A stretch of DNA of 64,000 bases from Physcia stellaris (taxonomy: Eukaryota > Ascomycota > Lecanoromycetes > Caliciales > Physciaceae). The notes beneath the pieces are model-generated. The model made no database searches. It worked only from the letters and a program-made list of their open reading frames with translations, and had not been told where the DNA came from. Position numbers and translations under genes: made by a program. This document shows, one piece after another, positions 1 through 64,000 of the stretch. Position 1 is the stretch's first letter, and each line of letters opens with the position of its first letter. Location: assembly GCA_018902385.1 (NCBI GenBank), contig JABSSW010000058.1, positions 1-64,000 on the forward strand. The letters are read 5' to 3'.

Positions 1-104
1 ACATGTTACGCGATTTCGAAAAAAAAAATTGTTATCATGTTTTTTTTAACGACAAACATTTAGCAATTGTCTCGTCACGTAATTGAACGAAAACGTTACG
101 TAAT

Positions 105-1030
105 GTGATCATGATGAATTTAATCGACGTTTTCGCTGATTTCATTACATTTAACATTTTTTCGATTATCATTTTTATGCAAATCAATTCGTCAATTAAT
201 TCAATATTTGATGTATCGATATTCGAAACTATTGTGTCATTTTTTATTTCGTTGAAAATCGTCATGTCAAACGAAATCATCGTTTTTGACGATTCGTCTG
301 TTTACAATCGACTTTTCACGATAGCGAAAGTTTATTTTGAAATTTGACGTGACATCGACGACACGATCAATGTGTTCGAAAAACAATGAATGTTTATATT
401 TATTTTGTTTGACGTTAAATCGAAAATCAACAAAATGTATTCGTTTAGTTCGGAAAATAAAAAAATAATCGACAAAAAGTTCGATCGACTACATAAAAAA
501 AACAAAATGACGTGAATTAATCAATTTATTTCGTACGATTACTCAGTTTTCGTGATGTGACGTACGATCAACGAACAACGCAAAAATCGCGTTGTAATAA
601 ATATTCGTGAACTAAATAAGATTTCGATGTTCGATGTTTATTTCATGTCGTTACAATCAGACATTTTATCAGCAATTATCGATTGTTCGTACATATCGAT
701 GATGAATTGTGTCGATTTTTTTCATCAATGATTAGTACGAATGATGAACAGACACAAATTGACAATGATCAATCATCGAGACAACGAACAATGAAACGTA
801 ATTGTCATGAATTATCGCAATTTTTCTGTTTACGTTCAGCGACAAATCGATTCGATTTTACGAAAATATCGACACTTTGTTAAAACGTATGTAGACGATA
901 TAATAGTATTTTCGAATTCGTTAAAAAAACATTTACGACATTTGAATCAAATTTTCGTTTTTTTCAAACGCATGAACATAATTTTCAAAATTAACAAAAT
1001 TTTTTTGATTATTTTATCATATCGCTGTTA
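105..1030 (+). pseudogene. Reverse transcriptase part of gypsy pol (degenerate)
   Basis: A readable frame at 105-347 resembles the spacer before RT in fungal gypsy elements and ends in TGA where the family has Trp. RT-like sequence follows, broken by further TGA codons at 387, 513, 558 and 729. At about 885-920 the frame encodes YVDDIIVFS, the RT active-site box with both catalytic aspartates. Near 1,030 the frame shifts by one base and continues into the RT thumb/RNase H connection. The assignment rests on motif order and on the active-site box, not on an alignment. Confidence 0.8.
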
Positions 1031-1147
1031 AATCAACGAATCGACAATTTGAAATTGATTATCGCGACGAATAAATTTGAAATTATTTTTGTTTTAATTT
1101 TTTTTCAAATTTTTAAACAGTTGAAAATTTATTTAAACAAAATCGAA

Positions 1148-1990
1148 TGATTGCGTCAATACGTACTTTATTATGCTCAAAAAATTTTGTCATTACAAAA
1201 ACGTAAAATTCGTTTGTTACGTCACGCATTTAACAAAAAACGATTTCGTCAACAACATAATCGACGTATTTCAATCGATGATTCGTCGTCGATCGAGATA
1301 AACGTTTTTAATCAGTTACAAAACGTTTTTAATCGATCAACGTTTTTAGTTCATTTCGACAAGACTAAAATTCTGTATATCGACGTGAACGTCAACAAAA
1401 AACGCGATTTTGACATTATGATTTATCACGTTAAATTTAAAAACGAACAAAAATGATGATTATCAGCATTTCGTTCAAGCGAACGAACGTCGAATTCATT
1501 ATGTTTTTAAACAAGATATTATCGTCAGCAGAGTTTCGTTATTGATCAACGAAACTGAAAATGACATCATTAGTATGATTTGTTCGTAAATTTCGTTTGA
1601 TGATCATGAGCAATCAATATTCAATTGTCATTTACATCGATCACGTCGCAAATTCGATTATTGTCAATCAAATTAAATTGACATTCAACAATGTAAATAA
1701 ATTGAATTTCAAATTAATAAAAATCAGCATTTATTTTTCTCAATTTCGTTTTCGAATTTTTCATAAAGTCGAAAAATTTAATATCGTATCAAACGTTTTA
1801 AGTCGATTTTCAATCGTACGTCATTTCAGTTCAAATACAAAAATCGATAATTTTGATTTGAAAATTTATCATTTTTACATCGATAAATCAAATTTTAACG
1901 AGAATTCGATACGAATTACGTTAATCGAAATGTCATCGAATTTTCGCAAAAAATTCATTATCGAATATCAGAAAAACGTTAATTGAAAAG
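1148..1990 (+). pseudogene. RNase H part of gypsy pol (degenerate)
   Basis: The frame starting after TGA 1148-1150 carries the connection region. A block around 1,500-1,600 matches the fungal gypsy RNase H start, with TGA at 1543 and 1576 in place of expected Trp codons. The segment 1,597-1,986 ends with a motif equivalent to the family's pattern of a His-Lys-Pro-Gly-Lys box followed by ALSR, here altered by Pro-to-Ser and Gly changes. This is the RNase H/tether region; catalytic completeness cannot be judged. It lies directly upstream of the integrase segment, as expected. Confidence 0.7.
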
Positions 1991-2199
1991 TCATTTTCGA
2001 TTTGTTGAAACGTCTCGTCAACGACGACGCTAAAAATCGATTATCGAACAAAAAATCGACGATTATCGAAAAAGTGTCAAGCGCGAAATCATTCACGATC
2101 ATTTTCACGTCGACATTTTTTAACGAAAACGAAATCACAAAAGTCGTCATTTCTGTGTCGTTTACAGCGCTTGTTTCGTCGTCGAATAAAATCACGATG

Positions 2200-3600
2200 T
2201 CAAATAAAAAATCATTTTCGAATTCAACATATTTGATTTTTGAAATCGATTTTCAACTTATCGACGATTTTATTTACTATGTAAAGAGCGATCAATCTAA
2301 ATTATGCATATCGAAAAATAGTATACACGACGTGTTCAAATTAGCACATGACGACAATTTTCATGTCGATCATCATCGAATTTACGATCGATTAAAAACA
2401 ATTTACGTACGACGATTTTTCAAACGATTAATCAATTACATTCGTCATTGCTTTTCGTGTCAACTGAATCAGATTAAACGACATAAGTTTTATGAAAATT
2501 AGCATCGATAAATATTTTCAACATGTTTTATTATACGATATCGATTGATTTTGTATTGATTTTATTTAAACAAAATCACGAATTCGATTGTCTCATGTTC
2601 GTTATTGACAAATTCACTCGAAAAACATTATTGATTCAAAAAAAAGCATATGATCAATCGACGAATGAGCAAACGCTTTGATCGATCGATTGTTGTTGAC
2701 AAATTGAAATATTTCAACAAAAATCATTTTCGATCGAAATCGAAAATTTTGTTTCGATTTTTGACGAATCATGTTCAAACGTTTAAACATTAATTTATTT
2801 ATGAGCACGATTTATCATTCACAAACGAACGATCAATCGAAACGTACAAATCAAACAATGAAAATTGCGTTTCGATTTCTTATTATCGTCAATTTCAATA
2901 TGAGTTGAATGAACGCGTTGTCAATTTTGCAATTCAATTTGAACAACAATGTACATGCAATCATCGAAAAGTTTTTCAATCAAATCGTTATCGACTTTCA
3001 ATTCAAAAAAATTATGATCGCGATAATCGTGTCATTTGTTTTACGACAATCGTCAAACACGATTATTTCAATCGCTAAATCGAAATTCGAGAAAAATCGC
3101 TTTGTTTTTCAAAAAAAAATTGACGAAATCATCGTTTTCGCGACAACAAAAATTAAAATTTTCTATGACAAACGTCATCAACATTTGAAATTTAATTTCG
3201 GAAATAAAACGTATTTTCGTCTGCATCACGAATACTTTTTTTCGTCTCAAATCAATGTTAAGTTGTTTAATCAAAAGATCGAATCGTTTCTGATAAAACG
3301 CAAAATAAAAAAGTTTGTTTACGAACTGAACTTGTCGTTCAAATGACAAATTCATTCAATCATATTTATTATGCAATTGAAATCGACGTCAAAAAACGTC
3401 GATTTTTATAATCGATTTCGTTCGAATCATTTCGACGTCGTCGAGATGAAAAGCACATTTAACATTTTTTGAAAGAAATTTTACGAAATAGAAAAACTGA
3501 TGAAAAAAAGAAATCGAAAATACGACAAAATCAAAATAATGAAATATCTGATAAAATGATTAAATTATGAATTTGAATTTGATGAATGAAAATCATTGTC
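2200..3600 (+). pseudogene. Integrase and chromodomain-like tail of gypsy pol (degenerate)
   Basis: At about 2,340-2,480 the frame shows His-x3-His followed by Cys-x2-Cys, the zinc-binding HHCC fold of retroviral-type integrases. The catalytic core region 2,560-2,900 is badly broken. The frame 2,909-3,346 resembles the end of the integrase core and the GPY/F-like C-terminal region. The continuation to about 3,600 resembles a chromodomain, with two TGA codons (3557 and 3587) exactly where the conserved Trp residues of that domain should stand. Such tails usually steer integration to heterochromatin. No function is expected now. Confidence 0.75.
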
Positions 3601-4472
3601 AATTTTAGCGAATTTCATGACATTGATGAAAAATTACGAGAAATTCAATTTTCAATCGATTACATCAATTTCAAACACGACACAAAATATCGATTTTGTA
3701 TCGTCAATTTCTAACAATTCAGAACGAAAACGAAATAAATTCAATAAAGCGATCGTCGAAAATCAACAAAAACGCAAAAAAAATCGATTTAAAAAAATCA
3801 ACGCATTTTGAATAGATGCGTACGTTGATTTCGTCAACGAGTAAATTTTATCATCATCGTGATTTAAATATTACTAAACAGTTTCGTTCAATATTTTAGC
3901 GTTTCGTTTAATAAACATTGTCGCGTCGTTAATCGAATATCGCGAATTCTCATTTTGAATTTTCATTTTGAATTTTCATTTCGAATTATCATTTTTATTT
4001 TTTATTTTGATTTTGTTCGTCGTTAAAATTGATTTATCGTTATTCAAATATGATTACATTCAGTTTTCAACATCGTCAAATGCATTTCTTAATTAATTTT
4101 AATTGAAACGCGTCAGTCGTTTTCGAAATTGCAAAAATGTTTCACGATCGATTTGTACATCAAGCATTTTTCGAATACGATTTTTATAATGTGCGTTCAT
4201 TCAGTGAAAATTCAACCTGACTGAATGCATTGTCAAAAAGAATAATATTTTTCGACGATTTTTTTTGAATCGTGAAAAACAAATACGACATTTTCGACAA
4301 AGTCAAAGAACAGCGTTTTTCGATTGACTTTGTTAACAAAAAAAAAATTCATGATAATCGTTCGCATAGAAAAAAAATCGTCAAATACAATGACGACGCA
4401 AAAACGTGATATTATCGTCAAACGTTTATTCAAAGCGACGATTCATATATTTTGTGAAAAAATGAAAACGAA
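3596..4472 (+). other. AT-rich remnant after the gypsy pol relic
   Basis: This stretch follows the chromodomain-like end. It holds a 71-codon Lys/Asn-rich open frame (3,596-3,811) that I do not recognise. Near 3,945-3,990 there is a short imperfect tandem run of a 14-base unit rich in TTTTGAA. I see no LTR border and no host gene. It may be the degraded 3' part of the element. Confidence 0.4.
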
Positions 4473-5540
4473 ATGACATATGATAATTTATCGAGAAATC
4501 AACGTGATATCATGACAAAATTGTCGATCGCAATGCAAAATAACAATGATTTTATCGTTATTGAATTCAACGATGCATTAATTATAAATTTTGACAACAC
4601 GTTTGATTTCGACTCAATCAGTTTTGTTAATTTCAATATTGTTTTTGTTATCGTCAATAACAGCAAAACAAAGCAAGCATTTTCAATCGTCAATAACAAC
4701 AAAATCAAGTCGATATTTTCAATCGTCGTTAGCAAAAACGACGACGACGATGAAAAAATGTCAATCAACAAACTCAGCAAAACTCAGAAAAAGAAAAAAG
4801 TCAAAGAATTTGCAAACAGTGCAATCAAACGACGCAAAAAAACAAAATTACTAATTCGTCGAAGCAAATTGATAAATAAGAAAGTTCTTGAAAACGAAAT
4901 TCTGATAAAAGAGTCGACAAACAATCAAAAAAAGTCGAAAGAATCGAAAAAATCGAAAAAATTTGAAAGCGACGAAAACGTTGATAGCGCGCAAATCAGC
5001 AAAAAGATAATGTTCGAAAAAAGCATGAAATCAATCGACATTGACAAAACAATTGACAAAAGCATCAAAGTTGATTTCATCAAAACGTTCAAGTCGAAAA
5101 AAAATGAGAATGACGACGAATTGTTCATTGATATTCAATTGAGCAAATTTCGATATCATGACTTTTTGTTCAACGAAAAACTAAAAAATGTCGAAGTTTT
5201 TTTGAATTTCGCACGAAAGTTCGACAATCAGATTTTTGAATTATTTCAACGCATCGAAATCATTTTAACAAATTTCGATGAATGTACGATGTCAATTGTT
5301 GAAAAAATCGCAATCGACGAATTTATCGAAACGTATCGAATTTGTCGAAATCAAAAAACGAAAATGAAAATCATATTGATCAACAAGCGTTTTGACTTAA
5401 TCAAATTGATAATTCAACATATCGATTCAATCGTCAAAAATGTTGATCGCAATTTTTTAAACGTTTGTTACGTCGTCGTTCGCGAAAAACGCTTTCGATC
5501 GAACACTAACATCGAACACGATGTTTTCAAAAAATATTGA
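4473..5540 (+). pseudogene. Unrecognised 355-codon open frame in the mutated zone
   Basis: This is the longest uninterrupted frame in the first 27 kb. The predicted product is Lys/Asp/Ser-rich, with a low-complexity basic middle section (about residues 110-180) and a more ordinary, possibly helical C-terminal part (about residues 230-345). The DNA still contains CT and AG dinucleotides that are nearly absent in neighbouring relics, so it has been mutated less. It might be a gag or accessory frame of a mobile element, or a decayed single-copy gene. I see no RT, integrase, transposase or zinc-knuckle motif. The composition may itself be a product of C-to-T mutation, so function should not be assumed. 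Confidence 0.35.
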
Positions 5541-6100
5541 GCAAAAGCTTTAGAATTATGAATGATCAAAACGTTGACGCTGAAATTAACGAAAATTACA
5601 AATTCGTTGACAAAAAAATCACGAAAAGTTAGAGCGTTGAACTATGACGCTTAACAATGAATATGAGATACAAACAAGATGAACATGAAACATCAACGTG
5701 AACGTTGAGCTTTTTCTCGTTGCGAGATGTTGATACGAGCACAGATAATTGCTTGATGATGATTAACTCGATAATTGCTTGATGATGATTAATTTCCGTT
5801 AGATTGACTAGTTGTACTTAAGAAAATTTCTATTCTAGCTAGCAATCGAATTCATTTACATTCATTGATATCGATTCTTAGTAGTTGATTATTTCTAGCA
5901 GAATCATTGCGATGTATGACTCAATCAAAATTTAATTCGACGAAAAAACTTTGTTGAAATTTTGTAATTTGAAAAGCGATAAATTAATTTTTTATGATGT
6001 AAAAGCATGATTTGTGTATATAAAATTTAATCACGTAGTTTGCGTTTAGACATTATTTCGTCAACGTTTTGATTTTTACATAATAAACGTTACACAATTT
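5541..6100. other. Less mutated island, possible LTR or intergenic remnant
   Basis: From about 5,600 to 5,920 the sequence has many AG, GA, CT and TC steps, unlike the saturated relics on both sides. It contains a 26-base tandem duplication (5,744-5,792). A TATA-like stretch lies near 6,016-6,026, followed by an AATAAA-like signal near 6,080 and a T-run. This layout would fit a retroelement LTR, but I found no second copy in the window and no clean TG...CA ends. Confidence 0.3.
5744..5792 (+). repeat. Two-copy tandem repeat, 23-base unit, period 26
   Basis: A 23-base unit beginning GATAATTGCTTGATG occurs at 5,744-5,766 and again, identically, at 5,770-5,792, separated by CTC. It lies in the less mutated island. 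Confidence 0.85.
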
Positions 6101-6825
6101 TTTTTTTTCGTTATTATGCATGAATCAATCATCGACGATTATGATAAAAAAATTTTGTATTCGAATATATTTTATCGAATTTAAACGTTCAATGTTGTAA
6201 AAAAAACGAAAATTCAATGTCGTGATGATTTTCGAACGACGAAAATTCGTGTCAACAAATTGAAACAAAAATTGAAAAAAACGCGTGAACAAATTCGAAA
6301 ATAACATCGACGAACGATCGTTATTCAAACAAATTCAAATTATAATCATTTTGAAATTACAATTCGTAATAACATTTTTGTCGATTCGAATAATGTAATT
6401 ATAAATGCAATTGTTATGAAAAAATAAATGTAATAAAAATAATGAATTTTTTTTATCGTTGAATATTTAATATTTGAATCAATTACACATAATTGTAAAT
6501 CATGAAATCGCGAATTTAATTTGAATAAATCAATAAATATAACATTTTTTGTGAACGCAATTTTGTGATATCAATATTAACAACAAAAAAAATTGAAATG
6601 AATAAACAATTGCGACATTTTTTTCGATGCGATTATACGAAAAAAATTCATTGTAATAACGTTTTTTAACGATAATTACAATGAAATTCATTTGCATCAA
6701 ATCAAATTTGTTTCGATGATAAAATTTTGAACGTTTATTTTGCAATTAAAATTATATTTCGAAAATTAATAAAACAAATTTTTGAAAAAAATAATTTCGA
6801 AAACGAACATATTTACATATTGCGC

Positions 6826-7271
6826 GATCGAAATGTCGTCGCAAATATAAATTACGTATAAAAACAAATTTTTTTGTTTAATATTTTGAAATCAATGATT
6901 GAATAATGATGACATTATATCGACAATAAAATATGAAACAATAAATTTTATTCGTTGTTCATTAACTTGAATATAACGTCGATAATAAAATCGTCGACAA
7001 AATCAAATACGAAAATGAAAACGATAATATCGACATTTATATCGTTAACAACGAATTTTTCGAATTTTTTTTGCAAAACGATCGTGAATTTTTTTTGAAT
7101 CGTGTCGTTTTCGATCGAAACGTCGTCGCGAATGTAAATTACGTGTTGAAAGTAATTTTTTTTGTTCAACATTTTAAAATTAATGATTGAATAATGATGA
7201 TATTATGTCGACAATAATGTGTAAAACAATAAATTTTATTCGTTGTTTATTAATTTGAATATGATATCGAT
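6826..7271. repeat. Direct duplication of about 150 bp, 286 bp apart
   Basis: A block at about 6,833-6,978 is repeated with scattered transitions at about 7,119-7,271. The second copy stops exactly where the LTR of gypsy copy A begins (7,272). This suggests a tandem array with a 286-bp unit whose second unit was interrupted by the element. The rest of 6,100-6,830 is AT-rich and carries nothing I recognise. Confidence 0.6.
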
Positions 7272-7488
7272 TGTAACGAACGTGCATCGAATTCAACATT
7301 TAACAAATTAACATCGTGTTAACATCGTTATTTTATCACATCGAATGTTAAAATCGAAATTCGTTTTGACGCATTCGAAAAATCAAATTTTTTACATATG
7401 TTTTTGTAAATTTTTATGTATTTGTTTTTTATTTAAAAATTTTCGTGTAATTATGTATTAATATTATATCAATGCATGACATTTCATA
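7272..7488 (+). repeat. 5' LTR of gypsy copy A
   Basis: The segment starts TGTAACGAACGTGC and ends ATTTCATA. It is about 217 bp and is the reverse complement of the LTRs of copy B at 12,095-12,308 and 19,458-19,672. Copy B LTRs start TGTGA and end TCACA, so the ends of this copy carry additional transitions. Confidence 0.85.
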
Positions 7489-9069
7489 TTATTTTTAAAT
7501 CATTCATTTTTTTCAAATTGTTCGAAATACGACAATTTATTTAATAAACAAAATTTCAAATCAATTACGAAAATTTAAAACGTCATTTTCAAAATCAAAT
7601 TGAACAAAAAAATTCGATTTTATTCAACGAATCAACAAAAAAAAAAAACAAAAAATTCAATTCGTTTTAATGTTGTACAAAATTTTCAAAAAAATGTTTA
7701 TCGCGAAAATCGATGTATCAAATCGAATATATCGAAAAACGAATTGCAAAAATAATCGTCAAATTATTAATCAACAAACATTTATACGATAAATTAAAAT
7801 TTAACATTCATCGTTTTATCAAAAATTATTTATCATAATTTAACACGAATTATTTCATCGAAAATAACATTAATTTAAAATTGTTTTCGTTGTTTTTCAC
7901 GATCAAATTTTTAAAACACGATTATTTTTGAATATTTATTGTCGAATTCATTGAAACGAAATTTTTTTTTTGTATTAAAATTTCAATCATGTTTATTTTT
8001 ATCAACATTTTTTTTGTGATTATTTTTTTTAAATTTAAACGCAAAATTTTTAATCAAATTGAATAATTAACAATTTTTTCGAAAAATGATCAAATTATCG
8101 TCGATTCATTCAAATTGATAAAAATTATTTTTTTAAATTATGTTTTTTCGAAAAACGCAAATTACAATTCGAACGATGCGAAACACGCGATAAACATTTG
8201 TATCGTCGAACAATTTCAACAATAAATTCGCAAAAAAAAATTTTTGTATTGCAAATATTGAATCAATTGAAAATCGATCGTGACGCAAAAAATCAAATTG
8301 TTTAAAATTAAAACGTTCACGTAAAAAATTATAATTCGTTGATCAAAAATTTCGAAAAAATCGAAAAAAACAAACAACACAATCGAAAAATTGTCAATTT
8401 ATTTCGATGAAAAAATAAAAATATAAATAAATTAAATATCGATAATTTCAAATTCAACATCGAAAATGAAAAATTCAAAAATAATAATCAAACGTTGTAT
8501 AACGAAATGAAAATTTTTCGAATGAATTTTACAACAACGTTCATTTTTCAAAATGACATCAAATTCAAAATCGAAAATGTTAAATTAATCAATCGTAATA
8601 TAAAATTATAAAACAAAATGAACGCATTAAAAATCAAAATATTATCGACAAATTTCATTTCGTTCATCGATAAAAAAACAAAAATGTAAAAATGACGAAT
8701 TTTTTCAAATTCAATGAAAACATTTTCGATTTTTTTTACGAAATTTTAAAATAATTCGTCAAAAATAAATTCATTGTCAATGTCGATCATTTCTTTGACG
8801 AATATATCAAAATCACGATTTTTATTAATTGAATTGAAAAAAAAATCAAAAAACATGTTTTCGCAAAACGTAACATCGATATCGTTTTTTTCAAAAATTT
8901 TCAAAAAATTTTCGATATTTTATTTTTAATTTACGCAAAAAAAAATAAAAAACGAAACATACGTAACAAATTCAAAATTTTTATCATGCGTATCAATCAA
9001 CGTTTTTCGAAATTTTTTTCGAAATTTTTGTTGTTATTCAATCAATTGTTTCATTAATCGCAACAGAAT

Positions 9070-9438
9070 TTGACGAATGAATTTCGCGAAAAATTTATTT
9101 TTCAATTTCAACGAATTATTGTTAATAACGATCGATTTATCACGATCGAAAATTTAAAAAAATTGATTGAAAAAATGAATCAAAAATTTCATTTTTTCGA
9201 AATCACACGTTTCGAAAATTCGATATTTAAAAATATTTCACGAATTATTTTCAAAATATCAATTATTAAAATCGTAATTCGTGATAATATGTTTAACGTC
9301 AAAAAAATCATGTTCGTTATCGATCAAATTATCATGAAAATTTTTTATAATAAAAAAAACATCGATAAAAAATGTTATCGTTATGAAATTTCAATCATTT
9401 GTTACGAAATTGTTTTTTTTAAAATCATCGACATTTGA
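9070..9438 (+). pseudogene. Retroelement fragment identical in copies A and B
   Basis: This 122-codon frame is predicted to be identical, residue for residue, to the frame at 17,503-17,871 on the minus strand in copy B. It lies between gag-like and protease-like sequence. I do not recognise a domain. Its identity contrasts with the visible divergence of the protease/RT-proximal region of the same two copies. Confidence 0.6.
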
Positions 9439-10319
9439 TTGTTCAAAAAAATTAAACAAAAAAAACATTTTAATAATCAACGAAATAAATAAATTTTAAA
9501 TGAATTTTCAAATCGAAATCGATTCAATTTTTTTTGATGATTATTTTAATAATATTAATAACGAAATTTTTTCAATTCATAAATCGAAAAACGTTTAAAT
9601 TTTTTCAAAATCGCGACGAAAATGTTGTTTATTTTAACAATGTCAAAAATATTCAACACGTTCAATAAATTTCAAAACAATTTTTTAATAATTAAATATA
9701 CATTAATTTTCGATAAATACGAACATAATTTGCAAACATTAATGAATACAAATGTTATTGAATACGTTTTCATTGATGAAAAAATTGCGCAATTAATTTG
9801 TGAAACATTTTAAATAATTTTTGTAATTTTATCACGATCGAAATTCGTCAATGAATTCGATAATCGAAAAATTAAATTCATTATTTATGTCATTTATTTT
9901 ACATTTATCGTGCAAAATCATTTCGAAATTACGATTTTTATGTTTATTATCAAAATTGAAATTTATTCGTTAATATTGAATAAATTTTGAATGAACGTTC
10001 ACGAAATCATTTTGAATATGAAAAACGATAAAATTATTTTCAAATTCGATCGTTGTTTTCATTTCGAAACGTTCAAAATTTTGAAAATTAAAAACGAACA
10101 ATTAATTTTTTTTAAAAAAATATATTTTTTATCGTCAATATCATCGATCAAACAATCGATATCGATAAATTTTCAAAAATATCGAATTATTTAAAAACGA
10201 TCAACGTCATTTACGTTCAAAATTAAATTTTTTTTTTTTATTGTCGAAAATTTCGAAAACGAAATTTTTTTTTTTCAAAAACATATTGAATTTCAATTTT
10301 CGATATATTATAAAAAAAA

Positions 10320-11520
10320 TTGATAAAAAATATTTTTTTGTCAAATTTTCGAAAAAAAAAACGAATTAAAATCAAACGAAATTTTCAACAATTTATTTTC
10401 GTGAAAATTTTTGTTCGAAAATCGAATTTGATTAAAAAATTTGTTCGACAATTTAATAAACGATTCAAAATCACGATTTTCAACAATGAAAATAACGAAC
10501 AAAATGTCGATTTTGAAACGTTTTTGAATATCGTTTTTATCGACGTCGTTGTTTATCAATTTTTGACAAAATCGAAAAAAAAAATCAAAATGTTTTCATT
10601 AATCATGAAAAAACTAAACGAAATCATTGACGAAATTCAAAAAAATTTAATTAAAATAAAATTCGATTTCGATATCGATTTCAAAAATTTTTTTAAAATC
10701 ATAAAAACAATTGTTAAAAAATTAAAACAAAATTTTTTTAATTTTTTTAAGCGATTCGAAAACGTATTCAATTTTAAAAAAACAAATAAATTATTTTTTC
10801 ATAAATTTTACGATCACAAAATCGAATTGACACAAAATACGATTCAATTATTTCGAAATCGAATGTATTTTTTATCGTTTAAAAAATTTGAAAATTTTCA
10901 AAAATATTTTCACGACAATTTTCAAAAAAAAATTTATCAATTCAAACAAAACATCATACGTATCGTTTATTTTATTCGTTGTCAAATCGAACGAACAATT
11001 TCGTTTATATATGAATTATCGAAAATTGAACGTTATAATCAAACGCAACAATTATTTCATATCGTTGATTAAAAAAATTTTCATTCGAATTATAAATTGC
11101 AAATTTTTATTCAAATTGAATATCATATCGATTTTCAATAAATTTCGAATGAATTCATAAAACGAAAATTTGACGATTTTTATATATTCATTAAACATTT
11201 ACAAATATTATATATTGTTTTTCGAATTAATCAATGATTCGACGAATTGACAACATTATATGAATTATTTGTTATTCGAATACATTAATTATTTTTGTTA
11301 AATATATTTAAATGATATTTTTATTTACAACAAAATTCGATGAAAATATGAACGACATTTCATTCAAATATTTCAAAAATTAAAAACAATCGAATTTCAA
11401 ATTGATATCAAAAAATACGAATTTTTTCAAACGAAAATATCGTTTTTGAACGTCATATTATCAACAAAAAATTTACGAATGAATTTCAAAAAAATTCAAA
11501 ATATCGTCAATTGAATTCGT
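10320..11520 (+). pseudogene. Reverse transcriptase relic of gypsy copy A
   Basis: The frame 10,320-11,072 contains the region that precedes RT in gypsy elements, including a YDHKIEL block. Around 10,920 a homopolymer A run shifts the reading to the frame 10,888-11,160, which has the NYRKLNVIIKRNNY block of RT motif 1/2. Later fragments to 11,520 carry the region around the catalytic YxDD box in broken form. The frameshift differs from the breaks in copy B, so the copies decayed partly independently. Confidence 0.75.
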
Positions 11521-12094
11521 TTAATTTGCATTAAAAAAATGCAAATTTTTGTAAATTTTTGCAATTTTTATCGTCGTTTTATCAAAACATTTTTCAAATT
11601 CGTTAAATTTTTGATTCGAATAATCAAAAAAAAAATTGATTTCGAATGAATCGATTTTGTCAACGAAACATTCGAAATTTTGAAAAAACAAATAATCGAA
11701 ATTTCAATTTTTCGATATTACGATCGCAATCGTAAAATTATTTTGAAAATCGATTTTTCGAATTGATATTTAAATGAAATTTTGTTTTAATACGACGACG
11801 ACGAAATGTTTCATTCGATAATTTTTTTCAACAAAAAAATGATTTTTGTCGAATGCAATTACGAAATATATGACAAAAAATTTTTGATCATTATTCGATG
11901 TTTGAAATATTGAAAATCAAAATTTGAAAATATCGACGAATTCGTCGAAATTTACATCGATTATAAAAATTTGAAAATTTTTATAATAAACAAAAAATTC
12001 ATTTTTCGTCAAATACGTTAAATCGAAATTTTGATCGATTACAACATCAAAATTCAATAATAATTCGAAATCAAAAATGTTAAAACGAACGTTT

Positions 12095-12308
12095 TGTGAA
12101 ATGTCATGCATTGATTGAATTAATACATAATTACACGAAAATTTCTAAATAAAAAACAAATACATAAAAATTTGCAAAAACATATGTAAAAAATTTGATT
12201 TTCGAATGCGTCAAAACGAATTTCGATTTTAACATTCGATGTGATAAAATAACGATATTAACACGATGTTAATTTGTCAAATGTTGAATTCGATACACGT
12301 TCGTCACA
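12095..12308 (-). repeat. 3' LTR of gypsy copy B
   Basis: In plus orientation the segment begins TGTGAAATGTCATG and ends ACGTTCGTCACA, so the LTR has perfect TGTGA...TCACA ends on the minus strand. It differs from the partner LTR at 19,458 by seven transitions that I counted by hand, four in CpT/ApG and three in CpA/TpG context, plus small homopolymer length changes. Confidence 0.88.
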
Positions 12309-14602
12309 TTATTTTTCGTTTTTTTTCAATTTCGTTTCGAAACGATTAATTGATTTTTTTTTGAACGTTTTGCGCGATGTAAATATGTCGTTAAATGACG
12401 TTGAATTGATTTGTCGTCGAAACAAAAAAATAAACGCGAAACGTCGCGAAACAAATTTCGTCAACGAAATAAATTCGTCGAAATTTTGAAAACATTCATA
12501 TGATCATATTTTGAAATAAACAATTCGAACATGTTAATAAAATCGTCGATACAATTTTTAATGTATTGATATTTTCGAATGTACGAAAATCGAAATATAC
12601 ATTGTATACGTCAAAACGTGAAAACAATGTATGTTTTGAAAAATGATCAATTCAAATAATTCGTAAAAAATAATTTCGACGAACATCAATAATTGATGAT
12701 TCGATTTCGCGTATCGACAAACATGAAAATTTTTGCAATATCAAATTGATATCACGAAACGAACAATTTAATTACGTCGATAAAATTTTTGTCATTATAA
12801 TTAACACGTCGACGTTATCGCGTATAAAACAATTGATTCGTACAATACATTCAACGAAATATGCATGTATTAAATTTTTTGAAAAACAAATATTTTGTAC
12901 AAATTTTACAAATAATTTCGCGTGTCATTAATAAACAATTGAAAATTTTGTTGACGAATTTGTAAATGTTCGAATTTTTTGACATTTTGTTGTTTATTTA
13001 TATCATTATATAACATTTTACATTATCATTCATTGTTCAATAAAATTTGACGACAATTTTTGAAAATGTTTTTGACACGATTCAATTTTTTACGCGACGT
13101 AAATTTTGATTGTAAATAACGCAAAATGACAACGAAACGAATAACAACGAAAAAAAAAATTATTGACGTCAATTTGAAAATAAATTGTAACGAATTCGAT
13201 AACAATTTTTTGATCGATCATAAACAACAAAATTCACGATTTAATCATTTCGCAAAACAAATTTTGTTGTTTTTGAATTAATTTCGTGAAAAACATCGAC
13301 GATATTTTGAACATTTTGAAATTTATCGTCGTCGACATAATATCAAATGCGATCGTGAAAATTTCAATTCGATCATTTACAACGATATTGAAAACGATAA
13401 TAATAATATCGAAATTGCAATATGTTATCGAATTTTCATTCGAACGTTTCATTTGCGATAACGAATTTCGAAAAATCGTTGTATTATTTTTTCAAAAAAT
13501 CGTTGATTTTTTTTTTAACAATTAAAAATGAAAAATTGAATGAATATGCATGTCATCGAACAATTTCAATTCGTAAACAATGTTTCGTTTTTTGACAACG
13601 AAATATAAATTCAATTTTTTGTTATTCAATTTGTCAAATGAACGAATCGTTTTAATATGACGACGATTTAATTACACATAATTTTTTATTTCAAAATTGA
13701 TAAAAAAACGAAATTTGTTGATTCGAACAATTATTTTTTGTTTGACATCGACAATATTGATTTTAATTTATTCGATAATGCGATTCATTTTTTCGACAAT
13801 AAATTCGTTTTGTTTAATCAATAAACGTTTTTTAATGATTTCGTAATCATTCAAATTTGAATCAAAAATCATTCGAAAATGATAATTTTTATTGATGAAA
13901 AAAAAAAATTCGATGATTGCGAAAACGTTATTGTTGTCAACGAATTTCATGATGTCGATTCAATCAATTCAATCGTTTTGACGATAATTGCAATACAAAC
14001 GTAAACGAATTTCAATATTTTGATTAATTCGTTCGATTTGATTATCGATTTGAAATTGAAACGTCGTGAATAATTTACATTTGATTTTTAAACGTTTACA
14101 AAAAAATTTTTCAAACGCGATTTACAAATTGATCATTTCGATTCGAAACGATTGAAAAAAATAAATCATGCGTGCGAAATACGTAATGAAACAATATTTT
14201 AACGCAAATTTCGATTGTCAATTCGTCATCATCGATCACGCAAAAAACATAATGTCGTTTTTTGATTAATCGATCGATAATAATGCAAATAACGTTATTT
14301 TTTTGAATTCAAATAATTCGATTATGAAATTCATCGAAATATTTATTTATTGTTAATTAAATATTGACAATGATATTAACAATTCATGACGATCATCGTA
14401 TAAAAATTTAATTCGTTAACATTTGTAACAATTACGAATGTAACGTTTGATAAATAATCGCATATTAAATCAATAATAATAACGTTTAATGAATTTTTCA
14501 ATGCGATTCATGTTTGAATGAACACAAAAAAATTGATTGTAAATATCGCGAATTATTTCAATTATAAAATTTAAACGATTTGACATTCATAAATTTTCGT
14601 TT

Positions 14603-16245
14603 TTAAAAAAAAACGTCGTTTCGATTAAAACATTTTTGTAAATTTATTTTTTCGTTAATGATTTGTTCATCGATCAAAATTTGACGATAAATAATGCAAT
14701 TTTCATTTTTTCGATTGATTTGCATAATTCGTTCGTACAAATCGTTTTGAATATCAATCGAACATAATTGCAATCGAAAAAACGACAACAAAATTTGTTT
14801 TTTATAAAATTTTCGTTCGTCGTTATCGACAAAACGAAATTTAAACATTCGAATCAAAACGTTCGTTTTAACATTTTTGATTTCGAATTGATATTGAATT
14901 TTGATATTGTAATCGATCAAAATTTCGATTCAACGTATTTGACGAAAAATGAATTTTTTGTTCGTCATGAAAATTTTCAAATTTTTATAATCGATGTAAA
15001 TTTCGACGAATTCGTCGATATTTTCAAATTTTGATTTTCAATGTTTCAAATATCGAATAATGATCAAAAATTTTTTGTTATATATTTCGTAATTGCATTC
15101 GACAAAAATTATTTTTTTGTTGAAAAAAATTATCGAATAAAACATTTCGTCGTCGTCGTATTGAAATAAAATTTCATTTAAATATCAATTTGAAAAATCG
15201 ATTTTCAAAATAATTTTACGATTACGATCGTAATGTCGAAAAATTGAAATTTCGATTATTTGTTTTTTCAAAATTTCGAATGTTTCGTTGACAAAATCGA
15301 TTTATTCGAAATCAATTTTTTTGATTATTCGAATCAAAAATTTGACGAATTTGAAAAATGTTTTGATAAAACGACGATAAAAATTGCAAAAATTTACAAA
15401 AATTTGCATTTTTTTAATGCAAATTGAACGAATTCAATTGACGATATTTTGAATTTTTTTGAAATTTATTCGTAAATTTTTTGTTGATAATATGACGTTC
15501 AAAAACGAAATTTTCGTTTGAAAAAATTCGCATTTTTTGATATCAATTTGAAATTCGATTTTTTTTAATTTTTGAAATATTTGAATGAAATGTCGTTCAT
15601 ATTTTCGTCGAATTTTGTTGTAAATAAAAATGTCATTTAAATATATTTGACAAAAATAATTAATGTATTCGAACAACAAATCGTTTATGTAATATTGTCA
15701 ATTCGTCGAATCATTGATTAATTCGAAAAACAATATATGATATTTGTAAATGTTTAACGAACATATAAAAATAATCAAATTTTCGTTTTGTGAATTCATT
15801 CGAAATTTATTGAAAATCGATATAATATTCAATTTGAATAAAAATTTGCAATTTATAATTCGAATCAAAATTTTTTCAATCAACGATATTGAATAATTGT
15901 TGCGTTTGATTATAACGTTCAATTTTCGATAATTCACACACAAACGAAATTGTTCGTTCGATTTGACAACGAATAAAATGAACGATACGTATAATGTTTT
16001 GTTTGAATTGATAAATTTTTTTGAAAATTGTCGTGAAAATATTTTTGAAAAATTTCAAATTTTTTAAACGATAAAAAATACATTCGATTTCGAAATAATT
16101 GAATCGTATTTTTCGTCAATTCGATTTTGTGATCGTAAAATTTATAAAAAAATAATTTATTTGTTTTTTTGAAATTGAATACGTTTTCGAATCGTTTAAA
16201 AAAATCAAAAAATTTTCGTTTCAATTTTTCAACAATTGTTTTCAT
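14603..16245 (-). pseudogene. RT and RNase H relic of gypsy copy B
   Basis: Minus-strand frames give the YDHKIEL block (within 15,934-16,245), the NYRKLNVIIKRNNY block (15,698-15,943) and the RT active-site region with a YLNDIFIY box (15,434-15,679), where the first catalytic Asp of the usual YLDD is now Asn. An RNase H end follows (14,603-14,920). The Asp-to-Asn change is what a G-to-A transition would give. The order is that of a normal Ty3/gypsy pol. Confidence 0.8.
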
Positions 16246-18199
16246 GATTTTAAAATTTTTTTGAAATCGATATCGAAATCGAATTTTATTTTAATTAAAT
16301 TTTTTTGAATTTCGTCAATAATTTCGTTCAATTTTTTCATGATTAATGAAAACGTTTTGATTTTTTTTTTTTCGATTTTGTCAAAAATTGATAAACAACG
16401 ACGTCGATAAAAACGATATTCAAAAACGTTTCATAATCGAAATTTTGTTCATTGTTTTCATTGTCGAAAATCGAAATTTTGAATCGTTTATTAAATCGTC
16501 GAGCAAATTTTTTGATTAAATTCGATTTTCGAACAAAAATTTTCACGAAAATAAATCGTTGAAAATTTCGTATAATTTTAATTCGTTTTTTTTTTCGAAA
16601 ATTTGTCAAAAAAATATTTTTTATCAATTTTTTCGATGACATATCGAAAATTAAAATTCAATATGTTTTTAAAAAAAATTTTTCGTTTTCGAAATTTTCG
16701 ACGATAAAAAAAAAATTTAATTTTGAACGAAAATGAAAATGATCGTTTTTGAATAATTCGATATTTTTGAAAATTTATCGATATCGATTGTTTGATCGAT
16801 AATGTTGACAATAAAAAATAAATTTTTTAAAAAAAATTGATCGTTCGTTTTTAATTTTCAAAATTTTGAACGTTTCGAAATGAAAACAACGATCGAATTT
16901 GAAAATAATTTTATCGTTTTTTATATTCAAAATAATTTCGTGAACGTTCATTCAAAATTTATTCAATATTAACGAATAAATTTCAATTTTGATGATAAAC
17001 ATAAAAATCGTAATTTCGAAATGATTTTGCACGATAAATGTAAAATAAATGACATGAATAATAAATTTAATTTTTCGATTATCGAATTCGTTGACGAATT
17101 TCGATCGTGATAAAATTACAAAAATTATTTGAAATGTTTCACAAATTAATTGCGCAATTTTTTCATCAATGAAAACGTATTCAATAACATTTGTATTCAT
17201 TAATGTTTGCAAATTATATTCGTATTTATCGAAAATTAATGTACATTTAATTATTAGAAAATTGTTTTGAAATTTATTGAACGTGTTGAATGTTTTTGAC
17301 ATTGTTAAAATAAACAACATTTTCGTCGCGATTTTGAAAAAATTTAAACGTTTTTCGATTTATGAATTGAAAAAATTTCGTTATTAATATTATTAAAATA
17401 ATCATCAAAAAAATTGAATCGATTTCGATTTGAAAATTCATTTAAAATTTATTTATTTCGTTGATTATTAAAATGTTTTTTTTGTTTAATTTTTTTGAAC
17501 AATCAAATGTCGATGATTTTAAAAAAAACAATTTCGTAACAAATGATTGAAATTTCATAACGATAACATTTTTTATCGATGTTTTTTTTATTATAAAAAA
17601 TTTTCATGATAATTTGATCGATAACGAACATGATTTTTTTGACGTTAAACATATTATCACGAATTACGATTTTAATAATTGATATTTTGAAAATAATTCG
17701 TGAAATATTTTTAAATATCGAATTTTCGAAACGTGTGATTTCGAAAAAATGAAATTTTTGATTCATTTTTTCAATCAATTTTTTTAAATTTTCGATCGTG
17801 ATAAATCGATCGTTATTAACAATAATTCGTTGAAATTGAAAAATAAATTTTTCGCGAAATTCATTCGTCAAATTCTGTTGCGATTAATGAAACAATTGAT
17901 TGAATAACAACAAAAATTCGAAAAAAAATTTCGAAAAACGTTGATTGATACGCATGATAAAAATTTTGAATTTATTGCGTACGTTTCGTTTTTTATTTTT
18001 TTCAACATAAATCAAAATCAAAATATCAAAAATCATTTGAAAAATTTTGAAATAAACAATGTCGATTTTACGTCGAACGAAAAAATGTTCGCGAATTTTG
18101 TTTTCGATTCAATTGATAAATGTCGTTGTTTTAATATATTTGTCGACGAAATAATCAACGTTAACAATAAATTTGTTTTTGATCAATTGTTTTCAAATT

Positions 18200-18960
18200 T
18201 CAAAAAAAAAAAAATTTGAAATGTTTTTCATTGAATTTGAAAAAATTTTTCATTTTGACATTTTTATTTTTTTTATCGATAAATAGTGTAAAATTGAAAA
18301 TTAACGTTGTTGTGATTTTTAAAAAATTTATTTCGTTTTGCAATTTTATATTACGATTGATCAATTTAACATTTTCGATTTTGAATTTGATGTCATTTTG
18401 AAAAATAAACGTTGTTGTAAAATTCATTCGAAAAATATTCATTTCGTCACGCAACGTTTGATTATTTTTTTTGAATTTTTCATTTTCGATGTTGAATTTG
18501 AATTTATCGACATTGAATTGATTTATATTTTTATTTTTTCGTCGAAATAAATTGACGATTTTTCGATTATGTTTTTTGTTTTTTTCGATTTTTTCGAAAT
18601 TTTTGATCAACGAATTATAATTTTTTACGTGAACGTTTCAATTTCAAATAGTTTGAATTTTCGCGTCACGATCGATTTTCAATTGATTTAACATTTGCAA
18701 TATCGTGAAAAATTTTTGCGAATTTATTGTTAAAATTGTTCGACGATACAAATGTTTATCGCATGTTTCGCATCGTTCGAATTGTAATTTGCGTTTTTCG
18801 AAAAAACGTATTTTAAAAAAATATTTTTTATCAATTTGAATGAATCGACGATAATTTGATCATTTTTCGAAAAAATTGTTAATTGTTGAATTTGATTAAA
18901 AATTTTGCGTTTAAATTTAAAAAAAATAATCACAAAAAAAATGTTGATAAAAATAAACAT
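18200..18960 (-). pseudogene. Gag-like relic of gypsy copy B
   Basis: Two minus-strand frames (18,730-18,960 and 18,200-18,610) lie just inside the 5' LTR, where gag should be. The second is Lys/Asn/Phe-rich with a heptad-like pattern suggesting a coiled coil. No zinc knuckle is visible. Assignment is by position only. The corresponding region in copy A is 8,000-8,750. Confidence 0.5.
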
Positions 18961-19457
18961 GATTGAAATTTTAAAACAAAAAAAAAATTCGTTTCAATGA
19001 ATTCGACAATAAATATTCAAAAATGATCGTGTTTTAAAAATTTGATCGTGAAAAACAACGAAAACAATTTTAAATTAATGTTATTTTCGATGAAATAATT
19101 CGTGTTAAATTATGATAAATGATTTTTGATAAAACGATAAATATTGAATTTCGATTTATCGTATAAATGTTTGTTGATTGATAATATGACGATTATTTTT
19201 GCAATTCGTTTTTCGATATATTCGATTTGATACATCGACTTTCGCGATAAACATTTTTTTGAAAATTTTGTACAACATTAAAGCGAATTAAATTTTTTGT
19301 TTTTTCTTTGCTGATTCGCTGAATAAAATCGAGTTTTTTTGTTCAATTTGATTTTAAAAATGACGTTTTAAATTTTCGTAATTAATTTGAAATTTTATTT
19401 ATTGAATAAATTGTCGTATTTCGAACAATCTGAAAAAAATGAATAATTTAAAAATAA

Positions 19458-19672
19458 TGTGAAATGTCATACATTGATTGAACTAATACATAATTACACG
19501 AAAATTTTTAAATAAAAAGCAAATACATGAAAATTTGCAAAAACATATGTAAAAAACTTGATTTTTCGAATGCGTCAAAACGAATTTCGATTTTAACATT
19601 CGATGTGATAAAATAACGATGTTAACACGATGTTAATTTGTCAAATGTTGAATTCGATACACGTTCGTCACA
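19458..19672 (-). repeat. 5' LTR of gypsy copy B
   Basis: This 215-bp direct copy of the LTR at 12,095-12,308 starts TGTGAAATGTCATA and ends CGTTCGTCACA in plus orientation. It marks the 5' end of the minus-strand element. Confidence 0.88.
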
Positions 19673-22672
19673 ATGTGAACGTCAATATTCAAATACGAAA
19701 TTGTTTCATTTATGATCAATTTTATGTGATCGTGTTTAAAGTCACGAATAAGCACAATTTTCACATTTTTATATTTGAATTGAATGTTTTGTCAAACGAT
19801 TTTTCACGAAAAATAATTATTCATCAATGAAAAAAATTTTTATTAAAGAAAATTAAATTCGATTAAAATTCATGTTATGTTTCGAAATTGATGTCAATTG
19901 ATTGCGTTTTACGAAATTTGATCGTTCATTTATTTATTTCGCAACGTCTCATTCATTTAATTTTTCGTTTTTTTATCGTTATTATTTTACAGATTGTTTT
20001 TATTGCATTCATTTTTTTCATTCATTCGATTTTTCGCATTTTTCAGATTTTTCGCAAAACGTTCAGATTGTTTCGTCGTTGTTTCATCGTTTTCAATGTC
20101 TGTTTTTCAGTTCATTTCGCGAAAATTCGTATCAACTAATCAATTTTACGATACGAATTGAATACGAATCTAATTCGTTTGAGATTTTTTTGAATTGTTT
20201 CGTCGAATCTTTATAACAAAATTCAAAAATTTTCATTTTGACAAGTTTCGACGAAATTTATGTTCAAAAAGCAAAATTACGAAACTATTTTAACTTTTGA
20301 ACGTATTACGTTTAATTAAATCAAATATACGAGACATGCGCGATCGAAATCAGAAAACAAACATTGAAAATGATTGAATAACGACGAAACAATTTGATGT
20401 TGTTGCGAAATTGCGAAAATTCGAATATTTGATTCAAATGTTGTTGTGTGATTTATTTTTCATATGAAAAATACATGTATGTGATCGTTAATTTCGACAT
20501 GTCGTAAATAATTTGTAATTGACGCGTGATAATTGTCGTCGTCGTCGATAAAATCGAATTTGTTTGAAACTTTGTCATTTTCGCAAAGAAATTTCTTCAT
20601 GCGAAATTGATTTTCGCGACATTATTGTTTAATTGAATCAAAATCAAAATTCATTTTTGCGATTTTTTTTTTTTTGAAAAATGCAATTTGAATCAAATGT
20701 CACGATTATGCGCATTTTTCGAATTCGATTGCAATTAAAATTTACAATTGTTTCAATTCGTACGTTGTAAAATTTTCAAAAAATAATGACGTATTGTTCG
20801 AAAAAATGATTGAATACGAAATATTGATTGTTCGATTGTTGAAATTTCGAATTTCAATGAAAAAAAAATTTCGACATTCGATTTCAAAAATTTTCAAAAA
20901 TATTTGTTTCATACATCACACATTTTTATGCGCAAACGATTTATGATCGCGAAATTCACGCACATGCATGATCATAATCGTACAATTAAACGATTTTAAA
21001 AAATAATAATTGCGAACGTTGTAAAATTGAATCATTAATCGTCGAAATCGTTTTCGTGAAAATCTTCGAATGCTGTTAAGATTTAAAATTACACAATTTT
21101 TTTAAAAAAATCACGAACAAACTTGTTGTTTGATATAATTTTATCGAAATTCGATTCGTAATGTTTTATTGATTTGAATTTTGAATATTTTACACAAAAT
21201 CAATCGAATATTTTTTTCGACGTTGATTTTGTTTTTACAAATCGCATTAATTTTGACAATTGATTTTTTTTTAAAATTAAAACAATTTTTTTTGTATTTT
21301 ATTACAATTGTAATAATTTCAATTTTTTTTCGTTATTGCGTTGACGTTTTTTTTTCGTTTTGTTAAATTGATTTTTCGTTTTATCAAATTGCGCCAAAAA
21401 AATTTTGACGATTTTTTTGTTTTTTTGACGTTCACGATTTTTGAACGAAAAAATTTACAAAAATCGAAAAAGTTTTTGAAAATTTTGATAAATCGATAAT
21501 TGTTTTGTATTAACAATTTTGATTAAAATTTTAATTAATTTTTTTTAACAAATCGTTAATAAAATTTTATTAAATGTGATGATTTTTCGTATAATATTAT
21601 TCAATTTATAAAAAAATTCTTGTTTTTTTAAATATTTTCGATAACGTTTAATTTTGTTTTTAACGATTCGAAATGTATTGCGAATTTATTTATCGTTTTT
21701 TGATTTAATATTGTTGTAATTTTGATCAATATTAAAACGATAAATTTCGAAAAATTCGATTTCGTTATTATCAATTTTTTTCGATATTGATTTGTTTTTC
21801 GATACGATTTTTACAATTCGATTAAAATTGAATCAAAAAATTGTTGCGTTTAAGCGATTTTAATATAACATTTGAAAAAATAATTAAAATTTACGTCGAA
21901 AATTCACACGACATTTCGAATTCATAATTGATAATTTTTAATATTTTTAACGTTGTAAATCGATAAATTTTTGAATTTAAATTTGATAATTTGTCGAAAA
22001 CGCGAACGTTTAATAATAAATTTATTACGAAATTTTTTATTGTTGTCGTTGTTGTCGTTATCGTCGTTATTGAAAAACGTTTATGAACGTTTTTTTCTCT
22101 CGAAAAAATGAATTAAATTCATTTTGTTTTTTTTCAAATAATTTTGTTTCAAAACGTTTGATTTTCGTTATTGACAATTTATATTCACGTTTGTTTTTCG
22201 ATTTATTTTTTTAAATTATCGTTTGAATTGTTCGTAATTGTACATAATCAATTTGATTATCAAATTCAAAATCGTCGATCTGTGTTGAAATAACGATAAT
22301 ACGTCGAAACGATATACGAAAAACAACAACGATACGTTTATGATTATTTAATGAATTTTATTAATCGAAATTAATTCGTTTTGTTGATTTATTTCAAATT
22401 TAAACGATTTTACGATCGTGTTGTCGAATAATAATTGTTAAAACAAAATAACGATCTTATTTCGAATCACGAACGCATTGACAACAAATATTTTCGAAAT
22501 TTTAAATGATATTTTTTAATCGAATAATTATTTACGAAAATTTAAACAATTTAAAATTATAAAAAAATATACGATTGAATAATTAAATAATTACAACGTC
22601 GAGAAAATGTTTCATTTGCTTATTGACATAAAGTTTACAAACGAATTATGCAAATTGTATAAGTGTTATAAG
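19673..22672. other. Unclassified AT-rich mutated sequence
   Basis: There are about 3 kb with the same depletion of CpT and CpC as the relics. Short frames such as 19,888-20,216 are Phe/Ser-rich, as expected when Leu and Pro codons decay to Phe and Ser. I recognise no domain, LTR or terminal repeat. It is not the missing 3' part of copy A. Confidence 0.5.
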
Positions 22673-23215
22673 TTGACTTTTTAGTCATTAAGCAGTGAAT
22701 AGCAATATTTAAATCGACTTTTTAGTCATTAAACAGTGAATAGCAATATTTAAGTCGACTTTAAGTCAATTAAGTCAATAATATTAAGTATTTAAACAAG
22801 CGTAAAGCGTCAAAAGTCGATAATCAGTAGTAAAAATTCGACGTTGATTGAAAAAATCTCAATTAAGTTTAGCGTTTTCGCGTTTTTTGATGTTCGTTGT
22901 CAAAAAAAATAAAAAAAAATAACGAAAAGCGCGTAACGACGTCGTTATCAACGTTATAAAAAAAATAATTTTATTTTTGAAAAATTCACGTATTTTTCAC
23001 ATAGAAAGATGTTATTTATAATATAATACGTGTATCATACATTAAATAACAGTTAAGTAAAAAAATTTGCTTTTGATCATTAAATAACTTAAATACATAA
23101 TATTGTTGATTTAAATGATTTAAATACTTAATATTGTTGATTTAATTGACTTAAATATTGTTATTCATTGCTCAAAGTTGATTCAATTGACTTAAAGTCG
23201 ACTCAAATACAATCA
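22673..23215. repeat. Small direct and inverted repeat array
   Basis: A 41-bp unit containing GACTTTTTAGTCATTAA occurs at 22,673 and 22,714, with a partial third copy at 22,755. A related sequence in opposite orientation lies at about 23,110-23,215, including AAATACTTAATATTGTTGAT and a GTCGAC-containing end. The two arms therefore form an imperfect inverted repeat of 60-120 bp around a core of about 300 bp. The size and structure resemble a MITE-like element. Mutation saturation is lower here than in the gypsy relics. Confidence 0.5.
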
Positions 23216-23241
23216 CTTTTGATTCAAATTTTCAATGTTAC

Positions 23242-23402
23242 TGTTACGATAAAACGTATTGAATAATAATGTGATTGATAAAGTGATTAAATTGTTACTA
23301 TCTAGAAAACAAAATGCAAATACTGAATCAAATTGTCAAAACGTTAGTTTGTTCTTGTCAAAATATTTCGATTTCAATTCTATGTGAAAATTTATCGTAA
23401 CA
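23242..23402. repeat. Left LTR of the 2.8-kb element
   Basis: It is 161 bp and starts TGTTACGATAAAACG. It aligns without gaps to 25,875-26,035 with 20 differences by hand count, all transitions. Confidence 0.85.
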
Positions 23403-23442
23403 AATGTCATCGAACGAAAAAAATCACAACGTTTTCGTTGTG

Positions 23443-25214
23443 TTACATGCGACAAACGTGTGATTCATCAACAGAAAATTTTAATAATAATACATGCAAG
23501 AAGTAAAAAAATAAAATTTCATTTCTCGATAAAACGTTCAAAATTTCGAAAATTTGCAATGCGATCGCGTCATCGAAGATTTTTTGAATCGTTACGAAAT
23601 TTTTGATTAAAATGAATCGATCGTAAATATGTTGCAAATTCATATTTGATTTGAATATATCGTTGCAAATGCGACAAACGTGAAAAATTTGAAAAAAGAT
23701 TTGCAAAAAAATGATTTTGATCGAAAATTTCGAAAATTCGATCAAGAAAGTGATGCGAAAAATATTCGACATTTTGTATGACGAAATGCTCGATATCTCT
23801 AAAATAAATAAACGAAAAATTGTTGATATTTTGTATGATAAAATAATGAATTTCTCAAATCATTTGTTGAAAATATTGAATTTGATGCGATTCGATTTCG
23901 CGAACGTATGATGTTGAAAACTTTTCGAATTTGAAATTTTCGAATTTTGAATAATCGATTTGTTTTGATTGATTGCAAACTTGAAATATGCAATAATTTT
24001 GATTTGATTGAAAAATTTCGAAAATGATTTGTTTTTTTTGATAAAATATTTGATGTGCAAAAAATTCGTTTTTTTGAATTTTTCAACGAACATTCTGAAC
24101 AAATCGTCGATAATAAAATAAAACTTTTGATGTTTCGAAATCGAATTTCGAAAAGAAATAAACGACGAAATAAACAAACAAGTCATTGATATTATTTTCG
24201 TCATTTTTGATACGTTTCTTGATGTCGCAATTGAAAAACGCAAACGTGAAAATGAAACATTTGATCGTAAAATTGTTTCGATCGAAAATATTTGTTTTCG
24301 TGATGTTGCAATTGATGCAATTGACGAATTTGAAAATAAAAATTTCGAAATCGATTTTGCAAAATTTGTAAATGATGTGAACATCAATATTGATTCATTT
24401 CGTAATAAAAATATTGTTGACAATTTCAAAATCAATTGAAAAAATGTTGCAATTGATGCAATTGACGAATTTGAAAATAAAAATTTCGAAATCGATTTTG
24501 CAAAATTTGTAAATGATGTAAACATCAATATTGATTCATTTCGTAATAAAAGTGTTGTTAACAATTTCAAAATCAATTGAAAAAATGTTGCAAACGATGT
24601 AAATATTGCTTTCGATATAAATGAAAATGTAAATGTTTTCGATGTTCGTTTTGCGAATATTCAAAAACATGTAAATGAATATTCGATATGTTTTTGATAT
24701 GAATTTTCGTCAATTTCGAAATCGTAAAATTGAAAATCGCAAATTTCGCAATAAATTTGATTTGACATATTTGAATTTTGTTTGCAAATGAAATTTGCAT
24801 TGAAAAATTGATTCGATGAAAAATATTGAATAAACGAATAATTGATGTAAAATGCACATCGTTGTGCGAAAAAAATCACAAGAAATTTAACGTCGAGATG
24901 ATTGATTGTAAAAAAATAAAAATTTCGCGAACTCGCTTAATGTGAATTCGACGAACATCGTTTTTAATGTAAATTTTGAATTCGATGAGAATATTGCGAA
25001 CTCGTTCGAGATGAATTTTGTAAATTTTTTTTAATGATGATTTTGAATATGTTGATGAAATTTCGTATTGTTCGAAAATTTGACAAAACAACGTCTGCAT
25101 GCAAAAATCGTTAATCGAATTTTTCTTGTTTTTTTGCAATGTGAATTTGTTCAATTCGTTGTTTTTGTTTTTGTTTTTGACGTGTTTGCTCAATTGAATC
25201 GAATATTTGAACAA
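23443..25214 (-). pseudogene. Internal coding relics of the 2.8-kb element
   Basis: Minus-strand frames at 24,876-25,214, 24,573-24,879, 23,860-24,576 and 23,443-23,772 follow one another and probably derive from one long protein. The frame 23,443-23,772 contains HVCRICNDIFKS, a Cys-x2-Cys knuckle like the C2H2-type fingers in some fungal retroelement proteins; its second His is not evident. The frame 23,860-24,576 contains a duplicated 47-residue segment. The element type cannot be decided from this. Confidence 0.45.
24303..24584. repeat. Tandem duplication, 141-bp period
   Basis: The sequence starting ATGTTGCAATTGATGC at 24,303 is repeated at 24,444 with only a few transitions; a diverged third start is at 24,585. 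The period is a multiple of three, so on either strand it gives a repeated 47-residue peptide unit. Confidence 0.85.
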
Positions 25215-25874
25215 GTTTATTGCACAACGTATTGAGATTTTTGATCACGTATTTTTGTACAAACTCGACGAAATTTTGAATCATTCATATGCGAAATCTT
25301 GTAAACAATAAACGATTACAAATTGAGAATTTGCATTTTTTTGAATAATGATTTGTTTGACGAAAAATTTGACGTTTCGATAAACAATATAATCGTCATC
25401 GTCGTGATTGACTGATAAATCGAAACAGAAAAAATCGAATTCGTGTCGATAAATGTGTCGTCAATAAGCGATTTCTGATTGCTGAATGAACATGATTGAA
25501 TAAATAAATAAATTTCTGATAGAGTAAATAAATATGTTGATCAAAAGATTAGATATTTGAGTTGCGAAAAACTCGTGAATAAATAAATGTTTCGTAATTG
25601 AAATTTCGAATGTCGAATAATTAAATGTTTCGAAAGTTAAATATTTTGTTTGTCACATTGAATGTTCGAAAACTAAATGTTGCAAAACAATTAAAATCGT
25701 TATCGTCAAACTTGATTAGATATTTCACGAGAATTGCAGCAATTATCGTCTGTTAAACTAAATATTTCACGAAAATTGAAATTGCATTGCAACTAGACGT
25801 TACACGATAATTAAAAGTTGTTTGTAAAACAACGATAAAAGTTGTTCAATCGATTACTCGATGATGTTATCATT

Positions 25875-26035
25875 CGTTACGATAAAACGTATTGAATAAT
25901 AATGTGATTGATAAAATAATTGAATTGTTATTATTTAAGAAACAGAGTGCAAATATTGAGTCAAATTGTCAAGACGCTAATTTGTTTTTGTCAAGATATT
26001 TCGACTTCAGTTCTATGTGAAGATTTATCGTAACA
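25875..26035. repeat. Right LTR of the 2.8-kb element
   Basis: It is 161 bp and starts CGTTACGATAAAACG, so the first base differs from the usual T of a TG terminus. It ends TTTATCGTAACA. It is followed by ATTAC, the right half of the target-site duplication. Confidence 0.85.
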
Positions 26036-27302
26036 ATTACGAAAAAACAATGTTTTTGACTAATCGATTAATCGACTCGAAATCGAATTTAAACGCATAA
26101 ATCAATAAAAACTTTTTTTCGACGAAATAAACGCAATATTTACGAAACGATATTAAATTATCGTGATAACATTATGAATAATAATAAAATTGAATCGTGA
26201 AAACGAAATTTTTTTTTCGAAAAAAATGTTATATTTTATTAATCAAAACGTTAAATTCGATTAAATTAACGTATTTGACGATTTTAACATAACATAACAA
26301 TTTTAATTTTTTTTTCGCATTTTTTTTTTCGATTTTTAGTTTTTATTATCGTTTCGATGTTATTTAAATTCAAAATTTTTGTCGTATAAAAAATTGAATC
26401 GTGTCAAAAACATATTTAAAAATTGTTGTTAAATTTTATCAAATTTTGAAATAATAACGAATTATTTGACAATAAAAAATAATATTTGTGAAATTTTGAT
26501 ATTTTGCAAACATTCAAATTTATCGACAAGATTTTCAATAAAATTTTTAATTTTCGAAATAATAACAAATCGTCAAAACGACGTTTGCAAAAAAAAATAT
26601 TATCAACATGTTTGATAAATAAATTAATTGATAAATAATTTGATAAATAAAACAATTTAACAAATATGTCGAAATAAACAAATTATGTTTTTGTTTTTAT
26701 TAACGAATTTTGAAATAAACGTGATTCAAAATTTAACGTGCGCATATTATTTGCAATTTTAATATTTTGTATTTATTTGTTTTTGTTTAATTAATCAATC
26801 AATACAAACATACAAATATAATTCATGATAAATTCAAACATATAAAAAAGTGTTCGTGTTTTGTAACGTTTTGATTACACGATTCGAAACAATTATTTTT
26901 TCGAATATCAAAAACATATAATTTTAATTTTCATTAATTGATGCAAATAAATCAATTTTTTTAAAAAAAATTCGTATAAATACACAATATGTTACAAAGA
27001 TTACAAGACTATATTGATAGTCTAGAAGTTATGACGAGCTGATAATTGAACTGATAATAAGAAATAATGTACATATTATGATGTTTTGGTTGAGACGCCG
27101 CTTGACTAGCCGATCGGGACTAGCGTGTCCCAATTCTTAATCCTCTGACGAGACAGCTTGAGCTGGGGAGCGCGGATTGCAAAGACAAATGCCAAGGTGT
27201 AGTATCGCAGTCGAGAAATCCGCTTTTCAAGTTGCAACCTCGTTGTTATCTTCGTATGGTGCTGCCGCGTAAACGCAGACATTCAAGTCTCCAATCCTCG
27301 CC
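26036..27302. other. AT-rich tail, compartment boundary and upstream region of complex I gene
   Basis: AT-rich mutated sequence without recognisable element continues to about 27,000. Between about 27,000 and 27,090 the composition changes sharply to ordinary GC content with normal CT, CC, AG and GG use. The remaining roughly 210 bases up to the ATG at 27,303 must hold the promoter of the complex I gene. Confidence 0.7.
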
Positions 27303-28091
27303 ATGAACTCGGAGAGAGGTACCGAGCAGGTTTTTGTGCCCACTAAGCAGTTGGATACTCCATATCCTGTCAGTCTCACCCAGTGTACTATTATCTGATG
27401 CTAATTAAACCTCCAGCTCATCGATAGTGACCCGTAAATTTTCCACCCCAGTCCCCCATGTAGGTCATACTGACCCGGCTAGTCATTTCAAACGAGTGTG
27501 TAGATATGCTCGACAATCTGACTACTTGGCTGGGCTTTTAACCGCCACTGGTGGGCCGGGCTTGATGCTGCTGTGGGAACGAGTAGCGCCTTCATATGTG
27601 GGAAAAGGAGGGTTCGCGTCGATCATGCGACTGACAGGCCTAGTCGGGATTGTTGGGGGCTTTGGACTCTTTTACACTCGCTCAATACGTAAGGACATTG
27701 CATCCTTTGGTGCTGGGTCGGAGTGCTGATGACGAGTGACACCGCAGAACGATTTTATGGTTTCACAGAGAACAAGCGTGAAATAGAGATGGATATGCGA
27801 GAGATGGTAGATAAGGTGAAGAGAAAAGAGCCCCTGTACGGAGTTCCCAGCTTGTCACCACATTTACAGGGCGTTGCCGCCCGGAACTCGAGATACGCAG
27901 GGGTATTTTTCTATGTCATACCCTGGGCCAACTTCGTCAACCATAACCAGGTACGCTTCAATTGATCTGCAACGGAAGTGCAGTATATCATCGTTGCTGA
28001 CGCTTTTGCCACCTAGCACGGTGTGGATACTGCCAAATACTACCGGCAGGCTGAAAAAGAGCTGGCGGCCGAAGAAGCTCAGAAGTCCTAG
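27303..28091 (+). CDS. NADH:ubiquinone oxidoreductase (complex I) 21-kDa-type subunit
   Basis: This is an accessory subunit of mitochondrial respiratory complex I. Exons: 27303-27368, 27417-27433 (17 nt), 27483-27688, 27748-27950 and 28017-28091, giving 188 aa with every junction in frame. Landmarks of this fungal family are visible: LIDSDPHFKRV near residue 23 (joined across the micro-exon), a glycine-rich membrane segment (about residues 55-95), RFYGFTEN, the GVAARNSRY block and the C-terminal HGVDTAKYY. The first ATG opens the frame and the N-terminus is short, as usual in this family. It is the first host gene beside the AT-rich block, about 215 bp from it, with no sign of mutation. Splice sites are inferred. 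Confidence 0.88.
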
Positions 28092-29375
28092 GACCTGTCT
28101 CGGACGACACCTTTACAACGAATTGTCACGCTACGCTTCACGTCCCGGTTTCACATTCACAGTGACATGGGCCAAGATGAACTTGTGCATTTGTCAAATT
28201 TTGTTGTCTCAGGATCCCAAAGTCCTGTCGATGGGTTTTCCAAGATCAACCAGAGTCAAGACTCTACTGCAATTCGGATGAATCGTTGGGAGCTTCTGGG
28301 TCGAAATCACTATAGTTTCCCCTGGTCTTTTCCTCTGAAACGACCGGCGGAATCTCGGTATTGAGTTCTCGACGTCCTTTGGTCCTCGGGTCGGGGGCTA
28401 AGATGGTATGAGCGCATTGCATTTGCTTTCCTTATAAAGATCCCTACCCTTCTCATTTTCTTTAACGTAGAAGCGCCGGAGTAACATGATCGCTTCCTCT
28501 CGAAAAATACCGCCACGCACCGGATATGGTGGATCAACATTGGGGCTACACTCTGCATTATGGCTCGTTTCCCTCTGATCACAAGGTGAATACATACTCG
28601 GAGTGGATCGAGAGCACTCCGCCGGTGCCACCAAATCGTTCATTGGCACAGCCGAAAAAGACGGCCCTGATCTGGTACTGCCGCAGAGCTGATGCACACA
28701 TTATACATGGCTCTACTGTAACGTACAGGTCCGTCTCTCGTAGAACCGAAGGAGGATAATCTTTGACTATGTCATCAATCGCTTGGAATTCCGCATGTCT
28801 GGTGCCCTGATAAACCTCGTGAGCGTTGAGACCTATCTACTCAGGCAATTCTGTAATGAAACATTCATAAATTTGTTGGTAGCGTTCATGCCTTTTGCAA
28901 TAATGCGACCTCTGTGGACAAAAACACATCCAACAGGAGTTTCATCCGACTCTAGCGCTAGCTCTGCCTGCACCAATCAGCAGGAAATTAGGCTACAAAG
29001 GTAGAGAAATTTTGACCATGATTAGGGCTTCACGCATAAAGCCTTCATGTGACTCGAAGTCACGGCATCCAGTGTTCATCACTTAATCGCCTCGGGAGTA
29101 AGGCTGTGGCAACGTCGATGAGTTCTACAAATATTCACAAGCTTCCTAGTACGTACGGAGGTACAAGCAGCGCAATGGGGCTCGTATACCGCTAAATAAA
29201 GTACAGAGGCTATTTCTATATTGATGTAATATTACGAGCACGTTACCTATATTACGCCTCAACAACTAAGGTAAGGTACCACCTACATTGACTAACCCTA
29301 CCCAATGTAATAATTCCCGTCTATTCACCCGTCATCGTGTAGAACGATGAAGTAGATATACCAGGCTCGATTAGG
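28092..29375. other. Intergenic region
   Basis: There are about 1.3 kb between the complex I gene and the ATR-type kinase gene. Open frames here are short and show no domain or codon pattern I trust. Around 29,140-29,290 there are several GTAC and GGTACC motifs of the kind that recur in other gaps of this locus. Confidence 0.6.
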
Positions 29376-32300
29376 ATGAATGTTTTGCTGCAGTCAAATG
29401 GAGATCTGCCGCCTTCTACAATAGCGGCCCAATTGGTTGACAACCTTACGCGAGGAAAACATCACTCAAATCATCAAGATCATCAAGATCGTGCAGATTT
29501 TGAGAATTTACTACAGATCTTTGAGACCGAGCAAGATGGAGGGCGACATGCGGAAATTCCAGAGGAGGCAGAAGAAAGTGCAAAACTCATTGTCGTCGTT
29601 ATCAAAGCTGGCCTCGATCCACTACTCCGGGAGAACCCGTTTGAAGGCCACGATATTGTGGTCAAGCAGGCATCACGCAGTCTCGGGGTGATAGATGTAA
29701 CCATGAAACGATGCCCTGAAGTTCTTCACTTTCATCGTAGTCATCTGGAAGTTGATCCAAAGCTCTGCAGCCCGTTGTACTTGTGGCTTGTACCTAAATT
29801 GCTCATCGTGGGCAGCAATAGACAAGATCAAAGCCTAGTCTCAGCAAGTACAGCGGTCCTCCATACCATGATGGGTATTGAAAGAAGGATGCGGTCAAAG
29901 AACCCGAGACTTCTTAATATATACCCATACATCATTGGCTGCATAGAAGGTAGGTCTTCCGAGCGGCAGAATGCTGATATACTGTTGAGAATGACTAAAC
30001 TAGCCTAATATAGATTGCCTTGTGCATCTGGAAAGTCCGAATTCAAAGCTTGCAAATACCAAGCCAATGAAGCAACTCTTGGTTCCATCTATTGAAACAC
30101 TATCTGAAGCTTGGCCTTCCACAACTCAAAGAAACCTGGAGCAGGTTTCTCTGCAGGTCCGCGTTAAAAACGTTCACCAAATTTTGCTCACGTCGATCCT
30201 GGCTGTTCACGCAGTAATGACCTTGCCCCATTGTAGTTTGAGGCGTACCCTGGCCAGTGCGCAGATGTCTCCTGATCGCTCATTACTACTGGGGTTTATA
30301 TCACGATTTTGGTCTGTAGCAATCCCCTATCTGCAAGAGTCGTTCCCTTCAATGTCCGAGCTCAACTGGCCTCGGATCTTCCTAGACACCGTTGGTCGAT
30401 TCTTCTCGTCTCTTAGTGGTATTAGGCTTGAATCCACGATCGCCGCAAGACTTTCGAGCTTCACATCTCAGATAATTGAATTCTTTTTCTTGAGGCTGGA
30501 GGCACCTCGGCTTTCGCTTCTCGTTCAAGAATCTCTTCATGCAGCATGCTTCGAGATAGCGCTTCTGTGTCGGGAATCTCCAAATTGGGCTCTTGCACTC
30601 ATGGAGTATGCTGTACCCACCTTTCGCAAAGTAGAGGCCAGGAAACCGAAACTCGTGGGAGAACTCGGAGTAAGTCGGTCCTATGCATTGACCAAACAAG
30701 GTGCTTATTCGCACTTAGTTAGTGGTTAATCTCGTTATCGAGACCGCCGAGGCAGCCTCAGCGTCCTTTCATAACTCGGGTGCTCTCTCAGCGGCTGATG
30801 GTTCGTTACCCAATTTTGCCGGGTTGCAGTTGCACCAAGCGTACCTGCGAAGGCTTCATGCTTTTGACAGAGGGTCAGAAGAAGTTGGAGAAGAACGGCC
30901 AGCGAAGCGACCTCGTATCTCCCACAAGGATAGCAACGCCAGTAAGACAGAACACGTACCTAATCTCTTAGAGATATTATCCCGACTATTGGGAGCAAAA
31001 GAGCCTCAAAGTCTTGCTAGCATTGCTGGCATCGTAAGGTAAGCGGAAGCACACTTCTTATGGACCATTTGCTCATGGATTTAGAGCTAGTTATACCGGT
31101 TTGGCAGAGAATGATCAGTGTTCCCTGTTCTTTATTTTAGGGCAAATTACCTGTACAAGTAACCAAGCCGAAGAACGGCAGCTATCTGAAGGAGACGTGA
31201 CTCACATAGCAACAGGCCCCCAGATCAACGATTGCCGGCTTTGTAACGGGCGGTCAAGCTTCCAGTCTCGCCAGCCATCGCCCAAATGCGTAGATTTAGA
31301 GCATATCTTCACGATATTTTCAGAGTTGCTTCAACTTTTGCAGAAACCCAAAAGAAGGGGGCCTCGGGTTGCTGCAATGATTACACTTAAAAGACTCTTG
31401 CTGCATGCGTCGTTCAGCCAGCATCACGATCTTGCAAATTCACTGTATGGGCAGTGGTGTCTCCAGGCGCTGCGAGCTTCAGCGAGGGAATTGAGAATAG
31501 CTGCTGGGTCTGTCAATCAAGCGCCTTTAGACTTATCATCCCAATTAACGCTTTTAGGCGAGCTTTATCAGCTTTCCTACAAAGTCGAATCGATCATGCC
31601 ATTCTACAAAGCAACCGTAGGCTAATACTCGAAAATTTACGTACATTATCAGCAGATAGCGATACGAAACTGCAGGAGACCTGTATACTCGCTTGGGGCC
31701 AAATAGCTCGGTGAGCCTAAAGCTCATCAAAGGTTGCATCCTGCTGATATTCATGTGCTAGAGTCACGGGTGGCGACGAGAGAAACATCGTGCTGCTGCG
31801 GTTGGTACAATATCTGGGCCATACGAACCAAGTCATATGTGGTCTTGCATATGAGGAGGTAAGGCAGTGTTGACGTATTGTCTGAAAACGTCTCACAGGC
31901 GGCAGGTACGCAGAGTTTCTAGCGACTTGTCGCTTACTCCCTTACGACTCTTTGCGCCATATTGGCGGACGATTGCAGGAGGTGTGGTGAACGAGATACA
32001 GCGCCGTCCTCAGATTGCCCAGCAGCTATCTGATCTCCTGGGAATGACAGTCAGCGAGTTCCTGCTCTTTACACAGACCTACACAATTCCATATCTTGTT
32101 TTGACCAAGAAGCGCGAAATTCTGCAGAGAGTCGCAGACTCTTGCAATCGTTCGCCCAAGACATTATGCATGGAACACAGTAATCTGGCAGCTATTCTTG
32201 CTTGCATATTACTCCAGGATTCTGACAACATGGAGAGCACGATCATGATTTTGTTTGCGGCTGTTTCCCCAGAGTTCAGCAAGATAGATTATACAGAATT

Positions 32301-35300
32301 ACTCAAGGCAGAGCAGCCATTGACTGCCTCAGAGCTTTTGAAGGCTGCTGGCGAGGACGATGATTCGAAGAGGAAAAAGGTGAGCTTGTCGGGGCACTAT
32401 AAGTTCCGCTCTGACTGTTAGTGCTAGGCCTACCAGGCGCTTCGATTCCTAGCAAGTGTCTCACACGGCAGGCTAAGCTCCTCTCGAGGCACGGCACGAA
32501 AGGTCGACGTAATAGGACCTTTTTTTGAAGATCATGTTCTGGGTGTCATGGCTCATTTTTCGGATACGATAAATGATGGGGTGGATTCACAGCCAGTATC
32601 AGAAAAACTTCGGTGCTTGGGAGCCATTCGCGAGATGCTCAGGCTGGCAAGAAACTATATCAGCAATGGCTTACCACAGGTCGGTTTGGCAGCTCTGTCT
32701 GTATCTACTTACATTAACAGATCAGTAGATCTCAGCATGCTTACAATCCGCCATCCAGAATGAGGAACTTTGCAACTTGGCCTTCTCTGCTTGGATGGTC
32801 ATGATCAGTATACTTGGTGAGGAGGAAGTTGGACCACTAGTGGATCCCACTTTTGCGATCATCGCCCAGCACTGGGAGCTTTTCAGCCCTGAGACGCAAG
32901 GGCAGGCTCATGACATGATCAGTCAGCTGCTGAAGTCTCACCCAGCATTGATCCGAGAAACAGTGAACACCATTCCTTCGTTAGCACCAATACCACTAAT
33001 GTCGAAGTTCGAGGATGAATTGGGCAAAGTCAAGGCGCAAATGGACATCAAGCATCAATACCAAGCCTTCAGCCAGCGGTGCCAGAACGAGAATGCTACA
33101 GTTGTGACAAGAGCTCTCCTCGAGCTTCAAGCTTACCTTGAAAATCATCAAAATTTTATACACGAAGCAGCTGTGAGAGAGCAGCCAGATTCTGTGGTCT
33201 CCCAACTTACTCGATCGGTTCTCGACTCTTGTATCCAGTTTAACGAGTCACACCCAACAGTATCGGGCCTTGCTGTGAAATGCCTAGGCCTGATTGGATG
33301 TCTTGATCCTACGCGGATCGAGGCAGCAACGGAGAAAAAAGACATCTTGGTGCTCTCCAATTTCACCAGGGCAGAAGAGACAAAAGACTTTATTGTGTTT
33401 TTCATCCGCGAAGTGCTCGTCAAAGTCTTCTTGTCAACCACCAATCCCAGAGCGCAAGGGTTTCTAGCCTATGCTATGCAAGAGCTACTGATGTTTGCAG
33501 AATTCGACAAGTCAGTGGTTCGTTCCCGTGGCACACAATTCAATGCCAATTATCAGAGATGGATGGAGCTTCCCGAGTCGGTCAGGAATACTCTTACCCC
33601 ATTCTTGACATCAAAATACGTTGTCACTGCCGCTGTGCAGCAGCCAAAATGCTCATATCCCTTATACAAGCCCACAATGACGCACAGTCAATGGCTGCGA
33701 GGGCTAACGTTTGACCTCTTGAGGAATGGTGTCGGCGAGAATACAAAGATGTTATTCCCAGTCCTGAGCAGGATCGTTCGGTTTCAGGACATCACAATTC
33801 CGACCTTTCTCCTACCATTTGCAGCATTGAATGTTATAGTAGGCGGAACGGAGCGGCAGAGGCTTGACGTCGGAGCAGAGTTGAACTACATCTTGAGCCA
33901 TTCGATGCCTGAGGATGATATGGCGGCAAGAGAAAATCTGAGACTGTGCAGTCAGGTATGTGGAAGCATTGTCGATTGCCACGCTATTGTAGTAAAGTTT
34001 AACTTTGATTAGAACGTTTTTCATATACTTGATTACCTTTCCCGATGGATGCAGGAAAAGAAAAAAGAAATCAACGGCAACAAGCATGGTCCATCGCGCA
34101 CGGCCCGTTCGTCCTTCGAGGCGAGTTTCGAGGTCGCTAATGTGCAAATCCAGGCCATTGAAGGACTATTAGAATTGATACCTGCAGAGATCATATCTCG
34201 TCGGGCCGTTGAGTGTAGATCGTATGCTCGCGCTCTTTTCCATTGGGAACAATTTATCCGGCAGCAGAGAAATGCAGCGAACGCGCGAAAAGAAACATTC
34301 AGCCCCGAACCATTGTACGAGAGACTCCAAGACATCTACAGTCAAATCGACGAGCCCGATGGTATTGAAGGTATTTCAGCTAATTTACAGGTGTTGAACA
34401 TCGATCAACAGATCATTGAGCATCGCAAAGCTGGCCGATGGGCAGCGGCGCAAAGCTGGTATGAGCTGCAATTGAGTGAGAGACCCCATGATGTCAACGT
34501 TCAATTCGATCTCCTCACAAGTCTCAAGGAGTCCGGTCAGCATGGTAAGCGTCCACGCCACCCCACGATCAAGCAGACTCATATTGATAGATGTACTTTT
34601 GAACCAAATTGAAGGTTTCCAAAAATCCAAAGCTACCAGTATCATATCGCTACCTTTCGCTGCCGAAGCTTCCTGGGTAACTGGAAATTGGACAAAGCTG
34701 AGGAAGTACATTGGTATGCATACTGGAAGCATTGTGGAACACTTCAACATAGGTATTGGTTCAGCACTACTGGCATTGCTTGACGGTCAAGACGTCCAAT
34801 TTCTTGAGAAAATGCATGCTCTCCGTCAGAGCATCGCTAAAGGTCTTTCGGCGAATACCACCATGTCACTGCAAGGGTGCCACGATGCAATGCTTAAATT
34901 GCATGTTCTGACCGAAGTTGAGTTGATTAGTGGAGTCGGGTCTGCTACGAATCTTGATCTGCCAACGCTTATAACAACTCTTGGGCAACGGCTAGACGTA
35001 GTAGGCGCATTCTTATCAGATAAGCAATACCTGCTTGGCCTAAGGCGAGCAACCATGCAATTAACTAGGTACCGGGATAGAGTTACGTCCAAGTCTTCCA
35101 AAGCCAGGCTGACTCTAGCAGGAGAAAGTATGTCTCAAGCCTGGATATCGCATCGGCATGGGTCACGAGCGCAAAGCTTGCACGTAAAGGCGGTTTCATT
35201 CATCAGGCTTTTAATGCTGTCCTCCACGCTTCTCAATTAGGGGACGACTCTGCCACTATCGAACACTCTCGCCTTTTGTGGCGCGAAGGCCAACATCGGA

Positions 35301-37375
35301 AAGCGATACGTAGCTTAGAGGGCGCTATCGCTGCCAACGCATTTAGATCCCATGATTATTTCCAGGCTGAAGAATCCATGATACCGGCCGACCCAAGTAG
35401 GGAAACGCAGCAGAACCTTCTGACCGGAAGAGCTCACTTACTACTTGCCAAATGGATCGACCGAGCAGGCCAGACACAGTCGGATGTCATAGTTCGTCAG
35501 TACCGGTTGGCAGTCAGTTGCCACTCACGGTGGGAAAAGGGGCACTACTATCTGGGCAAACATTATAATAAGCTTTTGGAATCCGAGAAAGCCAAACCTC
35601 CTCCGAAGCAGGCGCAAACCTTTGTGTCGGGGGAGACGGCGAAATTAGTTATTGAGAACTACCTTCGATCTATGGTTTACGGAGCCAAATACCTTCATCA
35701 AACACTTCCCAGAGTGCTAACTTTGTGGCTAGAGCTTGGCTCTGCCGCTGAACAGCCTCTAGACCCCGTGTATGGTAATGACGAAAACTTCCGGAGCCAT
35801 ATATCTGCCCAGCAACGGAAGATGTTGACCGCAGTCCATGCGCAGCTGAAGAAATATATCGAACGACTACCAGCTTTCGTCTTCTACACCGCTCTTTCGC
35901 AGATAGTTGCTCGTATATGTCATGCGAATCAAGCTGTCTACGCGAACCTCATCGATATCATAGTTAAGGTCGTCGGTCAACATCCACAACAAGCGCTATG
36001 GACATTGCTAGCAGTACTAGAGTCTTCGTCCAAGGATCGAGCGCAACGAGGTTTGACGTGCCTCAGCAAGCTGCAAGAGCATGCAAGGAAATCTAGGACT
36101 GACTCACTGGACCTTAAAGCACTAATTGTACAGAGCTCAAGGCTGTCCAAGCAGTTGCTGCAGGTCTGTGAGAAAGATATTCAAGGGAAGCCTACGAATA
36201 TCAGCATTACCAAGGACCTTGGCTTCAGCCACAAATCTGCACCTTGCAAGATTGTGATTCCACTCGAATCAACATTGACGGCAAGCCTGCCTACCATGAC
36301 GGATAATGCAAAGGGCGTCAGAGCGCACAAACCGTTTTCTAAGGACATCATCACTATCTCAAGCTTCCTGGAGGAGGTGCTTGTCCTAAGCTCTTTGCAA
36401 CGGCCACGGAAGATCAGCATACGCGGCTCCGACGGCCATGTCTATGCACTTCTCTGTAAACCGAAGGATGACCTACGCAAAGATCAGAGATTGATGGAGT
36501 TCAATGCCATGATCAATCGATCCCTTAAGAAAGACTCCGAGTCGAGCAAGCGGCGGCTTTATATCAAGACTTACGCTGTGACACCATTGAATGAAGAATG
36601 CGGTTTGATCGAGTGGATTGACAATCTCAAAACTCTGCGGGATATTCTGCTAGTTACATACAAGCAGAAGAACGTCGTTATTAATTATGGCGAGCTTCGG
36701 ACGCTTCTCAATGAAGCCTGCTCTGACCACAGCAAAACGCCAATCTTCACCAAGCAGGTGCTCGCTAAGTTCCCTCCTGTGTTCCATGAATGGTTCATCG
36801 AGATGTTCCCTGAGCCTTCGGCATGGTTCGCTGCCCGCCTACGCTACACTCGCTCTTGCGCAGTCATGTCCATTGTCGGGCATGTTCTAGGCCTGGGAGA
36901 CCGTCATGGTGAGAACATCCTCTTTGAAGAAACTAACGGCGGTACCTTTCACGTCGACTTCAACTGTCTTTTCGACAAAGGCCTGACATTCGAGAAGCCT
37001 GAACTCGTCCCCTTCCGTCTGACTCACAACATGATTGACGCTTTCGGTGCTTACGGCTACGATGGACCATTCCGCAAAAGCTGTGAACTGAGTCTAGGCA
37101 TACTCAGGGCGCATGAGGATACTTTGATGACAATCTTGGAGACATTTGTGTATGATCCCACGGCGGATTTTATAGGGAGAAAGAAGAAGCATGTCAATAT
37201 TGTGCCAGACACTCCCGAAGGAGTGTTAGAGAACGTGAAGAACAAAGTGAGGGGGCTACTGCCAAATGAAAGTATGCCATTGAGCGTGGAGGGTTATGTG
37301 CAGGAGCTAATACGCCAGGCGACGGATCCAATGAGGCTAGCGAGTATGTATATCGGCTGGTGCGCCTTTTTTTGA
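29376..37375 (+). CDS. uvsB: ATR-family checkpoint kinase (Mec1/Rad3/UvsB)
   Basis: This is a PI3K-like protein kinase that senses RPA-coated single-stranded DNA with its ATRIP partner and triggers the S/G2 checkpoint. Twelve exons join in frame to 2,479 aa: 29376-29949, 30014-30669, 30719-31038, 31085-31507, 31558-31710, 31762-31858, 31906-32379, 32428-32679, 32729-33955, 34013-34544, 34591-35068, 35122-37375. N-terminal HEAT-like repeats include CILAWGQIAR (about 702). A UME-type segment lies at about 1,100-1,175, and FAT repeats run from about 1,440 to 2,000. The kinase has GLGDRHGENILF (catalytic loop, about 2,319) and HVDFNCLFDKG (DFG-like, about 2,339). FATC ends in MYIGWCAFF. That ending and the kinase motifs favour ATR over TOR or ATM. 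Length fits the family. The junction 35068/35122 uses a weak GTACCG donor. Confidence 0.92.
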
Positions 37376-37976
37376 GGTGACAGAAGAGGTATAAGGACAA
37401 TGATACCCCATGGCAGTTTTAGCATACGCTGGTTCATGTCTGAATGCACATTGAAAGAAAATCAAAGTGTGTAGAGTTCGACGGTCCGTACCTGAACTGC
37501 TCAAAACCCAGTCGATGCTCCCAAAACCATCGTGTCCAGTCGAGGAAGCAGTAGCAAGCAGAGGCAGTAGAAAGCCAAAAAAAGGACGTTTGGAACAGCA
37601 TCGAGTAGAGGCACTATTCGCCTGAAATCTGGATGAGTAATGGAAGTAATTTATCGATACTCGGCTTTTGGTCCGAGCAACGGTTTGATTTACTGGTAAA
37701 TCTCCAACGTCTACCAGCTCATAGATTGCGTTGAATTTCCGGCCGCATCTTCTTTTGGCTCTTTTAATCTGGTCACTCTTGATTTCGATTGTGGGCTTAC
37801 TTTTTACCATCATTGCGCTACTCCCACCTTTCCCAGCCTGTCCAAATACGACAGGGTGCCGCGATACGACCGGAGGTTTGGATTCGACGCTTTTCCCCAC
37901 GTTGAGGGACTAGCAATCCATGCTCAATGCTATTTACAGCCTGACCTGTTTCGCCAGCTGGAGTGACTGTATCTTA
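37376..37976. other. Intergenic region between convergent kinase and catalase genes
   Basis: There are about 600 bases between the stop of the kinase gene (+) and the stop of the catalase gene (-), so it should contain both 3' ends. Open frames exist on both strands but none is convincing. Confidence 0.5.
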
Positions 37977-40581
37977 CTAGTAAGCAACCAAGGCACTCAC
38001 GCCATCCATCTCACGATCGAAGTTTCTATGTTGGCTAATGCTATAGGTATAAGCATCAATGAAATCCTTCGCCCCCTTGATCATGTTGATCGATTCCTTA
38101 AAGCTCTCGGGTTTCGCAGCGCCAGCGGTAACAACACCATAGCTTTCGACAACATCATTGCTACCTTTAGCAGAAAAGCTCATTCCCTCGACATCACATG
38201 CGGTCTTTACAAGCTCAACACCTTCGCCTGTAGCACCGATGGCCTTCAAGTGACCGAAAGCTTCACGCACCCAGTGCACGACTCGACCTTGTTTCTTGAG
38301 GACCTCGACATGCGAACCGCCAGGCACAAAGAGAGAATCGAACATGGTGGAGCGCATGCCTTCAAAGTGATGGTCCGGCTGCACGCCTTGGCCGCTTGAC
38401 TTACTTTCGCCCTCAGCAAAAACGGTTTGACGTTTGGGGCCAATGACAAAGGGAAATGCCTTTGCAGCCTTTAGCGCGGCCATGACACCGTTGAACGCGA
38501 CCGGGTCGTAACCATCACCGATGATGATGGCTACGCGACGTGTTGCGATCGTGGGCTTTGACGCACTGAAATTGGTGATACTGAGGGAGGCCGATTTCTT
38601 GCCATGATTCGGCCTGTTGGCTTTGGTTGGCGTGGGTGCTCCAACTTTCTCCGCCACGGCTCTACGAGTGATCAAGGAGTCAGCGTTGCCATTCTCGAGT
38701 AAGCGCTTGGCTACAAGACACGGTCCATGAGTAAATCACTCCCACAATATCTTTCGTATCTATATAAGAAAGGGGGGCAAACGATCGGAAAAGGCTCACT
38801 GCGCAAGTTCGAGGTCAATGTCGCAAAGCCGATCAATCATGCGAGTGTAGACCACAGGATCATCGCAGTGGTCAAGCTCAAAGCCAAGCGCGCTGATCAG
38901 GTGAGTCTTTTCAGGTGGGCTTTGCGAATTCCAAAAAAGCTGAGCCTGATTGAAATGCTCTTTGAATTTCTTTGATTTCAACCGTTGCTTGATGCCGGCA
39001 ATCTTTTCAGGATAGTCTAAGTAGCCACCTTCCTCTGGCTTGGCAGGAGGAACGGCGCTGTGACGGTTTGGCCAGTAGTTCACTTTCCCTTTATGAATAA
39101 CATGATTACCTTGCCCATCGCGTTGATTATTCATGACTGGGCAGACAGGACGATTAATCGGAAGTTGCTGCCAGTTCATTCCGAGTCGGGAAAGCTGCGT
39201 ATCGAAGTAAGAGAAGTTCCGCCCTTGTAGCAGTGGGTCATCCGAGAAGCCTGGTTATAGATCAGCATCGTAGAAACACTCCCTGCCCTTTTAAAGCAAT
39301 GCTTCGTATGTTGGAAACACGGCCTAAGATATGGTAGCTGAGAAAATAAAACCGACTTACCAATGCCCGGGACAATGTGACTAGTACAGAAAGCTACTTG
39401 TTCGGTCTGCGTAAAATACTCGTCCACATTTCTGTTGAGTTCGAGCTCTCCGATGTATCGGATGGGAATTTCTTCCTCGGGCCATACTTTGGTGGCATCC
39501 AGAATGTCGAAGTCAAAGTCATCTTGTTGTGACTCCTTCAAGGTCTGAATGCCGAACTTCCATGTCGGGTACACGCCTGCACCAATGGCTTCATACAGGT
39601 CGGCACGGTGAAAGTCCGGATTTTGCCCGCATATCTTGAGCGCCTCATCCCAAACCAAAGAATGAACGCCAAGAGTCGGGGTGAAGTGGAATTTGACGAA
39701 ATGTCTTTCACCCCTATCATTGTCTAGTGTATATGTGTTGACGCCGAACCCCTGCAACATACGGTACGAGCGAGGTATACCGCGGTCGGACATGGCCCAC
39801 ATGAACATGTGCGTGGCTTCAGAATGAAGATATTGGAAATCCCAAAAGTTATTGTGGGCACTCTGTGCTTGAGGAATTTCCGTATCGGGTTCCGGCTTCC
39901 CGGCGTGGACTGTCGTTCGGTCAGAAGAACACATATTGTATGCATTGAAAAGCCAGGAGGCTACTTACTGACGTCGGGGAATTTCATGGAATCTTGGACG
40001 AAGAACACCGGGATGTCGTTGCCAACAACATCCCAATTGCCCTCATCGGTATAGAACTTAACAGCAAAGCCTCGAACGTCACGGACAGTATCTGCGCTTC
40101 CACGGCTACCTAAGACGGTGGAAAATCTTAAGAAAACCGGGGTGGTTCGAGAAGTGTCTGTCAGCACACCAGCCTTTGTGACGTCGGATGCACTCTCGAT
40201 GAGCTTGAATGTACCAAAAGCACCGGCACCACGTGCGTGCACAACTCGCTCAGGAATCCGTTCGTGGTCGAAGCGATGGATCTAAACATGGTTCGTTAGC
40301 ATACTGCAACACTTGAGAGACAGGGGTTGAGAGACCTTCTCCCGACCATGGCCATCTTCCAGCAGCGATGGTCCATATTTGTCATCGTTGGAGACAGCAA
40401 GCCAATGGTCGGTGTTGCTGACTTTGTTGCCCCAGTCGGTTGTAAGCCTTGCGTTAGTGTCCCCTGAGTCGACAGTATCTTTGGCCATATCAGCTAATTT
40501 GGGATTGTCGGTCGCAGCACAGTCCACGTTGATGGCCTTTGAAAGACCGTTGGCAACCGTTGAAGCCATTATAGTGTCCAT
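37977..40581 (-). CDS. Large-subunit monofunctional haem catalase
   Basis: It converts hydrogen peroxide to water and oxygen. Minus-strand exons: 40581-40336, 40281-39969, 39909-39361, 39250-38800 and 38661-37977, together 747 aa in frame. The catalytic His is in VVHARG (His97) and the distal Asn in GNDIPVFF (Asn170). The haem-ligand Tyr is in NFSYFDTQ (Tyr384). Residues from about 560 form the extra flavodoxin/DJ-1-like C-terminal domain of large-subunit catalases, starting [12 protein letters not shown] and ending in SALVAY. It resembles Neurospora CAT-1 and Aspergillus CatA types. No clear secretion signal is seen, so an intracellular or spore enzyme is more likely. The last intron (38799-38662) was chosen because only that acceptor keeps the frame and the family alignment. 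Confidence 0.92.
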
Positions 40582-41167
40582 GCAGTGCTGTCATGTAGAA
40601 GTGAAGGTACTCGGTGGGAGAAGTGGCGAATTTTGATAGATACAGTATCATAGTAGCACATCTTCGCACCCGCCAACTAGCGCGATGAAGTCACAGCGTC
40701 CATCAAAGTTTCTTGAGACGTCAATTGCCGTCCCTGCCGTTGGCCAATTCTTCTTCTTTTTGTGTCATTCCTCCGTTGACCAATGGCTTGGCCCAACGAC
40801 ATATTGTGGGTGGCAATGCGTAATTATCCGTTAACCCACCCTTGTTATTCGGCAGACATGGTCACAGAAGTACACTACAGTAAGATATGGTCGAGGTCGA
40901 TCGCCCTGGATGGGCTTTCGCACCGATGTAATGTGACCACGACCGAGTCAATGGGAGAGGTGCTCGTATCCGGGTTTTGCGAATTCTACAATGTAACTCT
41001 TCCACAAGTGTACTCATCCATGATACACAACTAGTAGGTACGGATATGTGAAGCGTACTGAAATTTACCTACACTCGGTAACGGAGACCTTAGTCTTGCC
41101 GTCTGATGGCCTCGGCGGCCCTGCAGCGAGGCGCTCTTTCTCAGCATCCACACTCGGATGTTACAGT
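40582..41167. promoter_or_regulatory. Divergent intergenic region between catalase and PCD genes
   Basis: These 586 bp separate two divergently transcribed genes and should hold both promoters. I see no convincing Yap1-type site or TATA box. A CTAGTAGGTACGG stretch lies near 41,031. Confidence 0.45.
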
Positions 41168-41928
41168 ATGGCCTACGCTATATCTGCAACCTCTCCCCTC
41201 CTGTTTTCGAGAGTCATACCTGCAACGCTTCAAAGTCCACATAGAAGCATCATCAACGTACACGGGAGGGCTGTGTCCTCCAGGATCCCTGCTCCTATCT
41301 CCAGGAACTCTCATGTCAGCAACGACAATGCCGTTCTCCACAAATCTACCTCGCTCCGCGTGAACCGTTTTCTTGCTGCACGATTTCAGTATTCTTCTTC
41401 CTCACATCCCTCAACCTCTCAGCCACTCCCAATTGCTTTTGATGATTTCGTGATTGCGAAGGGTGAAGATGAAGGGCTCATGAGGCAAGCATTTGCACTT
41501 GTGAATACTGCTGCATCACCCTCAGGTTGCGGTTTTTGGAGTATCACAGAGGACCGAAAGGGACTTGAGAGGAAATTCACCTTCCAAACATTTAATATAT
41601 GCTGGGTAGGTGGAAAAAGCTGCAAGATGAATTAGGGCATTCGGCAATGGATGATAGAAACTGAGTTGCAATCTATTAGGAATTCATGAATCTAGTAGCC
41701 AAGAAAGCCAAGAAGGAAAGACACCACCCTGAATGGACAAACGTAAGATAACCCATGTTGATACCTCTTGTTCACTTGTTAGAGTTGATATATCGGGCCT
41801 GATAGGTTTATTGTGAAGTGTCTATCCGCTGGACAACCCACCAACCTCCAGGTCTTACTATAAAAGATCTTCGTATGGCTTTAGAAACCGACTTGGCAGA
41901 GAGCATCGTGCTCAAAAGGCAATTTTAG
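41168..41928 (+). CDS. Pterin-4a-carbinolamine dehydratase with N-terminal extension
   Basis: The family dehydrates 4a-hydroxy-tetrahydropterin, recycling the cofactor of aromatic amino acid hydroxylases. Exons 41168-41605, 41680-41742 and 41806-41928 give 207 aa. The C-terminal 100 residues fit the family. The catalytic His pair is in HHPEW (His161, His162) and the third His is in RWTTH (His179). The segment GLERKFTFQTF precedes the first intron. The first 90 or so residues are an extra region rich in Ser, Arg and Ala and poor in acidic residues early on, compatible with a mitochondrial presequence. I chose the first in-frame ATG. Many fungi lack a full pterin-dependent hydroxylase pathway, so the physiological role here is open. 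Confidence 0.85.
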
Positions 41929-43265
41929 CAAATCTCTTTTTGATTGATTAACAACTTTTAATTGCACATGAGATCCTCACAATATTTGACCCCTAGACTG
42001 AAGAATGGTCTAAGGTAGATGGTTGAGGAAAAAATTATCTTGACTTCTAGGGCGCCCAGTAGAATTAGAAAGCTTTACAGTACAGTAGAATGTGCCACCA
42101 AATGACCAATCAGGCGTAATGAAGTCTATGTAGAGGTCATCTTGCCGGAGAACGGATTATTTGGGTGGCATGGCAAGCTCCTAAAGTGAAGAAACGATAT
42201 GTAAACGAAGCTAACAATAAAGAAGCACCTGTATGGACATGGTTGAGCTTATGCCTGCGCGTAATGATGTCCAGGTTATTCAACAAAAGGCAAATAGATA
42301 GATATAAGCTCAAGACGATTAATTACAAGGCCTGGTGCTTAGTGGTGCTAAATTTTATATTTTAGCCCTCACGAACCGATGATTAGCCGACTTGGGACAG
42401 AGTCAGAAGATGATGTCTCTTTCATGAGGCGTTATGTTCATATGCTTTGTGTCAAGAACGGGTGTGCATTTTGTCACAATGGGTATATATATCAGTGACG
42501 ATGCATGAGACGCAAGATAGCACCACACCAGACCGTGGGATAAACATGCAGACATCCATACCTGACATTTGGACCTTGCAGGAAATTAGCTTCGTGAGAT
42601 TGGTCGAGCTGGGTTGTTCAGCTATCCCTCCTACAAGACGTTGGGAGAAAATTGTAGCTTTCTGGCTAATGAGAGCTCCTTGAAGGTATTCGTCCTAGCA
42701 CAAACTGGAATTGGACTTTGGGGGACTCTCCGATCACAACCACGTCTCGAATAGGGCTATGCCATCACATCATAGACGTTTTCTGTGGAAAGAGATATTC
42801 TTCGCACGGCTTGTTAAAAGCAAATGATGCTTGAAACAGTCTTGATAAGGGTCGATCCTCATTGTTCTGCAGATGCATCATCCAAAAGAAGATGATTCTC
42901 CCGACTCAGGGTGGTCCTTATAATTGCCCCCGAATAGTTCACGAGATCCTCCGTGGAACTAGCTCGTAGCGAACACTCCATCGACTTAGAAACAATTAGG
43001 CCCACCAGCTATTGCGGGATCACGAAGATTCAGCAGGGCGGTCTGCGCGCAATACAAAATTGCAGGCCATGCCGTGCTGAGAATACACGCTGACCCGAAG
43101 TATCTTCGGTTCCTGATTCTGCCCTTATGTGGCGTTTATGGTGACCTCGAGGTTTACCCAGAAAATATTATGCCTTCTAGTCAGTGATGCCTCTCTTCAG
43201 AAGGCTGTACATCACTTCTAAGCCGCTTCCCCTTCTGATCGCCAATTCGTTAAACATTACCGCAC
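41929..43265. other. Intergenic region
   Basis: There are about 1.3 kb between PCD (+) and ERG25 (-), which converge. No frame longer than 80 codons has recognisable content, and I saw no tRNA-like cloverleaf or repeat. Confidence 0.55.
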
Positions 43266-44330
43266 TCATTGGACCTTTTTCGCTTCCCTAGCCATCTTCC
43301 GCTCTCTTCTCCTCTTTGCCGCTTCAGGCCCAGACTCGGTGTCCAGCAAAGTGTCCCACCACCGGAAGCTGCTTGAGTAGTTCCCAATGAACCGTTCATG
43401 GTGAACGTCATGGTGCTCCGCGCCTGCCCAAAACGGAAGAAGGTGGTGCAAACTCCACGGAAACTCATATCCACTATGGGCGTCAATGGCCTGGAATAAT
43501 CGGCACACGATCCAAATGTACATAGTCAAGATATGGAGGTCTTTAGTGATAGCACACCACAGAATGGGGCTTCCCACGGTGCCCAGCCCTAGAATCATGA
43601 CTTCGATAGGTGACGCGTATTCCGCTGCCATACCAAAAGGTGCGGAGTATTGGTGGTGGATCTTGTGAATGTTCTTGTAAAGAGGACCCCAGTGCAGGGC
43701 GCGGTGAGACCAGTAATGCCATGTATCTTCGACAACAAAGAAGAAGGCAATTTGATAGGCCATCCTGAAGAGAGAGGGAAAAGGGACGCCGGTTGCAAGG
43801 CCAAAGTATTGGGCCATTGGATGGAAAAGCCTTTCTAGATTAGTATGGGAAGGTCGAGTATCAACGGATAGGTGGGGATGTGTACCAAATCTGAGGAAGT
43901 TCGACGGTGAAATGCGAGAGCAGAACCAATTTGGCGCAATTCCATTGCTCCTGGGAAGTAGGGATCTTTTGCTGTTGGAAGGTCAATGAGTGGCCGTACA
44001 CAAATACTGTGATAAATCTCATACGTTCTGAATCTTGTACTTGTTGAAGTAGGGTATGCGATCAATGATAGCCCACGGTATCGAACGTCCAAAGTAGACC
44101 AGCTCATGCATCAGAAAAGACATGATGCCCGTCGCAAGCACATCGTTCTGCATGTAGGCATACCAAGCCGCCCACAGACGCTCGAAGACGTTGAGATGAA
44201 CGTTGTATTTAGAGATGTCGTCGAATTGACCCCAGTAGGTATCCTTTGGAGCGAGGAGAAGGGGCGACGTGAAATTCCTAGAGAACAATCAGCAGAGTTG
44301 ATATCTTGAGATCAATGCAGGTACCTACAT
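43266..44330 (-). CDS. erg25: C-4 methylsterol oxidase (ERG25)
   Basis: This ER membrane di-iron enzyme of ergosterol synthesis oxidises the C-4 methyl groups of sterol intermediates together with ERG26/ERG27. Minus-strand coding parts: 44330-44329 (AT), 44277-44025, 43971-43886 and 43830-43266, giving 301 aa. The three His boxes are intact: HRALH (156-160), HKIHH (169-173) and HHDVHH (253-258). The C-terminus is KKVQ, a di-lysine ER-retrieval signal. Yeast Erg25 is 309 aa. No ATG exists in the second coding exon; joining AT at the end of the upstream exon to G across a GTAGGT...CTCTAG intron gives a start codon and an N-terminus of the right length. This start is inference. Confidence 0.9.
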
Positions 44331-44946
44331 GACGGTTACGACGACGACAGGCAAGAATAGGGCGAGGAAGAAGGACTGATCAGACAAACTGTACAAACAG
44401 CCAATCCCAACCAAAAAGAATTTCAATGGTCAGTGAGTGGCGCCACTGGCATTAGTCGGCTCTCGAATACCCGGTACGAGTACCTTAGGCTAGTGGAATA
44501 ACAAGGTAAGGTACAGAATACTCAGTCATGTGACTTGCTGTCATGCAGGTGCTTTACCTTATGTATCATTGTTTGTTAATGGAAGGTAGCGACTACCTTG
44601 CATGGCGGCTTTCGATACAACAGATATGACACTGTTGTACCATACTCGTATTTAAGATTGCCTGCCAATGTTCGAGGCCCTGGGGGTGATGGGCTGGTCA
44701 GGGAGTCCTTCGATATCGTGAAGGTATACCTACCGCGATTATAAAGGCACCGCGCTTAAATTTTGTAAGGAACGATTTTCCTTGGCATCAGGCCGCTGGC
44801 CGCATCCTCGTCGATTATTCCATCCACAGAAGATAACTGTGACTATGGAGGGCAGAGCGGGTGATCGTTGGTGGTCTCGTTACAAGATGCTGAGCTGCTA
44901 AGTATGCCACAACATCAGCCGCAGTATTAGGTGCTTAGCTTAGAGC
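44331..44946. promoter_or_regulatory. Divergent promoter region of ERG25 and NCA2
   Basis: These 616 bp lie between two divergent genes. A perfect 12-base palindrome AGTGGCGCCACT is at 44,436-44,447, about 106 bp upstream of the ERG25 start. GGTACGAGTACC and GGTAAGGTAC motifs lie near 44,472 and 44,505. The ERG25 5' UTR exon must also be here. Regulation is not known. Confidence 0.4.
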
Positions 44947-47145
44947 ATGTCCTTCGTTGTGGAGTAAGTACATAATCATTGAAACAGCTGCTGTCTTGAG
45001 GCTAATCCTCGAGCAGTCACGTTCGTCGCGTCGATGGCCAGATTGATCACCTACATTTCTCTCGACCTTCTTCAGCTCCAGTTTCCCCCGTGATCAGTGC
45101 GACTTCCGGGCCCTCTGCATATCACGATGACTCTCACCCCAGTGGTGAAAATTTGGACCTAGCTCGAGTGACGCAACTCCAGCTAGCAATCAAGAGTCTA
45201 TCCACGGCCGCCTCCTCCCGCGTCTTGATTGACCCTGCCAATGTCCGGCGAGTCCTTACCCAGGCAGGCTTCACAGAATCGTTTTCGAGCGAGAGGCAGG
45301 GTACAGAAGCCAACAGAGCTTCGCAGAAAGAACAGGAACTCGAATGGCTCCTTGTCAGCAAGGCCACTGCTCAAACCTACGGTTTCATCTTGAATGTCCT
45401 CCTGGAGCAAACCATACCCTTGAGCCGTGATATTTGGTATTGGGAAGAGGTGCTTGGGTCCTATTATAGGACGGGGCTTTACTCCATTCAGACTTCGCCT
45501 TGGCGATTCTGGGATTGGACCTATGAGATATACGAAGACGCTTGGCGGAGACTGCAGACCACTGTACATACTTCTCGAGACCAGCCTGCACAGGGTATTT
45601 CGATTTTCACAAGTTGGAAGCAATTCTATGGACTGGTCAAGGACAGTGTACGTGAACGATCGGTTGCTACCCTGACCAGAAAAGCCATTTCACCCCTCAC
45701 ACGGTGTCGTGCTGAAGCACGCCAGAAGCAAAGTCATCTGAAAAGATTTCGTGAGATCAGTGCTTGCGGTCTTGGCGTTTTGATGAACGAAGGATTGAGC
45801 TTTGATGCTTCGGAGGATGGTTCAATGACCTCGAAAAGTCGGTCCGATGAAGACAAGGACGAGTGGAGGATCGTTATTTCTAAAAGCGTGGCGCTGATGG
45901 AGACCGTTGTCCGCAATACCACTGTACTGGAATACGGGACCAGCGACTTTGAAGAGACCGTGTTCACGAGTGTAGAGAACGATTCGGACATTCGTGATCA
46001 GATCTCCGGAGAGCAAGAGCTGTCTTCGAGTTCTGCAATGGTTGCCGCTCGAATCCTGCATCTTCTCCAAACCCACATTCCCGCACAAAGTGTGGAGTCA
46101 AGACAAATAGGGATCCTATACGGTAGGCCCTCTCGAATTGTTCGGTATTGGATACTAGCTGTAGCACTTCTTCTGTCCTCGAGTACTCTTCTGCGTATCC
46201 TTCTGAATCGGAAAGCTGAGATGGTAACTTGGATACGTGAGCTTGGAGCGACGTCTAAAGATTTCTGGTACAACTGGGTAGTTGAGCCTGTCAGGAAAGT
46301 CATTGGCACCATTCGACATGATGAGGGTAGTGAGATTGCAATCATGAGTAAAGAAAGCTTGGAGGGAGACCGAGCAAGTCTGGAACGTATGGTTGTTGAT
46401 TTTGCGCGTGACAACCCCAATACATCTACTGGATTGCCGCTTAATGATGAAGATCTTCTGATTATCAGGGACAAGGTTAGGGAGGGAGACCTCACACCGG
46501 TCTTAAGGGCTTACGAAAAAGACCTTCGCAAACCTTTCATTGGCACGGTTCGTGGTGATCTAGTCCGGGCGCTTCTCATTCAGATCCAGAAGACGAAAGT
46601 CGATGTGGAGGTTGCTATGGGAGGCATCGACGCGCTTCTGAAGAGTCAGGAACTGGTCTTTGGGTATTCTCCAGTAACCTAAGTATTGTGCATAGCAGAG
46701 GGCTGATTGAAGCATAGATTTGTTGGCTTGACACCGGGGATCCTTGTTTGTCTTGGACTGTCTCGCTGGCTAAATGAGTTGGTCGGGAGTCGAAGGAGTG
46801 GTAAGATGGGGAAGAAGCAGGGCCAAATGCTCCGGGCACTGCGGTAAATCACCCCATGCTGATGACGGAAGCTAGGCTGTGCTGAGGTGAAGCAGAAACG
46901 TCGACCGCATCTTGAGCGCCTCCACGCCATCCAATAATGGGGGAATGTTGTCTTACAAAGATCATGGCATGATCCTGTGCGAGGTCCACGTCCTACGACA
47001 GAGAGCGCAACAGGTACTACCTGGAGTGATCTACGCTGAGTTTCTCGAAGAGGTCAACGACCTGGTCGATATTAGGACCGGTGTTGAGCGGCAGATGCGA
47101 GTTGTCGACAGGGTCAGGTGGGCATATAGTAATTGGCTGAAGTAA
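44947..47145 (+). CDS. nca2: NCA2-type mitochondrial membrane protein
   Basis: In yeast Nca2 acts in the mitochondrial inner membrane and influences expression of the mitochondrial ATP6/ATP8 messages. Exons 44947-44963 (17 nt), 45017-46663, 46718-46843 and 46896-47145 give 679 aa. The first exon encodes MSFVV and joins to a DHVRRVDGQID block typical of the family start. The family core GTVRGDLVRALLIQIQ, GGIDALLKSQELVFG and the C-terminal DHGMILCEVHVLR are visible. Hydrophobic segments near residues 370-395 and after LVFG fit two membrane spans. Without the short first exon the frame would lack an ATG. Splice sites are inferred. Confidence 0.88.
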
Positions 47146-47675
47146 GATTCCTACAATGCAGCTTTTATCTTTTGATTTAGGACGCATAGCGTATGGGAAA
47201 GGCATTTAGCAGGGTGTTCCGGGATAAGATTATGCGCTTTTCTCGGTAAAAGAGCATAGATAAGCACCATCAACAAGATCTGTCTGTCATATTCCAAAAC
47301 CCGGCTCAATCGGTCATGCAAACGTACATATATGTACGTGTCAAAGGCGATTCCCCAAAGAGTCAACCCGTGAGTCCATGTGCCTTGTGACAAGAATGGC
47401 TTGGCGCCGCCCTCCCGTCAACACTCACTCAACCTCCTTCAACTTTGCCAAACTCGGCATATCTCGTCCACAACCTTTTATGACAACAATTAGCCTTAGA
47501 CTGTTGCCGAAGAGAGATACTCGCTGCTACCCCGTCACATATTTCACTCCTACAGTTCCTATAGACAAAGAAATCACCTGCACACTCAAAGTCTGCCTGC
47601 CTCGAACCACCGGCACAGAAGCTTGGGGCTTCTCAACCCCGGAATCCTCTCTCTACAGGTCATAGCTCTAGCGAT
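47146..47675. other. Intergenic region upstream of SEC4
   Basis: There are 530 bp between the NCA2 stop and the SEC4 ATG, both on the plus strand. The last 200 bases are C/T-rich, as common in fungal promoters and 5' leaders. A 96-codon open frame here has no recognisable content. Confidence 0.45.
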
Positions 47676-48476
47676 ATGGCCGGAACACGGAATTACGACT
47701 TTCTAGTATGTCGGCCATCTCCCAAAACTACTTCCAAGCGGCTTTACCCCTGAAGGTAATCTATCTAATCTCTTCCCTACTAGATCAAACTCCTCCTGAT
47801 AGGAGACTCGGGCGTTGGTAAATCCTGCTGCCTACTCCGATTCAGCGAAGACTCTTTCACACCCTCTTTCATTACCACAATCGGCATTGACTTTAAGATC
47901 CGCACCATCGAGCTAGACGGCAAAAGAGTCAAGCTGCAGATATGGGATACGGCGGGTCAGGAACGGTTTAGGACTATCACAACAGCATATTACCGGGGCG
48001 CGATGGGTATACTGCTGGTATATGATGTCACAGACGAGAAAAGCTTCAATAGTACGTTCACATCCTTGTCGCTGCTACAACCTCTATGGAATTGCAGCTC
48101 GGCGGCCTGGGTGACGGAGATCGGAGCAGCAGCTGATGAGAGAGCAGATATTCGAACTTGGTTCTCCAATGTGGAGCAACACGCCACTGAAGGCGTGAAC
48201 AAGATCCTGATTGGCAATAAATGCGACTGGGAAGAGAAGCGCGCCGTTTCCGTCGAACGGGGCCAACAACTGGCTGACGAACTTGGCATCCCATTTATGG
48301 AAGTCAGCGCGAAGAGCAATATCAATGTCGAAAAAGCCTTCTTCAGCTTAGCGGCTGATATCAAGAAGAGAATCATCGACACGAGTAAGGCTGGGGAGGG
48401 TGGTCAGAGTACCGGTGTTAATGTTGCGGAGACAAGTGGTGGTATGGGAGGCGGGATGGGGGGAAAGTGCTGTTGA
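47676..48476 (+). CDS. sec4: SEC4/Rab8-type secretory GTPase
   Basis: This small GTPase delivers post-Golgi vesicles to the plasma membrane through the exocyst; it is important at hyphal tips. Exons 47676-47705, 47784-48051 and 48148-48476 give 208 aa. Visible motifs: P-loop GDSGVGKS (17-24), switch [22 protein letters not shown] and EVSAKS. The C-terminus has two cysteines for geranylgeranylation after a Gly/Met-rich linker. The sequence [14 protein letters not shown] is typical of the Sec4/Rab8/Rab1 branch. The second intron (96 nt) is a multiple of three and has no stop in frame, so an unspliced message would still be open. Confidence 0.93.
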
Positions 48477-48898
48477 GAAGGGTAAAGCAACAGCACGAGA
48501 GGAAAACTGATTTGATTCCCAGGGTCAGCATGCGGTCACGGCTTTTGTGTGTCGGCCTGTTTGGCGTGACGGCGTTGATGAACTGGGCTAGAGGCAATTG
48601 GGCCTGGAGTTGCCGTCTCCGGCTCTGGAAGTGTCTTGAGACGACCTGGGCTTTCCCTTTGGCATAGCGCATGCGGAGTGTATACATGGTAGCTGTTTCT
48701 TAGTTTCGCTGTACAGGAAGTCTTGAAGAGACCCACAGACCATCAAACAAGCTTGCTGTACACTCGAGCACCATGTTGCCTGGCACGCAAGGTTTAATCA
48801 TCTATCAAAATTCGAGGTCTAAACCTATTTAGAGCAAAGTATAGCTCGAATCGATCTTTTCGTGTTCAAGCCCTCATCCCGATGGCCGGAAACTTCAG
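48477..48898. other. Convergent 3' intergenic region
   Basis: These 422 bp separate the SEC4 stop (+) and the stop of the unknown-protein gene (-). It should hold both polyadenylation regions. No further gene is seen. Confidence 0.5.
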
Positions 48899-50610
48899 TC
48901 ACCACATAAATTCAGCATGCACCAGAGGCTTGACGTCGCCCTTTCGCTCCCTTTCTGTGAACACGTCCGAAAACGGCCTCAAATGCCACCTCCTCACAAA
49001 CCTCCTCGCCTCGTTTTCGTCCTCGAATGCGATCGTCCACCTTATCAGCTTCCGCCGAGCATAATCGAAGAACTCCTGCATCCTATGCCCTGGATCCGCC
49101 TGCTGCCGCTCCATCCTCATCCGGGCGTCGGATTCGGCCTCCAGGTCAGGATTTGCGTCCGTATCAAGCTGCTGAATCGAGTCTCTCCCATCTAGTAGTG
49201 CCCAGGCCAACCCTCGAGCCCGATTGTCAAGGCTGATGAATTGACGCACCTGCTCCATGGTGGGCACGAAGCCGTCCACCCAGAAGAGGACACAGCGGCC
49301 GGTCTTGTCCTTGGGTGTCTTGAGCTCGGGATAGCCGCGACGGTCGAGAAGGCGCCGGACACTGGCTGCGTAAGGGGGGAAAAGGGAGATGAGGTCCAGT
49401 CTCTGGGAAAATGGCAAGAGGGCATAGTTCTGGAGGAGGTCGTGGACGTCTTCGCCTTGGACGACCATACCTTTGGGAGGGGTCATGGGTGAATCGATGG
49501 AGGTCGGGGTGTGGCTTTGGGCGAGGCCGTGGAGACGAGAGACCTGGGTTTGATATGCGCGGGCATAGGCTGGGTTGGGAAAGACGAGGAAGTAGTGCGT
49601 CTTTTGTTCGAGAGTGGTATGATTCCGGGCGGGAATCACTAAGGGCGTCGTGTCAGCGTGCACTCGCGGGACTTTCTTGAGCTGAGGGACACACCTTTGA
49701 ATATATCGCCAGGGCCAACCCAGTCACTGATATGCTGGCCTTTAGGAGCAATGCGCCGGAAATCGCCTTCAGTGAGAGATGGACTAGCTACTTGTAATAC
49801 TAATATAGCGAGATTCCAATGTTTGTATGCCTCCTTCGAAGCGACTTCAGTAGTCGCATCGTGCAATCTGCGTTTATCAACATAGTCATCCCTGAAGCTT
49901 TCGTCATCTTCCTCAAGATCGCGCAAGACAAGCTTCGGTAGCTTTGGCACCCTTCTACTTGATTGTGCCTTAGTCGCAGGATTTTCCACCTCATCCGGGA
50001 ACAGCTCCTCAAACAACGATGTTTTCGTACGCGGTGGTTTTCTCTGATGTTGCCCGTCTCCTACCTTCACAGGATCACTCGACTGATTTAGGGAAGGGTA
50101 TGGAGATTTGCGTCCATTCCGAGTTTCAATATGTTGAGTAGATTCCGCTGCAGGGGCCCAACGAGGGGGAGTCAAGCGTTTGAAGCCATGCTTCTCCGGT
50201 AAACTATGGGCGTTGAAGAACGCTTTGCGCGCAGCTTTGCCTTTGAGGGATTCTTGGGACTCGCTACCAAGTTTAGAATCCCAGTCCCCAACGATTTTAG
50301 CCCAAGGCTTCCTTCGTAAAGTATGTTGGTGGCTTGATACTCCGTCTACGCTGGCCTTGACGAGTCCTTTGGTACCACCTCTCTCAGTCGTCTCTCCTCC
50401 AACGACATTGATCTTTTCACTCAGCTTCGCATCTCCGCGCAAGGCCTGAAGGAACCTTTGATGACGCTTTTCATACGCCTCTATATTCGTTTCGGTGTCG
50501 GCATCAAGCCCGATGTCCTTGAATATGGCGATTCGACGTTTTTGATGAGGATTCTGCAGCTTGAGGACCTGCCAAGAGACATGAAGCAGTGGCCGGGTCA
50601 GTGTTGGCAT
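48899..50610 (-). CDS. Protein of unknown function, 551 aa
   Basis: Two minus-strand exons, 50610-49695 and 49638-48899, join in frame through a GTGTGT...CTTAG intron to 551 aa. I do not recognise the family. The N-terminus contains a basic segment beginning NPHQKRRIAIFKDIG. Residues about 70-230 are hydrophilic and Lys/Ser/Pro-rich, probably disordered. The C-terminal half looks folded; it includes an Asp/Glu-rich patch, then HYFLVFPNPAYARAYQTQV, which has the rhythm of an RRM-like strand and helix, and a late segment with many Arg and Trp. The start may lie further upstream, because 50,611-50,680 offers another ATG and a possible short exon. It is divergent from the AAA ATPase gene. Confidence 0.75.
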
Positions 50611-51008
50611 GAACAGTTCGCGTGGACTATGAGGACGGTCAACCGTCGCATCTTCACCATTCCACCATCAGCCCTAGAATCGGCTTGGCAGCTTAAGCCT
50701 ACTTGAGGCAAACCAAATTCGCCAAAGACTAAAGTCCACGTCCAGCTCGTCTCTCCTCTCTCTGGGCTACATTCTGGGACTAAGTCTACCGTCTGTGAAT
50801 AGCCACATTCTTTCTTCTGTCATTCTTTGGCATCTTCCAACGACGTAGTATGTCTTGTCTTCGGTTGCACTCAATCCGATTGCGTCAAGTTGTTGTAAGG
50901 CATCCTTGGAAGAGGCGCTGGCCGCTGATCAGCGTAGACTGATGCTGCCACTGGACAACAGCTAACGAGTACACATTTAATTGATATTGGTCTTTTCTAT
51001 CTCCCAAT
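50611..51008. promoter_or_regulatory. Divergent promoter region, unknown gene and AFG2
   Basis: These 398 bp lie between two divergent start codons. The part near 50,740-50,830 is C/T-rich. I see no specific site. A short 5' exon of the unknown gene could lie here. Confidence 0.4.
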
Positions 51009-53498
51009 ATGGTAGAAAGCCGCAACTATGTTGTCCGACCTCATCCCAATAATAGTGCCCGGCCCGAGATGAACGATTTGTTCTGGGTGTATCTCTCCCC
51101 ATCAAACCTATTATTACATAGTCTCAAGCCCGGAGATGCTTGCCAGTTTGAGACCGCTCAAGGATCTTCTTGCTCTGCTATTGTTTTCGATGGTTCCAAC
51201 ATCAAAGATTCCGTTATACAGACTTCCAAAACGTTTCAAGGCCTCTACAGCATCAAGTTGGGAGATAAGATTACCTTGCGATCGACGCAGAACCCTATAG
51301 TAGAAGCTCATAGTATTTTATTGCGCGAGACCTCACATGACGAGGGCCGAGACTGGCTGACTGAGGATGAGCGTGATCACTGGGCTTGGGTCATGAAGCT
51401 TGCACTGAGCCGAGCTGTGTATCTTTGCCCAGGACTGCCATTTGACAACATTGAAGTTCTAGGCCAGAGAAGATCATTCCAAATCTTCCAAATCAATGGG
51501 TCAAGCGATCTAGTTGTTTACAGATTCAATCCAGACATGAACATCAGCATTCGTATTGAGCCTGGATCGTCAGGGACCGACATGTCCTCAACTCGTAGAT
51601 ATGGACCATTGCAACTCTCCAACGACTACATCGCAGGCCTGGATCGTCAGCTCGCTCAGATCAATCTAAGGCTAACCTCCTATGACAACACTCAGCCTTT
51701 AGTAAAGTTCCCCGCTGGCTACTCTCAACGACGGGGCGGCATTATCATCCATGGGCCTTCCGGCACGGGTAAAAGCTTGATTCTGAACGCAATAGGAGAG
51801 CTGAACTGGAGTAGAGTTCATCGCCTGGAAGATCTCGGCAGGTTCCAGCGTTTGAGCGATCAAGCTGATGCGGTGCGCAAAGTCTTTGCAGACGCCCGTA
51901 AACACCAGCCGAGTGTGATCATGATACCGCGACTTGAGGTCATCGCCGGCAAACCTAATCAAGACTACTCATCGACGGCCAACGTGACCAGCTTACTAGC
52001 CTCGCAAATCGATGCACTGGGCGACTCTCAAGTCCTTGTTATTGCAGAGGCCAGCAATATTGCAAATATAGACGGTGAAGTACGCAAACTTGGGCGTTTG
52101 GATGTTGAAATAGAGACTACCGTTCCAGACTCGAAATCACGCAAAGAAATTCTGCGTCTCGCCAGCGGTCTGCCCAAAATGATATCATCTCCCGCTCTGG
52201 ACAGTATCGGCGATCGCACTCATGGCTATGTGGGAGGTGACCTGCTGAGACTTTTTTGGATGGCAACCGACAACGCAAGAAGCCGCGTTCTTGCTGGTGA
52301 TGTGAAGCATTTGAGGGTAGGAGACGGAGGGACTGAGATAAAGTTGGATATCCACCAAGAGATCACTGAAGAGGATCTTAGCTATGCCATGACCGAGGTG
52401 CGCCCATCAGCCATGCGCGAGGTCTTTCTAGAAACTCCAAAGGTCAGGTGGAGCGACATTGGTGGACAGCACCAGGTGAAAAGAAGTCTGAAACAGGCTA
52501 TCGAATGGCCTTTCAAAGTAGTCAAAATGTAGTGCACCATTGATGGCTTCTGCTGACATTATATAGTACCCCGACGAAATGACTCGCTTAGGTCTCAAAC
52601 CAAAGAAGGGACTACTTCTGTACGGACCTCCAGGCTGTTCAAAAACGCTTGCTGCTAAGGCTGTTGCCACTGAAGCTGATCTGAATTTTATTGCTGTTAA
52701 AGGCGCGGAGCTCCTCAGCATGTATGTCGGAGAATCCGAGCGTGCAGTCCGAGGAGTGTTTCGAAAAGCCCGATCCGCGAGCCCGAGCATAGTTTTCTTC
52801 GACGAGATCGATGCGCTTGGTTCATCGAGGGGAACCGAGCAGGGTGGTTTGAACGTACTTACAACCCTGCTCAACGAATTAGACGGCATAGAGGATCTTA
52901 GGGGCGTTTTCGTGCTTGCTGCAACTAATAATCCGTCAATGTAAGTTTTTGGGAATTGTGCCGCTTAACGCTTTTTCAAGAATGTGGTATTGACCTGCAT
53001 AATGTGCGCAGATTAGACCCAGCCTTGATACGACCTGGCAGACTTACAAACTTGCTATATGTTGGCTTGCCAGATTTTGAGGTTGGTGAAAAAGGCTACG
53101 GTTCAACAGTTGACCATGATCGCATCATTGACTCTGATTTTGGATTAGGCGCGAGCAGAGATATTACAACTAAACTTGCGATCGATTGATACAGACCCGA
53201 GCATCGACATCAACGAGCTCGCGGATATCACTGAGGGCTATTCTGGTGCAGAAATCGTCGATATGTGCCAAACCGCTGGTTATGTAGCTCTGGAAAAGGG
53301 GGTCGAAACAGGGATTCAGGTGGGTCTTTTTGAAGCATTAGTTTTTGTTTGTCGGAGGATCGAGACGCTGATTGCGAACAGCAAAAGATAACATTGGATG
53401 GGATGAGGGACGCCGTTGCGATCACTCCCAAGGGTATAACGCCAGAGCAATTGGAGTTGTACGAGGAATGGAGGTTTAACAGGCGCTCTCTTCAATGA
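51009..53498 (+). CDS. afg2: Type II AAA ATPase of the AFG2/DRG1 (SPATA5) family
   Basis: The family releases shuttling factors such as Rlp24 from pre-60S ribosomal particles in the cytoplasm. Exons 51009-52517, 52567-52940, 53012-53081, 53149-53319 and 53382-53498 give 746 aa. After an N-domain there are two AAA modules. D1 has an intact Walker A GPSGTGKS (about 249-256), but its Walker B position (about 300-312) reads [12 protein letters not shown] and lacks the usual Asp-Glu pair. D2 has YGPPGCSKT (522-530), [10 protein letters not shown] (about 579) and [10 protein letters not shown]. The WSDIGGQ linker precedes D2, as in Cdc48-like proteins. Assignment to AFG2 rather than CDC48 or RIX7 rests on the divergent N-domain and D1 and is moderately sure. 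Confidence 0.85.
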
Positions 53499-54409
53499 TT
53501 CTACCTTCATTCAGCACCCTTCGCACATCGAAGCGGTCCGCCGTCGTGTGTTTTCGTTGGATATTCTATCGTTTGGTTCCGAGCGGAATACAAGGGCCGG
53601 GTCGATAGACTCCGTCTACTAACGGGACCCGTACGGCAGAAGGGAGTGAAAGAGTCATGAGACTGTGCTCGAGAACGAGGAGATCAGCGACGACGAGGAT
53701 GTACCTCGTCGACGACAGCGGCAGCAATGAGGTCGACTGTGAGAATGAGAAATAGTAGCATTTTAATAACAAATCCAGCACCCAAACCTCTATAAAAATA
53801 TAGCGAGCATGAGATCACGTCGACGAGACCTCCGCTGCGGAATGACTTCTCCATGCACTCGTACAGTGAAAGCCACACCCCATCTTTGGAGGAGGGCAAA
53901 TCCGATGGCAGTGGAAATTGCAGAGGCTAATTAAGCAGGCCTGACTAGTATTACCACACGCCTCGGACAAAATTGAGGGTGGAAATGAGATGATATCTGA
54001 TCGGATTCAAAATTGCTCGACTTTGGGCCGTGGCGATCCGATGATACGTACCATGCACGTGGATGTGGCTTTGGAATAATGCTTTTCCGAGATCGGCCAA
54101 CCGTGTGCCCATCAGGTTTTGGCACTCAATCCTACCCACATGTACCTACAGTAGGTAATGATCTTATGTTGCTTGTACCTCTGTAAATGCTGTAAATCAT
54201 GATAAGGTACTCGTACATGTACAGTATGTACTAGCAGCCAATAATAAAAAACGCCTGCACACGGCTCCTATTCACCAAAAGTCTTGGCATTTCTTTGTTC
54301 TTGGACCGAGGGGATACCGACTCCATACTCAAACTTCCAGCTCAATCCCCTTCGTTAATCAACTTAACGTCTTCTTCGTCTTCTCGTCGAAGTTGGCTCT
54401 CCTTGTGCA
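53499..54409. other. Intergenic region with GTAC motif cluster
   Basis: There are about 0.9 kb between AFG2 and the RNPS1-like gene, both on the plus strand. At 54,125-54,240 there is a dense cluster of GTAC-containing motifs (for example ACATGTACCTAC and CTCGTACATGTAC). The last 100 bases are C/T-rich. No gene is seen. Confidence 0.5.
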
Positions 54410-55553
54410 ATGGGGTCACCCTCACCAGAGCGCGGCCGCTCCCGCACTCGCTCACATACACCTACCGCTGCCAAAGTCCGCTCACCCCCTCGAGACCAGT
54501 CCCCACGCCGCTCCATCTCCCCTCGTTCTGCTTCTCGCTCGAGAACACCCACTCGTTCACCTTCAGCACGCGGTAAAGAAAGGCAGAATGGCGTTAGAGG
54601 CGGACGCTCGCGGAGTAGAAGCCCCTCTCGAACACCATCTAGGAGTAGAAGCGGAGGTCGAGGAGAGCGGAACTATAGAGACAGAAGCTATACGCGTAGT
54701 GCAAGCCCAGTACCGCGAAGCTCGAAGGTATGCCACACGCCTTATCCTCTCAATAAGAGTGAGGTTGACTCGTTTGCAGATCGTGGTAGAAAGGCTCACC
54801 AAAAACGTCCACGAGGGCCATCTCCGTGAGATCTTTGGCGCGTATGGCTCGATCCGTGACGTCGACCTTCCCATGAACAGACAATGTACTCCCCCTTTAC
54901 CGGTCTCGCGTTGCCCCTTACAAATACTCGTGCTAATTTCTCCAGTTATGACCAACCGTGCAACAGCCTACATCGTCTACGCCGAGCCGCCAGACGCCGA
55001 AGCCGCAATAGCACATATGCATGAAGCTCAACTCGACGGCGCCGTTATCAGCGTTTCTATCGTTCTCCCCCGGCGCAAGTTCTCACGCTCTCCACCTCCC
55101 TCTCGAACTAACCCACCAGCGTTCGACCGAGATCGCTACAACGAACGCGGTCCACCAGCCCCTAGAGGCTACAGAGGTGGGCCTCCACCACCTTCATACA
55201 GTGGACGCTATCGCTCGCCAACGCCACCTCGACGTGGGCCCCACCCAAGGCGCTACGACTCACCACCTCGACGCTACGATTCCCCACCTAGGCGATATGG
55301 AGGCAGAGCCTACCCCAGGGATAGAGATAGGGACCGAGACACTTACCGACCGCGCTCGTACTCTCGATCGAGATCGCCGTCCTATTCCTCAAGGTCAAGA
55401 AGTAGGACGCCGCCAAGGAGGAGCGGTGGCAGAGGAAGGACCCCCCCGCCGCCAAGAGGAGGACGGAAGAGGAGGAGTCCGAGTTATAGCAGCTATTCGA
55501 GCTATAGTGATCGTAGTCGGAGTAGAAGTAGGGGAAAATATGGGAGGAGATGA
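54410..55553 (+). CDS. RNPS1-like RRM/SR-rich RNA-binding protein
   Basis: It probably acts in pre-mRNA splicing and the exon-junction complex, by analogy to RNPS1. Exons 54410-54727, 54780-54885 and 54946-55553 give 343 aa. Residues 1-106 are Ser/Arg/Pro-rich. Residues about 107-185 form one RRM: the joined frame gives IVVERLTKNVHEGHL (RNP2 side), FGAYGSIRDVDLP, then TAYIVYAEPPDAEAAI (RNP1 side). The rest is Arg/Ser/Pro/Tyr/Gly-rich, with repeats around RYDSPPR and an SR-dense tail. A single RRM flanked by two RS regions is the RNPS1 layout. Intron 1 is 52 nt and intron 2 is 60 nt. Confidence 0.87.
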
Positions 55554-56305
55554 GGTGTGCGCGTTAGTATTCTGGGAGCTGGACCAAATTCGGCGGCTGT
55601 GTACGGTAGGAAAGGCTTCAAGGTGGCAATATGGTCTACCGGATTTTTACAGTAGCCTTTACTCTCATTGCGCTGGAGCGGAGCTTATTGAAGTCTCCGG
55701 CAATCAACCTTGGAGAGGCGAGGGAGGGAAATCCAAGGTCTCAGTACTAATCCGTTCCCGAGATGGGACATTCCAGGATTGCCAAAATTCATAGATTTTC
55801 ACACAAGGTCAAGTTCATCCTATCAGGAAATTTCTACAAAGTCATGCTCTACTGCCTGAAAAGAGCATATAGTTGGCCCGAGGCCTCAAGTCTGTAGCCA
55901 CTCTGACGAGGCCACGACCTGTCAATCATAATTGACGCGTTTCTTTCATAGATAGGTAACGTACGAGAATCGATTCCGTCTTTAGCCTTGCCCCTTCAAC
56001 ATGCCCTGCACGATGCACTATTGTGTTCTTCCCACACCGTCACACCCCAATATTGACCAGACGAATTTCAGGACACGATGTTGTCATGCAGAGCATACAG
56101 GCCTCTTGGAAAGACGATACCCGACCGCGACTGTTCCATGATGACATCGATTCTCGGATATTGCGGCGAAAACGGTCTTAAGCACCTTCACAATGACGAT
56201 GGAAAACTATAGAACTTCCTTTGGCCTGCTTCCTCCCATAATCCATTGCTCAATTACATCTACCCTCCGCCAGTTGACATCAGCGAGCAGGCCAAACCTG
56301 GCACA
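55554..56305. other. Intergenic region upstream of the aldo-keto reductase
   Basis: There are about 750 bp with no recognisable frame. It should carry the 3' end of the RNPS1-like gene and the promoter of the reductase. Confidence 0.5.
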
Positions 56306-57667
56306 ATGACAGCACCCACACCCAAGAGCTTGCTAGGTCGTCACCGTGTTCTGGCTCCAAGCGCCGCGGTGCACGTCAGCCCAATATGCCTCGGAACTAT
56401 GAATTTCGGCCATGCCTGGAAGGATCTTATGGGGGATGTCAGCAAAGAGACCGCTTTTGAAATGCTTGATTATTTCTATGACCAAGGCGGCAACTTCATT
56501 GACACCGCCAACAATTATCAAGCCGAGCAATCCGAGACCTGGCTTGGAGACTGGCTGTTGAAGACAGGCAGACGAGATGAGATGGTCATTGCTACCAAGT
56601 ATACCTCTGGCTTCAAGACATATCTTGGGGACAAGGTCATGCAGAGCAACTTCGGCGGCAATTCCGCAAAAAGTCTCCATACCTCTGTGGAGGCGAGTCT
56701 CAAAAAGCTACGAACAACCTATATCGACTTGGTATGTATCTGGACCATCGTTTATTCCCCTTTTTTCTACCCCGGTAAAGAGCAAGGAGCTGAATTTTTC
56801 TACGCATAGCTCTACCTCCACTTTTGGGGTATGACCACGAGTGTGCCAGAGATTATGAATTCTCTCCATATCCTTGTTCTGAACCGGAAGGTCCTGTATC
56901 TCGGTATCTCGGACACGCCCGCTTGGGTCGTCGTCAAGTGTAATGCCTACGCGCGTCAGCATGGGCTTACACAATTCTCGGTCTATCAAGGGAAATGGTC
57001 CGCAGCAGAAAGGGATTTTGAGCGGGATATCATTCCTATGTGCCTAGACGAAGGAATGTCCTTGGCAGTACGTCTTTTCACAGCTTTGCCTTCCCTTTCA
57101 CCTTCTACTTTGCAGCAGGAAACACGTCTCAGGAGCATTCTGCTCGAGAGACATGTCTTGTTCCCCAATTCTTACTCCAAAATGGGATTGCTGACTGAAA
57201 TCTACGAACAGCCGTGGGGTGCACTAGGCGGCGGATATTTCAAACCTAAAGACCAGGTTGGCCAGGACGGCGGACGCAACGTTCCGCACATGAAAGCCAA
57301 AGACACGGAGCAAGTTGCCGAAGTGTTGGAAAAAGTTGCCAAAAGAAAGAATACGTTGATCACAAGCGTGGCTTTGGCTTACGTGATGCACAAGGCTCCG
57401 TATGTGTTCCCTATATGTGGCGGTAGGAAGATCGAGCACCTGAAAGGAAACATCGACGCCTTGGGCCTTGAATTGGATGTCGCGGATATCGAAGAAATTG
57501 AGCAGGCTTACCCATTCGATGTGGGATTTCCACACAACATGCTTTCAGGCTCACCCAATCCAGCTCGAGGACCTGAAGATAATGTTCTCTCTAAGCGACT
57601 CGGCTACAATTACATGGACTTCGTTAAAGGTCCTCAACCTATTCCACCCCATGTCAACAACAATTGA
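56306..57667 (+). CDS. Aldo-keto reductase, aryl-alcohol / norsolorinic-acid reductase type
   Basis: This is an NADPH-dependent reductase of the AKR9-like group, whose members reduce aryl aldehydes or polyketide intermediates. Exons 56306-56731, 56810-57067 and 57212-57667 give 379 aa, the usual length. The catalytic tetrad is visible: Asp66 and Tyr71 in FIDTANNY, Lys98 in IATKYTSG and His146 in LYLHFWG. GISDTPAWVV and FSVYQGKWSAAERDFERDII blocks are typical of this subgroup. The second intron (144 nt) has no stop and is a multiple of three; removing it restores the GMSLA-PWGALGGG junction seen in relatives. No polyketide synthase or transcription factor lies nearby, so a secondary-metabolite role is not supported by context. 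The true substrate is unknown. Confidence 0.9.
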
Positions 57668-58926
57668 GCTCAAATTCGCAAGAGATGAAGTTCGCCATTG
57701 TCAATTATTGAAGGCTTGACGAGAGAATAGTTTGAGTGCCTTAGTACGACGAAAGATCGAGGCTCTCAACATAGGCCGTTCTTGCTTAAGGAACACAGGG
57801 TGTGTCGTCGCCGCTCTATACACTCCGAATACCCGCGAACATATATCGTGAGCTCTCGAGATCGCTCACACGAAGGATATCACGAGGTCTGGCAAGCGGT
57901 TGATACAAGGCATGCCAAGCCGAATCTTTGAAATAACATGTTCCAAGATGCTTCATGTTTTCCATCCACACGACCCACGTGAATACTTGATGAACCGAAC
58001 AATCTAGGGAAGGGGATTAAGCTTCACTTCTCTGTTCTTTTCAAATTCTCAAGTATTTACCTCACAATGGAATGATGGGTTCTGACGTTGAACAAGGAGG
58101 GAGGAATCCAAGAACAGTGGAGAGAAGCCCTTACGTGCAACCAGATCGCGGCGCTTATGAGTGACTCGGACAGCGGGTAAAGTTGTAAACACTCCTCATT
58201 ACCTACTACTAATTCACCATTGTTTGCTGTCTGTCGGATCAACCATGTGTGGAGGCAAGAGATCGATTCGCCAATTGATCAAACACTAAGGATGAATCTG
58301 GCATACTCGTATGCTGATGGAGATCTTGACCGACTTTAGCCTTTACGGTACAGTAATCCTGCGTCGATACTCGAGATCGACGTTTTACGCAGCAGGCCGA
58401 GTAAGTCCGGAGCCGCTTCCCCACAAACACAAGCGCTGTCATGAACTTTGTTGCAGCTCATGGAACCAATGATCACACAACATCTTATTACTCGTACAGA
58501 TCGTCCATTGTCTAGACTTGAAGAAAGTCTGAGCGAAGATCTTTCAAGATTGTCACACGTCAGAACTAATGCTCGAGCATAAAGAAGTACTCATAGGAAA
58601 ATGATATCACCAAAAAGCGACGTTGATCATTGGTCGGAACCACTGAACTCATGGAGGAGACCCGATCATTGGGTGCTACAGAAACACAATCCTGTGCTCT
58701 TGGCTCAAAGATGGAGTCTGCCGTCTTGACTTCGTAGCAGCGACTGGCTACGGCTCCTGACAAGCCGTCTCAGCATGAATTCTACACGTCATGCGAGAAG
58801 TAATCCGATGTCTATGTTGCGTCAGCAGCCAGAAGTTGTCGTGGCTTATAAGGCCAGCTTCGTCCTTGAGCCCTTGTATCCATTCGTTATTGTTACCCAC
58901 AACAAACCCTTCAAAAAACAGCAACC
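57668..58926. other. Intergenic region
   Basis: There are about 1.26 kb between the reductase and the secreted-protein gene. No frame over 70 codons and no recognisable motif. The last 100 bases before 58,927 should hold the promoter and 5' leader of the secreted-protein gene. Confidence 0.5.
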
Positions 58927-59831
58927 ATGTATCTTACGACTTTGGCAGCCTTAACAGCCGCAGCCCTGGCACTGCCTAATCAGCCTAGCTGCGCGGGGAA
59001 ACATAGCCAGTGAGTAGAATCTACAAGACACTGTCTCGCTGAACCTACACTGACACATCAAGGCTCCTAAACGACCTTCCTGACTCACCCCAAGTCATCG
59101 AAGCTCTTTCAAGTCCATCGGTTTACGAACAGCTCGCAGGCCCGCTTCAACAAATTCCTTTGGAGGCCGTCGAGAACGTCTTCGCGGAGAGCTCTCAGTC
59201 GTCGACCTGCAATGTTCGGGCTGGTTGTCCCGCCTACGAAGGCAAAAATGAAACCCTCAATGGGCGTAAGTATAAACTATACTGCCACAACGCACCTTGG
59301 GGATCCTATTTCTGGCTACCAACAGCAAAATCTCTTGAGGAATGCGAAGCTCAATGCCACAAGAACTCCTACGACTGCAACGGCCTGACATTCTACCCAT
59401 CCACTGGCGCCTGTACTCTGATATATTCCAAGGACTCGGAGCCATACATCTGGGATAACGGATACCAAAAGATTGGGGCAATCCCAGCCGATGCCGAACC
59501 TGCATTAAGCCCGGCAATGGTGTGCCCACTCCCAAAAAGCGACAACCAGGCCTATAAGATCGGCCCTCATCAGTTCAAACTGAGCTGCACCAATCAGCTG
59601 AAAGTACCTGCATCCGCGAAGAAGAATCTTGGGACTGTCAAAACAGTCGACGAATGCGCCAAAAAATGTGGAGAGGCGAAATGTCACGGCTTCCACTACT
59701 ACCAGCCAATCTTCCCTGGTGGCAGGTCTGATGGGCTGAGAACGTGTGAGATCATCACTCAGCCGATTGAGGATGGACAGTGGACCCCGATATACAAGGC
59801 TAACCAATATCTCACGGGACTTAAGTGTTAG
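58927..59831 (+). CDS. Small secreted cysteine-rich protein with two PAN/Apple-like repeats
   Basis: Exons 58927-59009 and 59063-59831 join in frame to 283 aa. The N-terminus MYLTTLAALTAAALALP is a clear signal peptide with likely cleavage after ALA. The mature part has about 15 cysteines. Two segments share the same order, Cys-Pro, a Lys/Tyr-rich stretch, Leu-x-Cys, then a KS/KT-x-(E/D)EC-x2-(Q/K)C block and a final Cys: residues about 83-147 and 182-263. This is the pattern of PAN/Apple-like modules, which bind carbohydrate or protein. Secretion, small size and Cys content make it a candidate effector or cell-wall protein. The target is not known. Confidence 0.82.
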
Positions 59832-60569
59832 GGGGAAGGAACAGGACAACTGATGATGGGTCAATAAGCGAGACGTCACGTGATCGGTCTTAGATGCTTG
59901 GCAATAGGCCTACCTACAAGTACATTACATGTACTTGTAAGGTACATGTAGAAATCCGCCCGTAGCACACGCCTAGATAAAAACAATCATGCACCTCCAG
60001 AACCCCAATACCAGAATCAGATTACATGGCTTGTTGATGCTCTACTCTGCACTCCCTGCGTACCGCTAGGAAGCCCATTTTCTGTGTAGTTGGAAGTTTT
60101 GACTGCGGCGGCGATGGCTGGAACCGTGATCACTCGTGGAAGAGAATCCCCAAAACGAGTAGACAGATTGCTTTTTTCGCATACATCACACAAGCACCGT
60201 GGTTATGGTTGACGGGAAACAGGCAACACTCGGTTTACTGAGAGGAGCATAAACAGCACGGCCTAGCAATGCTGCCCTCACTGCCTTTGCGGGATAGGTG
60301 AACCAGAGATCTCCTGCCTAGTCAATGTACATGTGATCACCAATAAGACAGGTGAGAACGTTGGTTGGTAATCGGTATTAATTAATAAGCCAACTTGATC
60401 TGACGTAAGGGTGACTTTACTGCTTACTCCCCAAATCCACAGAGACAATATACAGCCTTCACGCACATTCTTCGCCGAGTAAGAGAAGCTGTCACCTAAC
60501 TACGGTTTTGCATCTCTTTTGGTATTTCTTCAAACCTCCAGCGTCGAAGATCCCTTGTTGTCTCCCATC
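59832..60569. other. Intergenic region with a strong GTAC hairpin
   Basis: There are about 740 bp. At 59,915-59,939 there is a perfect inverted repeat with 11-bp arms and a 3-base loop around ACAAGTACAT / ATGTACTTGT, about 85 bp after the stop of the secreted-protein gene. No gene is seen in the remainder. Confidence 0.5.
59915..59939. repeat. Short perfect inverted repeat (hairpin)
   Basis: The arms ACAAGTACAT and ATGTACTTGT flank TAC; one further base pair extends the stem. It contains two GTAC cores. It could form part of a 3' end structure or be a copy of a dispersed palindromic motif. Confidence 0.7.
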
Positions 60570-61995
60570 ATGACCGACCCGTTTAGCGCTCTTCCTGCCG
60601 CGGCGAAGTCCATTGAGCCATTCACCATCTCCGTCTCGGACAGTGACATCTCCGAGTTGCAGATTCTTCTAAAACATAGCAGAGTTGCCCCTCCGTCCTA
60701 CGAAAGCTCGCAGGAAGATCGCAGGTACGGTGTGACAGCTTCCTGGCTGGCCAATGCCAAGGATATCTGGTTGAACAACTTTGACTGGTGAGTCAACCCA
60801 ATCGCTCACCTTGTCATGATTTTGTCTTCCAGGCCATAGACAGGGGACCAGGTGAAACCCTCCTGCTCCTGTCGTATACAATTAGCTCCTTTGTCATCTC
60901 GTCTTCATACTAGCTGACGAATCCGCATTCGCGGAAGGCGTGAGTCTGAGAGACGCATGAACTCCTTTCCCAATTTCTCCAGCTGCATTGTCGACAACAA
61001 TGACACGTTCAATATGCATTTTGTCGCCCTGTTCTCTAAAAATCCCGACGCTATTCCTCTTCTTTGTCTTCACGGATGGCCAGGTAAGGAGCGTAGTCCA
61101 TTCGTCTACGGCAAAGGCAAGGACTTCAGATGAGAGCTGATAATGTCCACCAGGAAGCTTCCTCGAATTTTTACCGCTCATGTCCAACGTGAAATCGGAA
61201 TACGACCCTTCAAACCTCCCCTACCATGTCATCGTACCTTCCCTCCCTGGCTACACCTTCTCATCTGGCCCGCCTGCCCATCGTAACCTCGACACTCGAG
61301 ACGCGACCCGTATCATCGACAAGCTAATGTCGAATCTGGGCTTCGAGGCAGGTTACCTAGTCACAGGTGGTGATATCGGCTCCAGAATCGCTCGACTCTT
61401 AGCTGCTAATTATGATTCCTGCAAAGGCATTCATATCAACTTCTGCCCCTTGCGCTCCCCTCCTGCTAATCTGGAGGACTCGCTCAGTGAGCCGGACCGT
61501 CAGCTTGTGGAGCGAGGTCGTAATTTCCTCACGACAGGAGCTGCCTACGCTATGGAGCATGGCACACGTACCTCAACCATCGGCCTCATCCTCAGCAGCT
61601 CTCCACTCGCATTACTCGCCTGGATTGGTGAGAAGTTCTTAGAATGGACCGATGAGGACCCTTCTCTCGATACTATGCTAGAAGCCGTGTCACTCTACTG
61701 GTATACGTCCACGATTTCCCGCTGTTTGTACCCCTATCGAGAGCGCTTCGAGGGTAAAACTCATCTGCATGATGCCCCTGAGCTCCATGTCAAGGACAAG
61801 CCATTCGGGTATTCGCTGTTTCCGAAAGAACTTATCCCTAGTCCCAAGGCTTGGGTCGAAACGACTGGTGACTTGGAATTCTTCAAGGAGCATAGTAAAG
61901 GCGGGCATTTTGCAGCCATGGAGAGGCCGAAGGAGATGTTGGAGGATTTGGAGGCCTTTATGGACGTGGTAAGGGCGAAGGGGCTTTTTAAGTGA
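60570..61995 (+). CDS. Epoxide hydrolase, alpha/beta-hydrolase fold
   Basis: It hydrates epoxides to diols, typically in detoxification. Exons 60570-60787, 60938-61083 and 61154-61995 give 401 aa. The N-terminal lid domain (about 1-95) has the EPFTISVSDSDISELQ block and DWRESERRMNSFPNF, the latter restored by splicing. HGWPG (118-122) supplies the oxyanion hole. Asp195 in GGDIGSR is the nucleophile and His373 in KGGHFAAMERP is the catalytic base. This matches the microsomal-type epoxide hydrolase group by motif and length, though no N-terminal membrane anchor is visible. The first intron is long (150 nt) and its acceptor GGAAG is unusual; two adjacent introns with a tiny exon are an alternative. 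Confidence 0.87.
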
Positions 61996-64000
61996 ACCAT
62001 TTGAAACGGTCAGCAATGGTGACTTTCGGGCAATTTTTGCCACATCCATCTTTGACCTCAATGTTGGAGGATTAGAGCGTAGCGGGGCCATCTGCTGGAG
62101 GAGAGTGGAGAGTTTTAAGATATTGATGCTGAATCAAGTGTAAATCTACCAAAAATGGTAAATCGAGAAGAAAGTATGTTCTTTGTTCACGGGTGCCACA
62201 ACGTTGAAGAAGCGTAGCTTTCATTCAGGTCACCTTAGAATGAAGCTCTTTTCCTTGCATCAAGATGCCGACTCCAAGAAGGATGAAATGTAAGCTACTC
62301 CTAAGCATGGGAGAAGTCCGAGGCTTGATGTAGACGGAAGATATTGGTCGTACCACCTTCTCATCCACAATCTTCCATCTCATGGAATTCCTAAAGATCG
62401 GCAACCCTTCGACCATTTTCTTGGACCTATCTCTTTAAAGACAGCAAAAGTGGACTGACCAGCGTATTTATGGAGGAGTCTGAAGCTGCTCGGATTTATT
62501 CTGAAGAATACCACGGTTTTGGGCGTGAAAATTGCAGGTGTCTCTAACAATATCGAAGGCATGCTGTGTATCTACTTCTCGCTCTGCTCGGCCTTTTCTA
62601 TTACCTTGTTCTCGTGGAATCCCTGAAGAAGTCTGAGTTTCACACGGCGATTGAGGCTTGGACATCTGAATAAAAGAGATCTGCGTGAAGTGAAATGCCC
62701 ATACATACTCACAAACAGCCATCTGCAATTTCTCATTGCAAAAGCATTCGTTAAGCGCTGTCATCGAACGCTTGTTGTTTTTTCTTTCTCAGCGAATCTT
62801 TCGGCCGTTCTCGTCCTCGTACAGCAACAGATTCTGCAACATCCAAATGAGTGTTCGTATCGTTGATGAGATTCGTTTCGTCAGGCTTCGGGAAATCGTT
62901 AATAGTAAGACATTGATTCAAGTCTCCGCTCGTGTTGAATTGGCGATGTTCTGGCTTGATATCACGTCAATGAGAATGCATCTCGCGAAGATTAACGGGG
63001 GTGTGAGTATGGTGAGAATTCAAGGGTGTGAGTGTAGTGAAAGGGGGTGTGGGTGCATCAGTTGCCGAAACAAATACGGCTTGGATATGTAAGGAGAGGG
63101 CACTGGAGTAGTGTGTGTCTACCGCTTAGCCTAGCAAACGAGCTCATAGCAACGCCAGGCCTTTACGCCGCCACTTCCCGCGGCTGAGAGAAAGGCAACA
63201 TTTGTACTTGGAACGTTTACTGAACAGACATCGGTTAAAGCACACTACAGAATCGGAGGAAAGTTCCGTCTTTGCTCTACCACCGATCCTGAGTGCCAAG
63301 TCGGTATGAAAGAAGCTCCTCGATCTTGGAGATTGCACAAACTAGCTCGGTGCTGAACCGTCTTGTAAAATTTTCAGTCTAATCGACGAGTTGAAGAGCT
63401 ATCCTGAGTTTTGGCTGACGTAGTTATTAATACTGACTGTGATCAGAAGGTCTGACTTTGTTGAAAGCTACTTGTTTAGCTAAATGAGCAACGCAGTCAC
63501 GACTGATGCTAAAATCATTCGACATTCATTGCTGCGTCTTGCCTAAACTTATAACCCTGAGAGGTTGAGACTCCTCCAGATTATATTGAGCCGAGAAAAG
63601 CTCGGTAAAAGGCGAGAGGTTCATAGACTAGGGTACTGGTTGGAAGTAGTAGATGAGAAATTTACAAGCCTACAGGCCATGACCCGGATGTCTGAATCAA
63701 TTAGAAGCAACTTCCTCTTAGCTTGAACGATCCGCGTTGCTACCTGTGTAATATAAACGCGCAAATACAATATCCTTTCTTTGGCCGGGTATATATCGAA
63801 CATCGTCTTTCTACCTGTCCGTTTGTGCTGTTATCCTTGACTTTGATTCATATCATCAACTCTTCAATTATTCTGAGCCAATTTCAAGCCACACGTGAGG
63901 CCTCAATTCTTTCATGTCCCGAAGGAAGGTCCCTAAAAACGAGGGATGCTGGATCGTGCCGCGCCAGCAAAATGCTCTGAGCTTTAGAGCCATGTCACAC
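61996..64000. other. Intergenic region to window end
   Basis: There are about 2 kb of normal base composition. Frames up to about 118 codons (for example 62,736-63,092) show no domain. No tRNA, repeat or retroelement signature was seen. A gene could begin beyond the right edge. Confidence 0.5.

Follow-up and report, generated by a model that had tools for sequence, protein, structure and literature searches.

Repeated DNA in the genome of Physcia stellaris carries C-to-T mutation with a preference close to the reverse of that known for RIP-type genome defence: CpC and CpT are destroyed, while CpA and CpG are left almost untouched. This CpY-targeted, CpA-sparing mutation of repeats is best read as a variant of RIP, that is, as a known process with a different target. 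RIP-like defences are described as sharing a CpA preference in a survey that covered 1,239 fungal species (PMC12543289), and because CpA is spared here about 60- to 85-fold, P. stellaris is an exception to that rule. The window, as we call the whole stretch of DNA that was analysed, comprises 64,000 nucleotides of contig JABSSW010000058.1.

The first 27,000 bases of the window (1..27,000) form an AT-rich block with a GC content of 0.239, in which CpC and CpT, together with GpG and ApG as their counterparts on the opposite strand, are nearly gone and CpA and CpG are kept. A previous sequence-only reading had counted which base follows C in the first 300 bases, namely A 19 times, G 22 times, T 4 times and C 0 times, and the recount returned the same numbers (CA.0635, CG.0736, CT.0134 and CC 0 as fractions of the 299 dinucleotides). 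The same reading had reported this pattern near 9,060 and 16,020, and the kilobases starting at 9,001 and 16,001 each contain 0 CC, 0 GG, 0 CT and 1 AG. Over the whole block, the ratios of observed to expected counts are 0.01 for CC (3 vs 373), 0.00 for GG (2 vs 400), 0.14 for CT (162 vs 1193) and 0.19 for AG (238 vs 1266), in agreement with the reported rarity of GG and AG. The reported sparing of CpA and CpG is likewise seen in the ratios for CA (1.19) and CG (4.02), and those for TG and TA are 1.21 and 0.48. CC and GG together occur 5 times, compared with about 774 expected and with a minimum of at least 700 in 200 mononucleotide shuffles. There are zero CC and zero GG from 5,796 to 21,394, and the dinucleotide scan revealed about 4.36 kb (12,146..16,502) without any CC, GG, CT or AG. 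The statement that CpT and CpC are exhausted holds in so far as both are strongly depleted, but the depletion is not equal, as that of CpC goes further than that of CpT. Ordinary base composition is ruled out as the cause, because CG at four times and TA at 0.48 of expectation co-occur within one block.

On the right, the bias stops abruptly, no more than about 10 bases from 27,000 (26,995..27,005), with 8 CT or AG dinucleotides in 27,001-27,050 vs 1 in the 50 bases before. When 1-27,000 was compared with 27,100-64,000, as the sequence-only reading had proposed, the dinucleotides of the flank were normal; the gene-rich part of this flank (27,156..64,000) contains genes for an ATR-type kinase, NCA2, an AAA ATPase and an aldo/keto reductase. 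The block begins with a mutated Ty3-type retroelement on the plus strand (1..5891, right end approximate), recognised by RNase H, integrase zinc-binding and weak chromo-domain matches when TGA is read as Trp, and seven more full-length copies of bases 1-2000 are present with 91-93% identity. Further repeats (5901..7271) have piecewise matches elsewhere, the main ones with 73-93% identity. They are followed by an inverted pair of saturated copies, of which the plus-strand arm (7270..12,096) is 93.8% identical to the minus-strand arm (14,855..19,674); within the latter, 15,302-16,063 matches RVT_1 (E 1.8e-8) with TGA as Trp. Nested repeats with many matches elsewhere occupy 19,673..26,841, where the rightmost repeat match found ends, and include two stretches of about 0.3-0.4 kb without a scored match (24,623-24,920 and 25,180-25,546). 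The repeat search covered the AT-rich block outside 3,500-5,700 and 12,097-14,854, and the probed parts are nearly all repetitive. Just past the edge lies an unmutated 136-base repeat on the plus strand (27,020..27,155), 83-84% identical to sequences at two places on contig C3. The search for copies of the flank covered 27,020-30,000, and no other copies of 27,156-30,000 were found in it. Within the probed parts of the block and this portion of the flank, mutation is confined to repeated DNA and the unique flank is spared.

A sample of 80 kilobases of the genome, made up of 20 samples from 15 contigs, contained 15 AT-rich kilobases, all 15 of which were biased (observed/expected 0-0.03 for CC, 0.04-0.42 for CT and 2.5-4.3 for CG), while the remaining 65 were ordinary and without bias. 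Four AT-rich samples are located on contigs C1, C2 and C3; the bias is present in all four, as in the window, and the surrounding GC-rich DNA is normal. Neither a CpA depletion as strong as that of CpT and CpC nor the same bias in single-copy genes, the two observations that the sequence-only reading had set against itself, appeared in the 80-kb sample, in which CpA is not depleted and GC-rich stretches are normal.

The neighbour preference was quantified from a natural before/after pair, in which the Ty3-type element L016 is unmutated and its copy L055 is mutated; this pair provides a clean record of the mutator. In L055, C has become T at 436 of 438 CpC, 452 of 463 CpT, 27 of 445 CpA and 0 of 411 CpG sites. 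Expressed as rates, -ln(1-f), these fractions correspond to 5.4, 3.7, 0.06 and <0.009, so the ratio to CpA is about 85-fold for CpC and about 60-fold for CpT (lower limit about 35), and the ratio to CpG exceeds 350-fold. In the alignment of about 3.48 kb, 919 changes are C>T or G>A; the remaining differences are 2 substitutions of other kinds and ten gaps, each 1-2 bases long. The changes at CpA fall mostly at CpApY (22/27), with 22/187 at CAY vs 5/258 at CAR (Fisher P 2.4e-5). In all 19 other family matches pooled, the changed sites were 6009/6124 for CpC (98.1%), 5688/6421 for CpT (88.6%), 494/6089 for CpA (8.1%) and 220/5465 for CpG (4.0%). The order of CpC before CpT follows from the pooled and the L055/L016 fractions, and from the copy L021, where five 250-base bins hold 0 CC+GG yet 8-15 CT+AG. 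In the NCN and CNN tables of four copies, the 3' base dominates the context dependence, and both strands of four copies are mutated, with CpT changed at 84-91% on one strand and 77-86% on the other. At the level of the sequence, these comparisons establish changes that are almost only transitions, that affect both strands of repeats and are absent from the sampled GC-rich DNA, that are near-saturating and fast relative to ordinary mutation, and that favour a pyrimidine at +1, with little effect of the 5' neighbour.

Of the two possibilities raised by the sequence-only reading, a C-to-T process that prefers other neighbours was thus demonstrated by aligning mutated copies to an unmutated relative. 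The other, a second process beside ordinary RIP, found no support in the freshest copy, where 6% of CpA is changed, chiefly at CpApY, with zero change at CpG. A CpA-directed RIP acting first is ruled out by the same copy, as CpA was changed in just 27/445 sites.

The standard RIP indices call the CpY-mutated block RIP-negative, as had been expected: TpA/ApT is 0.50 and (CpA+TpG)/(ApC+GpT) is 1.29, compared with thresholds of >= 0.89 and <= 1.03, respectively (PMC6180176). None of the 27 kilobases reaches the first threshold (highest value 0.80), and two lie below the second (0.99 for the kilobase starting at 1 and 0.77 for that starting at 22,001), passing that index alone. Similar genomes may therefore have been missed.

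RIP preferences were reportedly surveyed by Clutterbuck in 2011. Among open-licence PMC articles, our searches turned up signatures at CpT, most of them together with CpA, but no published case of repeat mutation that is led by CpC and spares CpA. RIP of Neurospora crassa shares with the process described here the C:G to T:A change on both strands, the restriction to repeats, the AT-rich transposon blocks and the RID and DIM-2 homologues; however, its order is CpA>CpT>CpG>CpC (PMC5496416), in contrast to CpC>CpT>>CpA>CpG in P. stellaris. CpA as the main target, which is typical of RIP if not strictly defining, was not found (27/445 vs 436/438 at CpC). By alignment, the Tad1 family of N. crassa has more CpT than CpA changes (PMC2621366). 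Trichoderma reesei also has a preference unlike that of Neurospora, but with CpA~CpG and CpT>CpC, so that CpC comes last there (PMC5496416) and first in P. stellaris. In Botrytis, Sclerotinia, Magnaporthe, Colletotrichum truncatum and Anisogramma anomala, CpT is targeted too, but alongside CpA in the same genome. A. anomala has two rid genes and one dim-2 gene (PMC10998396), the gene set of P. stellaris, and LTR families of C. truncatum have TpA/ApT near 1.6 (PMC6180176), vs 0.5 in the P. stellaris block. Signatures at CpA, CpT and CpG are reported in the available text of PMC4352252, from which the term CpC is absent. RIP-like mutation at CpG or TpCpG in the Basidiomycota Microbotryum and Rhizoctonia shares the biased C>T change (PMC4352252, PMC4014442), but Microbotryum targets CpG (PMC4352252), which is untouched in L055. 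For R. solani, the tabulated density of C/T SNPs is highest at CpC (one per 214 bp, vs 370 at CpG, 422 at CpA and 491 at CpT), although the authors describe a CpG bias (PMC4014442); these are SNPs between nuclei, in genes and repeats, with the four classes within about 2.3-fold of each other, whereas P. stellaris spares CpA and CpG.

Homologues of both RID and DIM-2, which the sequence-only reading had suggested looking for, are present in the genome: the PF00145 search detected three genes, one DIM-2-like and two RID-like. The closest solved relative of the DIM-2-like protein is 9bap (608 bits, E 2e-181), titled only DNA cytosine-5 methyltransferase, which we take to be DIM-2; the protein also matches DUF7893 (E 8e-30), presumably a DIM-2 domain. 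Both RID-like genes (L009 and L011) have the PF00145 domain and SPPCQ, the PCQ motif IV, and in motif VI the ENV triad is replaced by EQT in RID-B (LEQTSGL) and by EET in RID-A (MEETFGL). EQT and EET triads characterise the RID class, and EET is described for the Rid of B. cinerea and P. destructans (PMC6709928).

In the explanation that we favour, a RIP-type, repeat-directed C:G to T:A hypermutation would inactivate repeats, with CpY as its target and the order CpC > CpT >> CpApY > CpApR > CpG (about zero). Mutation would occur in the sexual phase, as in Neurospora RIP, and the preference would be set by a RID/Masc1-family cytosine methyltransferase, RID-A or RID-B, possibly assisted by the DIM-2 homologue. 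We are nearly certain that the process is of RIP type; the explanation as a whole, a premeiotic RIP-type CpY mutator with RID-family specificity, is probable, and it is moderately probable that a RID-like enzyme sets that specificity. What determines the dinucleotide choice of RIP becomes testable in a genome that has two RID-like genes.

In RIP, both copies are described as becoming mutated (PMC2621366), whereas L016 is unmutated next to its otherwise near-identical mutated sibling L055. Another pair (L017 and L018), 95% identical over 3.4 kb, is essentially unmutated, with C/T differences only mildly enriched before a pyrimidine (74 vs 48); mutation thus does not reach all long repeats. Possibly the process is no longer active, or both copies were brought together recently. 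The minimum repeat for RIP in N. crassa is 400 bp with 80% identity (PMC3017866), and the spared repeats include not only the 136-base repeat beside the edge, but also this 3.4-kb pair.

Mutation by the DIM-2 homologue instead of a RID-like enzyme, with heterochromatic repeats both methylated and deaminated by it, is a possible but unlikely alternative. A DIM-2-like gene is present, and Neurospora DIM-2 is described as responsible mostly for non-CG methylation with CpT preferred, and as required at older heterochromatic repeats (PMC13297926). However, an enzyme borne by heterochromatin would be expected to spread, and the edge is confined to about 10 bases; moreover, the top target is CpC and not CpT, with CpA spared to the extent given above.

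A mutator outside RID/DIM-2 chemistry, that is, a homology-guided enzyme which modifies the G of RpG or directly deaminates the CpY cytosine and leaves an O6-methylguanine-like signature in repeats only, seems improbable. We consider it more improbable still that the lesion is on guanine as such, with an enzyme or adduct acting on the G of RpG (GpG>ApG) in the manner of O6-methylguanine, followed by replication. RpG on one strand is CpY on the other, which makes the lesion strand indistinguishable from sequence alone, and the tumour signature SBS11 consists of C>T at NpCpC and NpCpT, the same 3' rule, but arises after temozolomide and is not repeat-directed (PMC12556801). Against such a lesion stands the contrast of about 60-fold or more observed here. 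Chemical alkylation has far lower selectivity and is not known to be limited to repeats, and we know of no repeat-directed guanine modifier.

Slow decay, in which repeats methylated at CpY lose C over evolutionary time and not in a burst, would fit the copies with more change at CpA and CpG (CpA up to 15% in L057, with 19.5% in L065, the match that has diverged most) and the inverted pair of the window, whose arms differ in C/T mostly before A. It is contradicted by L055, where 888 of 901 CpY sites are changed with no transversion over 2,959 bases, the longer comparison adding just two substitutions of other kinds, and is rejected as very unlikely. Editing of retroelement cDNA by an APOBEC-like deaminase is hardly credible: retroelements make up many of the targets and one source-like copy has stayed unmutated, but editing would mark one strand, and the nearly equal mutation of the strands in four copies led to its rejection. 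Its context would also differ, since known deaminases act at 5' TpC or WRC and the context here is 3'; UV and the known deaminase contexts are rejected as well, TCA and TCG (0.07 and 0.04) being spared about like ACA and ACG (0.10 and 0.09). An artefact of assembly or library, such as converted reads, has no point in its favour and can practically be dismissed given the sharp edge, the two strands, the strict context and the recurrence in the four AT-rich samples and the window amid normal GC-rich DNA.

The CpY rule also alters the damage done to genes, as Trp codons become TGA and Gln codons survive. Reverse-transcriptase matches (150 scored of 527 candidates) contain 250 TGA, 33 TAA and 3 TAG as internal stops, and this excess of TGA is what would be expected if GpG is mutated and CpA is not.

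The window opens contig C58 (bases 1-64,000; genome 43.97 Mb in 147 contigs), and its first 27,000 bases have a GC content of 0.239, against a normal 0.49 in the rest. The sequence-only reading had claimed that CpT and CpC are exhausted in this block while CpA and CpG are spared, and the full counts bear it out. CC and GG together occur 5 times where base composition predicts about 774, and CT and AG 400 times against about 2,458, while CG reaches 4 times and CA/TG 1.2 times expectation. The core of the block includes 15.6 kb free of any CC or GG and about 4.36 kb free of CC, GG, CT and AG alike. The bias stops sharply at 27,000, within about 10 bases.

Copy searches of bases 1-3,500, 5,700-12,096 and from 14,855 on showed the block to be built largely of repeats. 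Seven other complete copies of bases 1-2000 exist in the genome (91-93% identity), with similarity extending to about 3,500, and 5,700-7,271 has many matches elsewhere. The same is true of most of 19,673-26,841, where two stretches of 0.3-0.4 kb had no match among the scored candidates. Ty3-type retroelement domains were found in some frames once TGA was read as tryptophan. An inverted pair (7,270-12,096 and 14,855-19,674) is 93.8% identical; its residual C/T differences, in sequence already saturated, lie before A (113), G (31) and T (14), and slower CpA decay may there succeed the exhaustion of CpY (C before C or T). The final repeat match stops at 26,841, about 160 bases short of the mutation edge. 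The only repeat found beyond that edge, in a flank searched to 30,000, is an unmutated one of 136 bases (27,020-27,155), 83-84% identical at two places in contig C3; 27,156-30,000 has no other copies in the genome and is unique. Genes of the flank include an ATR-type kinase and NCA2.

Twenty samples of 4 kb, placed at round coordinates across 15 contigs, were split into 80 one-kilobase windows. Fifteen of these, from four samples, were AT-rich (GC<0.36), and all 15 carried the bias, with observed/expected ratios of 0-0.03 for CC, 0.04-0.42 for CT, 2.5-4.3 for CG and 1.2-1.6 for CA. The other 65 had ordinary dinucleotides; the bias thus extends beyond the window and, in these samples, is limited to AT-rich DNA. 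It is real, present in every AT-rich sample of the genome, and unusual. Of 527 candidate reverse-transcriptase matches 150 were scored, and their internal stops number 250 TGA, 33 TAA and 3 TAG; such a dominance of TGA is expected from GpG>GpA change at tryptophan codons and not from CpA>TpA change at glutamine codons.

The target was read directly from a Ty3-type element on contig C52, L016, which is unmutated (GC 0.51) and has 19 other matches in the genome, 67-75% identical to it. Pooled and compared with L016 as the reference, these show C>T change at 6009/6124 CpC (98.1%), 5688/6421 CpT (88.6%), 494/6089 CpA (8.1%) and 220/5465 CpG sites (4.0%). A separate multiple alignment of four of the copies gave the same picture. 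The 5' neighbour has little effect, and CpT conversion runs at 84-91% on one strand against 77-86% on the opposite one.

The clearest comparison is with L055, a mutated copy of L016, over about 3.48 kb. C>T change affects 436/438 CpC, 452/463 CpT, 27/445 CpA and 0/411 CpG sites, which upholds the earlier proposal of a C-to-T process with a non-classical neighbour preference; at the level of sequence, CpY specificity can be regarded as proven. Beyond C>T, L055 differs only by two substitutions and by ten gaps, each 1-2 bases long. Such near-total CpY change with almost no other change indicates mutation in a burst and contradicts slow decay. In the other copies, CpA and CpG changes probably arose in large part later or as background. 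The rare CpA conversions of L055 favour CpApY (22/187) over CpApR (5/258; P 2.4e-5), and a pyrimidine at +2 may partly stand in where +1 is A. Of its 13 CpY sites left unconverted, eight lie within about 150 bases (about positions 1,721-1,871 in the L016 alignment), seven of them on one strand, a clustering reached in 0/5000 resamplings; shielding or processive action are possible causes.

Transitions, on both strands, in repeats and with a sharp end all fit repeat-induced point mutation (RIP), and we read the process as a form of RIP that targets CpY, with its enzyme and timing inferred. The search for RID and DIM-2 homologues was productive: PF00145 gave four matches that fall in three genes, two of them RID-like and the third DIM-2-like, scoring 608 bits against 9bap. 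Both spliced RID-like models contain SPPCQ, and the ENV triad of motif VI is replaced by EET in RID-A (contig C6, 507 residues) and by EQT in RID-B (contig C5, about 798 residues, with a provisional N-terminus), triads both described for the RID class (PMC6709928). The two share 193 of 493 aligned positions. A RIP-type process would mutate repeated DNA at CpY, one of the two RID-like enzymes presumably taking the +1 base as a pyrimidine. A DIM-2 route in place of a RID-like enzyme is kept as a rival; in Neurospora RID, a cytosine-methyltransferase homologue, acts on new repeats, and old heterochromatic repeats need DIM-2 (PMC13297926). Guanine-directed chemistry is likewise retained.

CpT mutation in itself is already known. 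The reported target order is CpA>CpT>CpG>CpC in N. crassa and CpA~CpG, CpT>CpC in T. reesei (PMC5496416). Changes at CpT exceed those at CpA in Tad1 (PMC2621366), and CpT>TpT is described as dominant in RIP-capable controls (PMC7882544). A ten-genome survey reports CpA, CpT and CpG signatures, the CpT genomes showing CpA too (PMC4352252). A. anomala has the same gene set, two rid and one dim-2, but its signatures are CpA as well as CpT (PMC10998396). In C. truncatum, CpT is the target in some LTR families and TpA/ApT is near 1.6 (PMC6180176), whereas it is 0.33-0.58 in our AT-rich kilobases. CpC leads the C/T classes in one published case, Rhizoctonia solani AG8, where tabulated SNPs are densest at CpC (one per 214 bp versus 370-491 for the others); those SNPs, however, are between nuclei, affect genes and repeats alike and do not spare CpA or CpG (PMC4014442). 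A k-mer screen of 1,239 species presents CpA preference as common to RIP-like defences (PMC12543289), and no description of CpC-led, CpA-sparing repeat mutation was found in the open literature, to which the search was confined.

Some unmutated copies are at odds with this picture. L017 (contig C5) and L018 (contig C12), unmutated members of another Ty3-type family, are 95% identical over 3.4 kb, and their C/T differences on both strands lean only mildly to CpY (38 before C, 36 before T, 26 before A, 22 before G). Many other members of the family are 68-81% identical to L018; the genome is rich in degraded relatives, yet both copies are intact. Either the process is now idle or both are recent arrivals. 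L016 is also intact, although its mutated sibling L055 is otherwise near-identical. With a best identity of 75% to its other matches, L016 would now evade a Neurospora-like threshold, given as 80% (PMC3017866), if one operates here.
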